DNA of 64,000 nt, from positions 1-64,000 of the forward strand of contig NZ_CP053838.1 in NCBI RefSeq assembly GCF_013201705.1, in the 5' to 3' direction. Made by a program: the position numbers and the translations under genes. Source of the DNA: Aliarcobacter faecis. GTDB lineage: Bacteria > Campylobacterota > Campylobacteria > Campylobacterales > Arcobacteraceae. Shown here in pieces: positions 1 through 64,000 of the stretch; the stretch's first letter is position 1; every line of letters starts with the position of its first letter. The notes beneath the pieces are model-generated. The model saw only the letters and a program-made list of their open reading frames with translations. It did no database searches and was not told the origin of the DNA.

Positions 1-1533
1 ATGAAACATCTAATTTCACTTATTAATAATTTATTAGACACTAGTCATAATATTGAAAATAATTATATTAAAAATGTAGTATTTGATTTAATTAAAATTA
101 TTCATCTGGTTAAAACTGCTAAATCTAACAATTTAAAAAGAATGCTATTTGAATCATTTTGTATTAAAATTAAGATATTGACTGATAAGTATAATCTAAG
201 AGAAAATATATATTTTATAGAATTAAATAAACTACGAAATATTATTACACATGCTGTTATACATTTTGAAATTAATGAAAATGGAATAATTATTGCAAAT
301 AATGTTATGAAAAATGAAATTATTCATAATAAATATATTCATGATAAGGATGGTGTAATAAATTATATACAATTTACAATTTATTATATTTTATTACTTT
401 CTAGGGAAATTAATCCTTATATAAAAGATTATAAAAAAGACATAATTTATCCTAATATGCTGGATAAAGAAACAGCAATAGGATTAGAAGTTATAAAAGA
501 ATACAATCTTGAAATCAATCAATTACATGATGAGTATATTAAAATTATACATAAAATACATAAAAGTATTGAGCCTAATATGATTGGTCTTGATAAAGAA
601 TATATAGAAGACAATTTAAAAGCTGAGATATGGTTTAAAGAAAATAACATATCAAACTATGCAGTTGACTATATGCATACACAAATTTCTTTAGGAATTA
701 ATCTAAATACAATAGATAAAGATAAATCTTTATTATATTTACAAGATTCTTTAAATATAATAGAAAAAATAAAAAAAGACTATCCTTTTGTCACATGTTA
801 TCTTTTATATATTTTTAATGGCCTATCATCAAATTATTTTTTAAGAAAAAATGGAAATAAGGCTTTAGAATATGCTGAAAAATCAATTAACATACTTGAG
901 TCAGATTTTCATACTTCTATATCAATTTATACGAAAATAATAATAAATTTAACATTCGCAAATGCATTATCTATAAATGAACCAAAAAGAGAAAAAATAC
1001 AATTAGAAAAATGTATAAAACTTTTGATTCAAGCTAAAGAAAATAAAATAAAAAATTTAGAAGAATATTCATTTAATATATTTACTAATTATTTAAAAGC
1101 TGCCAATCAATCTAATTTCAAAATCAATAATGAAATTATTAAATATATAGACTCATTTAAAGAAGAGAAAATAAAACAAGAAAATAAAAAAACAATCTAT
1201 AATGAGTTATTTATATATTATGCCAAAAATTTAGATTACAATAAAGCTTATCAGATAGTAAATAGTATATTAAAAAGGAAATTATTCAATAATGAACACC
1301 AAGAATATTATAATTATGAAAAAAAAATATTAAATCTTGCAATAGATAAGAAGCTAACAATAAAATATGAAAAAGAAATACTTCAACTTTGTATTGATAA
1401 CAACGTTATATTAAAAGATCAAGTCAATAATTTAATACTTGAAATTTCAAATAATAAAAAACTCCTGGATAATCACAAAAATATTCTAAAGACTAAACTA
1501 ATAAATTCTAAAAATATTGAACGATACATATAG
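1..1533 (+). CDS. Unknown helical protein with a possible HEPN-like motif
   Basis: I do not recognise this 510-residue protein. It looks almost entirely helical, has no signal peptide or membrane span, and is rich in Lys, Asn and Ile. Residues 78-86 read LRNIITHAV, giving an R-x4-H spacing (R79, H84) like the active-site motif of HEPN-fold RNases. The C-terminal two thirds look like degenerate helical (TPR-like) repeats, for example NKALEYAEKSINILE near residue 285. The ATG is the first base of the window, so an upstream start and any promoter are out of view. It ends about 120 bases before, and tail to tail with, a broken IS1380 transposase. The HEPN idea rests on one short motif and is inference. 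Confidence 0.6.
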   Translation: MKHLISLINNLLDTSHNIENNYIKNVVFDLIKIIHLVKTAKSNNLKRMLFESFCIKIKILTDKYNLRENIYFIELNKLRNIITHAVIHFEINENGIIIANNVMKNEIIHNKYIHDKDGVINYIQFTIYYILLLSREINPYIKDYKKDIIYPNMLDKETAIGLEVIKEYNLEINQLHDEYIKIIHKIHKSIEPNMIGLDKEYIEDNLKAEIWFKENNISNYAVDYMHTQISLGINLNTIDKDKSLLYLQDSLNIIEKIKKDYPFVTCYLLYIFNGLSSNYFLRKNGNKALEYAEKSINILESDFHTSISIYTKIIINLTFANALSINEPKREKIQLEKCIKLLIQAKENKIKNLEEYSFNIFTNYLKAANQSNFKINNEIIKYIDSFKEEKIKQENKKTIYNELFIYYAKNLDYNKAYQIVNSILKRKLFNNEHQEYYNYEKKILNLAIDKKLTIKYEKEILQLCIDNNVILKDQVNNLILEISNNKKLLDNHKNILKTKLINSKNIERYI

Positions 1534-1654
1534 ATTTATTAGATAGGGACGAAATGACCATACAGTAAATTTCTCATTGAAAGATTTACAAATGGATATT
1601 TTTACTTATTCGTTTTCTTGTTTTATTTTATATTTTAAATATTCATTACTTATT

Positions 1655-2947
1655 TTACAAATAATTTAGCTTAGGCAGTTGGGATTGTTTCACATTTTCA
1701 AACAAACCATCCATCCAAGCTCGTCTTTTTTGAGGAAGTGATATTTTTAGCGTCTTTATATTAGCATGTTCTGTAATCCAAGATCCTAATGCAAAGCAGT
1801 AGGATCTTAAGGTAGAAAGCATCATATTTGAATTGAGCACTTAGTGTTTGAATAGTGCCATAATGTTATATGCCATTATAATAAATCTAAAAGAGGCTTC
1901 CGTAGCATAGAAATCTTTCAAGCAGAAGTTGTCAGCACCAAAATCATACTTCAACTCTTTAATCCTATTCTCACAATCTGCTCTTGTGTTGTAGATATTG
2001 TATATTTGATCTACTGGTAATTCAATATTTGTAACAAATGCACTATATCTGTACGTAGGTTCATCAAATAAAAGTTTACCACCTGATTTAGGATATTCAC
2101 TGATAAGTTTACGAACTATGATGTATCGTCTCTCCTTCCCATTGTCTGGTTTGAATCGTAAACTTGCAACTTCAATTCCTTTGGTGATACTCACCCACTT
2201 AGTAACTGAACCAATAGTATATTTGATATTTTCATAGAACTTTACTGCTACTATATAGTTTAGATTTCTATTCTCAAAGTATTCTAAAAACTTTTGAGAG
2301 TAAAATCCACTATCAGCTCTTACTAATCCAACTTTATGATCTTTTAAACACACATCAAATGTTTCATCAAGGAAGTTGGAGTAGTTATTCAGATCACTTG
2401 TATTACCACTACGCATCCATGCATTAGCCACCATCTTTGTTTGTGATATAAATGCTATTAAAGGGTGATGGGAATTCCTCCCTGGTTTCTTTGGATTATA
2501 TCCTTTTGAAGCGCCTTCTTGATCTCCGTATCTTGTGATAACTGTTGAATCCAAATCAATAGTGATTGAGCCCACATCTATTTGAGAAAGAAATTTTTGC
2601 TGTAACTGTGGAAATATTTCACTATTTTTCTCCATATCAAATTTATGAAAAAATCTACTGTAGGTTGATTGTGACGGTAATCTCTTGATATCAAATATTG
2701 ATTGTAAAGTTGTATCATATCTAATCCAATCTGCATGAATATATCTACTTGCTCCTGTAAATATAGCTAACCAGAATCCTTGAACTATATCTACTGGATT
2801 ATAAGCTGCATTTGAATAACCTTGAGGTAGATTCACACTTTGTAGATCATCAATCACTCTTGTTTTATCCATAAAATCTTTGAGCAATTTCATACCACCA
2901 AATGGAGTTATTTTTTTATCTGAATATTCTATTTTTAGTTGACCCAT
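1655..2947 (-). pseudogene. IS1380-family transposase, interrupted by an in-frame stop
   Basis: DDE transposase of the IS1380 family. The first 368 residues contain the family signature VGSITIDLDSTVITRYG followed by KGYNPKKPGR and SHHPLIAFI, then VRADSGFYS and the C-terminal YNTRADCENRIKELKYDFG block. After FKH a TAA occurs (1841-1843), and the same frame then runs on for 62 codons (LSTLRSYCFALGSWITEH, LKISLPQKRRAWMDGLF), which is the normal IS1380 C-terminus. A CAA to TAA change would explain it. The right end may be the CCTGGATTATGC stretch read leftwards from 3031 to 3020. I could not find a matching left inverted repeat, so the element may also be truncated at its left end. Probably inactive unless the stop is a sequencing error. 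Confidence 0.9.
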
Positions 2948-3155
2948 TTGGTGATCCTTTGAAATAATGTTTGAACTTAGATTTTATAGTATGTTTGTTT
3001 AGATTGAAATTTTCCTATTGCATAATCCAGGTTTAATTTATCTTATTAGTAACAATTTACAGTTTTTTTAATTTTGTATTCAATCTTATTTTTTAATGTG
3101 TCATAATGGTGTATTTTAATTTGAGGCATCCACCTTTGAATAATATAAAAATTAA

Positions 3156-4382
3156 TTAGTTTCCAATCTTTTTAAATGATTTAGCCATATCAATAATTTC
3201 TTGTTCTGTATAATGAAGATATATCATTGTAGTTCTAATATCTTCATGTCCTAACCATTTTGAGATGGATGCATTATCCATTTTGAGTGTATGCTTTAGA
3301 TAACTTGCAACACTGTGTCTTAGCATATGAACACTTGATTTTTTTGTTACTTCTATTTGAGCAGCTACTAAAGTATTGTGAACTATAGTATTTATATATC
3401 TATCATTTACTTGTTTCCCTTTATTAGTTGTAAAGTAAAATCCATCTGGTGATTCAGTTCTAATCTTTTCATATTTAATCATGTGTTTTTTTATATGACT
3501 ATAAGTGACATACAGTAATCTTTGTTTATTCCCTTTACCAATAATATTGAACTTAACAATATTTTTATCAATAGTTATATCATCTTTTTTTAAATATACT
3601 AATTCAGATACTCTGATACCAAGATACATCAATAATTTTAACATTAATATATTCCTCTCTCTTACTTCATCTTTATATTGTACAAGCTCTATTGCATTAA
3701 AGAATTTCTGAAAACCATCTTTTGGAGTTAATACAGATAAAACTCTTTTTTCTTTTTGAATACTTTTTGAAATTTTACTTCTTTCTATATCAAATAAGAA
3801 TACTTCATTTTCTGATTCTTTATCTATATTTGAGTTCTCTATAAATTTTATAAAATTTAGTAATACAGTTAATCTGTTCACTTTACTAGCATAACTTAAT
3901 TCCCAAATATTCTTAATATTTTTTGGTATATCAACTTTTATAATTTTTCCTGCAGCTAAATCTTTTTTTTGTTTTTCTTCTGTATTAGAAAAATAATTTG
4001 CTAATAGTGTAGTTGTTATATTTTTAATTGAGTAAGCTTTTCTCTCAAGCATATAGTGATAAAATGGATATATATTATTATAATACTGTTTGATAGCTTT
4101 AAATTTTAAAACCCCTAGCTCATTTACATATTTTCCTATTGCTTCAATATCTTTGCTATTAAGTATAGCTTCTTTGATACTAGTTATCTTTGGTATATTG
4201 TCTTCAGTTACAAATCTTCTTGATTGTTCATCACATTTTTGACTTAAGTACTGTGCAATCCAAAAAGCTATATTTTCTTTCCAGTCATCATAAGGTTCAA
4301 GTAAAAAAGCTCCATCATCTATAACTGAATTTTCAATTAATTCATATTGATTCTTTTTTGCCATTTCATGTTTTCTTTCCAT
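3156..4382 (-). CDS. Tyrosine recombinase / phage-type integrase
   Basis: Site-specific recombinase of the XerC/XerD/phage integrase superfamily, 408 residues. All catalytic positions are present: Arg257 in LGIRVSEL, a Lys in the GKGNKQR beta-hairpin (about 283-287), HMLRHS (His352, Arg355), LGHEDIRTT (His379) and the nucleophile Tyr388 in TTMIYLH. Residues 90-210 look like a SAM-like core-binding domain, preceded by an N-terminal extension. There is no IntI-specific insert, so it is not an integron integrase. A second ATG seven codons in (4364) is a possible start, because a GGAAAG lies just before it while the first ATG has no obvious ribosome site. It probably moved the island at the left of the window. 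Repeated ATTTTCCGTAT sites lie just upstream. Confidence 0.92.
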   Translation of the reverse strand: MERKHEMAKKNQYELIENSVIDDGAFLLEPYDDWKENIAFWIAQYLSQKCDEQSRRFVTEDNIPKITSIKEAILNSKDIEAIGKYVNELGVLKFKAIKQYYNNIYPFYHYMLERKAYSIKNITTTLLANYFSNTEEKQKKDLAAGKIIKVDIPKNIKNIWELSYASKVNRLTVLLNFIKFIENSNIDKESENEVFLFDIERSKISKSIQKEKRVLSVLTPKDGFQKFFNAIELVQYKDEVRERNILMLKLLMYLGIRVSELVYLKKDDITIDKNIVKFNIIGKGNKQRLLYVTYSHIKKHMIKYEKIRTESPDGFYFTTNKGKQVNDRYINTIVHNTLVAAQIEVTKKSSVHMLRHSVASYLKHTLKMDNASISKWLGHEDIRTTMIYLHYTEQEIIDMAKSFKKIGN

Positions 4383-4440
4383 TTAAGTTTATTGTTGTAA
4401 ATTTATTTGCTATTTTACCTTGAAAAAACTTAATTTTAAG

Positions 4441-4644
4441 ATACGGAAAATATATCATTTTCCGTATTTAATAAAATGCCCAAAAGTAGCATAAATAGGA
4501 CTTTTCTATAAAACTTTAATTTAACTTAAAATGATGTTTTTTTGCTAGATTAGTTAATATTTATATGCTCTAAAAACGTTTTTAGATGATAAATTGTATT
4601 ACTTCAAACTTATCGTGCGTTTTAGAGAGCGTTATTTTCCGTAT
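4441..4644. repeat. Repeated ATTTTCCGTAT sites upstream of the integrase
   Basis: The gene-free stretch 4383-4734 holds an 11-bp inverted repeat (4441-4451 against 4457-4467) whose arm ATTTTCCGTAT recurs at 4634-4644. A second imperfect inverted pair, GCTCTAAAAACG near 4567 and CGTTTTAGAGAGC near 4619, lies between them. Sites of this kind next to a tyrosine recombinase often serve as arm-type or core attachment sites; here that role is inference. Confidence 0.4.
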
Positions 4645-4734
4645 TTAGAAATTTAACTTATATTTTTACTTGCTATAGTATTTTTCTTATTGGATATAAA
4701 AAAACTTTTTTATCTTTTATGTAATTAGTAAACT

Positions 4735-5100
4735 TTGAAAAAAACAACTCATAGAATTAAAAATCATAAAGTAATTCTTCATTCAGATCAAGGTAGCCAA
4801 TATAGCTCTTATGAATACCAAACATTTTTAAAGTATCATAATATTATCCCAAGTATGAGCCGTAGAGGTAATTGTTATGATAATGCAGTAGCAGAGAGTT
4901 TTTTTAAGACATTAAAAAAAGAGTTAGTTAGAAAAACTATATTTCATACAAGAGCAGAAGCTAGAGATAAAATATTTGAATATATAGAAATGTTTTATAA
5001 CTCAAAAAGAAGACATAGTTTTTTAGATTTTATAAGTCCAAATGAATTTGAGAAAAGATACAATGATAGTGTTACTCAACCCAAGGTGTTAACTGAATAA
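4735..5100 (+). pseudogene. IS3-family transposase (OrfB) C-terminal fragment
   Basis: This is the last 120 or so residues of an IS3-family OrfB integrase core. It shows HSDQGSQYSS (second catalytic Asp region), SMSRRGNCYDNAVAESFFK (catalytic Glu region) and YNSKRRHSFLDFISPNEFE, all family hallmarks. The first catalytic Asp and all of OrfA are missing. Nothing upstream of 4735 resembles the rest, and the only available start is a TTG inside the truncated frame. It is therefore a 5'-truncated relic, not a functional gene. The right terminus of the insertion sequence still follows it. Confidence 0.9.
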
Positions 5101-5104
5101 AAAA

Positions 5105-5125
5105 GTGTCTACTAGCTTGGGGTCA
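5105..5125. repeat. Right terminal end of the IS3-family relic
   Basis: Reading inward from 5125 the sequence is TGACCCCAAGCTAGTAGACA, a typical IS3-family terminus beginning with TGA, 5 bases after the OrfB stop. No matching left end is present before 4735, which agrees with truncation of the element. Confidence 0.65.
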
Positions 5126-5182
5126 TTCCACAGCAATCCACTTAACAAGTATAAAAACTTATTCTTTTTAAACTCTTATTCT

Positions 5183-5192
5183 CCCCCCCCCC
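5183..5192. repeat. Homopolymeric C10 (G10 on minus strand) tract
   Basis: Ten consecutive C in DNA that is otherwise strongly AT-rich. It lies between the IS3 relic and the 3' end of the Thg1-like gene. Such tracts are slippage-prone and are the usual basis of phase variation in Campylobacterota, but here it is outside any reading frame I can support. Confidence 0.7.
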
Positions 5193-5237
5193 TTATATTT
5201 TTATACTTAAACCAACGGTTATCTTTATAATATAGAA

Positions 5238-5984
5238 TTATGTTTTATTAGAATAATTCAAATAATTCATTATTATTGTATGAATATCATTTAATAAGTA
5301 TTTTTTATTTTTTTTTGGATTTTCACTAAATTTAGGGTCTTCTTTTGCATCTGTAACTAAAAACTTAAATGTACTAAGTATTTTATCAACATCTTCATTT
5401 TTATTTATTTCTTCTACTGCTTGAATTGAATTATCTATATTTTTCTTTATTTCATCTTCATATACATTATGATATTTATTCAACCTAAGTACTTTCCAAT
5501 AAGCATATCTTTTAGATATTAAAAATCTATACCTTATATATTGTGAGATTTCATTTTCTTCAAGAATAAGTGGTCTTGCATCAAAAAATATATTTTTATC
5601 TTCATAGCTTTGTGTCATATGACTTCCAAAGAAGCTAGATATTAAAGTGGATACTTTCATAACTCTATTGCCATCATTATCAAGATTTTTATTTAATATT
5701 ATTGAAACTTCATCATTTACAATAAAACTACAAATAATTGAAGACTGTTTATCTTTTCCAAAGTATTTTTTAAAAGATTGAAAAAATTTCTTATATGAAC
5801 TATTTAAATTATTATTGAATTCTTCATTTACTAATATATCTTTTAAAAAATTCCTAGTAGCCTTAAATCCATCTATTCTAATACATAAATATTTATTTTC
5901 AGGAACTTGTACAATAGATAATGATTTATTTTCTATATCTTTAAAATAAGTGTCTAATTCTGTTAATTCATTTTGCAATAACAT
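5238..5984 (-). CDS. Thg1-like protein (tRNA-His guanylyltransferase family)
   Basis: Divergent member of the Thg1/Thg1-like 3'-5' polymerase family, 248 residues from the chosen start. Visible family features are LCIRIDGFK (metal-binding Asp38-Gly39), IVNDEVSIIL (Asp91-Glu92, matching the SDE motif) and NIFFDARPLILEENEISQYI (131-150, the FDAR segment). Then comes RYRFLISKRYAYW, where canonical Thg1 has a WRQ-D-RN motif that is altered here. Family members add nucleotides in the reverse direction to tRNA 5' ends. The substrate of this one cannot be told. I chose the ATG at 5984 over 6005 because GGAGG lies 7 bases upstream and because the preceding small gene ends at 5986. Likely co-transcribed with that small gene; transfer is suggested by flanking IS relics. 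Confidence 0.75.
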   Translation of the reverse strand: MLLQNELTELDTYFKDIENKSLSIVQVPENKYLCIRIDGFKATRNFLKDILVNEEFNNNLNSSYKKFFQSFKKYFGKDKQSSIICSFIVNDEVSIILNKNLDNDGNRVMKVSTLISSFFGSHMTQSYEDKNIFFDARPLILEENEISQYIRYRFLISKRYAYWKVLRLNKYHNVYEDEIKKNIDNSIQAVEEINKNEDVDKILSTFKFLVTDAKEDPKFSENPKKNKKYLLNDIHTIIMNYLNYSNKT

Positions 5985-5985
5985 T

Positions 5986-6114
5986 TTATTTTCCTCCTTT
6001 AGCATTTGGGTTTAATTGTTTACCTCTGTTACCTTGATTTTTAGAATATGTTTTATTTACTCCATTTGTACCTTTATTTGAATTGCTTTGGTTAGCCTTA
6101 TGATTATTAGCCAT
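5986..6114 (-). CDS. Small Asn/Gly/Lys-rich protein (42 aa) ahead of the Thg1-like gene
   Basis: A 42-codon frame begins ATG at 6114 after a good AAAGGAG ribosome site and ends one base before the Thg1-like start. The end of the small frame contains the ribosome site of the next gene, so the two look translationally coupled. The product starts MANNHKANQSNSNKGTNG and has repeated N-x-G/K patterns (GNRGKQLNPNAKGGK). It is basic, probably disordered, with no Cys and no membrane span. I do not know its function; an RNA- or partner-binding peptide for the Thg1-like enzyme is a guess. Confidence 0.6.
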   Translation of the reverse strand: MANNHKANQSNSNKGTNGVNKTYSKNQGNRGKQLNPNAKGGK

Positions 6115-6195
6115 ATTGTCTCCTTTTTAATTAATTTATTGAAATTGTGTCACAATATAAAGAATTATTCTAGGAAATGAACTGGACAACTTTTT

Positions 6196-7788
6196 ATGTA
6201 TAGTAAAATTATAAGTATTGAAGAAATCTTTGATTGGTATTTAAAAACATTAGACATAAAATTAGATAGAAAACCTATTCAAAGATATATAAAAAATGGT
6301 AATCAAGATGTTGATAAAGATAAAATTGCTTTTGATGATTTGATTAAATATATATTAAAGTCCATAGAACTTAGTGATGATGGAAAAGTACATTTTGGAA
6401 ATGTATTAGAAAATTTTATTGAAGTTTATAAATGTTTTACTCTATATATGGAGGTACATAATACTTCTCAAAAACAATTAAATTTTTTATTAGCAAAAGA
6501 TATGATTATTCCTTTTTTTGCTTTATTTAGTTCATATGTATTTGATAAGCATCTTATAATATTAGAGCAAATAAAACCTGATAAAAATAAAAAGTCCTTT
6601 CAAAAGTTTTTGGATTGGGCAGGAAGAAATATTTGTCAGCAAAATATAAAACACTATTTAATAAATAAATATACAGAAGAATACTACAAAGGAGATAATA
6701 CAAATAATATTACTGATATAGGAAGAAGTATAACTAATTGGTTCAGTTTAGAAAATCAAACTACTCCAAAAAATGAACATTTTAATAGATTGGTTAAATA
6801 TTTAAATGATTGTAATAAGGCTCCTCATCTTAATTTATATAATCTAGCACTTTTTGCAAAATTGTTTCAAGAAATTCATAAAAAATTAGAAGATTTATTT
6901 GATGAAAATCAAATTGAGCTACTTATAGAGCACTATTATCTTTTATTAAAATTTTATCAATTTAAATTAGCAACTAATGATATTGAAAAAACTGAATATA
7001 GAATTTATAATGAACTATTAAATCATATAAATCCGAATTTAATAAATAGAAACCACTATTTTGATGATTATTTTGTATGGATTGACAAAGCAGTAACTAG
7101 GGAATATTTTACTCTTTATAAATTAATTAAAAAAGTATTCAATAAAAATGGTTTGTTTTATTTATTACCGGAATTAGAATGTATGAAATATATTGAAATA
7201 AATTTTCCAGTATTGTATTTTAATAAAACAAAAACTCAAAATGAATATGTTAATTTATTTGAAGCAATGGCTTCTAGAAAAAAAGAATTAAATATATATA
7301 TTAAAAATGAAAGTATAAATTTTCAAGCTGAGATTTTTTTTATACATTTAGATAATAAGAAAGAAAAAGATTACAATGATAAAATAAAATGTGATGAAAT
7401 ATTTAAAAAACTAGAAATTGAATTTAATAAAAATGATTCTAATCCATATATTTGTTTTTTAAAAACAAAATTCTACATTTTTGACAATAATTTAGAAAAA
7501 GGATTAGAATATTGTAAAAAATGTGTTAATTTAGGAATTGGAAAATTAGGTGAACATTTTAAAGAAGCTGTATTGATAGGTATTTTATTATCTGCAAAGC
7601 TTAACAGCAAAACAAACTATAACTTTTTTAAAAGAATAGCAATTAAATATGATAGTTTATTTTTTGGAAGATTGAAAATTCCTTCATATGGAATAAATGG
7701 AAAAATGGTTGATATTTATGAAGATAAAAGAAATTTTGAAAGATTGTCAATAGAATTTGATGATTATTTTTCTAATAAATTTTCTTAA
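6196..7788 (+). CDS. Unknown 530-residue helical protein
   Basis: Not recognised. It is a cytoplasmic-looking, helix-rich protein of very low-GC composition, without signal peptide, membrane span or cysteine cluster. The N-terminal 60 residues (IEEIFDWYLKTLDIKL, KPIQRYIKNG) could be a small recognition domain. The last third, near FLKTKFYIFDNNLEKGLEYC, resembles TPR-like helical pairs. It is divergent from the Thg1-like operon with 80 bases between the two starts, so they may share a regulatory region. No strong ribosome site precedes the ATG; a weak AGGAAA lies 20 bases upstream. Its general build is similar to the protein at the left edge, but I see no clear homology. Confidence 0.65.
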   Translation: MYSKIISIEEIFDWYLKTLDIKLDRKPIQRYIKNGNQDVDKDKIAFDDLIKYILKSIELSDDGKVHFGNVLENFIEVYKCFTLYMEVHNTSQKQLNFLLAKDMIIPFFALFSSYVFDKHLIILEQIKPDKNKKSFQKFLDWAGRNICQQNIKHYLINKYTEEYYKGDNTNNITDIGRSITNWFSLENQTTPKNEHFNRLVKYLNDCNKAPHLNLYNLALFAKLFQEIHKKLEDLFDENQIELLIEHYYLLLKFYQFKLATNDIEKTEYRIYNELLNHINPNLINRNHYFDDYFVWIDKAVTREYFTLYKLIKKVFNKNGLFYLLPELECMKYIEINFPVLYFNKTKTQNEYVNLFEAMASRKKELNIYIKNESINFQAEIFFIHLDNKKEKDYNDKIKCDEIFKKLEIEFNKNDSNPYICFLKTKFYIFDNNLEKGLEYCKKCVNLGIGKLGEHFKEAVLIGILLSAKLNSKTNYNFFKRIAIKYDSLFFGRLKIPSYGINGKMVDIYEDKRNFERLSIEFDDYFSNKFS

Positions 7789-7923
7789 ATCAAGAACTAT
7801 GTTTGATTTATATTAAACATATAATTTAGGTTAGTTCATCAGCTTTAAAGTCCTTATGTAAGTCATTTGTGATTTTAAAGCACCTAAAATAACCTTATAA
7901 AAGATAAATTATGAGGTAACATT

Positions 7924-8160
7924 ATGAAAAGAAAAAATTCACTAAAATTAGAGAAAATATTACAGAAGTTGAGTACCAAAAGCTATTAACCTATTTAAAT
8001 GAGAAAGAGGATTTAACAACTAACACTAAAAACAATCTAAGGCGAACTTTTATTCTACTATATTTTACAGGTATGAGAGTTAATGAAGTAAAACAATTAA
8101 AAATTAAAGATATAAATACAATCTATGAAAAAGAAGAACTAATTATAGTTACTCATAAAA
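7924..8160 (+). pseudogene. Tyrosine recombinase fragment cut by the Tn3-family element
   Basis: After a GAGGT ribosome site and ATG, the first codons must shift by one base at an A-tract (7931-7938) to enter a frame coding for ITEVEYQKLLTYLNEKE and LLYFTGMRVNEVKQLKIKDI. This is the first half of a tyrosine recombinase catalytic domain with its active-site Arg. The frame runs straight into the left inverted repeat of the transposon at 8161, and the rest of the domain is missing. The other side of the transposon does not continue it. So it is doubly broken: a one-base deletion in a homopolymer and loss of the C-terminus. Confidence 0.8.
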
Positions 8161-8206
8161 GGGTGTAGACCTACAAAGGGATTTTTTTTCCAACAATATT
8201 TAAAAA
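8161..8206 (+). repeat. Left terminal inverted repeat of the Tn3-family element
   Basis: Starts GGGTGTAGACCTACAAAGGG. It matches the right end in 45 of 46 positions, the single difference being G against A at the fifth base. The length and the GGG start are typical of Tn3-family ends. Confidence 0.95.
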
Positions 8207-8352
8207 TTGCTTAAAGCTAATACTAATGTAAAATCATCAACTTTTTTTCTCTTTATTCTTTTGTAAGAATTTGAATGAGTATATAAAACTTCTTTTTAGT
8301 GTAATTTATTCAAATTCAATAATATATTTAATATGCTTTGAATAATATATTA

Positions 8353-8409
8353 GTTAATTTACATTTTTACGATAGAATTCATTATGGTTTTTATAATGTA
8401 AATTAAACA
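8353..8409. promoter_or_regulatory. Candidate resolution (res) site
   Basis: The 290 bases between the left repeat and the resolvase gene contain an inverted repeat, TTAATTTACA at 8354-8363 against TGTAAATTAA at 8398-8407, directly upstream of the resolvase start. Res sites of Tn3 elements lie in this position and are built from such inverted subsites. I could not define three subsites. Confidence 0.35.
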
Positions 8410-8449
8410 TTCATTTAATATACATATTTTTCAAAAAGGAATTTCTAAA

Positions 8450-9061
8450 ATGTTAATAGGATATGCAAGAGTTTCAAAATCAGATAATTCACAAGTTTTA
8501 GATTTACAAATTGATGCACTAGTAAATGCTGGAGTAAAAGAAGAAAATATTTATAGTGATAAAATTTCTGGAAGTAAAGATGAAAGACCTGGATTAGAAA
8601 ATTGTCTAAAAGCTTTAAGACTAGATGATATTTTAGTTGTATATAAACTTGATAGGCTTGGAAGAAATTTGAAACATCTTATTCAAACTGTTGAAGATTT
8701 AACAAAAAGAAAAGTAGGATTTAAAGTATTAAGTGGGCAAGGTGTAAATATAGATACTACAACACCAGCTGGTAAAATGATATTTTCTATATTTGGTGCA
8801 TTAGCTGAATTTGAAAGAGAACTTATTCGAGAAAGAACAATAGCAGGAATTACTGCAGCTCGTGCAAGAGGAAGAATGGGTGGAAGAAAATTTAATCTTA
8901 CAAAAGCACAAGTAAGACTTGCCGAAGCTAGTATGAAAAATAGAGATACAAGTGTTACTGAACTTTGTAAAGAGTTAAAAATCACAAGAGCAACTTTATA
9001 CAAATATATTTCTCCAACTGGAGAATTAAGAGATTATGCAAAAAGGGTGCTTGAAAAATAG
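8450..9061 (+). CDS. tnpR: Serine resolvase of the Tn3-family element
   Basis: Small serine recombinase of 203 residues, normal for the resolvase/invertase family. The N-terminal catalytic domain has IGYARVS with the nucleophile Ser9, the YKLDRLGRN arginine motif (about 67-75), TTTPAGKMIFSIFGALAEFER, and the E-helix. The C-terminal 50 residues (TSVTELCKELKITRATLYKYI) form a Hin-type helix-turn-helix. It resolves transposition cointegrates at a res site, probably in the 290 bases upstream. A ribosome site AAAAGGA precedes the ATG. It reads away from the left end toward the cargo. Confidence 0.93.
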   Translation: MLIGYARVSKSDNSQVLDLQIDALVNAGVKEENIYSDKISGSKDERPGLENCLKALRLDDILVVYKLDRLGRNLKHLIQTVEDLTKRKVGFKVLSGQGVNIDTTTPAGKMIFSIFGALAEFERELIRERTIAGITAARARGRMGGRKFNLTKAQVRLAEASMKNRDTSVTELCKELKITRATLYKYISPTGELRDYAKRVLEK

Positions 9062-9254
9062 TTTTAAGAACCCTATAAATTAAGTTATATTTAAAATTAT
9101 TTGTCAAATTTTTACAAGAAAAATATGTAAAATAATTTCATTAGAGTTTTATAGGTGCTATTTCAAATAAAATAAATATTGATAATATTAGAAAAAATCG
9201 GGACTGTTAGAAATTCCGTGTCAATCTGATAAAATAATATCAAGGATCTATAAA

Positions 9255-9360
9255 TTCTACTTCATGAACATTTTTTGGAACAAATTATATCTCTAAATAA
9301 AGGTTATAAAGCCAAAATGTGAGATTTTCTAATTTTGCTCCAAAATCTAGGAGATTGTGA
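9255..9360 (-). repeat. Degenerate copy of the cassette leader repeat inside the transposon
   Basis: The gene-free stretch 9062-9435 contains TTTTTTGGAACA (9271-9282), then GCTCCAAAATCTAGGAGATTGTGAACTTAAC ending at 9367 in separate pieces. This is the same order as the leader repeat found before cassette genes between 24 and 42 kb (TTTTTGGAACA ... CTGTTCCAAAAGTAAGAGG ... ACTTAACG). The match is clearly weaker than among those copies. Nothing else recognisable is present in 9062-9254. Confidence 0.35.
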
Positions 9361-9410
9361 ACTTAACGTCTCACATTACTGTCTGAATGCATAGGATATG
9401 ATTGTTAGCT
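9361..9410 (-). other. attC-like site next to the DUF1826 gene
   Basis: ACTTAAC at 9361-9367 and GTTAGCT at 9404-9410 have the spacing and polarity of the attC sites farther right, and the following minus-strand gene ends 26 bases away. The internal stem is poor, so this may be a decayed site. Confidence 0.4.
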
Positions 9411-9435
9411 TCATAAGACAAGCCACAACATTTAG

Positions 9436-10101
9436 CTACATAAAATCTAAAGTTAATATCAAACGCTTTTCATTGGCTATTAATCCTGGTGAACGGTGGA
9501 CTAAGCCTGCATTTTCATTACCTTCCCAAAGCGTACCTTTGATTAATGCAACATCGCCACAATCCAGTTGTTGGATATCCCTTTTCCTTTGGTAAAGACC
9601 AGATTCACTGTCAGGCAAGCCGTTACAACCCCATCCCAGTTTTGTTTGATCAACCAGCTCATGAGGTAGCCATTCTGTAGCCATACCTTGATAGGTTGTC
9701 ACAAGACGGCAAGGCACTTTATCCACATGAAACTTGGGGCACATCGCTTTATCTAAAACTTTCAAACGCATACCTGCTTGTTTAAGTTCAAACAAATAAC
9801 AAAACATCTCCACAAGCAGAGCTATATCTTCGCTAACTTCGGTCATATTGTTATCAAAAGATTCGCTAATACGCGAAAGTGCATCTTGTGGTGTTAAGAT
9901 CATTTCCTTTTGGAATGTAGGATTCAATGCTAAAAATTCTTTTACCAAAAATTGTTTCTGACGTCGCCAAATGGCTATATTGATCTCTGCCTTATAGATA
10001 TCGCTCAAAACTGTTGGCTGCTTATCCTGAGCCATATGTCGGGACATATTTTCCGCTTGACCCCATTCACCAGCAAGATTGAGATTCTTTTCATTCATCA
10101 T
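9436..10101 (-). CDS. DUF1826 protein
   Basis: A 221-residue DUF1826 protein of normal family length, with the motifs KFHVDKVPCRLVTTYQG (about 126-142), TKLGWGCNGLP and a C-terminal GNENAGLVHRSPG. DUF1826 genes, as I recall, recur beside Zur-regulated genes and COG0523 metal chaperones in Gammaproteobacteria; the biochemical role is not known. It is the last gene of a four-gene minus-strand set that begins with the hisI-ribA fusion. Its DNA is visibly richer in GC (about 43% by eye) than everything around it, so it was probably acquired separately, perhaps as a cassette given the attC-like site just after its stop. AAGGAG precedes the start. Confidence 0.85.
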   Translation of the reverse strand: MMNEKNLNLAGEWGQAENMSRHMAQDKQPTVLSDIYKAEINIAIWRRQKQFLVKEFLALNPTFQKEMILTPQDALSRISESFDNNMTEVSEDIALLVEMFCYLFELKQAGMRLKVLDKAMCPKFHVDKVPCRLVTTYQGMATEWLPHELVDQTKLGWGCNGLPDSESGLYQRKRDIQQLDCGDVALIKGTLWEGNENAGLVHRSPGLIANEKRLILTLDFM

Positions 10102-10121
10102 TATTTTCTCCTTTAATAGTA

Positions 10122-10385
10122 TTAATGTTCATGTTCATCAATCATATTACTAATTTTTTTATACATATCTTTTGCATCTTTATTTGATAGTTTCTTTTCT
10201 TCAATGAGTTTTAAAATTTGACTTAATTCCTCAATAAAAGACACAACATCTTTCTTAGCTTCAATAATCTCTTTTTCTTCATTTCCATTCTTAATCTCTT
10301 CATTTAATTCATCTAAAAAAGCTTGCGATTCTGGTAGCATCACATTAAATATTATACTTTCTAATTCTACTTTTATATTTTTCAC
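10122..10385 (-). CDS. Small acidic helical protein of unknown function
   Basis: An 87-residue protein from a GTG start with AAGGAAAT before it. It is charged and predicted to be two long helices (about 20-85), ending in MIDEHEH, a possible weak metal-binding tail. No known domain recognised. It sits 14 bases after the zinc-ribbon gene and 20 bases before DUF1826 in the same operon, so it probably belongs to the zinc-limitation set; anything further is guesswork. Confidence 0.6.
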   Translation of the reverse strand: MKNIKVELESIIFNVMLPESQAFLDELNEEIKNGNEEKEIIEAKKDVVSFIEELSQILKLIEEKKLSNKDAKDMYKKISNMIDEHEH

Positions 10386-10399
10386 TTATTTCCTTATTT

Positions 10400-10657
10400 T
10401 TAGTTATTTTCATAGCCAAATTTAATTGATTCTTCCTCAATTTTCTTTTTAACAAGTTCCTGATTCCAATTATGTCTTTTGGCAAAATTCTCAATCTCTA
10501 TCTCTCTTTGTTCCAAAGTACAAAATATAAATATTCTTTTTAAAAATGGTTGAGGAATTTGTATTGCAACCATTTGAAAATAGTTTTCTTTACAACTTTT
10601 AGAACAAAAAGCTTTACTCATAGGGATTTTTTTTCCACAGTAAGGACAATTTGACAT
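10400..10657 (-). CDS. Small zinc-ribbon protein
   Basis: An 85-residue protein that begins SNCPYCGKKIPMSKAFCSKSC: two CxxC-type pairs (CPYC, then CSKSC) that should bind one zinc, as in treble-clef/DUF2116-like small proteins. The rest is a helical, basic tail (EIEIENFAKRHNWNQELVKK). AAAGGA lies upstream. It lies 14 bases after the hisI-ribA gene. A zinc-binding protein in a zinc-scarcity operon could be a metal store, a sensor or simply an accessory; the sequence does not decide. Confidence 0.65.
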   Translation of the reverse strand: MSNCPYCGKKIPMSKAFCSKSCKENYFQMVAIQIPQPFLKRIFIFCTLEQREIEIENFAKRHNWNQELVKKKIEEESIKFGYENN

Positions 10658-10671
10658 TATTTTTCCTTTAT

Positions 10672-11574
10672 TTAAAATAGATGTCCTAGTTCTTCTTTTT
10701 TTGTTTTTAAATAGTTTTCATTAAACTTATTTGTTTTTGTAATTGCTGGTATTCTTTCAACTATTTCAATACCACATTTTTCAAAAAAACTAATTTTTTT
10801 AGGATTATTGGTAATTAATCTCATTTTTGTTATGCCTAAGTCATCTAATATATAAGCAACTGCACTATAATCTCTTTCATCTTCTTTAAATCCTAGTTTT
10901 AAGTTTGCCTCAACAGTATTAAACCCTTGGTCTTGAAGATTATAAGCATTGACTTTATTTACTAAACCTATATTTCTTCCCTCTTGTCTATGATAAATAA
11001 TTAATCCACCTTCTTTAGAAATAAGTTCTAAAGCTAAATTTAACTGGTTGTTACAATCACATTTTAAACTTCCAATAGTATCTCCTGTTAAACATTCACT
11101 ATGAACTCTAACAAGTGGTGCTTCAATATCTTTAAAGTCTTTACTCATAATTGCAAGGTGTTCTTGGCAACCATCTTTATAAGCTTTTATTAAAAACTTT
11201 CCATATTTTGAAGGAAGATTTGCTACATTAGAAGAAACAATTGTTCTTTGATTTTCTTTTTGTAAATATGATCTATAAAAACAAGATTTAGCACCTGTAT
11301 GACAAGCTGTGTTGCCAACTTGTTCTACAATTACTAAAAGTGTATCTTCATCACAATCAACTCTTAAATCAATTAATTTTTGAATATGACCACTCTCTTC
11401 ACCTTTTTTCCAGATTCTGTTTTTACTTCTTGAGAAATAGTGAACAATTTTTGTTTCAATAGTTAAATTAAAAGCCTCTTTGTTCATATAACCTAACATT
11501 AATATCTCATTTGTTCCATTCTCTTGGACAATAACTGGAACTAATCCATTGGATTTTTTAAAATCAATATTCAT
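10672..11574 (-). CDS. HisI-RibA fusion: phosphoribosyl-AMP cyclohydrolase plus GTP cyclohydrolase II
   Basis: Two enzymes normally separate are joined in 300 residues. Residues 1-105 are HisI (third step of histidine synthesis), with the metal-binding DCDEDTLL, GNTACHTGAKSCF block. Residues 110-300 are GTP cyclohydrolase II (first step of riboflavin synthesis), with the zinc site CLTGDTIGSLKCDC (three Cys), the YHRQEGRNIGL catalytic loop and NLKLGFKEDERDY. All metal ligands are retained in both halves. It is first in a minus-strand operon starting 64 bases from the palindromic operator, divergent from pyrC. HisI copies are known Zur-regulated paralogs in other bacteria, so this is probably a second copy made under zinc shortage. 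The fusion to RibA I infer to serve the same purpose. Confidence 0.85.
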   Translation of the reverse strand: MNIDFKKSNGLVPVIVQENGTNEILMLGYMNKEAFNLTIETKIVHYFSRSKNRIWKKGEESGHIQKLIDLRVDCDEDTLLVIVEQVGNTACHTGAKSCFYRSYLQKENQRTIVSSNVANLPSKYGKFLIKAYKDGCQEHLAIMSKDFKDIEAPLVRVHSECLTGDTIGSLKCDCNNQLNLALELISKEGGLIIYHRQEGRNIGLVNKVNAYNLQDQGFNTVEANLKLGFKEDERDYSAVAYILDDLGITKMRLITNNPKKISFFEKCGIEIVERIPAITKTNKFNENYLKTKKEELGHLF

Positions 11575-11637
11575 AATTTACTCTTTTTTATTTTTTATAA
11601 TTTAATTGTATTTTTGGAATCTTAGCAAAGAAGAATT

Positions 11638-11658
11638 AAATGCAACTTAGTTGCATTT
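11638..11658. promoter_or_regulatory. Palindromic operator between hisI-ribA and pyrC (Zur-like)
   Basis: A perfect 10-bp inverted repeat around one base, core TGCAACTTAGTTGCA at 11641-11655, midway between two divergent operons of zinc-related genes. The same core recurs twice before znuA. This is most simply the binding site of a Fur-family dimer; Zur is inferred from the genes controlled. No regulator gene lies in the transposon, so a host repressor would be needed. Confidence 0.7.
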
Positions 11659-11705
11659 AAAAACTCTTTAGTTACAATGCCTCAAATAAAAAAGGAAAAT
11701 TTAGT

Positions 11706-12719
11706 ATGGAAGAATTTATTATTAACTCTGCTTTAGATATGCATCTTCATTTAAGAGATGATGATATGTTAAAACTTGTAGCACCCTTAACTTCAAAAAG
11801 TTTTGTAGGTGCACTTATTATGCCAAATCTTCTTCCTCCAATTACTACAAAAGAGGCTTTATTATCTTACAAACAAAGAATAAAAGAGGCTTGTAAAGAA
11901 GATATTTTTACTCCTTATGTAACAATATTTTTTCAAGTGGATTATTCATACTCATTTTTAAAAGATATAAAAGATGAGATAATTGCTGTAAAACTTTATC
12001 CTTTTGGAGTTACAACAAATTCCCAAACTGGTGTATCTTCAATGGATGTTGAAGTTTTAAGACCAACTCTTGAATCAATGAGTAAATTAGGTATTCCTTT
12101 ATGTGTTCATGGGGAAACAAAAGGTTTTGTAATGGATAGGGAAAAAGAATTTTTACCTATTTATGAATCTTTAGCTATAAATTTTCCAAATCTTAAAATA
12201 ATTATGGAGCATATTTCAACAAAAGAGGCTATTACTTTACTTGACAAATATGATAATTTATATGCAACAGTTACTATTCATCATTTACTTTTAACCCTTG
12301 ATGATGTGGCAGGTGGAATGTTAAATCCCCATAATTTTTGCAAACCAATTGTTAAAAGATATGAAGATAGAGATGCTTTACAAAAAATTGTATTAGAAGC
12401 TCATCCTAAAATTATGTTTGGTTCAGATTCCGCTCCACATCAAAAAGAAAATAAAGAGTGTCATCATGGAGCAGCTGGAGTATTTAACTCTCCAATTGTT
12501 TTACAACTATTAACTGAATTATTTGAAAAAAATGGGAAATTAGACAACTTAAATACATTTGTAAGTTTAAATGCACAAAGGATTTATAATCTTAAACCTA
12601 TTAATAAACCTATTACATTAATTAAAAAAGATTTTATAGTTCCTAATGTTTACTCTTTTAAAAATGAAGAAGTTGTTCCAATGTTTGCGGGTGAAACTTT
12701 ACTTTGGAGTCTTGAGTGA
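11706..12719 (+). CDS. pyrC: Dihydroorotase (extra copy)
   Basis: Dihydroorotase of the short PyrC class (337 residues), which makes dihydroorotate in pyrimidine synthesis. The binuclear metal site is complete: HLHLRD near the N-terminus (DMHLHLRDDD, 11-20), AVKLYPFG carrying the carboxylated Lys, VHGE, MEHIST, and FGSDSAPH with the catalytic Asp. AAAGGAAAA precedes the ATG. It begins 48 bases beyond the operator palindrome and overlaps queD by four bases (GTGA). PyrC paralogs are among genes known to be derepressed on zinc shortage in other Proteobacteria. That it is a second copy cannot be proved from the window, but its place on a transposon makes this likely. Confidence 0.93.
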   Translation: MEEFIINSALDMHLHLRDDDMLKLVAPLTSKSFVGALIMPNLLPPITTKEALLSYKQRIKEACKEDIFTPYVTIFFQVDYSYSFLKDIKDEIIAVKLYPFGVTTNSQTGVSSMDVEVLRPTLESMSKLGIPLCVHGETKGFVMDREKEFLPIYESLAINFPNLKIIMEHISTKEAITLLDKYDNLYATVTIHHLLLTLDDVAGGMLNPHNFCKPIVKRYEDRDALQKIVLEAHPKIMFGSDSAPHQKENKECHHGAAGVFNSPIVLQLLTELFEKNGKLDNLNTFVSLNAQRIYNLKPINKPITLIKKDFIVPNVYSFKNEEVVPMFAGETLLWSLE

Positions 12720-13267
12720 TTATAAGAAAGAAGTTTAAATTTGAAGGCGCACACATAGTAAGAAACTGTTCAACAAAAAGATGTAAAACATCAATTCATG
12801 GACATTCATATAAAGTTGAAGTTTTTTTCACTTCTAATAAATTAGATAATGGATTTATGATTTTAGATTTTGGATTGACAAAAAAACATATTAAAAATAT
12901 TATAGATTCATTTGATCATGCTTACTCTTTATGGGTAGAAGAATCAAATGAATTTAAGGAGTTTTTCAAAACAAATTCACAGCGTTGGATAGAAATGCCA
13001 GTATCACCAAGTGCAGAAGCATATAGTTTAATGTTTCTGAAATTTATTGATCATATCTTAAAAAATACAATATTTTCTAATGGAGAAGGAAATATTCAAG
13101 TAACATCTGTACGAGTACATGAAACAAAAACAGGCTATGCAGAAGCTTTTAGAGAAGATATGGATTTAATAGAATTAGATATAAGAAAAGTTGTCTTTTC
13201 AGATGAAGTTATTAACGAATGGAAAAATAAAGACGAATTACTAAAAATATTATCTATAGAAAAATAA
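12716..13267 (+). CDS. queD: 6-carboxy-tetrahydropterin synthase (QueD/PTPS family)
   Basis: QueD/6-pyruvoyl-tetrahydropterin synthase family, 183 residues, a queuosine (7-deazaguanine) pathway enzyme converting dihydroneopterin triphosphate. It has the zinc ligands FEGAHIV and IHGHSYK, a catalytic Cys in the RNCSTKRC stretch, DFGLTKKHIK, the FDHAY segment and the C-terminal VRVHETKTGYAEA with catalytic His and Glu. It starts at a GTG that overlaps the pyrC stop, so translation is coupled. QueD paralogs occur in Zur regulons elsewhere, agreeing with its place here. Slightly longer than a minimal QueD because of an insert near 90-115. Confidence 0.9.
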   Translation: MIIRKKFKFEGAHIVRNCSTKRCKTSIHGHSYKVEVFFTSNKLDNGFMILDFGLTKKHIKNIIDSFDHAYSLWVEESNEFKEFFKTNSQRWIEMPVSPSAEAYSLMFLKFIDHILKNTIFSNGEGNIQVTSVRVHETKTGYAEAFREDMDLIELDIRKVVFSDEVINEWKNKDELLKILSIEK

Positions 13268-13297
13268 TTTTTATTTAAAATAATAAAGGAAAAAATA

Positions 13298-13684
13298 ATG
13301 ATAAAAAACCCAAAAGATATATTAGAACAATGGATGCAAGAAGTAAATGAAGGTGATGTTGAAAAACTACTTAGTTTATATGATAATCAAGCGGTGTTGA
13401 TTCCAACATTTTCAAATAGATTGTTAAATACTCCAGAAAAATTAAGGAATTATTTTGAAAAACTTGGAAATCGTGAAGATCTTAGTATTGCACTTCATGA
13501 AAAAACATTAATAACCCAAGAATTAGGAAATCAAATTTTTTCATTAAGTGGTATTTATAATTGGCGTTTTGCAGTGGATGGAGAATTACTAAATTTTGAA
13601 GCTAGATTTAGTTATCTAATTGACCTTTCAAAACCAAATCCAATTTTACATCATCATTCATCACAAATTCCTAGAATGTTATAG
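13298..13684 (+). CDS. SnoaL/NTF2-like (DUF4440-type) small protein
   Basis: A 128-residue single-domain NTF2-fold protein, similar to SgcJ/EcaC and CaMKII-association-domain proteins: ILEQWMQEVNEGDVEKLLSLY at the N-terminus (helix, then D/Y of the cone), YLIDLSKPNPILHHHSSQIP at the end. The HHHSSQ stretch is conserved in this group and may bind a metal or small ligand. It is third in the pyrC-queD operon, 30 bases downstream with its own AAAGGAAAA. The function in zinc limitation is unknown; a carbonic-anhydrase-like or metal-handling role has no direct support here. Confidence 0.75.
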   Translation: MIKNPKDILEQWMQEVNEGDVEKLLSLYDNQAVLIPTFSNRLLNTPEKLRNYFEKLGNREDLSIALHEKTLITQELGNQIFSLSGIYNWRFAVDGELLNFEARFSYLIDLSKPNPILHHHSSQIPRML

Positions 13685-13703
13685 TTGATATTTATTAAAA
13701 AAT

Positions 13704-13730
13704 AAGAAGTAGAAAAATCATCTACTTCTT
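13704..13730. terminator. Bidirectional terminator between convergent operons
   Basis: A perfect 10-bp stem (AAGAAGTAGA against TCTACTTCTT) with a 7-base loop, followed by T-runs in both directions. It lies between the convergent SnoaL-like gene and znuB and overlaps the znuB stop codon. Confidence 0.8.
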
Positions 13731-14518
13731 TTAGAAAAAATTAAAGTCAATAAGAAAATTAAAAGTAAAACTATAACTATCGTTGCACCACTAGGAATTG
13801 AAACATAAAAAGAGAAAACTAAACCTATTACTACTCCAATAATTGCAAAAAGTGTTGATAAAATCCAAGTTATTCTAAATCCTTGTCTTAAACAAATGGC
13901 ACTTACAACAGGAATAATCATAATTGCTCCAATAAGTAAAGCACCAATTATTTTAATAGAAATTGCAACTAAAGTCCCAATTAATGCTGTAAATAATAGA
14001 TTTATCAATCTTACATTTATACCACTTGAAATTGCTAACTCTTCATTAAAAGATATTAAAAGAAGTTTTTGATAATAAACAAGCATAAATAAAATAGTTA
14101 ATATAAAAAATAAACTAATGATAAAAATATCTTCACTTGTAACAGCAACTATTGAGCCAAACAGATAATCAAATAAAGAGCTATTAAATGAATTTGATAA
14201 AGAGACGATTATTACTGACATTGCCAAGGCTGAAGATAAAAATATTGATAACATAGAATCTGAATACAATTTTTTATAACTTCGAAGATACTCAATCATA
14301 ATAGAGGCAATTATAGAAATTATAATAGCAGTAAGTATAGTTGAAACTTGAAATAAAAAACCAATTGCAACACCTAATAAAGATATATGTGCAAGGGCAT
14401 CTGATAACATTGCATATCTTTTTACAACAACAAATAAACTAAGAGTTGATGTCAAAATAGCTATTAAAACACCTGCAATAAAAGCATTAATCATAAATTC
14501 ATATTGAAAAATTTCCAT
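13718..14518 (-). CDS. znuB: Zinc ABC transporter permease
   Basis: ABC-3 family metal permease, 266 residues with about eight hydrophobic spans covering nearly the whole protein. It has the family motifs RYAMLSDALAHISLLGVAIG (cytoplasmic coupling loop) and GALLIGAIMIIPVVSA. It forms the membrane channel of the zinc importer. Its start overlaps the znuC stop by one base (TAATG), so it is translationally coupled. Third gene of the znuACB operon read from the 16.1-kb operator region. Confidence 0.93.
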   Translation of the reverse strand: MEIFQYEFMINAFIAGVLIAILTSTLSLFVVVKRYAMLSDALAHISLLGVAIGFLFQVSTILTAIIISIIASIMIEYLRSYKKLYSDSMLSIFLSSALAMSVIIVSLSNSFNSSLFDYLFGSIVAVTSEDIFIISLFFILTILFMLVYYQKLLLISFNEELAISSGINVRLINLLFTALIGTLVAISIKIIGALLIGAIMIIPVVSAICLRQGFRITWILSTLFAIIGVVIGLVFSFYVSIPSGATIVIVLLLIFLLTLIFSKRSR

Positions 14519-15150
14519 TATTTTAAAACTCCATTTATATAAAATGTTCTGGTGATATATTTTTCTATCATTCCTAAATGATGGGTTATAAATATAATAG
14601 TTGTTTTATTTTCTTTATTAATTTTATTAATATTTTCAATAAATTTTGTTTGAGAAATATTATCAAGTCCAATATCAGGCTCATCAAGAATTAGAATTTT
14701 TGGTTTGTTTACCAAAGCTCTTACAATTAAAACCCTCTGCTTTTGTCCCCCTGAAAGTTCTACAAAAAGTTTTGATTTTAAATCCAAAATTTCAAAACTT
14801 TTCATTAAAAAATTTAGGTAATTGTTTTCTTCATGGGAAATTCTTTTAAAAAAAAATGTTTTATTTACAAAAGCAGTTTTTATTATCTCTTCAACAGTCG
14901 CGGGAAAAACTCCATCTACTGTTGTGGCATTTTGTGGAACATAACCAATTTTACTTTTTATATCTTCATAAAATTTGATTTGTCCACTAGTTGGTTTTAG
15001 TATGTTTAAAAGTAATTTTATAAAAGTACTTTTTCCACCTCCATTTGGACCAATAATTGCGATGAAATTGCCTTCATAAATTTCCAATGAAATGTTTGTT
15101 AAAACATTTTCAAAGTTTAGATTACAAACTTCTATGATTTTTTTATTCAT
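14518..15150 (-). CDS. znuC: Zinc ABC transporter ATPase
   Basis: ABC ATPase of 210 residues, the energising subunit of the zinc importer. It has Walker A GPNGGGKST, the Q-loop at IGYVPQNA, the signature LSGGQKQRV, Walker B ILILDEPDIGLD and an H-loop ITHH. Compact compared with E. coli ZnuC, lacking a long C-terminal His tail. It starts three bases after the znuA stop. Confidence 0.93.
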   Translation of the reverse strand: MNKKIIEVCNLNFENVLTNISLEIYEGNFIAIIGPNGGGKSTFIKLLLNILKPTSGQIKFYEDIKSKIGYVPQNATTVDGVFPATVEEIIKTAFVNKTFFFKRISHEENNYLNFLMKSFEILDLKSKLFVELSGGQKQRVLIVRALVNKPKILILDEPDIGLDNISQTKFIENINKINKENKTTIIFITHHLGMIEKYITRTFYINGVLK

Positions 15151-15153
15151 TTG

Positions 15154-16095
15154 TTATTTACAATCCATTGCAAATTTTAATTTTTCTAAATTTTCTTCCA
15201 TTATTTGAAGGTAACCATAACCTCTTTTATTCTCTTCTTTTGAGATATTTTCACCAGGTCTTAATGTATCTATTTTTACATTTGCTGCTTTTGCAATTGT
15301 TTGTGCAACCTTCGGGCTTGCAAACTCTTCAAAAAATACAGTGTTTATTTTTTCATTTTTAACTAGATTTATTAGTTCACTTATTTGTTTTGCAGATGGT
15401 TTATCCTCAGGTGACATACCTGAAATACTATATTGTTTTACACCATAATCATCTGCAAAATAACCAAAAGCATCATGGTTTACTAATATTTTTTTGTTTG
15501 TACAAGTAGCCATACTTAAATCATATTTCTCTTTTAATGCCTTAACTTTTGTAAGATAATTATTTGAATTTTGTATATAAAAATCTTTGTTTGTACTATC
15601 TTTTTCTATAAAAAGTTTTGTGATTGTTTCAGTCATTAAAATATAGTTATTTAGACTAACCCAATAATGTGGATCCATTCCATCATGCTCGTGTTCATGT
15701 TCATGCTTATTTCCTTTTTTATCTTTTTCATCTTCTTCATCTTCATGATGTTTATCATTATCTTCTTGAAGAGTTCTAAGTTTTACATGTTCACTCATAT
15801 CAAAAACTTTTTGTTCAATCTTTAATGATTTTACAATTTTATCTTTCCAAGGTTCCATAGAATCACTACTTGTAATAAATATATCACTTTTTGAAAGTTT
15901 TGCCATATCAGCTGGTGTTGGATCAAATCCATGTGCTTCAACACCAAAAGGTATTAAGTTTTGCAATTTAATTTTATCTCCACCAATCTCTTTTGCAATA
16001 CTATATAGTGGGTAGATTGTAGTTGTAACTGTCATATTTGAAAAAGCAGTTGTGCTAGCTAATAAAAATGCTGAAACTAGAGTTTTTTTAATCAT
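15154..16095 (-). CDS. znuA: Periplasmic zinc-binding protein
   Basis: Cluster A-I metal-binding protein, 313 residues. The signal peptide is residues 1-19 (KKTLVSAFLLASTTAFS). The metal ligands expected for ZnuA are present: His in GVEAHGFDPTP, DPHYWVSL after the loop, VNHDAFGYF, and a C-terminal Asp/Glu region. Between about 112 and 138 it has the acidic, His-rich loop (DKHHEDEEDE, KHEHEHEHDG) that marks zinc rather than manganese binders. First gene of znuACB, starting 21 bases from one operator palindrome and 66 from a second, with ATAAAGGATTATAAATG-type ribosome site. Divergent from the transposase. Confidence 0.94.
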   Translation of the reverse strand: MIKKTLVSAFLLASTTAFSNMTVTTTIYPLYSIAKEIGGDKIKLQNLIPFGVEAHGFDPTPADMAKLSKSDIFITSSDSMEPWKDKIVKSLKIEQKVFDMSEHVKLRTLQEDNDKHHEDEEDEKDKKGNKHEHEHEHDGMDPHYWVSLNNYILMTETITKLFIEKDSTNKDFYIQNSNNYLTKVKALKEKYDLSMATCTNKKILVNHDAFGYFADDYGVKQYSISGMSPEDKPSAKQISELINLVKNEKINTVFFEEFASPKVAQTIAKAANVKIDTLRPGENISKEENKRGYGYLQIMEENLEKLKFAMDCK

Positions 16096-16115
16096 TTATA
16101 ATCCTTTAATATTAA

Positions 16116-16130
16116 TGCAACTTAGTTGCA
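16116..16130. promoter_or_regulatory. Operator palindrome 1 upstream of znuA
   Basis: TGCAACTTAGTTGCA, identical to the core of the operator before pyrC/hisI-ribA. It lies 21 bases upstream of the znuA start codon, where a bound repressor would block initiation. Confidence 0.7.
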
Positions 16131-16160
16131 CTATGAAATAATACATTAATTTAATTAAAT

Positions 16161-16175
16161 TGCGACTTAGTTGCA
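16161..16175. promoter_or_regulatory. Operator palindrome 2 between znuA and the transposase gene
   Basis: TGCGACTTAGTTGCA, one base from the consensus, 77 bases before the transposase start and 66 before znuA. It is placed so that it could also govern the transposase promoter. Confidence 0.6.
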
Positions 16176-16251
16176 AATTTATTTTAAAGCTTATAAAATA
16201 CAGATATTTATATTCTAATTTATACAATTTTTCATAATTTAAAGGTTCATA

Positions 16252-19200
16252 ATGCCACTTATAAAGATTTTAACATCTATCCAAAAAAAAGAGTTTGAAG
16301 AACCTCCAATTCTTAATCAAGAGTTAAAAAATGAAATTTTTAAACTACCAATAGAATTAGAACAACAAGTTTTTTCTTTTAATAACACTAGCAATCAAAT
16401 TCATTTTATATTGATGTTTGGGTATTTTAAAATAACACATCGATTTTTTGATTCAAATTTATACTATGGTGAAGATATAAAATATACAATTTCTAAATAT
16501 AAATTTGATGACAATTTATATTCATCTGTTATTGCTCACAGTTCATTAGCTACATATAAAAATACAATAAAAAAACATTTTTCTTGTGTTAAATTTACTT
16601 CAAATATATATGAAATTCTTCAGAAAGAATCAGATTTATTGGTAAAAAAGCTGTTAAAAACACAAGATATTTTTTATTTATTAGTAGAAAAATCAATGGA
16701 ATTAAGAATTGAAGTTCCTAGCTATACTCAAATAACAACTATCATTTCATCCTCAATAAATGCACAAAATACCTTAGTTTATAAGAAAATCAAAAAATAT
16801 GAAAACCATGAAGCTTTAAAAAGTCTTGATTATCTTTTAAAAGAAGATATTACAAATCCGACCAAATATGTTCTTGGTAAATATAAAAGAATTTTACACT
16901 CTGTAAATGCTGCTAAAGTTAGACAATCTAATATTGATTTTAGATATTTAAATGATTTATCAAAACAACTTGAACCTATTTTAAAAGAACTCTCATTAGA
17001 TGATAACACTATTATTCATTATGCAAAATGGGTTGAAAAATCTGATATGCATCAAATTAGTAGAAAAGTGAAGCATAAACAATATTTTGATTTGATATGT
17101 TTTGTGATACATCAAGTAAAAATAAGAAGTGACTATTTGATTGATATTTTTGTACAAGTGATGCAATCAATAAAACAAACCACATTAAGAGAACATCAAA
17201 CTATATATTATGACCAAAAACATAGTAGAACAAAGAATTTTAAGGACTTAACACAATTTTTACAAACAGAAATTATTCCAAATATATTAAATTTAGAATC
17301 AATTATTAAAAATGATTTCTCAAGTGATGATAAAATTTTATTTATAGAAAATATAATTGAAGAATTAACAAAAAATGAAGAATTTCAAAAAATAAAATCT
17401 ATTGATTTTAACTCATTAAATGAAGAAACTTCTTATTATGATATGCTAGAGAATAATTCTTCTAAACTACAAATAAGAATAGCTAAAATTATCCAAAATG
17501 TTGATTTTGATACAAACAATTCACAAAAATCTTTTATAAAAGCAATAGAGCATTATAAAAATAACAATGGTAAATTAACTTCAACAACACCAAAAGATTT
17601 TTTAGAGAAAAATATTCAAAGTTTACTATTTCAAAAAGATGAAAACAATACAAAATATTTTAGAAATTCATTATATAAAATACTCTTTTTTATTGAAATT
17701 TCACAAGCGATAAAATCAGGAAAATTAAACCTTCTAAATTCTTATAGATATAGAGCATTTGAATCTTATTTATTGGATATTAATAAATTCAAAAAAGAAA
17801 AAATGGATTTATTGGAACAATACAATCTTTTACATTTTACTAATTGCAAAAAAACTATTACTTATTTAAAAGAGCAACTAAATTCATCTTTTAAAGATGT
17901 TAATGAAAAGATTTCAAAAGAATTAAATCTATATTTTCATTTAAAAGGTGAAAATAGTTTTACAATAACTACACCAAAAGTTGAAAAAGATATATCATTA
18001 GACCCATTAACAAAATGGCTTCCAAAAGATAAATTTATTCCATTAATATCAATTTTGGAAGAGATTAATAGCTATATTAGTTTTACAAAAGTATTTACAC
18101 ATTACTCTTTAGGAAGAAATAGAAGTAACATAAAAATAGAAGCATTATTTGCATCTATTATTGGTTATGGTTGTAATATCAATATTTCAAGAATGGCAAA
18201 GATTTCAAAAGGTATTTCAGAACACGATATTGAACATGCAAGTAATTGGTATTTATCAAATGAAAATTTAATTGAAGCAAATGATAAAATTATAGCTTTT
18301 ACAGAACAGTTAGATATTGTAAAACTTTTTAAAAAAGATAAAGATAAAAATCATACAGCAAGTGATGGTCAAAAATTTAATATTTCAGTAGATTCTTTAA
18401 ATGCAGGATATTCATTTAAATATTTTGGATTAGGAAGAGGAGTAAGTAGATATATGTTTATTGATGAATCACATAGACTTTTTTATTCAACAGTAATTAA
18501 TGCAAATGAAAGAGAAGCTGCTTATGTAATTGATGGATTAATGCATAATGATATTATTCAAAGCGATATTCATTCAACAGACACTTTTGGGTATAGTGAA
18601 GTTGTATTTGCACTGACACATCTTTTAGGTTTCTCTTTTGCACCAAGAATTAAAAATTTTAAAGAACAACAACTATATGCATTTGAAGCAAAAAAAGAGT
18701 ATCACAAATTAGGATATAAAGTTTTACCAATAAAACAAATCAATATAGAACTAATAGAAGAACAATGGGAAAATATTTTAAGATTTGTTCTTACAATAAA
18801 AGAAAGAGAAACAACAGCATCACAACTTCTTAAAAGGCTTACTTCCTATCCAAAACAACATAAAACATATTTAGCTTTAAGAGAGTTTGGAAGAATAATA
18901 AAAACAAAATTTTTACTTGAATATATTGATGATGTTACTCTTCGCCAACAAATTGAAAAACAATTAAATAAAATAGAAAATGCAAATAAATTTTCAAAAG
19001 CAATATTTTTTGGAAATAATGGAGAATACATGTATGCTACAAAAGAAGAACAAGATATAGCAAGTAATTCCCTAAGACTAATTCAAAATGCTATTATTTG
19101 TTGGAATTATCTATATTTCTCTGATAAATTAGCAAAAGAAACTGATGAAAATGAAAAATCATTAATAATTCAATCAATTCAAAATGGTTCTATTGTTCAT

Positions 19201-19308
19201 TGGCAACATATTAATTTTTATGGTGAATATGATTTTACAGGAATAGAAACAAATAAAAGAGAATTTGAATTTAATTTAGAGAAAATTATTAAAGTTGAAG
19301 ATGCTTAA
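16252..19308 (+). CDS. tnpA: Tn3-family transposase
   Basis: A 1018-residue transposase of the Tn3 family, full length. The N-terminal half is the DNA-binding and DUF4158-like region. The C-terminal catalytic part has ISVDSLNAGYSFKYFG (first Asp), HSTDTFGYSEVVFAL with HLLGFSFAPRIKN (second Asp) and the Glu-containing stretch near EYMYATKEEQDIASNSLRL, followed by NAIICWNYLYFS, all typical. It cuts and joins the 46-bp inverted repeats. It is transcribed outward toward the right end from a region shared with znuA that holds two operator-like palindromes, so its expression could respond to zinc. AAAGG precedes the ATG. Confidence 0.96.
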   Translation: MPLIKILTSIQKKEFEEPPILNQELKNEIFKLPIELEQQVFSFNNTSNQIHFILMFGYFKITHRFFDSNLYYGEDIKYTISKYKFDDNLYSSVIAHSSLATYKNTIKKHFSCVKFTSNIYEILQKESDLLVKKLLKTQDIFYLLVEKSMELRIEVPSYTQITTIISSSINAQNTLVYKKIKKYENHEALKSLDYLLKEDITNPTKYVLGKYKRILHSVNAAKVRQSNIDFRYLNDLSKQLEPILKELSLDDNTIIHYAKWVEKSDMHQISRKVKHKQYFDLICFVIHQVKIRSDYLIDIFVQVMQSIKQTTLREHQTIYYDQKHSRTKNFKDLTQFLQTEIIPNILNLESIIKNDFSSDDKILFIENIIEELTKNEEFQKIKSIDFNSLNEETSYYDMLENNSSKLQIRIAKIIQNVDFDTNNSQKSFIKAIEHYKNNNGKLTSTTPKDFLEKNIQSLLFQKDENNTKYFRNSLYKILFFIEISQAIKSGKLNLLNSYRYRAFESYLLDINKFKKEKMDLLEQYNLLHFTNCKKTITYLKEQLNSSFKDVNEKISKELNLYFHLKGENSFTITTPKVEKDISLDPLTKWLPKDKFIPLISILEEINSYISFTKVFTHYSLGRNRSNIKIEALFASIIGYGCNINISRMAKISKGISEHDIEHASNWYLSNENLIEANDKIIAFTEQLDIVKLFKKDKDKNHTASDGQKFNISVDSLNAGYSFKYFGLGRGVSRYMFIDESHRLFYSTVINANEREAAYVIDGLMHNDIIQSDIHSTDTFGYSEVVFALTHLLGFSFAPRIKNFKEQQLYAFEAKKEYHKLGYKVLPIKQINIELIEEQWENILRFVLTIKERETTASQLLKRLTSYPKQHKTYLALREFGRIIKTKFLLEYIDDVTLRQQIEKQLNKIENANKFSKAIFFGNNGEYMYATKEEQDIASNSLRLIQNAIICWNYLYFSDKLAKETDENEKSLIIQSIQNGSIVHWQHINFYGEYDFTGIETNKREFEFNLEKIIKVEDA

Positions 19309-19357
19309 AAGAGATAGAAGAGCCATTTTATAGAGATTTACTTATTATATTAAGCTA

Positions 19358-19403
19358 TTTTTAAATATTGTTGGAAAAAAAATCCCTTTGTAGGTCTATA
19401 CCC
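19358..19403 (-). repeat. Right terminal inverted repeat of the Tn3-family element
   Basis: The reverse complement starts GGGTATAGACCTACAAAGGG and matches the left repeat in 45 of 46 bases. It lies 49 bases after the transposase stop. Confidence 0.95.
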
Positions 19404-19503
19404 AATTTAAAAAAAAGCAGATTGACTTAACAAAAAATTGCTTAAGATAGGAGCTTAATCTATCATCACTAAATAAAAAAAATTTCATACAAAGGAGAAA
19501 GAA

Positions 19504-20546
19504 ATGAGAGGAAGTGTTTACTACCAAAGCTCACAACTAGTAAAACAAATATTTAAAGAAGGAGCAAAAAAAGAAGATAAGATAAATACAAGCCACGAGC
19601 ATTATCAAATGGTTTCAAGCTATAAAACCATGGAGAGTTATCGCTCTATTTGGAACAACTTTTTTAACTATCTTTTAGAACATTGGAAGGTAAGAGATTT
19701 TGAAAAAATTAGTTCAGAACATGTTCAAGCCTATATGGATTATAAGATTGAATACTATCCAAGTAAACAGTACTTAGAAAAAATCTCAGCAGCACTTGGT
19801 AAGTTAGAAATTGCATTAAAAAATTTTGCAAAAAACATTCACAAGATAGAAAAATATTATGATTTTTCAATTAGGCAAACTATTTTAAATGAAGCAAGAG
19901 ATTTAAAACTTGTAGCCAGTAATTATCATAATCGTGCATATAATAATCCAGAACTTTTAATTTCAAATTTAAAAAATCCTATGAACAAACTTGCAGCTAA
20001 AATTCAACTTGAAGGTGGAGCTAGAGTAGAGGGAGTTGCTTTAATAAAACCCGAACAACTTAGAGGAAAAAAGATTGATAAAGTTACAAAAACTAAAAAA
20101 GGAATCGTTCATACTAAAGAAAAAGGTGGAAAGCAAGGTGAAGTTTTAGTATCGCTTGAAACTTATAAAGAATTAGAAAATTATATATCTATAAAACTAG
20201 AAAAGAGAGAAAACTCTTTTTCTCAAAAGAAGCAATCAAACAAATTAAAAAACATTTTGTATTTAATGATAATTCAAAAGATGAAGATTTTATTATAACA
20301 ACAAAAGGTAATCCATTAAAAACTCCAAATAGTTCAACATTTATTGCAAAGGTAAATAGTTTTATACAAGAAGTTCTAGGAAATAGATATTCTTTTCACT
20401 CTTTTAGAGCAGGAATTATTACTGATATGTCAAAATCAATTAATCCTAAATTCATTAAAGAGTTTATAGGTCATAGTGATATAAAAATTACTATGAGGTA
20501 TATTAGACCTACTCATGAAGATTTGAAGAAGTGTTTGATTAGGTAA
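19504..20546 (+). pseudogene. Tyrosine recombinase, frameshifted
   Basis: A phage-integrase-type recombinase of about 347 codons, broken by one missing base. The first frame (19504-20298) starts MRGSVYYQSS after AAAGGAG, carries the core-binding domain (MESYRSIWNNFFNYLLEHW) and the first catalytic Arg in LEGGARVEGVAL. At the T-run near 20217-20222 one T is missing; in the next frame the protein goes on with IKQIKKHFVFND and YSFHSFRAGIITDM, EFIGHSDIKITMRYIRPT, giving His-x-x-Arg, His and the nucleophile Tyr, and stops at 20544-20546. With six T instead of five it would be intact. It lies between the transposon end and the start of the attC array. It has no IntI-type insert, so I do not call it an integron integrase. 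Confidence 0.82.
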
Positions 20547-20659
20547 AACCAACTTTTTATTTTAAAAGCTTACTTTTTTATTCCATAACCCCTAAAGGTT
20601 TATGGAACTTTGCATTTTTTACTTTTTGAACACTTTATGGAACAAGAAATACTAATATA

Positions 20660-20712
20660 AGTGCTTAGTGTTCTAAAACTAGAAGAACTCGCTCAGCACT
20701 GATTTGTTAATA
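20660..20712 (-). other. attC-like site 1 (left end of array)
   Basis: A hairpin, AGTGCTTAGTGTTCT against AGAACTCGCTCAGCACT, followed by GTTAATA at 20706-20712, overlaps the end of the first cassette gene. The outer RYYYAAC box is not clear, so the site is degenerate; it marks the left end of the array. Confidence 0.5.
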
Positions 20713-21082
20713 CTTCTTTGTATTCACATGTTCTGATTCGTCTATCAATCTCGCGTTCTGCCGCACCAATAGCATAACTTTTATTTCCACCTGTTACACT
20801 CGAAACAACTTGTGAATTACAGTTTTCACAAATAAAATCCGTTTTCTTGACATTAGCATATATACTACGGCAAGAGCTGTCATCATAAACTAAGGTAGCA
20901 TCACAACTTGGGCAATAACACCAAAGTTTAGTTATAGTATTTCCTGCCCAATGCCATCGCCATTTTGCACCGAATAAAAGATCTTCTGTATATGCTTTGA
21001 ATTCGGGACTTTTTTTTTCTTTGATTATTAAAAAAATGACCACTATCGCAAATAATGTAAATAAAGAAATAATTAACAACAC
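20693..21082 (-). CDS. Membrane-anchored zinc-ribbon protein (cassette)
   Basis: From the first ATG the product is 129 residues: one membrane span (2-22), then a zinc ribbon made of CYCPSC and, after about 30 residues, ICENC. The stop lies inside the attC-like site, as in other cassettes here. Odd point: the same frame is open upstream to 21279 and codes convincingly hydrophobic protein (SSYKTIRNGAIASTIAG, then REYAIIFFSWIWSGLVWCW) but contains no ATG, GTG or TTG. An AAAAAAGG stands about seven bases before an ATC at 21259. So the real protein may start there with a non-standard codon and have two or three membrane spans, or its start codon was lost. Function unknown. Confidence 0.65.
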   Translation of the reverse strand: MLLIISLFTLFAIVVIFLIIKEKKSPEFKAYTEDLLFGAKWRWHWAGNTITKLWCYCPSCDATLVYDDSSCRSIYANVKKTDFICENCNSQVVSSVTGGNKSYAIGAAEREIDRRIRTCEYKEVLTNQC

Positions 21083-21275
21083 CCATCCCGGTAGGCTATA
21101 TGAAACAAAGAGAGCTTTCCAACACCAAACTAAGCCAGACCATATCCATGAAAAAAAGATAATTGCATACTCACGTAATTTTGGAATAACTAAAATGATG
21201 ATGCCAGCAATGGTTGATGCAATTGCTCCATTTCTAATTGTTTTATAAGAACTTTCGATTGTAATTCCTTTTTTG

Positions 21276-21408
21276 CATTAACGGTTGACTTGAAGGACAA
21301 GTGAACTAACGACTTGACACTTTAGTCTTTTAATTTTATCTAATCGAAACTTATAAGCTTGATTTATCAGCAGTTTTCACTTGTTCTTCTTCCAAGGATT
21401 TGTTAGAC
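21276..21408 (-). other. attC-like site 2
   Basis: CATTAAC (21276) and GTTAGAC (21402) bracket complementary blocks GAAGGACAAGTGAAC and GTTTTCACTTGTTCTTC. The GTTAGAC box fits the GTTRRRY consensus. It lies downstream of the DUF2971 gene that stops at 21480. Confidence 0.75.
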
Positions 21409-21479
21409 TTTCAAGTCTATTTAAAACATATAAGTTTTTTATTTCTTTATCATTAATTATGATAGTTATTCAACATATA

Positions 21480-22265
21480 TTATTTCCATTTAGTTATTCT
21501 ATTAAGATTAAGTTCATTAAAATATTTATTGTGATTTTTGGGATGATAATCAATAATATCTAATTTAAACTGATGCGAATGAATAAATGATTCTTTAACA
21601 CTTATACCAAATTTTTGACATTTATTAAAGATTTCATCTTTTTCAGACTTCTCCATTTGACAACCTAATATAATAGATTTAATAATACTAGGTTCTAGCT
21701 CAAAGAAATACATTGATTTATCACTATCATATTTAGCCATATCTAGTGAAATTAATATACGTTGTTCCTCTTCATATTCCCATTCAGGAGATTTTACAAA
21801 CCAAGAACTGGTATTATTCTCAAGTTCTTGTGGTTCAATATAAGAAGGTCGTTCTAGCTGATAACTTACCTTTTTTAAAATACCAATATCCTCGTAATAA
21901 TCATCTTTAAATTTTCCATTAAAATGATTTGCACTTGAATCAAACTCAATACATATTCCAGAATGATTATTAGCATAATGAGCCCACATTAATAAATTAT
22001 CATATTTTGTTGTAAAACAAACAACACCTGTACTTGCTCTAACACCACATTGAGCATCAAAATAGGCATCAATATAAGAAGCACCATCTTGTAAATTATT
22101 TGAACATGATATTATTTCCTCAACTTCTTCTTCTGGTATAGATGTTAAATAATTACCCATAACCATCTCAAAGGGATCATTAAATTCACCAAAACAAGAT
22201 AATTTTAAATAAAAATTATCAAAAAAATCAGAACGGTAAGTTGTATATTTATAAATGGAATTCAA
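21480..22265 (-). CDS. DUF2971 protein (cassette)
   Basis: A 261-residue DUF2971 protein. Family marks are the N-terminal YKYTTYRSDFFDNFYLKLS, FNDPFEM (about 29-35), LMWAHYANNHSGICIEFD (about 92-109) and the EWEYEEEQRIL segment near 160. DUF2971 proteins are common in defence islands and near phage genes; their biochemistry is, to my knowledge, unsettled. It starts at TTG after AAAGGAT. It is a single-gene cassette with an attC-like site on each side. Two more DUF2971 genes follow the same plan in this array but are not close copies. Confidence 0.85.
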   Translation of the reverse strand: MNSIYKYTTYRSDFFDNFYLKLSCFGEFNDPFEMVMGNYLTSIPEEEVEEIISCSNNLQDGASYIDAYFDAQCGVRASTGVVCFTTKYDNLLMWAHYANNHSGICIEFDSSANHFNGKFKDDYYEDIGILKKVSYQLERPSYIEPQELENNTSSWFVKSPEWEYEEEQRILISLDMAKYDSDKSMYFFELEPSIIKSIILGCQMEKSEKDEIFNKCQKFGISVKESFIHSHQFKLDIIDYHPKNHNKYFNELNLNRITKWK

Positions 22266-22280
22266 TATTTTATCCTTTTA

Positions 22281-22409
22281 GTCTAAGACCGAACTGAAAA
22301 ACAAGGGATTTCAAGCTCTTCGCTAACTTCTATTTATTATCTCTAAATGATACTTAGCAGATATTAAAAAACCCGCTTATCACTTGTTTTTTCCTATGTT
22401 TTGTTAGAT
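22281..22409 (-). other. attC-like site 3
   Basis: GTTAGAT at 22403-22409 (GTTRRRY) pairs with a degenerate GTCTAAG box at 22281. Complementary blocks GAAAAACAAG and CTTGTTTTTTC form the stem over a long loop. It follows the stop of the next DUF2971 gene. Confidence 0.6.
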
Positions 22410-22410
22410 A

Positions 22411-23163
22411 TTACTCCATGTCAATAGGTGCTAAATTAAATTTATATAAGTCTGACTGAAATATTGGTAACTTACTTATCTTTTCAATTTGTATTTTATA
22501 TTTATTATATTCTTCATCATTTAATCTTGGGTCTAAACATAAATCATCAATTAAAGTTGATGGATTTATATTTATCTTAAATAATCCTTTGTTTTTGACA
22601 ACTTCTTCTTCATTATTTTCATTAACTAATATTCTTATTTCATTTTCATGACTAAATGCTTCTCTTTTAATACATAGAAGTTTTGCAAAACCATCATTTT
22701 GGCCACCTATTGCAATTGACCAAAAACTATTTTCATTTCCAAAGTTATTCAATTCATTAAGCGTTTTATATTCAACTTCTCCAATAAAATATTTTAGTGG
22801 AGCATATTTATCACTGCTATCATAAATTGCATCAAATAATTTTCTTATTGTTGTTGAAATTCTGATACCATCTTTATTATGACTATATATTCTACACATA
22901 GCATCTGTATCTTCATTTTTAGTCCAACATTGTCCATACCACATTTCTCTTAGGTTTGAAAAATCAACATTATTTCCATTATTATCTACAGCATTCCCTT
23001 TTAAGAAAAAATTTTCAAATGGGTCATCCCATTTTTCAGGATTAACTAATACTAACTCTCTATTTTTAATTAATTCTTTAAATCTAGTTATTGAAATTAT
23101 TCTATATATTTTTTGGTCTAAATCTGAAATATTTAAAATATTACTTTCTTTTTGTGTTTTCAT
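22411..23163 (-). CDS. DUF2971-type protein (cassette)
   Basis: A 250-residue protein with the DUF2971 pattern: YRIISITRFKELIKNRELVL at the start, KWDDPFENFFLKG (about 46-58), then QCWTKNEDTDAMCRIYSHNKD (about 82-102) in place of the WAHY motif, and HENEIRILVNE near the end. The Trp-Ala-His-Tyr core is replaced by MCRIYSH, so it belongs to a different branch from the neighbour. Start ATG after AAAGGATT. The stop is 2 bases from an attC-like site, and a second one precedes the gene, making it a one-gene cassette. Function unknown, defence suspected from family context. Confidence 0.8.
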   Translation of the reverse strand: MKTQKESNILNISDLDQKIYRIISITRFKELIKNRELVLVNPEKWDDPFENFFLKGNAVDNNGNNVDFSNLREMWYGQCWTKNEDTDAMCRIYSHNKDGIRISTTIRKLFDAIYDSSDKYAPLKYFIGEVEYKTLNELNNFGNENSFWSIAIGGQNDGFAKLLCIKREAFSHENEIRILVNENNEEEVVKNKGLFKININPSTLIDDLCLDPRLNDEEYNKYKIQIEKISKLPIFQSDLYKFNLAPIDME

Positions 23164-23174
23164 TATAATCCTTT

Positions 23175-23243
23175 ATCTAACGTCAGTGCTGAGAAATATT
23201 TGAGCCGAAGGGTCAAATATTTCTCTCCAATGGTTTGTTAGCA
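23175..23243 (-). other. attC-like site 4
   Basis: ATCTAAC (23175-23181, a perfect RYYYAAC) and GTTAGCA (23237-23243) surround the stem GAGAAATATTTGA / TCAAATATTTCTC with a 9-base loop. Almost the same stem is used at 25146 and 30034, showing a shared attC family. Confidence 0.88.
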
Positions 23244-24007
23244 TTTTTAACTCGATATTCTTTATCTTCTACTTTAAAAATAACTTCATCACAGGCATTT
23301 GCAATAGCTATTCCTAAATCATATGGTTCTTGTTTATCCTCTGGCAAAAAAGATCCATATACATCTATTCCACCATAAAATCTCATATGAACAAGGTATG
23401 TTCCATAGTTGTCGGGATTTGAAAATTGATAATAAAAAACATCCTCGTTTGCTCCATATTTAGGAATATCTTTTAAATCTATTTTCGCTTGATGTTTAAT
23501 AAATTGTACAAAGTTATTATTACTTTTATCTTCACTATGAAGATAACCAAGAAGAACTTTAATTTTACCCTTAAAACATTTTTTTAAATGATGATAATGA
23601 AGTCCATAGGCTATGTGCTCAAAACAGCTTATTAGTCTTGTATGGTCTGGGGTTCCCCAGATTACTTCAAGAAAACCATTGTCACTTTTTAGGTGGTAAT
23701 GTTTTCTTTTTGTAAATGCTTTATCTAACAATCGATTTGAAGTTCTTCTAATAGCACGATTTACTTTTGTAAATTTATGCAAATATCCAATTGAATTATT
23801 ACCAAATATTCCTGCTAAGCTAACCATTAAAAATTCATCATCTTTACTTTTATGATTGTTGTGTATTTCACAACTTGGTACAGTTATAAGATATTGTCTA
23901 TAATCTTTTCCAACATCTTTCTGTTCTGGAAATAAATTTTTTGGTGGTACATGTTCACTAGAAACAGCATTTCTATCGCACATATAACATTTAAATATAT
24001 TTTGCAA
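23213..24007 (-). CDS. HNH-type endonuclease-like protein (cassette)
   Basis: A 264-residue protein whose N-terminus reads IFKCYMCDRNAVSSEHVPPK, then PSCEIHNNHKSKDDEF. It has CxxC, EHVPPK and CEIHNNHKS in the order of an HNH/treble-clef nuclease (zinc Cys, catalytic His, third His). The remaining 200 residues have no domain I can name. It starts at TTG after AGGATAAA. The last codons lie inside the attC-like site, so the stop is supplied by the recombination site itself. A nuclease in a mobile cassette suggests defence, but a DNA target cannot be read from the sequence. Confidence 0.7.
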   Translation of the reverse strand: MQNIFKCYMCDRNAVSSEHVPPKNLFPEQKDVGKDYRQYLITVPSCEIHNNHKSKDDEFLMVSLAGIFGNNSIGYLHKFTKVNRAIRRTSNRLLDKAFTKRKHYHLKSDNGFLEVIWGTPDHTRLISCFEHIAYGLHYHHLKKCFKGKIKVLLGYLHSEDKSNNNFVQFIKHQAKIDLKDIPKYGANEDVFYYQFSNPDNYGTYLVHMRFYGGIDVYGSFLPEDKQEPYDLGIAIANACDEVIFKVEDKEYRVKNANKPLERNI

Positions 24008-24030
24008 ATTTATCCTACCTTATTGTGTAA

Positions 24031-24140
24031 TGCTAACGTCAGTGCTGAGCGACACTCAGAGATAAGTATAAGAAAGCGGAGCTTTCGATATGCTTATTGA
24101 AGGAGTGGAAGAGAGTCTTCGCTCCTGCGACTTGTTATCC
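24031..24140 (-). other. attC-like site 5
   Basis: TGCTAAC (24031) and GTTATCC (24134) flank a longer imperfect hairpin of about 95 bases containing paired blocks around AAAGCGGAGCTTT. It lies just upstream of the HNH cassette gene. Confidence 0.75.
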
Positions 24141-24156
24141 GGAGCCGGAGGCGAGC

Positions 24157-24211
24157 CGATAACGTTTAACTTAACCGACAATTTATTGTTCGATTCGAGG
24201 CTTTGTTAATT
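24157..24211 (-). other. attC-like site 6 (of a gene-less cassette)
   Basis: CGATAAC (24157) and GTTAATT (24205) flank a short hairpin (CGACAATTTATTGTTCG). Only 16 bases separate it from site 5. It closes a cassette that contains the leader repeat at 24223-24435 and no gene. Confidence 0.7.
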
Positions 24212-24222
24212 TTGTAACATGG

Positions 24223-24435
24223 CTATTTATAGACATGCATTATATACAAGATAGCCTAAAAATAAATAACATATATAAAAATATTAGGAATTACAATAGA
24301 TAAAAACTGATACAAATATGAGTTTATAAAACGAGTTCAACAAACTGTACCTTTAGGAGTATGTTCTAAAATTCAACTCTATTTGGAACAGTCTTTCTGT
24401 TACTAGAACCTGTTCCAAAAGTAAGAGGTTTTGCA
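24223..24435 (-). repeat. Leader repeat copy A, forming a gene-less promoter cassette
   Basis: Shortened copy of the leader repeat. It runs from the attC box at 24436, through TTTTGGAACAGG, the inverted TCCAAATAG block and the GTACAGTTTGTTGAAC block, to CTTGTATATAATGCATG. Its TATAAT (24244 to 24239, minus strand) is the best promoter -10 box in the region. No gene follows before the next attC-like site, so this looks like a mobile promoter able to drive cassettes inserted after it. Confidence 0.7.
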
Positions 24436-24505
24436 ACTTAACGTTTGTCGTGAGCAATAATTTTCCCGCTAGGGTAAATTATTGGTCTCCTCGTAGTTGT
24501 TAGGT
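24436..24505 (-). other. attC-like site 7
   Basis: ACTTAAC (24436) and GTTAGGT (24499-24505, a perfect GTTRRRY) flank the stem GAGCAATAATTT / AAATTATTGGTCTC. It overlaps the stop of the membrane coiled-coil gene. Confidence 0.88.
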
Positions 24506-25129
24506 ATAAATTTTGTCAAATTCATTTTTTAAATTATTTTGCATTTTTCCTGCTAATGAAGAAATCTCATGGACAGCTTTATGCACTTCTCCTAAATTAC
24601 TTTGAGCTGCATCACTTGATGGATCTTGACTTAAGTATTGTTGTTGATAACCCCAAAACATATTCGCTTTTCCGTTAATATTATCTATATCATCTTTTAA
24701 GCTTGGAAAATATAATCTAACACTTGTTTGAATTTGATTTATTTTTTCTACTATTTCATTTGTATAATATGCATCAAACTTTTCAAGGTCTTTTAATCTA
24801 GTTAAAATAAAACTTGATGTTGGTGAACATTGAAATTTCAACTTTGATAATAAATAATAAGTTTTTTCAAGGTGTTCTGTTTTTTTATTGTTGAAACTAT
24901 CAATTTTATTTTGCTGAATAGACTCTTGACGCTCTTTATATTCGATATAAAACTGCTTTTTTTGATGTTCTAAGTTTTTGTCTAATAAGATTATTTGTTG
25001 TTTAAAGCTTCTACTTGCAACAGTAATACTAATTACAGCAGCGATTGTTGCCCCAAATATTGCTGCAAGAACAGTTGCAAAACCTTTATCAAGTGATAAG
25101 CTTGATAATAATAAATTTAATTCTTCCAT
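24500..25129 (-). CDS. Membrane-anchored coiled-coil protein (cassette)
   Basis: A 209-residue protein with one membrane span at about 17-38 (FATVLAAIFGATIAAVISIT) and a long helical, probably coiled-coil region from 42 to about 100 (FKQQIILLDKNLEHQKKQFY, ERQESIQQNKIDSF). The C-terminal half is also helical. There is no catalytic motif. Proteins of this build are frequent in cassette arrays and annotated as hypothetical; they could be sensors or membrane effectors. Strong ribosome site AAAGGAG, attC-like sites at both ends. Confidence 0.7.
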   Translation of the reverse strand: MEELNLLLSSLSLDKGFATVLAAIFGATIAAVISITVASRSFKQQIILLDKNLEHQKKQFYIEYKERQESIQQNKIDSFNNKKTEHLEKTYYLLSKLKFQCSPTSSFILTRLKDLEKFDAYYTNEIVEKINQIQTSVRLYFPSLKDDIDNINGKANMFWGYQQQYLSQDPSSDAAQSNLGEVHKAVHEISSLAGKMQNNLKNEFDKIYT

Positions 25130-25145
25130 ATATGTTCTCCTTTAT

Positions 25146-25214
25146 ATCTAACGTTTGAGTTGAGAAATATTTGAGACGCAGGGGCAAATATTTCTCTCCA
25201 ATGATTTGTTATCC
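25146..25214 (-). other. attC-like site 8
   Basis: ATCTAAC (25146) and GTTATCC (25208) around the stem GAGAAATATTTGA / GCAAATATTTCTC, nearly the same as sites 4 and 10. Confidence 0.88.
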
Positions 25215-25222
25215 TTGCTTGT

Positions 25223-25843
25223 TTAATATTCTAAATATGCTTCTATCTCATCTTTTGTGATAAAGGCATTTTTTAATCCAATTCCCTCTAAAAAAACAAT
25301 CATTGCAGTTTTTAATAAAGTTTTATTACCTTTTAATGTATCCAAAATTAGTTCATCACTAAAGTTAGATTCAATTGATGCATCTGATTCACCAAAATTT
25401 CTAGCAATTTGATTTGCTCCAGTATGAGTATAATCATTCATGATTTTATAGGCATTTTGTTTTACATTTGAATAAAAGTTAGTTTCTAATTTTTCATCTA
25501 TTTTTGTTGCCATATCTCCAATACTTGGAAAATGTTTATCCCAACTATTCGCATCATAAATTGTTACTATTTTCGGATCATCCATAATGTAATACATATA
25601 CTTTAGTTTTATAATATTTTCAAAAAAGATTCTTTCTAATGCAAAAGCAGAATTATATAATTTCTTTTCCATTAAATAATTGATTGATATAAAATGACTT
25701 AATACATTTCTTGAAAATCCTGCTAATAGCATGTCTCTTTTATTATCACTAATAATATCAACTTTTATCATTAATTTTTCAATTTTTTTTACTAGCTCAA
25801 TATCATCAATAAGATATTTTTTTATTTCATCTTTTAAACTCAT
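25223..25843 (-). CDS. DUF5677/DUF6988-like helical protein (cassette)
   Basis: A 206-residue helical protein. The pattern RDMLLAGFSRNVLSHFISIN then YNSAFALERIFFENIIKLKY and NDYTHTGANQIARNF resembles the DUF5677/DUF6988 families, which are distant HEPN-like all-alpha proteins. The conserved Arg/Glu of the second helix and the YTH motif of the third are visible. Some of these families occur in toxin or defence settings, but no activity is established here. It starts at ATG after GAGGAAC; the attC-like sites lie 9 bases after the stop and about 20 bases before the start. Confidence 0.65.
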   Translation of the reverse strand: MSLKDEIKKYLIDDIELVKKIEKLMIKVDIISDNKRDMLLAGFSRNVLSHFISINYLMEKKLYNSAFALERIFFENIIKLKYMYYIMDDPKIVTIYDANSWDKHFPSIGDMATKIDEKLETNFYSNVKQNAYKIMNDYTHTGANQIARNFGESDASIESNFSDELILDTLKGNKTLLKTAMIVFLEGIGLKNAFITKDEIEAYLEY

Positions 25844-25865
25844 ATGTTCCTCTCGTATTTATTTT

Positions 25866-25921
25866 GGATAACGTTTTACCTTAGTGATGCTGTAGCATTC
25901 ACTACAGAGATTTATTATGTA
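25866..25921 (-). other. attC-like site 9 (degenerate)
   Basis: GGATAAC (25866) and a GTT-less TTATGTA box near 25915 flank the stem CTTAGTGATGCTG / TAGCATTCACTACAG. Placed exactly at the boundary between two cassettes and overlapping the end of the DUF262 operon. Confidence 0.6.
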
Positions 25922-25922
25922 T

Positions 25923-27905
25923 TTACTTTACCAAATAACATCCATCTATATCTCTTGGTCTCATACTTTTTAGTAAATAACAACAAGCCTCATCTTCTGG
26001 TATTGCTATATGATTTGATTTACACATCTCATTTAACAAACTAGGTTCTTTAATTAGTCTAATTTTCCAATTTGGCATATCATTAGGTGGAGTAAAATTA
26101 GTCACAATTTCCTGTAAATTGTTATTCATTAATTTTAAAATTAGTTTTTTTATGTATATTTTATATTCTTCACTAAATCTACCATAAATATAAAACTCTA
26201 AGGAACGAAGATAGCTATCAATTAAAGACCTTTTATTAGCATTCACTACATTCCAAAATGACCACCAATATTTATAATAGTGATAGTTTCCATCGTTATC
26301 AGCAATAGTAAGTAATGCTCTTCTTAAATCATTATTGATATCTTTATCATCTTTAAAATAAGTGCTAATTACATTTTTAACTGATTCAAGCCTTTTTATA
26401 TCTAATGCCATTCCAGCTTCATAATCGATGCAGTATAAAGCAAATGAAATTTTTCCTTGTAGAAGATCTGTATCTTCTGTATTGAAAATAACACTTTTAT
26501 TATCAGGATTAGCGACTATTAATTTTGCTTTTAATTTTTCCTCTTCTATTTGTTCTTTTGCAAATGAGGACTTTATTTGATTAGAAGATAAGTAGGTATA
26601 AATATCTTCACAACCTGATGATAATTCATAAATTAAGTTAATAACTCCATAAAATTGACCAGGATCACGAATGATTGTGGGTCTATTTCCAGTTTTTTCA
26701 ACATCACCTCTTGCAACTATATTTCTTACTACTCTCATCCAATCTTGAAACTTCTCTTGATTAAATTCGGATACTTTTATTAAGTATTCAGTTTGAGCAT
26801 AAAACAATACTTTTAAAGAATAAGAAGCATTCTGTCCTTCAAAAACTATTCCTGAAAATATATTCTCAGCTGGTGCATGTTGAAATAATGGAAAATTATG
26901 CTTAACATTTAAGTTCTCATCAAAAACTTTACAATATGTATCAAAACATTCTGTTAAATAAATGAAGTCGTTTTCATCAAACATATTTGTTCTAACCATA
27001 TCTGGTTTATCTTGCAATTCTTTTATTATTTGTAATCTATTATCTGTTTTATTTATCGATTGTCTGCACATAGCAATAGTAGAAATAAATCTGTTAAATG
27101 CTTCATCTATTTTATTTTCTTTTCTATGTATCCAAAATAAATCTGTCCATTTTGTATCAATTTTAAATGCAAAAGTATCCTGAAATTCTTTCTCTTTATC
27201 CCATTTATTATCATTTATGCGTTTTTGAAAACTTGCTTTAAAGTTTTCGAAAGATGACAGAAGTTTTCCTCTTGCATTCATCTTTATATATAAGTCATCT
27301 GTTAAACCTATATCTTCCAATTCAATATGATAAAAGCTTATTAAATTTGCATCCGAAGTCAATTTTTCCCATAGATTTTCTATATCAAAAAAGTATTTAT
27401 GAATATCATTTAGAGTTCTTAACATGGCATCAATTGTAGGGTCTTTCTTCCAAGATAAGAAGAACCAAGCTGAATCTACTATTTGAGAACTTAAAACTAT
27501 TGTTTTGGTGATTTGAATAGGATTAAGAACTAAAGTATTACAAAATTCTCTTGAACTTATTCTTGTTTCATAAGTAAACTTCTTCAACACATTCATAATA
27601 TCTTTATTAAGTAATTGACTTTTTACTGCTGCATACCAGTGTAATAAAAATAATGTAGTTAACCGTTGTTGACCATCTAAAGGTTGAGAATCACCATCCT
27701 CGACACTTCCATAAATAAAATCTAGTTTAATAGGAGTATCTGTATTGATACTTTGAAACAATGCATTTAAAAAGTTATCTCTAATTTCCTCTTTATCCTT
27801 TCTTCCTTGTGCATAATCTCTTTGAATAATCGGTATTACTATGTTATGTTCTTTTAGAAGTTCCCAAAAGTTTGTAATCTTTCCTTGATATTGTACATCA
27901 CTCAT
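25923..27905 (-). CDS. DUF262 protein, second of a pair (cassette)
   Basis: A 660-residue protein with an N-terminal DUF262 (ParB/GmrS-like) domain: IPIIQRDYAQGRKD (about 24-37) and PLDGQQRLTTLFLLHWY (about 75-91), the DGQQR motif being the nucleotide-binding/cleaving centre. The long helical C-terminal region has no HNH motif. Its start overlaps the stop of the preceding DUF262 gene by one base, so the two are made together. DUF262 pairs of this sort resemble the modification-dependent GmrSD restriction enzymes and their relatives. Here the nuclease half is probably supplied by the partner. Confidence 0.85.
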   Translation of the reverse strand: MSDVQYQGKITNFWELLKEHNIVIPIIQRDYAQGRKDKEEIRDNFLNALFQSINTDTPIKLDFIYGSVEDGDSQPLDGQQRLTTLFLLHWYAAVKSQLLNKDIMNVLKKFTYETRISSREFCNTLVLNPIQITKTIVLSSQIVDSAWFFLSWKKDPTIDAMLRTLNDIHKYFFDIENLWEKLTSDANLISFYHIELEDIGLTDDLYIKMNARGKLLSSFENFKASFQKRINDNKWDKEKEFQDTFAFKIDTKWTDLFWIHRKENKIDEAFNRFISTIAMCRQSINKTDNRLQIIKELQDKPDMVRTNMFDENDFIYLTECFDTYCKVFDENLNVKHNFPLFQHAPAENIFSGIVFEGQNASYSLKVLFYAQTEYLIKVSEFNQEKFQDWMRVVRNIVARGDVEKTGNRPTIIRDPGQFYGVINLIYELSSGCEDIYTYLSSNQIKSSFAKEQIEEEKLKAKLIVANPDNKSVIFNTEDTDLLQGKISFALYCIDYEAGMALDIKRLESVKNVISTYFKDDKDINNDLRRALLTIADNDGNYHYYKYWWSFWNVVNANKRSLIDSYLRSLEFYIYGRFSEEYKIYIKKLILKLMNNNLQEIVTNFTPPNDMPNWKIRLIKEPSLLNEMCKSNHIAIPEDEACCYLLKSMRPRDIDGCYLVK

Positions 27906-29572
27906 TAAATTTCCTTTTCAACATAATCTTTAAGAACTTTTTCTAAGTCTTTGTAATAATTTTCCCTATCTTCTAGTGTCCAAAAAGAAATTTTAGGAGG
28001 ATAAGAACTAAAATATTTTAAAAAAACATTTTTAGTACAAATAGGTATAAAAATTCCTTTCTTTTCTCTGTCTATGATAGTTTTTCTTTTTAAAGGAAAA
28101 ACAGCATTTTTATAACCACGATTTGTTTCAGAATCTAATAATGCTAAATTAGATATGTCATTTATATCTTCATCTTCTAAATAAGAATTAAAGTGTTTTA
28201 CAATATCTTTAAATAAAACTTCAAACTCAACATCATCTTCACAATCACAAGTATCAGCTCTATTTTTTAATTTTTTTCCATCTTCTTTACTAACATCAAT
28301 GAATACTTTTGCATCATTTAACCAACTATTTTTTTGCTTAGGTATAGTATCTGTAATTGAAGTGATATGTTCAATATCCCATTTCTCATTTTTATATATA
28401 TCAAAAGGAAAATATGCATTATCATTTTCATTATTTAACATTGTAAGTATATTATAAAGTAACAATACCTTCTTCACTCTTTTATCTCCGTATTGAAGAC
28501 TTTCTAATGTTACATTTTTTAAGTCACTTTTAATTGCTTCATCTAATAAAGTTCTAAATTCTGTTTTGCTTAAATTGATTGATTTATTGTATAAATCAGC
28601 AATAGTGACAGATTCAATCGCAATAAGATAACCTATTTTATGGTATAAATCTCTCTCTTCAAACCATTCTTGAAACCTTTGAAAATATTTTTTTATTTCT
28701 AGCCAATTATTTTCTATTGTTTTTTGATCTTTTTTTATGAATTTTTTATTAAAAAATCTAAATGTAGAGTAGTTATCAGTATAGTCTTTTTCATCATTCA
28801 TAAGGTCAAAAATAAACTCTATTCTATTTGTAGTAATATTATTACCATTTAGAAAATACCAAAATCTATTATTTTGTAAAGATTGCTCAATATAATCCCA
28901 CTCTGATGAAATTTCTAATTGCTTAAGTCTTATTTTATCATTTTTCTTTTTATCAAAGTTTGCACTATTTAAAAATAAAGCCTTAATAAGTTCGGCATTT
29001 GTTAATGGTATTTTTCCAATATTAATTCTTGTAAATATCTCTATTGGATCTTCTTCACTACTTTCATACCATATAACTTTTGAGTTAAATTTAAATTTTG
29101 ATTCAAAGTCATTAATATTAAAATTAGGTTTATTAAACCAATCACAGACTGTTTCATAAGCATTTGATATATGGTAAAAATCTATATTTGAGTCATTGTA
29201 GGTTTCTCTAGTTAAATCTTGAAGAAATAATGTAGAGTTTTCTCTTGTTTCATAATCTAAATCAAATGTTTTTTCAGGTTCACGAAGTCTACTATTCATA
29301 AAATGTAATATTAAATATATGGTTGTCAATCTTTGCTGTCCATCTATAACTTCAAACTGTCCATTTTCTTTTTTTTTAGTAACAATAGGCTGTAAGCAAT
29401 ACCATGTTTTTTCATCGGTATCATCTACTAAACGAGGAGTAAACTCTGAAATATCATTTAATAAATCTTTAACTTCATTTTTACTCCACCTATATCCTCG
29501 TTGATATGATGGAATATAAAAACTAAATTGCTGAAGTTCGTTAATTGTTTTTAATTCTAAAATATTTTCCAT
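27905..29572 (-). CDS. DUF262-DUF1524 protein (GmrSD-like), first of a pair (cassette)
   Basis: A 555-residue protein with DUF262 at the N-terminus (IPSYQRGYRWSKNEVKDLL, about 18-36; QFEVIDGQQRLTTIYLI, about 74-90) and a DUF1524 His-Me/HNH-like nuclease region toward the C-terminus (KWDIEHITSITDTIP, about 401-415, then ISNLALLDSETNRGYKNAVF). This is the fused layout of the GmrSD type IV restriction enzyme family, which uses nucleotide hydrolysis to cut modified phage DNA. It leads a two-gene operon with a second DUF262 protein, starting about 57 bases after a TATAAT box in leader copy B. AAAAGGAAA precedes the ATG. The modified base it might recognise is unknown. Confidence 0.87.
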   Translation of the reverse strand: MENILELKTINELQQFSFYIPSYQRGYRWSKNEVKDLLNDISEFTPRLVDDTDEKTWYCLQPIVTKKKENGQFEVIDGQQRLTTIYLILHFMNSRLREPEKTFDLDYETRENSTLFLQDLTRETYNDSNIDFYHISNAYETVCDWFNKPNFNINDFESKFKFNSKVIWYESSEEDPIEIFTRINIGKIPLTNAELIKALFLNSANFDKKKNDKIRLKQLEISSEWDYIEQSLQNNRFWYFLNGNNITTNRIEFIFDLMNDEKDYTDNYSTFRFFNKKFIKKDQKTIENNWLEIKKYFQRFQEWFEERDLYHKIGYLIAIESVTIADLYNKSINLSKTEFRTLLDEAIKSDLKNVTLESLQYGDKRVKKVLLLYNILTMLNNENDNAYFPFDIYKNEKWDIEHITSITDTIPKQKNSWLNDAKVFIDVSKEDGKKLKNRADTCDCEDDVEFEVLFKDIVKHFNSYLEDEDINDISNLALLDSETNRGYKNAVFPLKRKTIIDREKKGIFIPICTKNVFLKYFSSYPPKISFWTLEDRENYYKDLEKVLKDYVEKEI

Positions 29573-29591
29573 AAAGTTATTTCCTTTTTTG

Positions 29592-30033
29592 ATATTTCAA
29601 TCTATACATAACTATTTATTGAACATACATTATATACAAGATAGCCTGAAAATGAACAAGCAACATACACAATATGTGTCGTATATCAAAATGCCTACAA
29701 ACACCTTAAATAAACTATTTTTGTAGATGTTACTATAAAAAATATTGGAAATTGAGATGCTTCTTAAATAAATTTTAAGTTTATAATATGCTTTTTATGT
29801 ATGTTTAATGTGGATATTTAGACGATAATAGTACATAATATATGTATATAAAAGTGACATCGTAATAAATCTGCATATATTATGAGGAGTAATGTGGACA
29901 GAAAATTGCTACAAAGATAAGTTATAAAACAAGTTCAACAACCTTTACCTTATTAAACATCCTCCAAATCTCAATTATTTTTGGCCCAAGCTTTTCCTTA
30001 GCAAAAACTGCTCCAAAAGTAAGAAGTTTAGCA
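29592..30033 (-). repeat. Leader repeat copy B (promoter of the DUF262 operon)
   Basis: The longest copy. Read on the minus strand it runs from the attC box at 30034 through GTTGAACTTGTTTTATAAC and TTTATTTAAGAAG to CTTGTATATAATGTATG and ATAAATAGTTATG, ending just before the DUF262 start. The TATAAT at 29634-29629 would start transcripts about 50 bases upstream of the ATG. It shares most of its length with copy C. A stretch near 29780-29890 is unique to this copy. Confidence 0.75.
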
Positions 30034-30103
30034 ACTTAACGGTTGAGTTGGGAAATATTTGAGCCGCGAGGGTCAAATATTTTTCTCCAATGATTTGTAA
30101 TAA
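30034..30103 (-). other. attC-like site 10
   Basis: ACTTAAC (30034) and a degenerate GTAATAA (30097) flank the stem GGAAATATTTGA / TCAAATATTTTTC, the same stem family as sites 4 and 8. It overlaps the end of the McrA-like gene. Confidence 0.75.
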
Positions 30104-30834
30104 GTTGTCTGCTTAATCTTGTCATGAATTTCTTCAATACCGTATGCAGGTTTTCTTTTATGTAACATTGCATGACAATTTGGACAAACAGGTCTTAAAT
30201 CTTCAATTGGGTTTATTTTATATTTGGCATCTATTTCGGATAATGGTTTTATGTGATGAACATGAATAAAATTGTGTCCAATTTCTCCATAAATATTTTC
30301 AAAATCAAAATTACAAATTACACATTTGTAACCATATTCATTAATACATTCTTGTCTTGCTTGTGAACTTCGCTCATAAGCATTAACTGTAATTTGTTTT
30401 TTTGTACCTTCAAATAAGTCATTATCTTCAATTTCATCAGGATAGATTATATCTGATTTTAAAACTCTCTCTAGTTCATTTTGTTTTTCTACATTGTCAA
30501 TATAAGTAGTTCTTGTACTTACTATTTTAGTATTTAATTGAATGTTTGAGTTGATAACTTCCACATTATTAAGCTTATGTCCATAAATAAACTTTTCATG
30601 TCTATTATTATCATGTTTTATTTCTCCTAGAAATTTAGCTTTCGCAACTATATAGCCATCATAAGCAAAATATATTTTATTTCCTTTTTGGAGCTTATTT
30701 TCATTCATTCTTTTTGTATGAAAAAAATAATTTTCATCTCTCGTTGGTAAAATTTTATTAAAGAAATTTTTAGTTTTCACTTCATTCTCAAAACCTTCTA
30801 CTTTATCTTTACTTAACCTAAAGAGTAAATCCAT
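30073..30834 (-). CDS. HNH endonuclease, McrA-like (cassette)
   Basis: A 253-residue protein. The C-terminal HNH domain (about 165-235) is complete: YKCVICNFDFENIYG, FIHVHHIKPLSEID, then DLRPVCPNCHAMLHKRKP, giving two zinc CxxC pairs, the catalytic HHI and the Asn/His end. The N-terminal 110 residues (KIYFAYDGYIVAKAKFLGE) look like a PUA/EVE-like beta domain that could read modified bases. That layout is typical of McrA-type modification-dependent restriction. Its position in a cassette beside a GmrSD-like pair makes a restriction role likely. Start after AAAGGATT. Confidence 0.82.
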   Translation of the reverse strand: MDLLFRLSKDKVEGFENEVKTKNFFNKILPTRDENYFFHTKRMNENKLQKGNKIYFAYDGYIVAKAKFLGEIKHDNNRHEKFIYGHKLNNVEVINSNIQLNTKIVSTRTTYIDNVEKQNELERVLKSDIIYPDEIEDNDLFEGTKKQITVNAYERSSQARQECINEYGYKCVICNFDFENIYGEIGHNFIHVHHIKPLSEIDAKYKINPIEDLRPVCPNCHAMLHKRKPAYGIEEIHDKIKQTTYYKSLEKNI

Positions 30835-30849
30835 TTGTAATCCTTTGAC

Positions 30850-30905
30850 TTATAACATTTGACTTCACCGACAGTTTACCTGTTCGGTGCTAGGTTTTGT
30901 TATTT
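30850..30905 (-). other. attC-like site 11
   Basis: TTATAAC (30850) and GTTATTT (30899) flank TTCACCGACAG / CTGTTCGGTGCT, a near-perfect stem. It is closely similar to site 13 (36113), including TTTGACTT and GCTAGGTTTTGTT. Confidence 0.85.
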
Positions 30906-30922
30906 GTTTAATTTAAATCTTT

Positions 30923-32269
30923 TTAGTATTTTTTCCTATTATTTTTTAAATCATTAAGTAAAGTTTCTAATTGATTAATTTGCATTGTTAAATTTAATTC
31001 TGATTCAATATTTTCTTCACTATTTGGAGGATACGGTGTACCTTCTATATTAAATTGCTCTAATATCAAAAGGTAATCATCATCATTAAGATTAAGTAAA
31101 TTGTTTCCATTATTATCACTCAATCGTTCTTTATATTTCGAAATAAAAAATGACCGACAATGAGGGCATGTAAATACTCTTTCCATATTTATATCTTTAT
31201 GTTCTTCTTGTTGGGTTATTTTCATTAAAGATATATTTGGATGATATAATGTTTTATACAAAACAACAGGTTCTTTAGTGCAATTAGGACAAACATATGT
31301 TGATATATAGAAATTAGACATTTTCTTAGTATAAAATGTTTGCATTCTATTTAAAGCTTCTGATTCGTCATGTGTTTGTATCAGATGAAATTTAAATTGA
31401 TTATGTTCAAGATTAAATTTAATATGAGATGATACATAATTTTTTTTAGAAAGATTATAATGTGATAGATAGATAGCTTCCCAAACATAAATGATAAAAT
31501 TTCTAAAAAATCTAAGTTCTATTTCAGTAATAATAAATAAATCATTTTCTATAAAATTGTCAGTTCGTAATATATTATAGTTGTTAGGAAAAAGATTTCT
31601 TTCAATAAACTCAAAATTTCTATTTATCATATCAGTTATTTTATTTTTAATTTTATCCATTTCTTTTATAAAATCATTATCAATTACTCCACTTGAATGT
31701 GTATATAAGTTTCTTATGAATGTGAAATATTTCCATATCACCGTAAAATCATTTTGTGTAAAGTTTTTATATAAATCATTAAATTTACTAATAAATTTAT
31801 GATTTATACTGCAAACTTCGTCTAAAAGTTTTTTTTGAAAAACTCTCTCATCTGCATTTTTCCCTTGTGTAATTAAATAGCTTTTTATCGTATTCTCAAA
31901 GGATGAATATAAAGTAATGAGTTGTTGAATATTTGTAATATAGTTAATAAACTCTTCATAATTTCCATCAAAATATTTTCTTCTTAAATATAAATCATCA
32001 TTTAAAATAGATATATTATATTCTTCTCTTTCAGTTTTTTCTCTCTTAAGTCCCATTGCTGGTAAAATTGAGTCAATTTCTTGAAGTTTATGGTTTATAG
32101 ATTCTTTTATTTCTAAGCTCATTACAGGTAACTGTGACTTTACTTCATTAAATAAGTGATTTGCAAGTAAATTTTGTTTTATATTTAGGCTATAAAACAT
32201 ATAAAAAAGTTCATAGTTTGGACAAGTTCCTTTTTCTGGTACTATCATGCCATAAGTTTCAAATAACAC
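30923..32269 (-). CDS. HEPN-like protein with C-terminal zinc ribbons (cassette)
   Basis: A 448-residue protein not assignable to a named family. The middle is helical and contains FTFIRNLYTHSSGVID, an R-x4-H motif (Arg186, His191) in the setting expected for HEPN or MAE_28990-like proteins. The C-terminal third has CPNC (about 336) and CPHC (about 374), making a split zinc ribbon that could bind nucleic acid. The tail is an acidic coiled-coil (MQINQLETLLNDLKNN). It starts at GTG after AGGAG, 46 bases from the TATAAT of leader copy C. HEPN-fold RNases are common toxins and anti-phage effectors, but this reading rests on a short motif. Confidence 0.6.
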   Translation of the reverse strand: MLFETYGMIVPEKGTCPNYELFYMFYSLNIKQNLLANHLFNEVKSQLPVMSLEIKESINHKLQEIDSILPAMGLKREKTEREEYNISILNDDLYLRRKYFDGNYEEFINYITNIQQLITLYSSFENTIKSYLITQGKNADERVFQKKLLDEVCSINHKFISKFNDLYKNFTQNDFTVIWKYFTFIRNLYTHSSGVIDNDFIKEMDKIKNKITDMINRNFEFIERNLFPNNYNILRTDNFIENDLFIITEIELRFFRNFIIYVWEAIYLSHYNLSKKNYVSSHIKFNLEHNQFKFHLIQTHDESEALNRMQTFYTKKMSNFYISTYVCPNCTKEPVVLYKTLYHPNISLMKITQQEEHKDINMERVFTCPHCRSFFISKYKERLSDNNGNNLLNLNDDDYLLILEQFNIEGTPYPPNSEENIESELNLTMQINQLETLLNDLKNNRKKY

Positions 32270-32283
32270 TATTAACTCCTATT

Positions 32284-32625
32284 TATATTTCATACAACTA
32301 TTTATTGAATATACATTATATATAAAACACTCTAAAAATCAACAAACAACATACACAATATGTGTCGTATATCAAAATGCCTGCAAACACCTTAAATAAG
32401 GTATTTTTGTAGATGTCACTATAAAAAACATTAGAAATTGAGATACTTCTTAAATAAATTTTAAGTTTATGACATTATATTTAATGTGGACAGAAAATTG
32501 TTACAAAGATAAGTTATAAAACAAGTTCAACAACCTGTACTTATTGAACATGCTCCAAATTTCAATTCTTTTTGGAACAATCTACTTTTTAGTAAAAACT
32601 GCTCCAAAAGTAAGAGGTTGAGAAA
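32284..32625 (-). repeat. Leader repeat copy C (promoter of the HEPN-like gene)
   Basis: Nearly collinear with copy B, minus its unique block: ACACAATATGTGTCGTATATC, TTTTTGTAGATGT and the GTTCAACAACCTGTAC block occur in the same order. The TATAAT box is at 32320-32315. It does not end in an attC-like box: the homologous position continues AGAGGTTGAGAAATAGCC, so the boundary with the next unit was lost or recombined. The rest of the gap to 32808 shows nothing I can identify. Confidence 0.7.
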
Positions 32626-32808
32626 TAGCCCATTCATAAGTTTTCCTATTCTTTATCTCAATAAATACAGTTATATCTTTTATGATATCGTTATGTCATC
32701 ATAATTTTTATATCTTTTTTATTTGAAAAAAATTTTTATAATTTTGTTTTTACCACAAGCTGTTCTATATATTGAACTGTTAACTCAAAAGAAAATAAAA
32801 CCACATAT

Positions 32809-33675
32809 TTATATCTCAAAAAAATTTAATTCATATCTTTTATCATGTATAGAGGATTTATATAGTTTAATATGTTTTAAATCTTCTCTTTCTTTTAATT
32901 CAATTAACTTATTTATATCTTCATCCTTCATCCTACATCCTAAATAGACACTTTTTATTGCATCAGGACTAACTTTAAACATAAACATAGTGTTTGGATT
33001 ATTGAGGAAGGAAGTATTATAGGAATTTCTTATTTCAAAAAAATTTTCATTAATTTTTTCCAATTCCTCTTTATATGAAGAAAAAACACATTCATCTTCA
33101 AATTTTTTATCACAATAATCTTTATGAATTAGAATTTTATCACTATTTGAAAGTTTTAATAACATTCTATATTCTTGTTCATATATCCAATCTGATGACT
33201 TATGAAAATATGGTTCCAATAAATAGTCAGATGAAATTAATCTTTCTTTTCTATACAATACTTTTTGAGGATTACCTAGATAATTATGTTCCTTTTCTAT
33301 AAATTTTTTGGAAAAAAATGGATGTGCTAAATCAAATTCAATTACTATTCCAGTGTGATTATTAGAATAATGGCTCCACATTAATATATTATCTTTTGTC
33401 TCTGTAAAACTAATTATGCCATGATCTTTAAATAAATCAGTACCTAAATGTCTCCATGGAGAATTTAAATTCTGCATTCTTATATATGAAAAAATTTCTT
33501 CTTTTGTTTGACCAAATCTATAATGCTTTAATTCTAAAAATAAATTTGCCCACCATTCTATTGATGGTTCCATTTCAAAAGGGTCATTTAATGTATTTAT
33601 GTGCGAAGCTCTTAGTAAAAAGTTTTCAAAAAAAATTTCTCTAAAAGGCATAAATTTATATAACGACTTAACCAT
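32809..33675 (-). CDS. DUF2971 protein, partner of a PD-(D/E)XK gene
   Basis: A 288-residue DUF2971 protein: LYKFMPFREIFFENFLLRAS at the start, TLNDPFEMEPSIEWW (about 28-42), ILMWSHYSNNHTGIVIEFD (about 96-114), SSDWIYEQEYRMLLKLS (about 157-173) and IKSVYLGCRMK near the end. This is the canonical motif order of the family. It begins 2 bases after the stop of the nuclease-like gene and has no separate promoter, so they form a two-gene operon. The pairing suggests that the nuclease is controlled by, or works with, the DUF2971 protein. Confidence 0.83.
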   Translation of the reverse strand: MVKSLYKFMPFREIFFENFLLRASHINTLNDPFEMEPSIEWWANLFLELKHYRFGQTKEEIFSYIRMQNLNSPWRHLGTDLFKDHGIISFTETKDNILMWSHYSNNHTGIVIEFDLAHPFFSKKFIEKEHNYLGNPQKVLYRKERLISSDYLLEPYFHKSSDWIYEQEYRMLLKLSNSDKILIHKDYCDKKFEDECVFSSYKEELEKINENFFEIRNSYNTSFLNNPNTMFMFKVSPDAIKSVYLGCRMKDEDINKLIELKEREDLKHIKLYKSSIHDKRYELNFFEI

Positions 33676-33677
33676 AA

Positions 33678-34862
33678 TTATTGTTTCTCTAAAAAATGTT
33701 TTAATTTTTTCATTATTAAGTTCTCCGAAAGATTTTCTTTATAAGTAAAGTATATTAAGGTTACTTTATTTTGCTTACATCTTAACTTTTTGATTTTATC
33801 TCTTTCTTGGGCTTTTTTTAATCCTTCAACTCCTCCAAATAATGGAACTGCTTTAAAATGCTGTGCACCTTGATATTCAACTGCAAGATTTAATTCAGGA
33901 ATAAATATATCAAGCCTTTGTCTATCTAACCATTGAGGTGAAGCTTCTCTAATTACATTATATTCAGGAAATATCATATCAATATAATTAAATAAAAGTG
34001 TTTCATTTATCCATCTTTCACCAATTTTTGCAATATTCTTAATTACTCTGATTTCATTTTCTGCATCTCTTTCAGTAATTTCTTTTTCAATTTCTAATTT
34101 TTTTATATATGCACCATATCTTACTTTTACTTCTGAACCATACATTTTAGAACAGTACATCAAGTCAGAGTTTTTATTAGTACAAATATGACAAATAGAT
34201 TCTTTAAAGCTATTATTTTCAAGTGCTTTTTCAATGTGTTGATGGGTATTAGATAGCTGTGAGTCTTTTTTTGATTTTTCAATAGCTTTCTTAAAACAAT
34301 TACAAAAATATGTTTCCCCTGTAATCTTATTATAAAATGTTTGTCTCCATTCCCATACTCCTGAATGAGATGGTAGTAATATTTCTTCATTAAATTTTGT
34401 CAAAGAATTGAATATTTCAGATAATATTTTTTTATCAAATATTAATCCAAGTATCTCAATATCTATCTTGTTTTTTGTTTTTAGATTTGCTTTTTTTACT
34501 TTTATATATTTAATTACATCATATCCATAATCAACAGGTTGCTGCTTTATAAAAGATGGAAGTTTTAATTCATCAACATTTATAATTTCCTCTTTTGCAC
34601 TATAAATAGTAAAGTTATTATAATGTAGTGTTAAAGAATTCTTGTCTATGTAATCTTGTAAAGATAAAAATTTGTCATAGTAGTTATTATTGTATTTATG
34701 TTTAATTTCTTGTATGTTGTTATTAATGGAGAAAGATGGAGTAATAAATGAGATAAAACTATAATATATATCATCAGCGATTGTATTTGTTGATAAATTA
34801 ATATTTTTGCAACATTCGAATATAAACTCTTCTTTTGTAAAATTAAATTCTAATACATTCAT
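33678..34862 (-). CDS. PD-(D/E)XK-like nuclease with N-terminal unknown domain
   Basis: A 394-residue protein. The C-terminal 120 residues contain QWLDRQRLDIFIPELNLAVE then YQGAQHFKAV, with the Asp, Glu-x-Gln and a following conserved Lys stretch (KKAQERDKIKKLRC) of a Vsr/DUF559-like PD-(D/E)XK nuclease. Around 205-255 lie three short Cys motifs (YFCNCF, ICHIC, MYCSK) that probably bind zinc. The N-terminal 190 residues are not recognised. It is the first gene of an operon with the DUF2971 gene. AAAAGGCATAAAGTA precedes the ATG. A DNA-cutting effector is a fair inference; the target is unknown. Confidence 0.72.
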   Translation of the reverse strand: MNVLEFNFTKEEFIFECCKNINLSTNTIADDIYYSFISFITPSFSINNNIQEIKHKYNNNYYDKFLSLQDYIDKNSLTLHYNNFTIYSAKEEIINVDELKLPSFIKQQPVDYGYDVIKYIKVKKANLKTKNKIDIEILGLIFDKKILSEIFNSLTKFNEEILLPSHSGVWEWRQTFYNKITGETYFCNCFKKAIEKSKKDSQLSNTHQHIEKALENNSFKESICHICTNKNSDLMYCSKMYGSEVKVRYGAYIKKLEIEKEITERDAENEIRVIKNIAKIGERWINETLLFNYIDMIFPEYNVIREASPQWLDRQRLDIFIPELNLAVEYQGAQHFKAVPLFGGVEGLKKAQERDKIKKLRCKQNKVTLIYFTYKENLSENLIMKKLKHFLEKQ

Positions 34863-35018
34863 TACTTTATGCCTTTTATTATATGAAAAATATTAACAAA
34901 AAAAAGTAATATTTTTAATTAGAATGTTCTATAACCTGTTCTATTAGGGAAATAATCACTACTTTACAATCCTTTCAATATATGAGATAAATAGTAAATT
35001 CAAAACAAAGGATTTATT

Positions 35019-35582
35019 ATGAATGTAGGTTATGCAAGAGTTTCAACTTCAAGCCAAAATCTTGAGAATCAAATTGATCAACTCAAGAGTGCTGGTTGTA
35101 AAAAGATTTTCTCAGAAAAAAAGTCAGGGAAGAATGAGTCAAATCGGGAACAGTTTAAGATAATGATGGACTTTGTAAGAGAAGGTGATGTACTTTATAT
35201 TACAAAACTTGATAGATTAGCAAGGTCTGTAATAGATCTTCATAATATTGCAAAATTTTTAGAAAACAAAGATGTAAATTTAAAAGTATTACATCAAAAT
35301 ATTGATACTACATCTCCAGCAGGTAGACTATTATTTACAATGTTAGGTGCTATTGCAGAATTTGAACGTGATTTAATAAATGAACGTGTTAGAGAAGGAA
35401 TTGAAGCTGCAAAGAAAAAAGGTGTTCAGTTTGGTAGAAGAGCTATTCTAAGTACTAAAGAGAAGAATGTTATATACAAACAACACGAAAAAGGAAAGTC
35501 TGTTGCATTTTTATCCAAGATTTTTCATGTAGCACGTAATACTATCTATAGGGCAATTAAAGACATAGCTAAAAAGAAGTAG
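35019..35582 (+). CDS. Serine recombinase (resolvase/invertase)
   Basis: A 187-residue small serine recombinase with catalytic Ser9 in VGYARVS, KLDRLARSVIDL, TTSPAGRLLFTMLGAIAEFER and an HTH tail (KSVAFLSKIFHVARNTIYRA). It is different from the Tn3 resolvase at the left. It is the only plus-strand gene within the cassette array, so it was inserted, or it belongs to a small element of its own. No companion transposase or inverted repeats could be found. Ends in a perfect palindrome that is probably its terminator, followed at once by leader copy D. AAAGGATTTATT precedes the ATG. Confidence 0.9.
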   Translation: MNVGYARVSTSSQNLENQIDQLKSAGCKKIFSEKKSGKNESNREQFKIMMDFVREGDVLYITKLDRLARSVIDLHNIAKFLENKDVNLKVLHQNIDTTSPAGRLLFTMLGAIAEFERDLINERVREGIEAAKKKGVQFGRRAILSTKEKNVIYKQHEKGKSVAFLSKIFHVARNTIYRAIKDIAKKK

Positions 35583-35598
35583 TCAAGTTGACTACTTC
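35576..35598 (+). terminator. Palindrome at the end of the serine recombinase gene
   Basis: Perfect 11-bp inverted repeat around one base (GAAGTAGTCAA ... TTGACTACTTC) overlapping the TAG stop. The lack of a loop means it could equally be a recombinase or regulator binding site; a T-run is not obvious. Confidence 0.5.
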
Positions 35599-35599
35599 A

Positions 35600-35676
35600 A
35601 GATGTTCAACAATTCAACTCTTTTTGGAACAGACTATTTTTCAGTAAAAACTGTTCCAAAAGTAAGAGGTTTAGCA
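35600..35676 (-). repeat. Leader repeat copy D (partial)
   Basis: Only the attC-proximal part of the leader is here: CTCTTACTTTTGGAACAG, the inverted TGTTCCAAAAAG and GTTGAATTGTTGAAC. The TATAAT half is missing and is replaced by the serine recombinase gene, so that gene appears to have replaced or split the leader. Confidence 0.65.
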
Positions 35677-35748
35677 ACTTAACGTTTAAAATGACCAATC
35701 AAAAATCCGCTCGCGGGTTTTTGATTGGTCTCCTTTTGATTGTTATAC
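35677..35748 (-). other. attC-like site 12
   Basis: ACTTAAC (35677) and GTTATAC (35742) flank the strong stem GACCAATCAAAAATCCG / CGGGTTTTTGATTGGTC. The repeat-protein gene stops inside it. Confidence 0.9.
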
Positions 35749-36081
35749 AATCTTCTTGATGAGGAAATGGTAAGTAGCGACAATTTCTGGATCTAACTCA
35801 CGTTCCATGCCCTTGATTGTGAAATCGCTAATTTTTCCGATAGTTTTGCCTGCTCCAAGGGAAGAACCATCACGAACTGTGTCACCTTTGACATTCAATA
35901 TAGCTTTTCCTGCTCCTTTAGATGATCCATCACGGATGATACCATCCTTTATATTTCCCAAAGAGCTTCCTGCTCCTTTAGATGATCCATTTCGAATGAT
36001 TCCATCTTTGATATTTCCAAGTGCTTGACCACTACCAAGCGAATTTCCATCTCTTATAACACCATCTTTAAAATTTGCCAT
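35743..36081 (-). CDS. Protein built of 20-residue tandem repeats (cassette)
   Basis: A 112-residue protein with four near-perfect 20-residue repeats (residues 4-83), each reading like IKDGIIRDGSSKGAGSALGN, then ISDFTIKG and a 22-residue tail. The regular Gly, Ile and Ser spacing predicts a closed or stacked beta-structure. Such small repeat proteins are often annotated as hypothetical in bacteria; no function is known to me. Excellent AGGAG site before the ATG, the stop inside attC-like site 12, and site 13 upstream define a one-gene cassette. The repeats could change number by recombination. Confidence 0.75.
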   Translation of the reverse strand: MANFKDGVIRDGNSLGSGQALGNIKDGIIRNGSSKGAGSSLGNIKDGIIRDGSSKGAGKAILNVKGDTVRDGSSLGAGKTIGKISDFTIKGMERELDPEIVATYHFLIKKIV

Positions 36082-36112
36082 TTTGTCTCCTGTTCTTATG
36101 TTTGGGTTCGAG

Positions 36113-36169
36113 CTACAACGTTTGACTTTACTGATAGATTTATCTATTCAGTGCTAGGTTTTGTTGTAT
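36113..36169 (-). other. attC-like site 13 (right end of array)
   Basis: CTACAAC (36113) and GTTGTAT (36163) flank ACTGATAGAT / ATCTATTCAGT. Sister of site 11. It lies immediately after the Detocs operon, which is the last unit of the array that has an attC-like site. Confidence 0.82.
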
Positions 36170-37381
36170 TTAAATATATCGCTTTGCATACTCATATAAA
36201 AAATTTGCACTTGTATATGCCGCATATTCTTGAAACCCATCATTCTTATCTTTATCAGCGAAGTCACATACAGACTTTATAACCAAAGGTTCAGGCTTAG
36301 GCTTTGTTGCATGTTTTGAAGCATATATAAGCCCATAAGCCTCCATTTCTATCCCAAGAAGTTTTCTAGATTGTAATTTTATTGCACTAGTAATGTTTTC
36401 ATTTGCTATTACTGCCGCACCTGATGCAACTGGCCCAGTATGGACAGACAGAACATTTTTGATTTTACTGTATTTCCAATCTTCTCTTAATTTATTTAGA
36501 AATTGTGTATCATTTGATAGCTCTTTGATTTTTAAAATTATATCTCCATCAATTGTTTCTTGTTTTGGATCAATTTCAAAAAGATCTTTACCATCGTCAT
36601 TGATTTTTAATTTACCAGAACCAGAATCCCAACTAGGATTAAAAACAAGAATATCACCTAATTCTACTTCACCTTTAATTCCAGCTGCTATTCCTGTCAT
36701 GGTTAGATATCTTGGTCGAAACATTTCGATTGTTTGAGTGGCTAATACTGCAGTCGGTACCATTCCCATTTTATCAATGGATATAGCAATTACTTTTAAT
36801 TTTTTTTGTTCAAACTCAAAAAAAGTTTCATAAAAAGACAATGATGTATTATCTTTTTTTACATTAACCCAATTTTCAGATAAGTCCTTAATAGCTTTAA
36901 ATTCTGGGTTTTCAAGTGCACATATTATAGCAATATCATAATCATACTCATTTGTATCCTGTTCGCAAGAAATAAGATATTCAAGTCTATCTACCAATAA
37001 TTTTTCCCATTCATTTTTAGATGAATGATAATAAATTATATGTAAAAGATTTTCATGAAAATCTTTTTTAACCCTACTTAATTCCTCTTCACATTCTGTA
37101 ATACCAATAATCTCTTTTGGTTGGTGATATCTTCTATCATTTTGAAATTCTTTTAAAAAGTCTAAACCAGCCATAGATTGAATTTCCTGACTATCAGCTC
37201 TATTGGGCAATCGCATATCCAATAATAGAACATCAAACATTGTACTTCTGAGTATTTTTTTTGCATCAATTATATTAGTACATACTGTGAAATCACTTCG
37301 AACAGCGACATTAGCATTTATTAAAACTGTTATAATTTTTTCTTTTTTTAATTCATTATCTTCAATAAATAATATCTTCAT
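36170..37381 (-). CDS. dtcC: Detocs effector DtcC: receiver domain plus nucleoside phosphorylase-like domain
   Basis: A 403-residue effector of the Detocs defence system. Residues 1-145 are a response-regulator receiver (LFIEDNE; phospho-acceptor Asp55 in VLLLDMRLP). From about 160 comes a PNP/UDP-phosphorylase-type domain: YDIAIICALENPEFKAI, GIAAGIKGEVELGDI, LLGIEMEAYG and VIKSVCDFADKDKND. In characterised Detocs systems this domain splits ATP into adenine and ribose triphosphate upon infection, emptying the cell of ATP. Its start overlaps the dtcB stop (ATGA), so it is coupled. The stop falls right beside attC-like site 13, so the whole three-gene system travels as a cassette. Confidence 0.9.
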   Translation of the reverse strand: MKILFIEDNELKKEKIITVLINANVAVRSDFTVCTNIIDAKKILRSTMFDVLLLDMRLPNRADSQEIQSMAGLDFLKEFQNDRRYHQPKEIIGITECEEELSRVKKDFHENLLHIIYYHSSKNEWEKLLVDRLEYLISCEQDTNEYDYDIAIICALENPEFKAIKDLSENWVNVKKDNTSLSFYETFFEFEQKKLKVIAISIDKMGMVPTAVLATQTIEMFRPRYLTMTGIAAGIKGEVELGDILVFNPSWDSGSGKLKINDDGKDLFEIDPKQETIDGDIILKIKELSNDTQFLNKLREDWKYSKIKNVLSVHTGPVASGAAVIANENITSAIKLQSRKLLGIEMEAYGLIYASKHATKPKPEPLVIKSVCDFADKDKNDGFQEYAAYTSANFLYEYAKRYI

Positions 37382-37836
37382 TTTTTATCCCCTTGTATAA
37401 AACGAATAGTTTCTATTAAGTCATCTTGCCATTCATTTTTTGTCATATTGTAAAATATTGTTTTTTTATATCCTTGATATCCAATATCTTCTAACTGCTT
37501 AGTTAAATCATATAGGTTGATTTTTTCAGTATCTTCTCCAAAGTTTTCAAATTGTGTAATAATAATTACTGGAGTAAGTATATTTCTTCGCTTCATTTGC
37601 AACATAATTTCTTTCCCTGCAAAATGTCTAGGTCTTCCACCTTTTTCTTGTGAGGATATATCAAATGTAAGCATACTCATATCAAGTAAGATAAAGTCAT
37701 ACTTTGGTTTTAGGGCTTCAATCAAACCTGATTTATATGCTGTTTTTATTTCTACAGACAAGTCAAAATATTCTTGTAAAATATTTTGTAAATGTTCAGA
37801 TTTATAGTTGTCATCTTCAATTATTAAACATTGCAT
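37378..37836 (-). CDS. dtcB: Detocs DtcB: stand-alone receiver protein
   Basis: A 152-residue single receiver domain: CLIIEDDNYKSEHLQ acidic pair at the start, phospho-acceptor Asp52 in FILLDMSM, PVIIITQF in the position of the conserved Thr/Ser, and KTIFYN near the end. There is no output domain. In Detocs the small receiver acts as a phosphate sink that keeps the system quiet against accidental activation of the kinase. Spaced 2 bases from dtcA and overlapping dtcC by four bases, giving the standard gene order. Confidence 0.88.
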   Translation of the reverse strand: MQCLIIEDDNYKSEHLQNILQEYFDLSVEIKTAYKSGLIEALKPKYDFILLDMSMLTFDISSQEKGGRPRHFAGKEIMLQMKRRNILTPVIIITQFENFGEDTEKINLYDLTKQLEDIGYQGYKKTIFYNMTKNEWQDDLIETIRFIQGDKK

Positions 37837-37838
37837 AA

Positions 37839-40800
37839 TTATTCCTTCCTCTTGCCAAAGTGTATTTCAACAATAAATTTGTCACCCTGATAATAAAAGT
37901 CAATGAATCTATTACCCATAACCATATCATAGGTTAATATTTTTACAATTTTATAAAAACCTGTACCACCCTCAGTTCCTACACTTTGTCCATACATTTT
38001 ATTTCGTATATTATCTCTGATTTCTTCTATTTTTTGAGTATTCAACTTAATATTTAAATTTTCTTTTATTTGATTAGTGACATAAAGTCTATATTCATAT
38101 TGTTTTTCATCCGATTTATCTAATAACAAATTGATTTTCTCACATTCACTATCGCTGTGTTTTATTGCATTGTCAAACAATATATACAAAATATCAACAA
38201 ACCCTTTTAGAAATAATCCTTTAAATTTATCTTTGATCTTAATATCAGCATTTAATTTTATAAAATTATTAGCATGAACATTTTTAATAACTTCTTTTGT
38301 AATACTTACTGGCAATGTAAATTCAAAGTCAGCTATACTAGATATTGTCTGTCTAGTGAACCATTGTTTTAATGTTTCTAAGTTTCTTTGTAGTATCGTA
38401 GATTCATGTCTTATAACATCACGAATCTCAGATAAATTATTTTTATTTTGAATAGTTTCAATTTTTAGATTTAATTCTTTAAATATATGTTGAATTTTTG
38501 GAATAAGCTCATTCAATATTATATATCTAATATTCTCTAGATTTATTTCTGTATGACGCCATAAAACTTCTAATAATATATTTTCAAACTCTTCAAAGGA
38601 TGGTTCTTCATCTAATTGATTGTATATCGCTATAGAAATTTCCTCTGTTAAGTCATATCTAAATAATCCATTTTTTGTATTCTCCTTATCAGTAACGATT
38701 TGAATATATTGATCTTTAAAACCATTAATAGATTTTTCAATATCATTGGAAAATGTAGCTAAAATTTCCATTATTTTAGCATCAATTTGGAAATTTATTT
38801 GCCAATAAGCATTATCTTGTTTTATAAATAAATTAGATTTGATTAATGAACTTGTTAAAAAGTTATATAATTTTCCATGTCTAATATTTGTACTTATAAA
38901 ACCATTTAACCCATATTCATTGCTAAAAACAAAGTATTCTTTAACATCACTTAGAGCATTTTGTAATAAGGGAATAATGTCATTTTTAGGATATGGTATA
39001 TTAACTCCAAATGTATTATTTATTAAAACCTTATTATTTAAATCTCTTTTTAAAGTAGTAGAATTTTTTACCAAATCAATATACCTTAAATAGTATTCAG
39101 CTAAATTAGATTGTAGTTTAGATTTAATACCTTCTTCGTTTACATATATTTTATTCTGCTCAATTACTTGTATATATTTTGATATTAAAGACTGCTCTGT
39201 TATATTCTTGATTTCTTTTAATAAGATATGGCTGGAACTTACTTTTTGTTCTACTAAAAATTGACAAATATTAATCCTTTCAGACTCCACTTCTTCAGTA
39301 TTTTCAAAATATATTGATGAATCCAATATTTGACTCTTACAGTTGAACTGGAGAAAAAAATCTAATTTATTTTTATCGAATCTTTCATAGTTATTAATAA
39401 GTTCACTCGGCTTTGTATAGCCATTTTCCTCTAAAAAAATCTCATATCGAATCATTTTTTGAGAATCAAATTTATTCGAGATATATTTACTATACAGCTC
39501 ATACAAAATAGATGTTTCAATATCTTTGTCAAAGTCAGTGGAATGGTATTGTTCTATATATTCTATTATCTCTTGTAAAGGTAAATTATAGATGAGAGAC
39601 TTGTTAAATAAATATCCCTCCACAATAGCTTTTATACAGTTTTGAATTTCTTTATATTTAAAGTATAAATATGATAATTCAACGATTGCATAATATTTAT
39701 CTAAAATATTTCCATTTTTAATAATGTCTTTGTAAATTTCTATCTGCTGTTCTTTAGGAATTGTTTCAGGGTTTATTTTTATATTATATTTTTGTAGTCG
39801 AAATGATGGAATTTTTTCATCAATATTAAAGTTTTCTTTATTTAATAATTGATACGTAATAGATTCTTGATAAGTTTTTTGCATATCAGTTATCAATATT
39901 CGATATCTAGCATCATCAATTATTGATTGTTCTCGGACATCATATAAAAATGTATGTAAGCCTCCTGTTTTAAGACTTGAATCTGCTACAGGTATATTGT
40001 AAAATGGAATATTTTTATATATAAATTGAGTTATCACAGTTGATATTGATAACGAAGAAAGTTCTAGTGCTATCTTTAAGAGCTTATTAATAGAGTTTAT
40101 TAAATTTTTATCTTTTAGAATGATACTCTTGTAATATTCATATATATTAAATATGATAGAATTGTTATCAATTGATACTTCTATTAAATTGTCATCTGTC
40201 GCACATCTTATCTCTGATTTGATTAATATTTCAATAAGGTTGATATTGAATGTTAAATAATTTTCAAGTTCTTTTAAACACAAATCATAAGACTCTTTGT
40301 AATATCCCATTGTATATAAATCTAGTATTCTGATATATTTGCTATTGTCTATATCTATATCATTATAATTTAATTTTGTACTTTTTATTAATAATGGTTT
40401 TAATTCAATATCTTTGATATTATTATCTAGTTTGATTAGATATTTATTTAAAAAGTCAACGGGTAGACTGTAATAATTATTATTAGAGCAAATTGAAAAT
40501 AAAGTTTTTTTCAAACTAATATATTTATCAATAGTAGGACTTTCTCTTTCAAAATATAAGAAATATACAAGATTTTCAGGGTCAGCATTTAATGAATTGG
40601 CTTTAAACTCAAAATAAGTTTTTATATTTGGATAATCTCTCCACATTTTTTTAAAGTTTTTATCATATTGTTCATATGATAATTCATTTTCAAGTTTTTG
40701 ACTAAAGTGATATACTAATAAAGCAGAAGCATTTGGTAACTCTTTTCTAATTGTTTCTGCGTACTCTTTTTGTTCCCTCAATCCATTCATTTTAGATAAT

Positions 40801-41237
40801 AATAAAAGCTTATTTTCTATATACCAATGTGACAAACCTAACTCATATTTTATTTCATTTAATATATTTGAAGCTTCTTCATACTTAGCATAAAGTAATA
40901 AATTATTGAATTGTTCTGATTTTGATATAAATAAATTTATTTTTTCAGAATGATATATAACATTAAGATAAGTCCACCATACTTCTTGTTCTAAAGTTCC
41001 TTGAGAAACCATTGCTTCAGTTTCAATATCTTTATAATCAATAGGAAATGTTGAACCTAAAATATTATTTTTTATTAAGGGGTTAGAGATAAGTTTAGAA
41101 AAATTATTTTCAACTAAGCGCATTGCTGCATCTTTTTTTAAATAATTCGTAATCCAAATTGGATTTTTCAATCGTGCAATTTTTAAGAAAAAATCTTTTT
41201 GTTCAGAATTTAGTTTTGATTTCTTTTTTTTGCTCAA
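37839..41237 (-). CDS. dtcA: Detocs sensor histidine kinase DtcA
   Basis: A 1132-residue protein. About 880 N-terminal residues are helical repeats with no transmembrane span (for example KYEEASNILNEIKYELGLSH), a cytoplasmic sensor. The C-terminal 230 are a histidine kinase: EIRDVIRHESTILQRNLETL with the probable phospho-His, the N-box FDNAIKHSDSE, and the G-rich VGTEGGTGFYKIVKIL ATP lid. This fits DtcA of the Detocs system: it senses infection and phosphorylates DtcC. The start follows AAGGAAATTA, 42 bases from the TATAAT of leader copy E. The size is larger than many DtcA proteins but the layout and neighbours are right. Confidence 0.9.
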   Translation of the reverse strand: MSKKKKSKLNSEQKDFFLKIARLKNPIWITNYLKKDAAMRLVENNFSKLISNPLIKNNILGSTFPIDYKDIETEAMVSQGTLEQEVWWTYLNVIYHSEKINLFISKSEQFNNLLLYAKYEEASNILNEIKYELGLSHWYIENKLLLLSKMNGLREQKEYAETIRKELPNASALLVYHFSQKLENELSYEQYDKNFKKMWRDYPNIKTYFEFKANSLNADPENLVYFLYFERESPTIDKYISLKKTLFSICSNNNYYSLPVDFLNKYLIKLDNNIKDIELKPLLIKSTKLNYNDIDIDNSKYIRILDLYTMGYYKESYDLCLKELENYLTFNINLIEILIKSEIRCATDDNLIEVSIDNNSIIFNIYEYYKSIILKDKNLINSINKLLKIALELSSLSISTVITQFIYKNIPFYNIPVADSSLKTGGLHTFLYDVREQSIIDDARYRILITDMQKTYQESITYQLLNKENFNIDEKIPSFRLQKYNIKINPETIPKEQQIEIYKDIIKNGNILDKYYAIVELSYLYFKYKEIQNCIKAIVEGYLFNKSLIYNLPLQEIIEYIEQYHSTDFDKDIETSILYELYSKYISNKFDSQKMIRYEIFLEENGYTKPSELINNYERFDKNKLDFFLQFNCKSQILDSSIYFENTEEVESERINICQFLVEQKVSSSHILLKEIKNITEQSLISKYIQVIEQNKIYVNEEGIKSKLQSNLAEYYLRYIDLVKNSTTLKRDLNNKVLINNTFGVNIPYPKNDIIPLLQNALSDVKEYFVFSNEYGLNGFISTNIRHGKLYNFLTSSLIKSNLFIKQDNAYWQINFQIDAKIMEILATFSNDIEKSINGFKDQYIQIVTDKENTKNGLFRYDLTEEISIAIYNQLDEEPSFEEFENILLEVLWRHTEINLENIRYIILNELIPKIQHIFKELNLKIETIQNKNNLSEIRDVIRHESTILQRNLETLKQWFTRQTISSIADFEFTLPVSITKEVIKNVHANNFIKLNADIKIKDKFKGLFLKGFVDILYILFDNAIKHSDSECEKINLLLDKSDEKQYEYRLYVTNQIKENLNIKLNTQKIEEIRDNIRNKMYGQSVGTEGGTGFYKIVKILTYDMVMGNRFIDFYYQGDKFIVEIHFGKRKE

Positions 41238-41255
41238 TTAATTTCCTTTTCTTTA

Positions 41256-41325
41256 ATACAACTATTTAATAATCATACATTATATACAAGATAGCCTAAA
41301 AATAAATAAATAAATAATATATATA
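41256..41325 (-). repeat. Leader repeat copy E, promoter-proximal half
   Basis: CTATCTTGTATATAATGTATG and AATAGTTGTAT in pieces match the promoter half of the leader, with TATAAT at 41284-41279 and the dtcA start 42 bases on. The other half of the copy appears at 42118, so copy E seems split by the intervening genes. Confidence 0.65.
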
Positions 41326-41485
41326 AATGATATTTTTCTAACATTAATTTTTGAGAATTAATTAAGTTAGTAACATACTCTTCATTGTCAATCTCTATTA
41401 AGTGTGTCTTTAATCTTTGTTCTAAAAAAATTCTCATTTCAGGTGACAGTTCATTTATTTTATTAATCAGATTAGTTTTAGTCAT
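41273..41485 (-). CDS. Possible small protein overlapping the leader repeat
   Basis: A 70-codon frame (MTKTNLINKINELSPEMRIF, then IEIDNEEYVTNLINSQ). The first 45 residues look like real helical protein, but the last 20 are read from the leader repeat and are unnaturally hydrophobic, so the original C-terminus was probably lost. There is no clear ribosome site. Could be the N-terminal remnant of a gene cut by the leader. Confidence 0.35.
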   Translation of the reverse strand: MTKTNLINKINELSPEMRIFLEQRLKTHLIEIDNEEYVTNLINSQKLMLEKYHLYILFIYLFLGYLVYNV

Positions 41486-41543
41486 GGTAAATTCTTATAT
41501 GTATATTACTTATTGTAATTTGTTCTTTCAAATATTTAATCAT

Positions 41544-41960
41544 TTAGTATTTCTCACTTTTATCATCTTCTAATTCAGCATAATCAGCTGTAAAATGAAG
41601 ATTGTCAATCCAATCTTGGATAGTAGTAAATTTCAAAAAATCATTTCTATCATATTTTAGTTTATTGATAACATCAATAGCAAACTGCTCATAATGTTTT
41701 AAAGCAAATTCATCATTCTTATAATCAGCAAGTATTGCTAGTGCAGCTTGTCTTGGACCAGCACCATTGTATCCCCAAAGAACACCCATTGAAATATTTT
41801 TTAAATCTATTCTTGAGTCTATCACTTTATTCTCTTTAAATATATGATGTCTAGAATCTTCAGATCCTTTTTTATTAAATTCTAAAAAATATCCATTTTT
41901 TGGTTTTTCTTTTTTTAAATTAAAAATAAAAGAGAATAAATTTATTGATGGTAATTCCAT
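41544..41960 (-). CDS. DUF6166-type protein
   Basis: From the ATG at 41960, preceded by AAGGAAAACA, the product is 138 residues; a longer frame to 42011 lacks a ribosome site. The motif SMGVLWGYNGAGPRQAALAI followed by ILADY, FALKHYEQFAIDVI and a C-terminal WIDNL segment fits the DUF6166 family (WGYGGSGPAQLALAIL pattern). Such proteins are common on plasmids, phages and islands. I know of no established function. It lies between the two halves of leader copy E. Confidence 0.7.
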   Translation of the reverse strand: MELPSINLFSFIFNLKKEKPKNGYFLEFNKKGSEDSRHHIFKENKVIDSRIDLKNISMGVLWGYNGAGPRQAALAILADYKNDEFALKHYEQFAIDVINKLKYDRNDFLKFTTIQDWIDNLHFTADYAELEDDKSEKY

Positions 41961-42117
41961 TGTTTTCCTTTTTTTCAAATTTGATTTTATAGCAGAATCA
42001 CTTAACATCAAGAAGCATAATTAAAAAACTCTAATTTTTTCAGAATAAGGTCTATCTCTAGAGCCATTATTTATTGTTTGGAGTGGTAATATAAAAATTT
42101 AAAAGTATCTAAGTTAA

Positions 42118-42195
42118 AATGACAAGTTCAACAACCTGTACCTTTTGTAGTATCTTCAAAATTTAACCCTTTATAAAACGGTCTTTTTATTACTA
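42118..42195 (-). repeat. Leader repeat copy E, distal half
   Basis: Contains GGTACAGGTTGTTGAACTTG (minus strand) in the same form as copies A-C, then decays toward 42195. No attC-like box follows. The rest of 42012-42298 shows nothing else I recognise. Confidence 0.55.
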
Positions 42196-42298
42196 AAATT
42201 CAAGATAAAATTAGAATTAGTGATCTGTTAGATAACCCTGTTTATGTGTTATTAAATTTATATATTCTTTTTATAAATTAATTTGAAGATATAAAAAT

Positions 42299-42553
42299 CT
42301 AAATACTCTCAAAAAAGTCTTTAATATTCACCTCTAATACATCAGCAATTTTGATTAATTGTTCAATGTTGAAATGTTTATTTTGTAGGCATAATTCACA
42401 GTTAGAAATAACTCCAACTGATTTATGTCCTATTGCCATAGCAAGATTAAGTTGGCTTATACCTTTTTCTTCTCTAATTCTTTTTACATTTTTACCTATA
42501 GTTTTATAAATCTTTTGAATATCATCTTTGGAGAATTCGCTGTTTTTAATCAA
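42299..42553 (-). CDS. hipB: HipB-like antitoxin (XRE helix-turn-helix)
   Basis: An 84-residue XRE-family DNA-binding protein: IGKNVKRIREEKGISQLNLA then GHKSVGVISNCE and FNIEQLIKIADVLEVNIKDF, a complete Cro/C1-type helix-turn-helix with C-terminal helix. It lies 73 bases after the HipA-like kinase gene on the same strand, so the toxin gene comes first here, the reverse of E. coli hipBA. Antitoxin and autorepressor role by homology. The start is an ATA/ATG-poor region; the frame begins MIKNSEFSK. Confidence 0.78.
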   Translation of the reverse strand: MIKNSEFSKDDIQKIYKTIGKNVKRIREEKGISQLNLAMAIGHKSVGVISNCELCLQNKHFNIEQLIKIADVLEVNIKDFFESI

Positions 42554-42626
42554 TATAAATACCTATTTTTTCATAATATGTTATCACACTTACTTTTTAA
42601 AAGTATTAACAATTTATAAAAAATTG

Positions 42627-44213
42627 TTAAATAATCCAACCATGTTCTTTTAAATGCTCTACTCTCATTTTATGAAACTTACTTAATACTTCATGAAACT
42701 CAATTGGTTCTTTTGATACTTTCAAATATGTACCCTCACCTATTTTTGTTTTTTGAATTTTTCTATAAAAAGGAATTGATCCTAAAGATTTAATCTCTTC
42801 TATATAACTAGGTAACTCCCTTTCATATAATTCTGCAATTGTATGAGCTTCTTTTTTAAATTCTTTAAAATTTACTTTTAATCTTTCGCATAATGGTTTA
42901 AAATCATTTGGTCTAATATTTGATTGTTTTCCATTTATAGTTAAATGTGAATCATAACCTTTTGATGTATCATAGAATCCTGTACACGCTACATCATATA
43001 AAGGAGCAAAAAAAACTAACTCTCTGTCATATATCAATGATAAATTTTTTGTATGCATATCTTCATGTTGAATAATTACAGAATAAACATAATGTTTCAA
43101 AAGCTCCATTCTTTCGTAAGGATTTATTATCTCTTTTGCTATTCTTTCAAAAAGTTTTTCGCTAGTTGTATCATACTTGTTATCACTTCTTAATCCCAAA
43201 AAAACTGCGAATGTAGATTTAGCATATCTATACAATCCAAGTCTATCAAATCTTTTTACAATATAGTGGTACTCTTCATCATTTTCATTTTTTACAATTG
43301 CACTATATGGAACTCTAAAACCTAATGTATTTTTAGCAAATGACATAAACAAATGTTCATTTAAAGATATATGAGGAAAATAGTTTTCATTATCTTTATT
43401 TGCTTTTGGCTTACTATATGGTTTTAGTATATATGCGTGTGCAGAATCATCTAGCACTATCTTTTTATTATCTGTATCTATATTAACCAATTTTTTATAC
43501 TGAAATCCAGATATACCGTGAGCTTTTTTTATTTCTAATTTTGAGATATCATAACCATCAGGAAATAGTATCTCATCTTCAATATCCACTACTAAATCTT
43601 TTAAAACATTAATTTTTGGATTAGAACCTAAAATTTCATTTAAAGATGATAAATAAGGTGGATTTGAGCTTTTATTCTTTACTATTTCTCTTGTTTTAGT
43701 AAAAGACAAATCACCTATGTTATCTTCCAACATTGTTAATATTTGGAATTCATCAGCCACTCTTGAAGTTGTTTCTAATATTTCTCTATTAATCCCTTCT
43801 GGTATATTTTCTTCAAACACTGCAGGGATATTATTAAAATCAAATGGTAATATTTGTAAGTCTAGGCTAGGAATAGGCTTCGATTTGTTTATCAAAAATT
43901 CATTATCGTAATAAAACCTATATCTATCACTTAATTTAAATAAAATACCTGCAATTTCATTATCTTTAACAACATAAATAAATTCAAATCTTCTGTAGTT
44001 TGAGATAACATCATTAATTGCATACTCAGTTGTAGATGCACTACCTTGAGTTATTACTCTATTACACTCTATTAGCTCTTTTAAAATACTTTGTAATGTT
44101 CTTGGACTAGGTTTATATTTATCTAATTTATTAATTAAAAATTTTAAGCTAACAAATTTATTTTCCATATGTAATTCTTCAAGAATAGCTGTAATTATTG
44201 GTTTTAACTTCAT
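42627..44213 (-). CDS. hipA: HipA-like Ser/Thr kinase toxin with N-terminal winged-helix extension
   Basis: A 528-residue HipA-family protein. The HipA core runs from about 215: NEHLFMSFAKNTLGFRVPYS, HYIVKRFDRLG, IIQHEDMHTKNLSLIY (catalytic Asp/Asn loop, here HEDMHTKN) and FFAPLYDVACTGFYD. HipA kinases inactivate glutamyl-tRNA synthetase or similar targets and halt growth. The first 80 residues (KPIITAILEELHMENKFVSL) form a putative winged helix not present in classical HipA, typical of a YjjJ-like branch. Followed on the same strand by a HipB-like gene. AAGGAAAAAT lies before the ATG. Confidence 0.82.
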   Translation of the reverse strand: MKLKPIITAILEELHMENKFVSLKFLINKLDKYKPSPRTLQSILKELIECNRVITQGSASTTEYAINDVISNYRRFEFIYVVKDNEIAGILFKLSDRYRFYYDNEFLINKSKPIPSLDLQILPFDFNNIPAVFEENIPEGINREILETTSRVADEFQILTMLEDNIGDLSFTKTREIVKNKSSNPPYLSSLNEILGSNPKINVLKDLVVDIEDEILFPDGYDISKLEIKKAHGISGFQYKKLVNIDTDNKKIVLDDSAHAYILKPYSKPKANKDNENYFPHISLNEHLFMSFAKNTLGFRVPYSAIVKNENDEEYHYIVKRFDRLGLYRYAKSTFAVFLGLRSDNKYDTTSEKLFERIAKEIINPYERMELLKHYVYSVIIQHEDMHTKNLSLIYDRELVFFAPLYDVACTGFYDTSKGYDSHLTINGKQSNIRPNDFKPLCERLKVNFKEFKKEAHTIAELYERELPSYIEEIKSLGSIPFYRKIQKTKIGEGTYLKVSKEPIEFHEVLSKFHKMRVEHLKEHGWII

Positions 44214-44428
44214 ATTTTTCCTTTAAGCATATTGCGAATATGTTTTATATTATTTTAAGATTATACATTTATTTTAGAAAAAAAACAATATTGTATTAAT
44301 TTATTCTTAATAAGTTTCGTAATATGCTTAAATGATTTTCTATCTGATTATTTTTATAAATTATTGTATTAATTGACTTAATTCGCTAATTAACTTTGAA
44401 TCTAAGCAGAAACTAAATCTTAAATCAA

Positions 44429-44605
44429 TCAACTATGAGTATTGATTGTCAATACACTTCCTTGTGTAAATTGGTAATCTCTATATCCAGATACTCTAGC
44501 TAGAAAATCACCAAAAGAAATAGGTGCTTTAATAGCTGTATCATAAATACCTTCAAAAAAATCATTAACATGTTCAATCGCAGTTTTTTTATCAATTTGT
44601 GACAT
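44429..44605 (-). CDS. Small unknown protein (58 aa)
   Basis: A 58-codon frame (MSQIDKKTAIEHVNDFFEGI, then FGDFLARVSGYRDYQFTQGS) whose ATG overlaps the stop of the preceding gene (TGATG), so translation is coupled. It is soluble and mildly acidic, with no recognisable domain. It ends the minus-strand lipase block. A short T-rich stretch follows but no clear terminator. Confidence 0.55.
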   Translation of the reverse strand: MSQIDKKTAIEHVNDFFEGIYDTAIKAPISFGDFLARVSGYRDYQFTQGSVLTINTHS

Positions 44606-44964
44606 CAATTATTCCTTGTATTATTTACTGTTCTTTTTAGAGATATTACTAACATTATTATAAACTCAACTAAGCTCAATACAATAAACGTATATATCCA
44701 AACCTCTGCTCCTAATTTTAAATTAAAAATATTTTCAAGAAAATCCCAAAATATTGGTACAGTTATAATAAAAACCAAAAAAGAAGCTCCACTCCAAGTA
44801 TAGAAGGAACCAAAAAATGAAATACTTTTATATGTTTTATATTTTAAATTACAATTTGGGCATTTTATATTTACTCCAGTTTTTAATAAATAAATATTCC
44901 ATATACTTTGTAATTTTCTAATTTTTGTTCCACACACTTCACATTCTTTAGTTAATAAACTCAT
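44605..44964 (-). CDS. Zinc-ribbon membrane protein
   Basis: A 119-residue protein: an N-terminal zinc ribbon (ECEVCGTKIRKL and, 24 residues on, IKCPNCNLKY) followed by two membrane spans (about 55-77 and 87-108). Proteins of this build are annotated as generic zinc-ribbon membrane proteins. It lies 13 bases after the lipase gene with its own AGGAG site, so it is probably co-transcribed; it could be part of immunity or export, but this is only inferred from position. Confidence 0.65.
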   Translation of the reverse strand: MSLLTKECEVCGTKIRKLQSIWNIYLLKTGVNIKCPNCNLKYKTYKSISFFGSFYTWSGASFLVFIITVPIFWDFLENIFNLKLGAEVWIYTFIVLSLVEFIIMLVISLKRTVNNTRNN

Positions 44965-44977
44965 ATTAAACTCCTGT

Positions 44978-46435
44978 TTATGCTACATTCTTAAATATTT
45001 TATTATTTTTATAATCTATATTATTTATAGATATTAAAGAAGCAAAAAGTTCTGATACAGCTTGTGAACCATAATATCCAAGTGTATAGCTTACTGTGAA
45101 ATCAACTAAGCCTCCAATAAATGTTCCATCCATTCCTAAAATATCTGATAGAGTATCATTTTTAGCAAAGAATGATGAAAGAGCAAAGGATACCACTGCT
45201 CCTTGAAGTGTATTTTTGAAATCTGCTCCTATATCATCAAATGCTCCACTACCATTCCCATTTTTACTATCCCAAAATATATATTCACCTACATTTTGCC
45301 CTACTACTGTTGTTGAAGTTGAAATAGCAATTTTCTCTATATTAGGAAAATCATTATTCCCAATAATAACACTTCCTATACTTCCACCTATAGATGTACC
45401 TAATTGAGTCGATAAAGCATTACCTTCTTGAGTTTCTAAAACAATTACTTTTTGTATCTCATTCGGTGCATTTTTAAAACTATTTTCATCTTGAATATAT
45501 TTAAGTAAATTATCATTTCCTTTTTTTTCTAAAATACTTTTAAATTCTGAAATAGCTTTTGGAGAATTGGATACCCATTTTATAACTTCACCAAAATCTT
45601 GACTTCCATTATTAAAATCTTTTACAGCATTAACTGCTTTTTGATTATTATATTCTATCTCTAACTTTCTAATTAGTTCTGGATTATTTTCTATTAATTT
45701 TTTATAAAACTCAGCTTTTTTCTCTGTTATATAAACAATAGAATTTTCAGAATCTTTAAATACAACACTTTTTATATCTGGCTCTAAGTTATTTATACCT
45801 TTTACATCAAGATTGCTTATAAAAGGTCTTTCTTCCAAAGTATTAATCATATTATCCATAGAGTGTGCAGCTAAAGGACCAGATGTATTACCAAGAGTTA
45901 TATGATTAGTTGTAATTATACCTCCACCAATTCCTGTAACAGGGTCATTTGCATCAGATATTGAAATAAGATTTGGTAAAAATTTATCACTAGAAATACC
46001 TGGTGAATTAAAAACTACTCCTGCTATATTTTCGGAGTTTATTGGAGGATTATCCATTACTTGTTGAACTAGGTATCCACCTAAAGAGTGCCCAGTAATA
46101 GTAACATTAATATTATTTGAATTAACTCCTAAATTTTCAGTAACATTATTAAAAGCTCTACTTAAAAAATCTTTAGCATTATCTGTTTGACCAATAGCAA
46201 GATTGAGTCCTATTCCTAAATCAGCTTTTAAATCTTTTATACTAGTAAAATCTGTACCAGCATAAGCTACAACTAACTCATTTGTTTTAGAATTAAAATA
46301 AGCAGAACCTTGAAAGCCATTTGAACCATCATACTTTACATCCAGTTTTTTAAAGTCTATACTAGGTAGATTTAATTTAGATTCAACTTCATAAGCATCA
46401 TTTGCAAAATTTGCAATATCAATAATTTTTGCCAT
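44978..46435 (-). CDS. Lipase (class 3)-like alpha/beta hydrolase, putative secreted toxin
   Basis: A 485-residue protein without a signal peptide. Residues 1-200 are a lipase fold: LVVAYAGTDFTSIKDLKADL (oxyanion region), NVTITGHSLGGYLVQ with the GxSxG nucleophile Ser (about 116) and SISDANDPVTGIGGG with the probable catalytic Asp. The C-terminal half has Gly/Ser-rich hydrophobic segments (LGTSIGGSIGSVIIG and TLSDILGMDGTFIGG) like those of membrane-inserting or secreted toxins. Lack of a Sec signal points to type VI or another specialised secretion route, as in Tle phospholipase effectors. An internal 110-bp piece is duplicated at 47950-48059. AAGGAGAG precedes the start. Lipoprotein genes upstream are likely immunity genes (inference). 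Confidence 0.75.
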   Translation of the reverse strand: MAKIIDIANFANDAYEVESKLNLPSIDFKKLDVKYDGSNGFQGSAYFNSKTNELVVAYAGTDFTSIKDLKADLGIGLNLAIGQTDNAKDFLSRAFNNVTENLGVNSNNINVTITGHSLGGYLVQQVMDNPPINSENIAGVVFNSPGISSDKFLPNLISISDANDPVTGIGGGIITTNHITLGNTSGPLAAHSMDNMINTLEERPFISNLDVKGINNLEPDIKSVVFKDSENSIVYITEKKAEFYKKLIENNPELIRKLEIEYNNQKAVNAVKDFNNGSQDFGEVIKWVSNSPKAISEFKSILEKKGNDNLLKYIQDENSFKNAPNEIQKVIVLETQEGNALSTQLGTSIGGSIGSVIIGNNDFPNIEKIAISTSTTVVGQNVGEYIFWDSKNGNGSGAFDDIGADFKNTLQGAVVSFALSSFFAKNDTLSDILGMDGTFIGGLVDFTVSYTLGYYGSQAVSELFASLISINNIDYKNNKIFKNVA

Positions 46436-46438
46436 AAT

Positions 46439-47728
46439 TTACTCTCCTTGTACTATATCAAATAGATGTAATTCATTAGGCATGATTGTATAAAAAGCAA
46501 CTCTTTTAAAATCTCTACTTACTGCAAATTTCTTTGCTCCATTAAACTCTTGAACTATTTTCATATCTTTTTTATCAAAAATATGATATTTTGAATAATC
46601 TCTCCACATTATATACCTATCGTTTAAGTTATAAATACCCTCAGTTAAATAACATTTTCCTCCACTCTCCCCACAATCAGAAAAAATCTTTTTTTCATTT
46701 GTAACTAGATTTAGAATACTTAAATGCTTTTTAGAATACAAAGTATTTCCAATTTCAGTGAAATCTGTACTATATGTAAAAATTAAATTATCTTTGTCTA
46801 TAAATGCTCTTCCAGTCATCCATAAGGTAGTATCAAAATTATGAATGACTCTATTGTTTTTTAAATCATATACTGAATATTGACTATTTTTAAACTTTTC
46901 ATTATTATCACGAAAGTCTTTTTTAAAAAGTATATATTGTCCATCTTCACTTACAACTTCTATTCTAAATTCTGTATCTAATTTATCATCTAAAGTAATA
47001 AGCTTTTTTGGTTTAAAACTATTTTTATCATATATAGCAATACCTTTACTAGTTTTATTTTGCTTTTTATTGCCAGAATAAAAATAAGTTGTATTAATTG
47101 GTGAATTAAGAGATACATCGCAATAAGATTCTATTTCATTATTATTTAACTCTTTAGGTATAAGTTCATCACAATTGTAGCTATAGTAAGGAGATAGTTG
47201 CCCTGTCTCTAAATCTAAAATGGTAAATTTATCTTTTATAAGTTCTGTTACAAGTCTATCTTCACATTTTTTTTCAAAAGTAGTTTTTTCAGGTGTCTCA
47301 TAAACTGTAATATTTTTTTGACATATATTTTTAAGAACTTTTTCATAAATCTTCATTAAATAAAGTTTTTTACCATCATCTGAATATTTAATAAACTCTA
47401 CATCATAAGTATCTTTAGTTTTGTCAAGTTTTATATCTTTTTTTAACTTTCCATTTTTTAAATCTATAACCATAAAATGGTCAGTTCGATATGACCCATA
47501 TTCTATTTTATCTATTGATACTATAGTTAATTCATCTTTATTTGTTGGAGAGAATTGGATATTACCTATATATCCTTTTGTAGGTAAATTAATAGTTTTG
47601 TCATAAACTAATACTTGTTTTTCTGAATATGTTTCTTTAATGTCATATTTTGATAACTTTGTAGCACTACACCCACAAAAAACAGATACTATTAAAAGTG
47701 ATAAAAATACTTTAATATAAGGTTTCAT
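46439..47728 (-). CDS. Lipoprotein with beta-propeller-like domain
   Basis: A 429-residue protein with a lipoprotein signal (KVFLSLLIVSVFCGCSATKL; lipidated Cys about 21). Repeated segments such as KYSDDGKKLYLMKIYEK, VVSEDGQYILFKKD and VSRDFKRVAFYTI are the blade pattern of WD40/TolB-like propellers. It would sit in the periplasm. Its start overlaps the preceding small gene (ATGA) and it ends three bases before the lipase start region, so it is made with both. As a periplasmic lipoprotein beside a lipase effector it is a good candidate immunity protein; this role is inferred. Confidence 0.7.
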   Translation of the reverse strand: MKPYIKVFLSLLIVSVFCGCSATKLSKYDIKETYSEKQVLVYDKTINLPTKGYIGNIQFSPTNKDELTIVSIDKIEYGSYRTDHFMVIDLKNGKLKKDIKLDKTKDTYDVEFIKYSDDGKKLYLMKIYEKVLKNICQKNITVYETPEKTTFEKKCEDRLVTELIKDKFTILDLETGQLSPYYSYNCDELIPKELNNNEIESYCDVSLNSPINTTYFYSGNKKQNKTSKGIAIYDKNSFKPKKLITLDDKLDTEFRIEVVSEDGQYILFKKDFRDNNEKFKNSQYSVYDLKNNRVIHNFDTTLWMTGRAFIDKDNLIFTYSTDFTEIGNTLYSKKHLSILNLVTNEKKIFSDCGESGGKCYLTEGIYNLNDRYIMWRDYSKYHIFDKKDMKIVQEFNGAKKFAVSRDFKRVAFYTIMPNELHLFDIVQGE

Positions 47729-47913
47729 TTTATATTTTCCTTACCTAAGATATTATATTGAACTTTATTATTTAAAAAATTATAATAATTTATTAAATTT
47801 GCAAAACATTTGATTATTTTTAAATTTTGTAGTTTATTTATAAAAATCATATTAGCTAGATAGCAAAAGGTACTTAATACCTCTGTAAGTTTAAATTTAG
47901 TAAAAATCCCCAT
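47725..47913 (-). CDS. Small paralogous protein, copy 2 (62 aa)
   Basis: The likely start is the ATG at 47913 (MGIFTKFKLTEVLSTFCYLA, then KLQNLKIIKCFANLINYY), preceded by a GGGAA; the frame is open further upstream. It is about 65% identical to the small protein at 49173-49355, which precedes another unit of the locus. Both have one short hydrophobic segment. It overlaps the propeller lipoprotein gene by four bases, so it may act as a leader or accessory for it. Function unknown. Confidence 0.5.
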   Translation of the reverse strand: MGIFTKFKLTEVLSTFCYLANMIFINKLQNLKIIKCFANLINYYNFLNNKVQYNILGKENIK

Positions 47914-47920
47914 TTTTATC

Positions 47921-48160
47921 TTATTCCCTTGTATAAATATTATTCTTATCCCAAAATATATACTCACCTACATTTTGTCCTACAACTGTTGTTGAAGTTG
48001 AAATAGCTATCTTCTCTATATTTGAAAAATCATTATTCCCAATAACAACACTTCCTATAGTAGAAGCATAATCTAAATTTTTACAAAGATAATCAAATGC
48101 TGCTAATTCTTCTTTAGACAAACCTATTATTAACTCTTCAAATTGTGTATCAGTTGACAT
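47921..48160 (-). pseudogene. Scar of a lipase-effector gene (79 codons)
   Basis: The frame starts after AAGGAG with MSTDTQFEELIIGLSKEELA and then, from about residue 35, repeats a piece of the lipase protein: SVVIGNNDFSNIEKIAIST then STTVVGQNVGEYIFWD. The DNA of 47950-48059 is about 90% identical to 45271-45380. The rest of the lipase is missing. It is best read as the remains of a second effector gene, deleted internally and truncated, with its original N-terminus still present. Confidence 0.65.
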
Positions 48161-48174
48161 TTTATACTCCTTAC

Positions 48175-49167
48175 TTACTCTTTATTTAAAATTTTAAGAA
48201 CTTGTGATACTTCTTCTTTTAAACTATCACAATTGCTTAATGATTTCACTAAATTTTTTAACCATGAAGTTTGATTAAATATATATGATAATAAAGGTTT
48301 ATCATATTCTATTTTTAAATTTATACGAAAATTTTCAATCTCTCTTATATTTTTAAATAATTCTTTATATTTTAGATTTTGACAATCTACTTTCAAAGTT
48401 TGATACTTATCTATATTTAATAAATATGATAATATCCTTATCTCAAAATATTTATTATCAATTAGTCGTTTATCATCATTATTTATTAAATAATGTTTAT
48501 ACAAATTATAAACACTGTTTATATCATCTAAATATTTTTTTTCTAATATTAAATTAGATTTTTTCTCTATCAAATAATCATATGTAAATCTATTAACTAA
48601 ATCTAAATATTCCGTAAGAAGCATATTCATCATTCTTAACTTATTATCTCTTATAAGAGGTGCATCATATTCAAAATCAAGTGTTCCTAATCTTGTAATT
48701 TTATTTAAGATATCTTCATAATATTTTGTATAGTCTTCTTCTGTTTTAAAGTCTTTATCATAGCGAAGAGAGTTATCATTATTTGATGTCATAGCCCCTA
48801 TTCCATATATTTTTCTATAAAGTAGCATATACCAAAATACATCTTCTGCAGAAGTTTCTGGAAGCAATGATTTTCCTTTTTCATAATCTTTATTCATTTT
48901 ATATAACAATGGTTTCATCAAAAAACTATCATAATTCACAAAATTATGTAATCTTTCAATATAAGATGCTACTCCCATAGCATCCATAAAATGTTCTGTT
49001 GCTTCTGGATTTGAAGATAATTGTGGTTGAAACATTTCTTTTATTATTTTTGTTTGAATTTCATATTGAAAAATAGCTAATGAACCTAAAACAAGAGTTA
49101 CTAATATAAAAATTCTTAATTTTAAATTTTTTATTTGAAATATTTTTCTAACTAACTGTTTAACCAT
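48175..49167 (-). CDS. Single-span membrane protein of unknown function
   Basis: A 330-residue protein with one membrane span at about 17-37 (LRIFILVTLVLGSLAIF), then an all-helical extracytoplasmic domain of about 290 residues with many aromatic and charged positions. No family recognised. It follows a small paralogous protein by 5 bases and precedes the effector scar by 14 bases, mirroring the arrangement of the propeller lipoprotein and the lipase. Therefore it could be an immunity or chaperone-like partner of the lost effector; this is inferred from layout only. Confidence 0.6.
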   Translation of the reverse strand: MVKQLVRKIFQIKNLKLRIFILVTLVLGSLAIFQYEIQTKIIKEMFQPQLSSNPEATEHFMDAMGVASYIERLHNFVNYDSFLMKPLLYKMNKDYEKGKSLLPETSAEDVFWYMLLYRKIYGIGAMTSNNDNSLRYDKDFKTEEDYTKYYEDILNKITRLGTLDFEYDAPLIRDNKLRMMNMLLTEYLDLVNRFTYDYLIEKKSNLILEKKYLDDINSVYNLYKHYLINNDDKRLIDNKYFEIRILSYLLNIDKYQTLKVDCQNLKYKELFKNIREIENFRINLKIEYDKPLLSYIFNQTSWLKNLVKSLSNCDSLKEEVSQVLKILNKE

Positions 49168-49172
49168 TTTGC

Positions 49173-49355
49173 TTATAACCTTACTTCTTTTAGTTCCAAA
49201 TATAAAATATTTTTTAAAGAATTATCATAATTTATTGAATTTGCAAAATATTTGATGATTTTTAAATTTTGTAGTTTATTTATAGAAATTATATTAGCCA
49301 TATAACTAAAAATAGTTAGTATACTGATAAGTTTAAATTTAGTAAAAATCCCCAT
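49173..49355 (-). CDS. Small paralogous protein, copy 1 (60 aa)
   Basis: MGIFTKFKLISILTIFSYMA then KLQNLKIIKYFANSINYD: a close paralog of the small protein at 47725-47913, with the same GGGAA upstream and even similar untranslated DNA. It heads the block, with a GTGAC-type direct repeat 63 bases before its ATG (49418-49435). A hydrophobic middle suggests membrane contact. Function unknown. Confidence 0.5.
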   Translation of the reverse strand: MGIFTKFKLISILTIFSYMANIISINKLQNLKIIKYFANSINYDNSLKNILYLELKEVRL

Positions 49356-49417
49356 TTTTATATTATTCCCTTGTATAAATATTATTTTTATGCCTTGTGA
49401 AAATTCTATCACTAAAT

Positions 49418-49435
49418 TGTCACATTTTTGTTACA
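49418..49435 (-). promoter_or_regulatory. GTGAC direct-repeat site before the small-protein/lipase block
   Basis: Minus-strand TGTAACAAAAATGTGACA: two GTGAC/GTAAC half sites 11 bases apart, as bound by OmpR-type regulators. It is 63 bases upstream of the first gene of the block. Confidence 0.6.
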
Positions 49436-49505
49436 GTTTTATATTATTTACTACTTAACTCTTTTTTAAATTAAAATTACTTTTTATCATATATTTTTTA
49501 ATACT

Positions 49506-50297
49506 TTATTCTATATATTTATCTTTCAAAGATTTTTCATTTATCTCATTTTTTATATATGAATATGTTACAGATAGACAACTAATAACTAAAACTGTAA
49601 TAAATACATTTAAAAATACATATAAAATTGAAAGATGAGCAGATACAACTCAAGTTAAAAATCCTATAATTAAACCATAAACCAATGCAATTAAAATAGC
49701 TATAATTGTTGGAAAGATAGTAACCATAAATAAAGATAAGAGTTTATAATTTTTTGTAAAAGCCAAAGCATCTAAAATACTCATCTTTTCATCTATTGCA
49801 GTAGCTGGAAGAACCATAGAAAATCTACTAAAAGCTATCATTGTTAATAAAGCAGATAAAAAGTAAGAAATAACTCCTACTAAAAATTTATTTTGAGTAA
49901 ACTGCTCTGTTACTATACTTATTAAAAGAAAAATAGCAATTAAAATCCCAAAAATCAATCCAGTTAAAAGTCCAATCCACACTGATTTTAGGAAAAATTT
50001 GAGTAATGTTTGTGTTGGCATAATTGCCTCTAAAGATGAAATATCATCTTTTATTAAAATAATTCTATGAACAGAAACTGCCATAACAATATTTAAAATT
50101 ATAGATAATATAATAAAAGAAATGAATATAAATTTATTATCTTCAAAATTGATTTTTTCTCCGTTACTTAAAAAACTACTAGGAAGAAATATATCTATAC
50201 CAACTAAAACTAAAGTAGGAATAAGTAGAGCTTTAAATAGAGCATTTTTATTATCAATTATAGATTTTAAGGCTTCATTCATTAATTTACCATACAT
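49506..50297 (-). pseudogene. Multi-span membrane protein with an in-frame TGA
   Basis: From 50297 the frame codes 215 residues with about five membrane spans (FKALLIPTLVLVGIDIF; FIFISFIILSIILNIVMAV; WIGLLTGLIFGILIAIFLL and others), then meets TGA at 49652-49650. Without any shift it goes on for 47 codons, including a further perfect membrane span (ILYVFLNVFITVLVISCLSV) and a charged end with TAA at 49508-49506. A Trp codon TGG changed to TGA explains this. So the true protein was about 263 residues with six spans, and either this copy is a mutant or the base is an error. A functional 215-residue form cannot be ruled out. AAAGG precedes the ATG. No family named; resembles small inner-membrane DUF proteins. 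Confidence 0.65.
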
Positions 50298-50322
50298 ATT
50301 ATCAACCTTTTTTTATTAATTT

Positions 50323-51027
50323 TTAATTTTTTATTGCTAATATCTGGCTTTCATTATTTAATAGCTCATTAAACTTTTGTAAAAACTTAGCAAAATTTAG
50401 TCTTATAGCTCCAGTATATGAAGTGTTTAGTCGAATGTTAGCATCGTAAGCTGTCAAAACAACAGTATCATCTTCTGCATAAGCTGTCTTTTCTAAACTA
50501 TCATATTTAAGATGTGTATTATTTTGTTCCCCAATATAAGGTACTCCAGTAAAAACTTGTATCATAGCTGCTCCCATTATTTTCCCAAAAGTAGCAGTAT
50601 CTTCCGCTACATAAGTTGAAACTATATTTATAGGTTTTATGACTTGATTAGTATCAGAAACATTATATGTTGCATTTATTGTTGTTGATATACCTTCTTT
50701 TTTAAGTTCTCTTTTAAAATCCATATCTATATCTATTTTATAAAACTTTTGATTTAAAGGATTGTTTATATAAAACTTATTTATATTAGTTAATAAATGA
50801 GTTTTAATCTCTTCTTCATCAATCAAAACAAAATACATATATTTATTATTTAAAGCATCTCCAGTTAATTTTACATTTGATACTTGTATATTTATATCTT
50901 TTTGTTTAATGTCTTGAACTGTTTCTTTATGTAAAGAAAAATTCTTTGGTGGTAATTTACCAGAACATCCGCTAAATAAATATATTGTAGTTAATGCAAC
51001 AACAATTATTTTAACTATTTTAATCAT
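50323..51027 (-). CDS. Lipoprotein of unknown function
   Basis: A 234-residue protein with signal peptide and lipobox YLFSGC (Cys about 21). The mature part is mixed alpha/beta (INIQVSNVKLTGDALNNKYM, FYKIDIDMDFKRELKKEG) and holds a hydrophobic Gly-rich stretch FGKIMGAAMIQVFTGVPYIG near 155. Preceded by GGGGAAAACATAG and by a GTGAC-type repeat 68 bases upstream, a layout shared with the lipoprotein gene at 51142. Both probably respond to the regulator encoded at 53.9 kb. Function unknown. Confidence 0.7.
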   Translation of the reverse strand: MIKIVKIIVVALTTIYLFSGCSGKLPPKNFSLHKETVQDIKQKDINIQVSNVKLTGDALNNKYMYFVLIDEEEIKTHLLTNINKFYINNPLNQKFYKIDIDMDFKRELKKEGISTTINATYNVSDTNQVIKPINIVSTYVAEDTATFGKIMGAAMIQVFTGVPYIGEQNNTHLKYDSLEKTAYAEDDTVVLTAYDANIRLNTSYTGAIRLNFAKFLQKFNELLNNESQILAIKN

Positions 51028-51094
51028 CTATGTTTTCCCCTTGTGTTTTTTATGAAACTAATTATTAGTTACTTAAAAAACTATATCAAAAAGA

Positions 51095-51112
51095 TGTCAC
51101 ATTTTCGTCACA
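51095..51112 (-). promoter_or_regulatory. GTGAC direct-repeat site before the 234-aa lipoprotein gene
   Basis: Minus-strand TGTGACGAAAATGTGACA, two perfect GTGAC boxes 11 bases apart, 68 bases upstream of the start codon. Confidence 0.65.
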
Positions 51113-51141
51113 TTTATTGATTTTATAAAATTATTTAATAT

Positions 51142-51744
51142 CTATTTCTTTAGAGGAAATTTCATACTATTTTCTAAATCTTCAATTAAAACTTTAAAAA
51201 ACTTATTAATATCCCTTTTTTCATCTTTATAAAAAGTTTTAAAAGAGTTTGAATTAGAGTAACTATCTAAAACAAATAAGTTTTGATAAATAAGATTTCT
51301 ATCTTCAAATAAAGAAGCTTGTAGATAAATAATATTATTAGTACAGTTATACTCTTTTATAGTTATAGTTAATTTTTTTGTTGCTTGATTGTTATTGACT
51401 ATTATATTTTTATCTTCAAATAGTTGTATTAGATTTGGTAGTTTATTTTTAATCTTATTAAAATAGATTTTATTTAAAGATTTACAACTTTCATTAGAGA
51501 TTAAAGGTTCACTAAATGTAAACACTGGTGACATTCCTATTCCATTTCCCCAATTTACATAGTGTACATTTGTTCTTTGTGCATTTATGATTTTAGTATC
51601 AGTTTGTTCAATAACAACAGATAACTCATTTAAAGTTTTATAACTCTCTTTTTGTGATGTATTATCTATTTTATATTTATGATAACAACCAGTTAAAAGA
51701 GAAGTTATAAATAAAAAAAATATTTTTATTATAAAATTATTCAT
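51142..51744 (-). CDS. Small lipoprotein of unknown function
   Basis: A 200-residue lipoprotein from the ATG at 51744, chosen because GGGAAAACATAAA precedes it just as in the neighbouring lipoprotein gene; an in-frame ATG 15 bases earlier lies in that leader. Signal peptide with lipobox SLLTGC (Cys about 20). The mature domain is about 180 residues, with KKLTITIKEYNC and IIYLQASLFEDRNLIYQNLF suggesting a beta-rich fold. A GTGAC-type repeat stands 75 bases upstream. No family recognised. Confidence 0.68.
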   Translation of the reverse strand: MNNFIIKIFFLFITSLLTGCYHKYKIDNTSQKESYKTLNELSVVIEQTDTKIINAQRTNVHYVNWGNGIGMSPVFTFSEPLISNESCKSLNKIYFNKIKNKLPNLIQLFEDKNIIVNNNQATKKLTITIKEYNCTNNIIYLQASLFEDRNLIYQNLFVLDSYSNSNSFKTFYKDEKRDINKFFKVLIEDLENSMKFPLKK

Positions 51745-51818
51745 TTTATGTTTTCCCATTGTGTAGCGTAGTTATATAGTAAACATATAAAACTAACGAA
51801 ACAATTGTATCGAGAATT

Positions 51819-51836
51819 AGTCACATTTTTGTTACA
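51819..51836 (-). promoter_or_regulatory. GTGAC direct-repeat site between the lipoprotein gene and the kinase
   Basis: Minus-strand TGTAACAAAAATGTGACT, one perfect and one GTAAC box, 11 bases apart. It is 75 bases from the lipoprotein start and 157 from the divergent kinase gene, so it could serve either. Confidence 0.55.
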
Positions 51837-51992
51837 ATTTATCTATATCTTAATCTTTTCATTCTATCGTTGTATTACTTATTATTTCAATATTTATTTA
51901 GTAAATAAACTAAAAATATATTGATAAATTATAATTTATATCATTTAAGGCATAATTAGAAAATACAAATAAAACAGACAAATAGAGGAATA

Positions 51993-53822
51993 TTGAAAAA
52001 AACACTACTGATTTTTATGCTATTTTTATCCTATTTAAGTGCCACTAATATTGATATTGATAAATCTTCAAATATAGATATTTTAAGCTCTTCAGAGATA
52101 TTTATTGACTATTCAAAAAAATTAACAATTGATAAAATAATAGAAAATAAAGTTAGTTTTTCAAAAATAGACTCCTCAACTAAAAAATTTGGTTATTCAC
52201 CAGATTTTAAAGTATGGATTAAATTTACACTTCACAATATAGAAAATGAAGCTATTTTAAAAATAATAGAGTTTGATAATCCTTTAGTAACAAATATTAA
52301 CTTTTATGAAAACAATAATTTAAAAGAGAGCGAAGGATTACTAAATAAAAGTATAGAAAGAAAATCTGTAAACCCAGTTTTTCATATAAAATTAGAAAAA
52401 GATGAGACAAAAACTTACTATATTGAAGCTTCATCAAAAAAAACCTCTTTATCTTTAAAATTAAATCTTTATTCTTATGAAGCTTTTTACAAACAAGAGA
52501 TAATTCAACAAATAATTCTAAGCCTCTTTTTTGGTGGAATGATAGTATTAGCACTATATAATTTATCAATATATTTTATGATAAAAGATATTAGTTATTT
52601 TTATTATGTTGGATATATTATCACTTTAGTATTCCATCATTTGCTTTATGTTGGATTTGCAAATTTATATCTATTTGACTCAGCTTTTATGGAATATGTT
52701 GTTAGATATGCAGCAATTTTTATAGCACTTCCAGTTTTATTTTTAGCACTTTTTTCAAAATCATTTCTTCAAATAAATCAATATCCAAAAATTAATTTCA
52801 TATTAAATATATTAATTGCGCTATTAGTTTCATCTGTTATATTGTTTATATTTACAAACTACCTTGAACCATATAGAAATGTTATATCTATATTGGTTAT
52901 GCTGTATCTATTTTTTATAACTTTTTATGCTTTTTTAAAGAGAAATGAACAAGCAAAATTAATATTATTTGGTTGGACAGCAATACTTTTTGCTGGTTCT
53001 TTAATGTATTTATCAAGCTCTGGAATAATAGAAGATGATTTATCATCTTATTATATTATTGAAATAGCTTTTATATTAGAAGCTTTAGTATTCTCTATTG
53101 CTTTAGCAAATAGAATAAAAAGATTACAAGATGAAAAAGAAAAAATGCAGCTAAGTTTGATTACTGAACAAAAAGAGAATGAAGCTAGATTAAATAAAAT
53201 AGTTAGTAATAAAACAAATAACTTAATAATAGCACTCGAAGAAAAAGAGATTTTACTAAAAGAGCTAAACCATAGAGTAAAAAATAATATGCAAACTATA
53301 ATATCTTTAATTAGATTGCAAAATGACGAAATTAATGATTCTAAAATAAATATACTTTTAACAACAATTCAAAATAGAATTAGTGCAATGAGTCATTTAC
53401 ATGAGCTTCTTTATCAAAAAGATACTATTACCTTTGTTGATGCTAATGAATATTTTGAGAAGATAATATCTGAAATAAAACAAAGCTTTGAGCATGATAT
53501 TGATGTTGTATATGATATAAATTGTAATTTAAGCTCTGAATCAGCTATTTACTGTGGATTAATATTAAATGAGTTATTAACAAATAGTTTTAAACATGCT
53601 TTTGATGAAAATAAATCAGGCATTGTAAATATATCTTTTTTTGGTAAAAACAAAGAATATAAACTTGTTTATAGTGATAATGGAAAAGGATATAATCCAA
53701 ATATTAAAAAAAGTTCTTTAGGGCTTACTTTAATTGAAACTCTAGCAAAAAAACAACTTAAAGCAGAAATGAATATTAGTACCAATGAAGGTGTAAAAGT
53801 AAAATTAAGATGGAAAGAGTAG
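51993..53822 (+). CDS. 7TMR-DISM sensor histidine kinase
   Basis: A 609-residue membrane kinase. After a signal peptide (residues 1-17) it has a DISM-type periplasmic beta domain (about 25-165, VWIKFTLHNIENEAILKIIE), seven membrane spans (about 178-375) and a short coiled-coil. Then come a HisKA_2 dimerisation domain (LLKELNHRVKNNMQTIISLI with the phospho-His) and a HATPase domain (LILNELLTNSFKHAF, SDNGKGYNP, LGLTLIETLAKKQLK). It passes a periplasmic signal, probably a carbohydrate or cell-envelope ligand, to the regulator encoded 55 bases downstream. Starts at TTG after AGAGGA. Confidence 0.9.
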   Translation: MKKTLLIFMLFLSYLSATNIDIDKSSNIDILSSSEIFIDYSKKLTIDKIIENKVSFSKIDSSTKKFGYSPDFKVWIKFTLHNIENEAILKIIEFDNPLVTNINFYENNNLKESEGLLNKSIERKSVNPVFHIKLEKDETKTYYIEASSKKTSLSLKLNLYSYEAFYKQEIIQQIILSLFFGGMIVLALYNLSIYFMIKDISYFYYVGYIITLVFHHLLYVGFANLYLFDSAFMEYVVRYAAIFIALPVLFLALFSKSFLQINQYPKINFILNILIALLVSSVILFIFTNYLEPYRNVISILVMLYLFFITFYAFLKRNEQAKLILFGWTAILFAGSLMYLSSSGIIEDDLSSYYIIEIAFILEALVFSIALANRIKRLQDEKEKMQLSLITEQKENEARLNKIVSNKTNNLIIALEEKEILLKELNHRVKNNMQTIISLIRLQNDEINDSKINILLTTIQNRISAMSHLHELLYQKDTITFVDANEYFEKIISEIKQSFEHDIDVVYDINCNLSSESAIYCGLILNELLTNSFKHAFDENKSGIVNISFFGKNKEYKLVYSDNGKGYNPNIKKSSLGLTLIETLAKKQLKAEMNISTNEGVKVKLRWKE

Positions 53823-53826
53823 CTTT

Positions 53827-53842
53827 TGTGACAAAAATGTGA
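53827..53842 (+). promoter_or_regulatory. GTGAC direct-repeat site before the response regulator gene
   Basis: TGTGACAAAAATGTGA, two GTGA(C/T) boxes 11 bases apart, 45 bases before the ATG at 53887. It suggests autoregulation. Confidence 0.6.
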
Positions 53843-53886
53843 TTAAATTATTATATGATAATATTTAAAATTAAAAGATGAGAAAT

Positions 53887-54570
53887 ATGATAAAAATTTT
53901 AATTGTTGAAGATGAGACAATTGTTGCACTTGATACACAAAGTACTTTAATAAAATTGGGTTATGAAGTTACAGATATTGTAACTTCTTATGAAGAAGCC
54001 TTATTATCTTTTTCAAAAAATAAGCCAGATATTATATTAATGGATATTTTTCTAAAAAATAGCCTTAATGGTATTGATATTGCAAAAAAGATAATTGAAA
54101 ATAGTAACACTGCTATTATATTTATGAGTGCATATTGTGATGATGAAACTCTTGATAAAGCTGCGAAAATTGAACCATTTGCTTATTTAGTAAAACCATT
54201 TAATCGCAATGACTTAAAAAGCAGTATGAATATTGCTACTTATAAATTACAAAAAAGAAGTGAAAAAATAGATGAAAATGGAAAATATAAATTATCGCAC
54301 GAATATTATTACTCTCTTGAACCATATTTAAAAGTTTATTTTAAAAATCAAGAAATTGATTTAACAAAAAATGAGAGGCTTTTTTTAGAAATATTAATCA
54401 AAGCAAAGGGTGAAGTAGTAAGATTTTCTGAGATAGAAAACTTTATTTGGTTTGATAAACAAATATCTGATAGTACATTAAGAACTTTAATGCATAGAAC
54501 AACCAGTAAATTTAATCATAAGATAATTAAATCTGTTAGTTCAATAGGCTACAAAATAAATTTTAGTTAG
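53887..54570 (+). CDS. OmpR-type response regulator
   Basis: A 227-residue regulator from the ATG at 53887; an ATG nine bases earlier lies inside its AAAAGATGAG ribosome region. Receiver domain (KILIVEDETIVALDTQ; phospho-acceptor Asp in DIILMDIF; FMSAY; LVKPFN) and a C-terminal winged helix (about 140-227: LTKNERLFLEILIKAKGEVV, TLRTLMHRTTSKF, SSIGYKINF) of the Trans_reg_C type. Such proteins bind direct repeats spaced one helical turn apart, which fits the GTGAC-N6-GTGAC sites here. It is the partner of the DISM kinase just upstream. Confidence 0.92.
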   Translation: MIKILIVEDETIVALDTQSTLIKLGYEVTDIVTSYEEALLSFSKNKPDIILMDIFLKNSLNGIDIAKKIIENSNTAIIFMSAYCDDETLDKAAKIEPFAYLVKPFNRNDLKSSMNIATYKLQKRSEKIDENGKYKLSHEYYYSLEPYLKVYFKNQEIDLTKNERLFLEILIKAKGEVVRFSEIENFIWFDKQISDSTLRTLMHRTTSKFNHKIIKSVSSIGYKINFS

Positions 54571-54730
54571 ATATTTTATATTCTACTGCACTTTATTCTT
54601 CAATCTATTAAAATAATTTTTTTTAATCATTAATTTATATAAATTAACTAATTATAAATAAATCTATTACTTCATAATAAATCTCTAATTCCTAATCCTA
54701 AATATATAAAATTAAAATTTTTACTTTTTT

Positions 54731-54747
54731 GTGACAAAAATGTGACA
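54731..54747 (+). promoter_or_regulatory. GTGAC direct-repeat site before the GNAT/autoinducer-synthase-like gene
   Basis: GTGACAAAAATGTGACA, the best-matching copy of the repeat, 44 bases upstream of the ATG. The remaining DNA between 54571 and 54790 is AT-rich with nothing else identified. Confidence 0.68.
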
Positions 54748-54790
54748 ATTTTATGAGAAATTTACCTTTAAATTAATTTAAAGGATAAAT

Positions 54791-55549
54791 ATGACAAACA
54801 TAAACAAAAATCTGGCTTTACAAGAACTTCAAAAGTTACTTGTTTTAAATTTTAGTAAAACTCTAAGCTATATGTCTGATGATTTTAACAATAATCAAAA
54901 ATATATAATTGAATTGCTTACGAAAAGGGTGTTTCTTGAAGAGATTGTTGAAGAAACAATATCATTTAATAAGAAAATAAATTGGGATTCTTCTTTAAAA
55001 AATTTAAGTATTGTAACAAATGCTGAAGATTTAATTAAAGTATTTGAACTAAGAAGTGATGTTTATCAAAATATAAATTATCAAAAAGAGTTTCCTGATT
55101 TAATTGATGGTCTAAACCTTGATATTTATGATAAAAACTCTGCTATCATCTTTTATAAAAATGATCAAAATATAAGTGGAACCACTAGATTAATTTTTGA
55201 TTCAGAAAATAAATTACCATCAGATAAAATCTTTAGTTTTGATAATATTAGAAAACAATATAACAAAATAGGAGAGCTATCAAGATTAATAGTTAAACAT
55301 GAAAAAAAAGGATTAAATCTTGAATTTAAATATCTTATGAAAGGAGCTTATTTATTATTTATTTTAAATGATATTGACATGACTTTTTTAGGCATCAAGA
55401 AAGATCATTATAAACTTTATGAAAGATTTGGTGGAAGTAATATTATTCAAGAACTTGATAATTATGGTAATTTAGACTTAGATGCATTAATTTTAAGTTG
55501 GAATCCTAGGGAAGCTTCGGATTTTTTTAAAAAAACTTTTTTAAAATAA
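54791..55549 (+). CDS. LuxI/FeeM-like GNAT-fold acyltransferase
   Basis: A 252-residue protein. After about 75 helical residues it follows the pattern of acyl-homoserine-lactone and N-acyl-amino-acid synthases. VFELRSDVYQNINYQKEFPD is the Arg of the R-x-x-x-F motif region; LNLDIYDKNSAIIFYKNDQN and ISGTTRLIF are the Asp-x-x-Asp and G-x-x-R core; IGELSRLIVKHEKKG is the Glu-Leu-Ser-Arg. The rest is LKYLMKGA-like helix and YERFGG. These proteins join an acyl group from acyl-ACP to an amino compound. Single gene, with AAAGGATAAAT before the ATG and a GTGAC repeat in its promoter. Ends at a bidirectional terminator. Which acyl compound it makes, if any, is unknown. Confidence 0.7.
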   Translation: MTNINKNLALQELQKLLVLNFSKTLSYMSDDFNNNQKYIIELLTKRVFLEEIVEETISFNKKINWDSSLKNLSIVTNAEDLIKVFELRSDVYQNINYQKEFPDLIDGLNLDIYDKNSAIIFYKNDQNISGTTRLIFDSENKLPSDKIFSFDNIRKQYNKIGELSRLIVKHEKKGLNLEFKYLMKGAYLLFILNDIDMTFLGIKKDHYKLYERFGGSNIIQELDNYGNLDLDALILSWNPREASDFFKKTFLK

Positions 55550-55552
55550 TTA

Positions 55553-55590
55553 TTAACCCTTATGTTATAGATATATTACATAAGGGTTAA
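55553..55590. terminator. Bidirectional terminator
   Basis: Perfect 13-bp stem (TTAACCCTTATGT against ACATAAGGGTTAA) with a 12-base loop and flanking A/T runs, between the convergent GNAT-like gene and dgt. Confidence 0.85.
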
Positions 55591-55611
55591 AATTTTAAAT
55601 ATAATTAAATT

Positions 55612-57057
55612 CTATTTTATTGCATGTAATATTTTATACTCTTCAAGGGCAAAATCATCTGTCATTCCACTAATATAATCAATTATTAATCTAACTCTAT
55701 AATAGAATTCTAAAATATTATATTCTTCAATATTATCAGTATTTAATTTTTTAATATCATTTTTATAAGCAACTATTTGTTTAGAAGAGATTCTTTTTAT
55801 TAATCGCTTTGATATAAAACAATCGATTTTTTCATCTTTTAAAAGTTTTGAAAAATCATTAGTAGTTAATTCTAGAATTGGTTTATACACATCAAATAAA
55901 CCATTTAAAATAGTATAAGCTTGAAGCTCCAAAGTTTGAACTTCTTTATTTTGATAAATATATTTAGTTGAGATATCTTTTAAAACTTTTAGAGCTTTAT
56001 AATATTTACTTGTTTTATCATACTCTAAAAGTGCATGGTTGAAACTTCCTTCAAATATTACTTGATGATTTTCTATAAATACATTAGAAACATGTTTTAC
56101 AAAATTTGTGACAAGAGTAACTCTTAAAAAAGTAAAAAACATATTAAATTGATATGGTTCATCATTCTTCTTTGCCTTTTCATACTGCTTATTAATAATT
56201 TCTAATAAAAATTCTTCATTTTGTTTTGTACATTCACTTGTAATAATATTATATACTTCATCTAAAGATAAAATTCCTTTTTCAACAGAATCTTCCAGGT
56301 CAGCTGTTAAATATGAGATATCATCAGCTGCTTCCATAATATAAGTTATTGGAAATCTATGCCCTGCTTTTATATTTAATGTAGTTTGTATTTTTTCAAC
56401 TAAATCTTTCTCACTATAATAAAATCCTGGTTTCTTTTTAAGATAATTTAATGAATCTGAATTATCTGGTTTATTTTCAAAAGCTCCTCTTGTATATTTT
56501 AAAACAGCAATTATTTGAAAATATGATAAATTTAGTCTTTGAAGTTTTGTTATTATTCTTATTGCTTGAGCGTTACCATCATAATTACAAATATCACTTT
56601 TTAAGATACTTTTTAAATCTTCTATCTCTTTTGTACTAGACTTAAAACTTTCTAGTTTTGGTAAAATATTTATTTTAAGCCATTTATTTATTGTTTCTTC
56701 AGCAAAATGACCAAAAGGAGGATTACCAATATCATGAATCAAACTTGTCATTTCAGAGGTAGAAATAAATGCATTTTCCATATCTTCTAAACCATAAGTT
56801 TCTAATCTATCTTTTTTTAACTCTTCTAAAATTGTTTTAGCAATATATCTTGCATTTTGTGAAACTTCTAAAGAGTGAGTAAGTCGTGAACGAATTGAAG
56901 CATTTAATTCCAAAGCAAAAACTTGAGTTCTTTTTTGCAGTCTTCTAAAAGCTGCAGATGAAAATATTCTTCCTCGATCACTTTCTACACTTATATCAAT
57001 ATCACTATATGAATTAAGTTCTCTGTCGGTTGTTAATCTTTCTTTATAATTAATCAT
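55612..57057 (-). CDS. dgt: Deoxyguanosine triphosphate triphosphohydrolase (dGTPase)
   Basis: A 481-residue dGTPase of the HD superfamily, hydrolysing dGTP to deoxyguanosine and tripolyphosphate. Family motifs: RGRIFSSAAFRRLQKRTQVF (25-47 region), LTHSLEVSQNA (metal His), SLIHDIGNPPFGHFAEE (HD pair), YIMEAADDISYLTADLED (distal Asp). Length is normal for the E. coli-like branch. AAAGGATATTCA precedes the ATG, and the ATG overlaps the end of a DUF2779 remnant. Dgt can be a housekeeping enzyme; related dNTPases also starve phages of nucleotides. Its place at the end of a nuclease-helicase set leaves both possible. Confidence 0.92.
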   Translation of the reverse strand: MINYKERLTTDRELNSYSDIDISVESDRGRIFSSAAFRRLQKRTQVFALELNASIRSRLTHSLEVSQNARYIAKTILEELKKDRLETYGLEDMENAFISTSEMTSLIHDIGNPPFGHFAEETINKWLKINILPKLESFKSSTKEIEDLKSILKSDICNYDGNAQAIRIITKLQRLNLSYFQIIAVLKYTRGAFENKPDNSDSLNYLKKKPGFYYSEKDLVEKIQTTLNIKAGHRFPITYIMEAADDISYLTADLEDSVEKGILSLDEVYNIITSECTKQNEEFLLEIINKQYEKAKKNDEPYQFNMFFTFLRVTLVTNFVKHVSNVFIENHQVIFEGSFNHALLEYDKTSKYYKALKVLKDISTKYIYQNKEVQTLELQAYTILNGLFDVYKPILELTTNDFSKLLKDEKIDCFISKRLIKRISSKQIVAYKNDIKKLNTDNIEEYNILEFYYRVRLIIDYISGMTDDFALEEYKILHAIK

Positions 57058-57157
57058 TGAATATCCTTTAATTTCTCTAAAATCTTCATCATTCCAAAAA
57101 CATCAAGTTTTTACTAAGATTTGTATAAATATTCATAGCTTGACCTCCATTTTGTAC
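57054..57157 (-). pseudogene. Left-over C-terminus of a second DUF2779 gene
   Basis: The gap between dgt and the helicase gene contains VQNGGQAMNIYTNLSKN, followed in another frame by MMKILEKLKDIQ and a TGA overlapping the dgt start. The intact DUF2779 protein ends VQNGSQAMNAFSKLAFLE ... LAMVKILYILKNI. So a related gene once ran directly into dgt, and nearly all of it has been removed. Confidence 0.65.
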
Positions 57158-57191
57158 ACTATTTATCTTTAATATATAATAGAAATAAGTT

Positions 57192-60100
57192 TTACAATCC
57201 ACCTATTTTATATTTATCAATATGTTTGAGCATGATCCCAGAATATGTTTCTTGATCAATTAGAACATTTCTATTCCCAAACAATACAAATACCTCTTTT
57301 GCTCTTGTAACTGCTACATTAATCATATCTGGATCTTCTCGATTAAAAAATAAATTTTGTGCTTTACCTGAGCTTTCTATATTATATACTGATGAAAAAA
57401 TAATTATTTCTCTTTCTGAGCCTTGATACTTATGTACTGTACCAACCTTAATTATTGGTTCTTTTTTATTTTTATGCGAACATCCTATTTCATTAATAAC
57501 CATATCTCTTAATAAATATTCTTGATTTACAAAAGGTGTTATAATTCCTATAGAGTTATAATAATCTTCATCTGTAACTTCTGGTACTACCCCATCTTTT
57601 TCTTTAATTATTTGTAAAAACCTTATATAATATGCTTTATTCTCTTGAATATATTCAATGATTTTTTTAGCTTCTCCATTATTTGTATTATTGAAACTTT
57701 TTTCTTCTTTATGTTCTTTAAACACTAAAATATCAGAATACTGAACTTTATTAGCTTGTTTTAATGGAAGAATCTCATTATGATAAGAGATTTCATTAGA
57801 TATATTAACAATAGGTGTTTGACATCTAAAATGTTCTTTTAACCATATATCTCCCTCCATTTTACTATTGTTATATGGTAAGAAATAATTACAACAGCTA
57901 TTTGAAATAGCCATTGCATTGTTATTTTTCTGAATAACAATCTCATCTTTTTCTTTAGAAGCACAAGAAAAATAATTCGATGTTTTCTCTATATCTCCTT
58001 GTTTTATCATAAAATCTCGTAATATTCTACTTTCTATTTTACTATTATATGGGAGTACTGGTTTTAATTGCTTCTCATCACCAAAAAGAATAACCCTTTT
58101 TGCACAATTTAAAATAATCATTTTTGAAGCAGGAATTGTTCCTGCTTCATCTATAAGCATAAGATCAAAAATATCTTTTTCAACTTTATCACACCCTTGT
58201 CCTGAAACTATTGTTCCAAAGCTATTACATGTTATATTGATAATAGGGAAAATTGGGAAAGCATTATCAAAACCTGTAATCACACTACTAGATTGATTAG
58301 TGTCTGTAATTATATTTATAAACTGGTCATTTGAGATAACTTTATATGTTTTATCATTAATAATTGCTTTTTTATATTTCATAACATAAAGTAGTTGATT
58401 TTTATTTAATTCTTTTGGATTATTTGGGTTATTGAAGCTGTAAAATTTCTTACAACTATTACAAGTTATTCTGTCATTTCTAAGAACCATTGTTCCTTCT
58501 TGGCAAATTGGACAAATAGTGGTCTTATTTTCATAACTTTGTGATTCTATAGAACCATTCCAACTTTGTTTATTTTTAATAAAAAACATAGCTTCCAATA
58601 AATGTAATGCAAAATAAAAATTGTCTGTTTTTTCTTGAGTATCAAAATTTTCACTTTGTTTTTTATAGTAATCAAGTTCTTTATATAGTTTTTGCACTGT
58701 AAGAAATTTTTCAATATCTTCTATAGATATAACTTCTTCACCTAATAAATTATATTGCTCATCAATTTGCTTATCTAGTAAAAAATATTTTTTTTGTATT
58801 GATTCATATTCTTTTTTTAATAAATCTTGTTCTAATTCCAGTTGATCAGTTATTGTCAAATTATCTGTAATAAAACTACCTTGTTCATTTATTTTTGACT
58901 TTAAATGAGTTATTTTACTTTGATGCTTATTTTTAATTTTTTCATTTACACTATTTTTAAAAGAATCACTTTTATAAAAATCATCAATTTTGATAGAAAT
59001 ATTTTGACTACACTCTTCTTGAAGCAAAGCTATCGTTTTATAAAGAATCCCATTTTGAAAGACTTTTGCAATAGCTTTTTCTAAAAAACTACTATTTTTT
59101 CTTTCAGATTCTATCTTTATCCTATAGGTTTGTTTAATATAATCTATTTCTTGGTAAAGTATATTTTGCTGTAGCCTTTTTTCTTCTTCAAATATAGAAA
59201 AATAAAAAGGGGATCGATAAGTATTTTCATAAAAAATTGTCTCTTTTTCAATTTTTGTTTCTAAAGTTTTTATTTCTTCGGAATTATTATGAATTTTTTT
59301 AATTAAAGATGTATACTCTATATTTTTAGTCTCAAGATTTTGTAGAACTTCTTTTTTTTTAGTTTCAAAATAATTTAAAATTTGCTTGAGTTGTTTTAAT
59401 TTATCTATCATATCTTCAAAGTGACTATAATTAGATTTTATCTCATTCAATATTGCTTTAATTAAATCCTCTTGAACTCCATCTTCAATATATTTTTTTA
59501 CAATCTCAATTTCTAACTTTTCAAGTGAATTCATAGCTTTAGAATCAAATCTTGTTTCAATTGTATTTTTATTGTTCATAAGTAAATCATAAAAATATTT
59601 AGCAGCTTCTTTTAAATATTTATGTGTATTCTTACCTACTTTATTATATTCAATTTCCACTCCTCTAAAGGAAAAATAGTTTTGAAGATAAAACATAGGA
59701 TCTTTTGCAATTTTCCCAATAACACTTTCTATATTATATTTACTTAACTCATATTCTTTTTCAGCTTTTGACTTAATAGATGGGCTAAATAAATCTTTAT
59801 TAAAATTAATAATCTTATTTTCATAAGCTTCAATATCATTTGCTAGCCAACGTGTATACAAAATATCAGCTTCTTTTTTCATAGTTGAAGTAAAGCCATC
59901 ATTTATTCCTTCTGAAATATTAGCAAGCGCCTGATTGTTAGTTGATGAGCATACAATTGGAGTAGAAAATTCTATAATACCATTTTCTTCATATTTATTA
60001 AAACAAGACATTGCTGCTTTAACTGTATAGTCTCCAAAAATTGCTCTTAACAAAGAAGTTTTTCCTGTACCTGGGGCACCATTTACTGGTAATATTTTTT

Positions 60101-61115
60101 TATTTTCTTGATAACATGTAAAAGCTTCTCTTTGAGTTTTTGCAAGTGGATATTCTTTATCAAATGAACCTAAATGCTTTTTATACGAATCTACAGTTTT
60201 TTTTGATGTGATAATTTCATTAATGTCAATATTAGGTATATTTAACTTATTAGCTTTTCTTTCATGTATTGTAAAATATTCTTGCAAAGTATTATTAATA
60301 TTTTCATATTTAAAAATAGATGTGTATATTTTGGTTAAACCCATATTTAAATTTTTAGATATTCCTATCAAATATGGCTCAAGTTGATAATCATCATTAA
60401 AATTTTTAAAGCTATCACAGTTTTTTAATAGTTCATCCATATAATAACTAATATTATTTTGAGTGGTTTGGAAATCTGATATATCAAACTCTGGCACATC
60501 TAAATTATATGGTTCTAATACCTTTGGATTAAATACAAGTATTGGATCACAGTCTGGCATTATCTCTTGTTCTTCTTTGGTAAGTTCAAGTTCTAAATAT
60601 TGTTTTATTTTTGCAAATATACTAGGAATTGAAATAATATTAAACTTCTTATCGTAATCAGGAAATAGTATAACAAATGTCGGTATCTGTTTTGAATAAT
60701 TACTCAATGGGTTTTCAGGTAATAAGTTAAATGCTAATCCATATTGAAAAGCATTACCCTCTTCACTAAATTTAAATCCTAGATTCTTTTCAAGTTCTAA
60801 AACATCTATTTTTTTATTTAATTTGGTATTTTCAAGAGATATTGATTTTTCATAAAATGATATAAACTCTACAAATTGTTCAAATTGACTTAATGGTGTA
60901 ATTGGTAAAACATCCTTTTTGATATCCGCACTTAAAGAAAAGTAATAACTTTGCTTTAACTTTTCATTATATTGTTTTATGATTTTTTGTTTAATGTCTT
61001 CAAAAAAATATTCTCTAAAATATTTTTGTTCAATTTGTACTCCAATTACATTATCTATTAGTAACTGTTGATTGTAGTATTTAAATAAATTATCTAAAAA
61101 TTCTTTTTTCTTCAT
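57192..61115 (-). CDS. Large superfamily 1 (DNA2/NAM7-type) helicase with zinc ribbon
   Basis: A 1307-residue helicase. The Walker A motif GAPGTGKTSLLRAIFG is at 345-360. A long coiled-coil insert (about 560-830) separates it from a zinc ribbon (CPICQEGTM and CNSCKKFY, near 900). The second half has the Walker B LMLIDEAGTIPASK, GDEKQLKPVL (motif III), VGTVHKYQGSEREIIIFSSV (motif V) and NVAVTRAKEVFVLFG (motif VI), giving a split RecA fold of UPF1/DNA2-like enzymes. It starts 18 bases after the DUF2779 gene stop and probably works with it and the PLD nuclease. Helicase-nuclease sets of this size are typical of defence islands; a repair role is the alternative. The start has only a weak GGGCAAAA. 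Confidence 0.85.
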   Translation of the reverse strand: MKKKEFLDNLFKYYNQQLLIDNVIGVQIEQKYFREYFFEDIKQKIIKQYNEKLKQSYYFSLSADIKKDVLPITPLSQFEQFVEFISFYEKSISLENTKLNKKIDVLELEKNLGFKFSEEGNAFQYGLAFNLLPENPLSNYSKQIPTFVILFPDYDKKFNIISIPSIFAKIKQYLELELTKEEQEIMPDCDPILVFNPKVLEPYNLDVPEFDISDFQTTQNNISYYMDELLKNCDSFKNFNDDYQLEPYLIGISKNLNMGLTKIYTSIFKYENINNTLQEYFTIHERKANKLNIPNIDINEIITSKKTVDSYKKHLGSFDKEYPLAKTQREAFTCYQENKKILPVNGAPGTGKTSLLRAIFGDYTVKAAMSCFNKYEENGIIEFSTPIVCSSTNNQALANISEGINDGFTSTMKKEADILYTRWLANDIEAYENKIINFNKDLFSPSIKSKAEKEYELSKYNIESVIGKIAKDPMFYLQNYFSFRGVEIEYNKVGKNTHKYLKEAAKYFYDLLMNNKNTIETRFDSKAMNSLEKLEIEIVKKYIEDGVQEDLIKAILNEIKSNYSHFEDMIDKLKQLKQILNYFETKKKEVLQNLETKNIEYTSLIKKIHNNSEEIKTLETKIEKETIFYENTYRSPFYFSIFEEEKRLQQNILYQEIDYIKQTYRIKIESERKNSSFLEKAIAKVFQNGILYKTIALLQEECSQNISIKIDDFYKSDSFKNSVNEKIKNKHQSKITHLKSKINEQGSFITDNLTITDQLELEQDLLKKEYESIQKKYFLLDKQIDEQYNLLGEEVISIEDIEKFLTVQKLYKELDYYKKQSENFDTQEKTDNFYFALHLLEAMFFIKNKQSWNGSIESQSYENKTTICPICQEGTMVLRNDRITCNSCKKFYSFNNPNNPKELNKNQLLYVMKYKKAIINDKTYKVISNDQFINIITDTNQSSSVITGFDNAFPIFPIINITCNSFGTIVSGQGCDKVEKDIFDLMLIDEAGTIPASKMIILNCAKRVILFGDEKQLKPVLPYNSKIESRILRDFMIKQGDIEKTSNYFSCASKEKDEIVIQKNNNAMAISNSCCNYFLPYNNSKMEGDIWLKEHFRCQTPIVNISNEISYHNEILPLKQANKVQYSDILVFKEHKEEKSFNNTNNGEAKKIIEYIQENKAYYIRFLQIIKEKDGVVPEVTDEDYYNSIGIITPFVNQEYLLRDMVINEIGCSHKNKKEPIIKVGTVHKYQGSEREIIIFSSVYNIESSGKAQNLFFNREDPDMINVAVTRAKEVFVLFGNRNVLIDQETYSGIMLKHIDKYKIGGL

Positions 61116-61133
61116 ATATTTTTGCCCTATCTT

Positions 61134-62624
61134 TTATATATTTTTTAGTATGTATAGTATCTTCACCATAGCCAAAGTATCAAGTTTACAATACTCTAAA
61201 AGTGAGTTTCTAGGTTTTTGTTTTTCATCTTCTTCAAGAAAAGCAAGTTTTGAAAAAGCATTCATTGCTTGGCTTCCATTTTGAACACCATCAAGTTCTT
61301 TATATGCTTTTTCAAACTCAGGCTCAAGTGCTGGTAAAACATATTTTATAGAGTAACTTCCATTCATAGATGGAGTTACATACCATTTCTTTTGAAATGG
61401 AATCATTAAATCTTGCATATTATCATTTATAGCTAATAGATGTTCACTAAATTCTTCAAATAGTGTTGCTAATCTTTTTATAACACTTTTTTCAAAACTC
61501 ATGTTGTATGCTAAGACAGTTACATCATTTGGTATATCATTACAAAGCTTAAGTGCTAATTCATATCTACTATCTACACTATCTTGTGCTAAATATTCTT
61601 TATGCTCTAAAGTTCCATCTTCATACTCAATATGAAGTGAGTATTGAAATGGTATTTGTTCAAATGGTTTTAAACCTTTGTATTGTGGTATTGCTTGTTG
61701 ATATGTTTCAAAGTCTAAGTGGTAGATTGGATAAGTTAGATTTTGTAAAAATGATTTGATATTTTCTATATCTATATATGTAATTTTTGATTTATAATTT
61801 TCAACTGCTTGTGCTTGAATAGAAGTCATATCAAAATCATGTGGAACATCATCTATATTTATAATACCTCTATTGTAAAGTTCTATTTGTTTTTTACTTC
61901 CAAGATTAAAAATATTAAATATAGAATAATCAGGAATATTTCTTTGAACTTTCCAACAATACTCTTTTGCATCACAAGTATAAGGATTATTACACTGTTT
62001 ACCAATATCTATGTTTGGTTCATTTTCTCTGTCTTTTAAATATGTTTCAAACTCTTGTAAAATATTTGGAATATTTGATTGCATTGATATAACTTCATTT
62101 GTAACATCAACTATTTTAAAAAGTTGATTTATATCTAGTTCATCATCTCTTATATATTCATTATTTATATGAATTACATTTGCACTTTTTATTTTAAAGC
62201 CTAAATTTTTAAGTACATAGTATTGAATAGATACATCATGTAAATATATATCTTTAACTTCTGTTGAGCTTTTGACTTCATAGATAGATACTTCATTATT
62301 AGAAATAGTTAAAATATCTACCATAACTAAGATGCCTAAGAAATTAAAAGTAGCTTCATAGATATTTTCTACTCCCTCTTCAATCCATTGTTTTGTAATA
62401 GATATCATCTCATCATAGTTTTTTTAATATGGAACTTCTTTTCCATCTGGAAATAGCTGACAAGCAAAATCTCCCACTATATTTCCAGTATCAAATACTG
62501 CAAGAGCAGATTCATCTGGTGGTGTTAATACACTTGGCTTATATTTTTTAAGCCAAAGTGCTTTGGGACATTGGATGCATTTTGTGTAGAGGGATTTAGA
62601 TAGGTTCACTTGAATATTCTTCAA
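61134..62624 (-). pseudogene. DUF2779 protein (Cas4-like plus RNaseH-like exonuclease), split by an in-frame TAA
   Basis: Two frames in the same phase form one protein of about 496 codons. The first (62624-62424) is KSLYTKCIQCPKALWLKKY and FDTGNIVGDFACQLFP, the N-terminus of a Cas4-like PD-(D/E)XK region with its Cys cluster. TAA (62426-62424) follows VPY, and the frame then continues KNYDEMISITKQWIEEGVEN. Further on are YEVKSSTEVKDIYLHDVSIQ (nuclease Lys), CNNPYTCDAKEYC (iron-sulphur-type Cys), and the DUF2779 domain from about 280: YPIYHLDFETYQQAIPQY (Asp-x-Glu exonuclease motif), LAYNMSFEKSVIKRLA and LEYCKLDTLAMVKIL. A single base change would restore it. Starts within the last 29 bases of the PLD gene. 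Confidence 0.8.
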
Positions 62625-63900
62625 TATTTTTTAAAATCTCTCTTCTATCATTTAAAAATGTACCCCTTTCTTTTCTTTTCGCTCTATTTATATCTCCTTT
62701 AAAGGATGTCCAATTAAAACTTGTTGTAATCATCCAATCCCTATCACAAATTAATATTTTAGAATGATCAGGTACTTTACGTGTAATATATACTAATAGG
62801 TTATTATATTTAGCTCTCATTTTATCAAAGAATTCTTTTGATTCTATATCTAAATCTTTTATTTCTCCCATACCATAATTAAAAGTAATTCTTACATTTC
62901 TTTTTAATGCATCTTCTATATAGTATTTTTTTTCCTTTATTACGTTCCAATTGATCCAAGGGGAAACTATTACAACTTCTTTTTTTGAATATTTAAATGC
63001 ATAATCAAAAAACTTAGGATGTTCATATGTACCTAATTGTGTTCCGTTAGCTAGATTATCAATTTCAGAATATTCTTTTATAGTCTTATCTTTTAATAGT
63101 TCATCATGTTCTTTTTTAGCTTCTTTTGATAAATCAAATAAACTCTTTCCTTCTTGTTCAAAATCACTAACTATATTAGTTAAATAATCATTTGGCTCAC
63201 CATTATTTAAAATCAATACTTTTTTAGGGTTATTTTCATTCTTAAAAAAAAGTGCATAATATTTTTTATGAAATTTATATGTATCTAATATTTCTTTTAT
63301 TTCATATATTTCTTTTTCTTTATTATTTGTACTTTTTATATTTTCAAATAATACTGTCTGCAATGCTTTATTATTAACATTTTTATCCAATGTTTCAGTT
63401 TTAGGATAAGGTATTTGTACTCTTAAATTGTTTTTATTTTTAGATTTATCTTGTTTTTTTTCATCCGTCGTATCTATAGATACAGAAGTACCAAAAATAC
63501 CATCTAAAATTACATATTTTTCATCTTCTTGGGTTGTAAGTATTCCACTATCATTCAGTACTTTAATACCGACATCTGTTAAAGTTAAAATAGGTGTTTC
63601 TACAAAAAGTTTATCAATATGTAAACGTGCAGCTAATTCTTCAAATACTTCTTTATCAATGGCTAAAAAAGTCTCAAGTTCTTTTAAATCATTAATCCCC
63701 TCTTTTATAGCTGTTAAAAAAATCTCTTCTATTATTGATAATTCTGTCTTTTCTCTAAAAATACAATTACACTTGATTTTAAAATAAGGGTAATAAAACT
63801 CTTGAATATCATACAACTCATATTTTTCATCATAATAGTACTCATAATATTTTCTTGCAAGTATTTCTTTATATTCGATGGAATTTTGTACATTATTCAT
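62596..63900 (-). CDS. PLD-like nuclease protein
   Basis: From the ATG at 63900 (AGAGG six bases ahead, overlapping the previous gene) the protein has 434 residues. The C-terminal part is a phospholipase-D-like domain with one HxK motif: RKVPDHSKILICDRDWMITT and FNWTSF, preceded by KKEVVIVSPWINWNVIKEKK. Such single-motif PLD proteins dimerise into nucleases. The N-terminal 130 residues include a winged-helix-like segment (LEIFLTAIKEGINDLKELE style). It is the second gene of a set read as unknown gene, PLD, DUF2779, helicase. A nuclease for invading DNA fits the neighbours; the target is unknown. Confidence 0.8.
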   Translation of the reverse strand: MNNVQNSIEYKEILARKYYEYYYDEKYELYDIQEFYYPYFKIKCNCIFREKTELSIIEEIFLTAIKEGINDLKELETFLAIDKEVFEELAARLHIDKLFVETPILTLTDVGIKVLNDSGILTTQEDEKYVILDGIFGTSVSIDTTDEKKQDKSKNKNNLRVQIPYPKTETLDKNVNNKALQTVLFENIKSTNNKEKEIYEIKEILDTYKFHKKYYALFFKNENNPKKVLILNNGEPNDYLTNIVSDFEQEGKSLFDLSKEAKKEHDELLKDKTIKEYSEIDNLANGTQLGTYEHPKFFDYAFKYSKKEVVIVSPWINWNVIKEKKYYIEDALKRNVRITFNYGMGEIKDLDIESKEFFDKMRAKYNNLLVYITRKVPDHSKILICDRDWMITTSFNWTSFKGDINRAKRKERGTFLNDRREILKNIEEYSSEPI

Positions 63901-64000
63901 AAATAACCTCTTTAATTTCATAGTAATCTTTATTTTGATTAATCAATTCAATAATTTTTTTAAATGGATTATCTCCTTCTTTTACATTACAACTATAAAT
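63893..64000 (-). CDS. C-terminal end of an upstream gene (partial)
   Basis: The last 35 codons of a gene that enters from beyond the window (ends KIIELINQNKDYYEIKEVIY, then Glu and TAA). It overlaps the start of the PLD gene by eight bases, so the operon continues to the right. Too little remains to assign a function. Confidence 0.6.
   Translation of the reverse strand: MYSCNVKEGDNPFKKIIELINQNKDYYEIKEVIYE

Follow-up and report, generated by a model that had tools for sequence, protein, structure and literature searches.

Integron cassettes in consecutive intI-free units on an Aliarcobacter faecis plasmid, and their probable movement as blocks

The window, a stretch of 64,000 nucleotides from a plasmid of the Arcobacter relative Aliarcobacter faecis, most probably (at a probability of about 0.8) carries genuine integron cassettes in several consecutive integron units that lack intI and have moved as blocks at a short core sequence. 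The initial annotation had read the region as CALIN-like integron cassettes, and this is borne out by attC sites found with our own covariance models and by the absence of any IntI above cut-off in the genome; its picture of a single array does not hold, as array 1 consists of several intI-free units in succession, with attI-like leaders. Thirteen sites were located between 20664 and 36170, of which 12 resemble attC in the orientation of the genes; the earlier count of 13 attC-like sites therefore stands except for the first (20664-20714), which is a half site. A second, small array (array 2) lies on the same contig at 122.3-126.4 kb.

attC sites

Read 5'-3' on the minus strand, the sites have the form TAACAAA..stem..TCAAACGTTA and are listed here with their scores against two covariance models, R1 and R2 (short type).

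20664..20714, minus strand: S1, half of an attC, joined to the array end (GTATTAACAAATCAGTGCTGAGCGAG half only)
21275..21411, minus strand: S2, attC with long stem, outside training (R1 29.9 bits, E 0.0087, default filters)
22283..22410, minus strand: S3, attC with decayed R' box (GTC), outside training (R1 19.8 bits, E 0.15, on 22351-22412)
23174..23246, minus strand: S4, attC (R1 84.3 bits, training)
24031..24141, minus strand: S5a, attC with long stem, from inspection and folding; no covariance-model match
24157..24212, minus strand: S5b, attC of short type (R2 73.4 bits, training)
24435..24508, minus strand: S6, attC with both boxes exact (R1 82.4 bits, training)
25145..25217, minus strand: S7, attC (R1 87.1 bits, training)
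25866..25921, minus strand: S8, attC with R'' AAT (R2 66.2 bits, training)
30033..30106, minus strand: S9, attC with R'' TAC (R1 86.1 bits, training)
30850..30906, minus strand: S10, attC of short type (R2 73.6 bits, training)
35676..35751, minus strand: S12, attC (R1 82.3 bits, training; same site at 82.3 bits in sister plasmid L151)
36113..36170, minus strand: S13, attC of short type (R2 71.4 bits, training; same site in L151)

The boxes had been described as RYYYAAC and GTTRRRY; GTT is mostly kept, but the boxes are looser than this description and only S6 (24436-24506) agrees exactly in both. Across the 12 tabulated sites (S1 left out) GTT is present in 11 and AAC in 10, decayed boxes occur in S1, S3, S8 and S9, and a strict box search with folding recovered only part of the sites. 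The stem families proposed at the same time are real, and comprise S4/S7/S9/T1 and S10/S13.

Covariance searches of the genome, which had been suggested as a check, showed both models to be specific to array sites. R1 was trained on window sites only (S4, S6, S7, S9 and S12) and at E<=5 gave 10 matches in the whole genome, namely the five training sites, four opposite-strand images and one new site (C2:123182-123253, 66.7 bits, E 1.6e-10), with none on the chromosome (150 of 860 first-look candidates scored genome-wide). With filters off, S2 scored 13.3 bits, on part of the site only. R2, trained on S10, S13, S5b, S8 and T2 of array 2, matched only these five at E<=1 (150 of 581 first-look candidates scored). 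At least two consecutive attC sites are thus recognised by our own models, as in a CALIN. An Rfam scan of the window gave no family at the gathering threshold.

Stem-loops at or after stop codons might instead be terminators or dispersed palindromes. This reading is contradicted by several observations, and we consider it extremely improbable. The boxes are conserved while the stems vary, and the sites lie on the correct strand. Similar sites adjoin genuine IntI genes: outside this genus but within the family, R1 scores up to 84.6 bits next to an intact intI (L118) and 85.9 bits next to a broken one (L124), and the strong matches in L116-L120 are on the strand expected for cassettes. Homology between different genes is also confined to attC. 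When window:20700-24030 was used as a query against 104 family genomes (two first-look candidates scored per genome), 72 non-own matches among the 131 listed were restricted to S4 (46), S2 (24) or S3 (2), three sites that together cover 10.2% of the query; two own-genome rows were left out of this count, and the matches are spread over 43 genomes. The same attC therefore accompanies different genes in other genomes, as is characteristic of integron cassettes.

Boundary elements, leaders and array end

A noncoding element, consisting of a post-attC sequence (A), a core and a leader (B), recurs at 24.2, 29.6, 32.3, 35.6 (partial) and 41.3-42.2 kb.

24217..24439, minus strand: A-B copy 1, with post-attC sequence A followed by core and leader B
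29600..30037, minus strand: A-B copy 2, used as query (A, core at 29930-29948, intI start remnant, leader/attI)
32296..32625, minus strand: A-B copy 3, 88-89% identical to copy 2
35614..35680, minus strand: A-B copy 4, A part only (81%), the resolvase gene replacing the remainder
41260..42162, minus strand: A-B copy 5, interrupted, with leader B at 41260-41309 and the core plus part of A at 42110-42162
29603..29659, minus strand: attI and promoter-like leader, TATATAATGTATGTTCAATAAATAG|TT; similar copies that end in G|TT lie at 32292-32345 and 41255-41309
20571..20688, minus strand: conserved array-end sequence (A-end, without core; nhmmer profile 107.5 bits)

Array 1 is interpreted as consecutive integron units because the right part of this element matches the leader/attI region of IntI-bearing relatives. 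The leader is identical to the attI region of L117 at 31 of 31 nt and shows 83% identity to that of L120 over 241 nt, both of which have IntI, and the alignment with IntI-bearing relatives (A6) extends from the intI start codon to attI. Homology between copies stops at AAATAG|TT in the leaders at 29.6, 32.3, 41.3 and 122.3 kb, whereas the leader of copy 1 ends AAATAG|CC; three of the four leaders in the window thus end in the G|TT of attI. Four units carry an attI-like leader and none carries intI, although the first intI codons are still present in copy 2 when it is aligned with the IntI-bearing relatives. Such a start remnant lies beside the core in copies 2 and 3, as well as in L069, L077 and L150, and is absent from copies 1, 4 and 5.

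A full unit would begin with the core, a remnant of the first intI codons, and a leader that contains both a TATAAT motif and attI (G|TT), and would continue with at least one cassette with attC, the conserved sequence A and the next core. All pieces of the boundary element are present only in copy 2, the others being partial: no gene separates copy 1 from S5b, copy 3 lacks attC on its upstream side and has lost part of its leader, and other sequence with an ORF lies between the two parts of copy 5. The leader is a candidate promoter (Pc) for the cassettes on the basis of its conserved TATAAT motif, and may drive the first genes of each unit. Of 31 genus genomes, 21 have a match to the A-B element at E<=0.001, and for 18 the match reaches E<=1e-10; some of the 21 matches are short and weak.

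The array-end sequence forms the other side of S1. The nhmmer profile, in which the window sequence is one of four seeds, also placed it directly behind attC at C2:126382-126497, in L082 and in the IntI-bearing L116, with further matches in L069, L081, L070, L079, L073, L090 and L086.

Cassette genes

20693..21082, minus strand: last cassette gene, 129 aa, no family; stop inside half site S1
21480-22265 and 22411-23163, minus strand: two DUF2971 cassette genes, both PDC-S31 (PADLOC E 4.5e-33 and 9.2e-87)
23213..24007, minus strand: cassette gene, 264 aa, no family; stop inside S4
24500..25129, minus strand: cassette gene, 209 aa, no family; stop inside S6
25223..25843, minus strand: cassette gene, DUF6988/DUF5677, PDC-S52 match
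25923..29572, minus strand: two GmrSD_N genes following the 29.6-kb leader and closed by S8 (PF03235 E 7.8e-31 and 1.4e-18)
30073..30834, minus strand: cassette gene with HNH endonuclease domain (PF01844 E 3.3e-7); stop inside S9
30923..32269, minus strand: gene of 448 aa following the 32.3-kb leader; no family above cut-off
32809..34862, minus strand: two genes, one of 394 aa without Pfam match and one for a DUF2971 protein (PDC-S31 match)
35743..36081, minus strand: cassette gene, 6-fold beta-flower protein (PF21786 E 1.1e-9)
36170..41237, minus strand: operon of three genes following the 41.3-kb leader and closed by S13, a candidate PDC-M60A/B/C defence system (PADLOC E 2.5e-78, 8.8e-36 and 9e-119)

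At E<=1e-10, eight of the 17 proteins of array 1 have a PADLOC family match. As about half of the genes thus match candidate phage-defence families, the probable role of the array is that of an exchangeable defence island.

Absence of an integron integrase

A distant integrase had been considered possible; one in the same genome is excluded at the family cut-off, as the best match to IntI (TIGR02249) in the whole genome is 81.9 bits against a cut-off of 265. The region is therefore not a complete integron, and this genome-wide search places the attC sites without any nearby integrase. IntI was above the cut-off in none of the 31 genus genomes, our own included, and in 34 of 397 genomes of the phylum. 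A plasmid search with the IntI of L117 (E<=1e-90) returned one record, from a cyanobacterium, and none from Campylobacterota. The IntI of an ancestor or of another host may have gathered the cassettes, intI having been lost afterwards.

Another tyrosine recombinase might have replaced IntI as the cassette integrase, the candidates being a broken gene at 19504-20545 and a gene at C2:126532-127560. Such genes adjoin the array-end sequence in both arrays of the contig, and matches to the gene in the window do so in L069, L081 and L082. They are located at the distal end, however, rather than beside attI, the window copy is split over two frames and different types occupy the same place, so that we regard this replacement as very unlikely.

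The core and the exchange of blocks

Unit junctions carry a core of 19 nt, and a resolvase gene lies close to its decayed copy.

32522..32540, minus strand: core, 19 nt, GTACAGGTTGTTGAACTTG
24332-24350, 29930-29948 and 42123-42141: other copies of the core
34923-34941: decayed core (5 mismatches)
35019..35582, plus strand: serine resolvase gene, gamma-delta/Tn3 type (PF00239 E 7.2e-47; PDB 2gm4 E 2.7e-33)

The core pattern occurs at 22 sites in 14 of the 104 family genomes, and at none for the reversed-pattern control; in the IntI-bearing loci L116-L121 the best match is only 13-14 of 19 nt. Ten stretches in viral contigs contain the core, and copy 3 of the A-B element was not found in phage records. 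Two possible sources of the core were rejected: the terminal repeats (54 nt) of the Tn3 element at 8161-19403 of the window differ from it, and the chromosomal dif, beside an xerH-like gene that we take to be XerH, gave no good match.

Sister plasmids differ by a block, of 11.8 kb here and 7.4 kb there, with breaks at the core and at the array end (matches over 60 nt listed). Identity starts at 20683, inside S1, and both inner breakpoints fall in the core, one in that of copy 3 and the other in the core at 42141. One sister-plasmid comparison shows a 9.6-kb block between two cores that is common to both plasmids, both neighbours being different, and in three further junction pairs the two sequences agree on one side of the core and differ on the other. 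In each of the five junction pairs compared, the switch lies within the 19 nt. The far end of the G007/G020 block, like the G007/L079 end, is about 80 nt or more away from a core. Among 141 homology ends between different loci (>=90% identity, >=480 nt, ends <=30 nt from a locus end dropped; duplicates L126, L128, L129, L134, L142, L146 and L152, and L096-L115, left out), 25 lie <=30 nt from a core against 2.2 expected, the ends not being independent, and 116 are not near one. Boundaries do move in relatives, where a check for the shuffling of single cassettes at G|TT had been suggested, but between the sister plasmids it is a whole block that differs, with breaks at the core and array end. 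Comparison of these plasmids revealed no gain or loss of a single cassette at G|TT, and recent cassette mobility is thus not in evidence.

Recombination at the core may now shift the units as blocks, either through the gamma-delta-type resolvase, with the core as the crossover part of a res site, or through homologous recombination between the repeats. The enzyme is assigned to this type from PF00239 and PDB 2gm4/5cy1. Its start codon is 78 nt from the decayed core, and these 78 nt are conserved upstream of the gene, ending at the core position, in eight loci (twin left out), which makes it a candidate agent of exchange. The core is intact in four of these eight loci, and in three the upstream homology stops inside a broken core. 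Resolvase and core co-occur in eight genomes (Fisher p 1.7e-4, kinship ignored), and a 27-nt core pattern is absent from nine of 17 resolvase genomes.

It is quite possible, if short of an even chance, that the region is an ordinary CALIN, the decaying remnant of chromosomal-type integrons whose repeats are recombined by the host, with the resolvase an unrelated insertion. The decayed boxes and the imperfect association of resolvase and core are consistent with this, and the A-B repeats (tens to more than 400 nt, 63-89% identity) are possible substrates for homologous recombination, which would also tend to break at the core since this is the best conserved stretch between A elements. Against it, five of five junction pairs switch in these 19 nt, and core-flanked sequence also stands by unrelated left flanks where repeat homology is not apparent, for example in a pyrC copy (L084).

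The core might instead be the terminal repeat of a transposon family carrying attI-cassette units, with diverse left flanks as target sites. Sequence to the right of the core is partly similar while left flanks include unrelated genes, the L084 insertion lies inside the pyrC copy, and in three loci the homology upstream of the resolvase breaks off within half a core. Neither an inverted partner copy nor a target duplication was found, however, and the remainder of pyrC was not detected in the 20 kb of locus L084. All cores of array 1 (<=2 mismatches) point in the same direction, and the left flanks (compared with duplicate loci included) are of a few recurrent types. We consider this transposon unlikely.

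A more ambitious extension of the preferred reading, in intI-free units, is put forward tentatively and at less than even odds: a two-tier modular system in which cassettes sit in intI-free units with their own attI and promoter and a resolvase swaps units at the dedicated core, the units forming a dispersed mobile family that would spread phage-defence blocks in Aliarcobacter without an integron integrase.

Relation to known systems and significance

Class 1 integrons can lie on Tn402-like transposons, which target res sites. The integron units of the window likewise adjoin resolvase-related sites, but no such transposition genes were identified with them. The resemblance to gamma-delta/Tn3 resolvase/res systems lies in the resolvase sequence and in the crossover-like core 78 nt from its start codon; no transposase was seen beside the window gene. 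The chromosomal-type integrons of Arcobacteraceae (IntI-bearing L116-L120) have the same leader/attI region, attC family and cassette orientation, and L116 shares the post-attC end sequence; in contrast to these, the window lacks intI and has the attI-like leader four times with cassettes between.

Cassette arrays had been thought to be rarely discussed in Campylobacterota, yet integrons have already been reported there: PMC8618304 counts Campylobacterota as one of the phyla that have integrons, and PMC10295459 tabulates a CALIN for a Sulfurovum and an In0 plus CALIN for Sulfurimonas autotrophica. PMC8618304 describes the CALIN of Cury et al. as attC clusters without an integron integrase, and the window resembles these in having more than two attC and no IntI; attI goes unmentioned in that description, whereas the window keeps several attI-like leaders that delimit units. 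The attI-type cassettes of mobile integrons, structures that IntI1 recombines according to PMC12901181, are similar in having an attI-like sequence within the array, flanking cassettes; as portrayed there they are single resistance cassettes with truncated attI, while the element here measures up to 0.4 kb (post-attC sequence, core, intI remnant and attI) and recurs across the genus. A search of open-licence literature found no description of repeated attI units in Arcobacteraceae, a weak negative.

CALINs are usually taken as leftovers of lost integrons. Here, integrase-less arrays retain several attI-like leaders, related elements recur across the genus with no IntI over cut-off in it, and a short defined sequence is where blocks differ between plasmids. 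The region is a clear case in Campylobacterota of integron cassettes stocked with candidate defence genes. If the proposed exchange is true, it would constitute a second reshuffling route for integrons, and it would suggest how cassettes could stay expressed, through a leader for each unit, and mobile after the loss of intI.

attC sites of the cassette array

The genome consists of two contigs, a 2.31-Mb chromosome and C2 (140,289 bp), of which the window forms the initial 64 kb. Two sister plasmids from Arcobacter sp. of chicken meat, CP134847.1 and CP129951.1, are near twins and were treated as one case, and further plasmid matches were found in Aliarcobacter cryaerophilus and A. butzleri. 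The main features of the window are:

20664-36170, minus strand, array 1, with 13 attC-like sites on the same strand as the genes
27905-29572, 555-aa GmrSD_N gene of array 1
8161-19403, Tn3-family transposon with 54-nt ends that are 96% identical
8450-9061, resolvase of the Tn3 element
16252-19308, TnpA of the Tn3 element (PF01526, 419 bits)

The 13 sites agree with the initial annotation, which had also described RYYYAAC and GTTRRRY boxes; these are exact on both sides in S6 but variable in the other sites. Two main forms can be distinguished, one of ~70 nt (S4, S6, S7, S9, S12 and T1, the last in a second array) and one of ~56 nt (S5b, S8, S10, S13 and T2), with S2, S3 and S5a as additional long-stemmed sites outside them, and the half site S1 is fused to a conserved array-end sequence. 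Covariance models were built from five long sites (R1) and five short sites (R2), and 150 candidates were scored per model genome-wide. Besides its training hairpins and their mirror images R1 recovered a single new site, C2:123182-123253, and R2 found no site beyond its training set; both models are specific for these sites. The new site is part of the second array (~122.3-126.4 kb), which comprises a leader, cassettes and T2. Within the genus, R1 sites at E<=0.001 are present in 8 of 31 genomes.

Cargo genes and neighbouring elements

When the 17 proteins of array 1 were scanned against PADLOC (E<=1e-10), eight fell into candidate defence families: three PDC-S31, one PDC-S52, PDC-M60A, B and C, and the 555-aa GmrSD_N gene, whose best match spans ~110 residues. 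Two more genes, another GmrSD_N and an HNH, are supported by Pfam. The matched families count as defence candidates by name.

The cargo of the Tn3 element, named by eye, includes PyrC-like, QueD-like and zinc-type ABC transporter genes, and the sister plasmid has no such element at the corresponding place. Pieces of tyrosine recombinase genes flank it (window 7956-8160 and 19404-20545), and the piece at 19404-20195 has an 88% relative at C2:105243-106033. The array-end sequence, rich in TTCCATAA repeats, is adjoined by tyrosine recombinases of differing types (C2:126376-127560, L073:16174-17519 and window 19504-20688), and may be a recombinase site. Near-identical direct repeats (99.7-99.9%), spaced 228 nt, occur at C2:79684-80709.

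Integrase genes in related genera

IntI was scored by TIGR02249. None of the 31 genomes of the genus, this one included, has an IntI over the cut-off. Across the phylum 34 of 397 genomes exceed it, and among these five further genera of the Arcobacteraceae are represented. Nine loci were compared, seven with intI over the cut-off (that of genome G243 with internal stops) and two with a broken intI. R1, trained on window sites only, found attC at E<=0.001 in L116, L117, L118, L119, L120 and L124, with best scores of 84.6 bits adjoining an intact intI and 85.9 adjoining a broken one; in L116-L120 these sites and intI are on opposite strands. R2 scored 66.9 bits in L123; a weak match was all that L121 gave, and L122 gave none. 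These matches at IntI-bearing and broken-intI loci argue most strongly that the window sites are attC, and the earlier assignment to integron cassettes was right in kind. The first cassette adjoining IntI in L116 (15058-15378) resembles, by eye, a small multidrug-type transporter gene.

Repeated attI-like leaders

A noncoding element of up to 438 nt, the A-B element, is repeated between cassettes, with five copies in the window at 24.2, 29.6, 32.3, 35.6 and 41.3-42.2 kb. Read in the direction of the genes, copies 1, 2 and 4 have sequence A first, directly past an attC. A TATAAT motif and AAATAG|TT close the leader of array 2 and the copies at 29.6, 32.3 and 41.3 kb, and all four diverge from that point; the 24.2-kb copy finishes with AAATAG|CC. 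The leader half matches attI and the DNA upstream of intI in relatives that carry IntI (31/31 nt with L117; 83% over 241 nt with L120), and on this similarity is identified as that region. The alignment extends as far as the intI start, and some six intI codons seem to remain ahead of the core, a 19-nt motif, in copy 2, L069 and L150. Copy 3 has partly lost its leader, copy 4 consists of sequence A only, and in copy 5 other sequence separates core from leader. We read each copy as the probable scar where an intI was lost, with the preceding unit ending on one side and the attI of the following unit on the other; for copies 1, 4 and 5 we infer this.

The element is matched in 21 of the 31 genomes of the genus at E<=0.001 and in 18 at E<=1e-10, some of the matches spanning just 30-50 nt. 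Among named genomes, the leader motifs turned up in 26 stretches, of which 25 carry Campylobacterota titles and one that of a Clostridia assembly. L141 and L145, from records titled Helicobacter pylori PMSS1 MAG, both carry the leader motif and R1 attC matches; the records may be misnamed or come from a mixed assembly. In L084 (9101-20000) an attI leader lies inside a pyrC copy and is followed by genes that resemble a BREX operon.

Block boundaries at the 19-nt core

The window and the sister plasmid share 32523-42147 (in pieces, 99.6-99.9%) and 20179-20683 (99.0%); in place of 20683-32523 the sister plasmid has 7.4 kb of different genes. Both inner breakpoints fall inside the core, GTACAGGTTGTTGAACTTG: at 32540 the plasmids agree upstream and differ downstream, and at 42141 the arrangement is reversed. 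The plasmids here differ at block level, and no movement of single cassettes was seen between them. Three further locus pairs show a core switch of the same kind, and two other alignments in that comparison end away from any core.

The core was counted 52 times at up to three mismatches across 1.18 Mb of loci, among them duplicates, and it adjoins many different sequences on its left and several on its right. A core is found no more than 30 nt away for 25 of 141 homology ends (2.2 expected), but many of these have the resolvase unit in common and are not independent. Of the 104 family genomes, 14 contain a 27-nt version, at 22 sites in all; the reversed-pattern control occurs in none of them. 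Ten stretches of viral contigs (L165-L174) hold an exact match to the core, which could reflect chance or carried units.

A gamma-delta-type resolvase gene is located within array 1. The 78 nt 5' of its start codon are conserved in eight loci (nine counting the twin), and conservation drops at the position of the core, a pattern that fits a putative res crossover site, though homologous recombination or a transposon end could also account for it. Four of the eight loci have an intact or nearly intact core, three have a broken one, and in the window it is decayed. Resolvase and core occur together in 8 of 104 genomes (core in 14, resolvase in 17; p 1.7e-4, uncorrected for kinship). What is new here is the tandem arrangement of integrase-less units with repeated attI-like leaders, together with their core.
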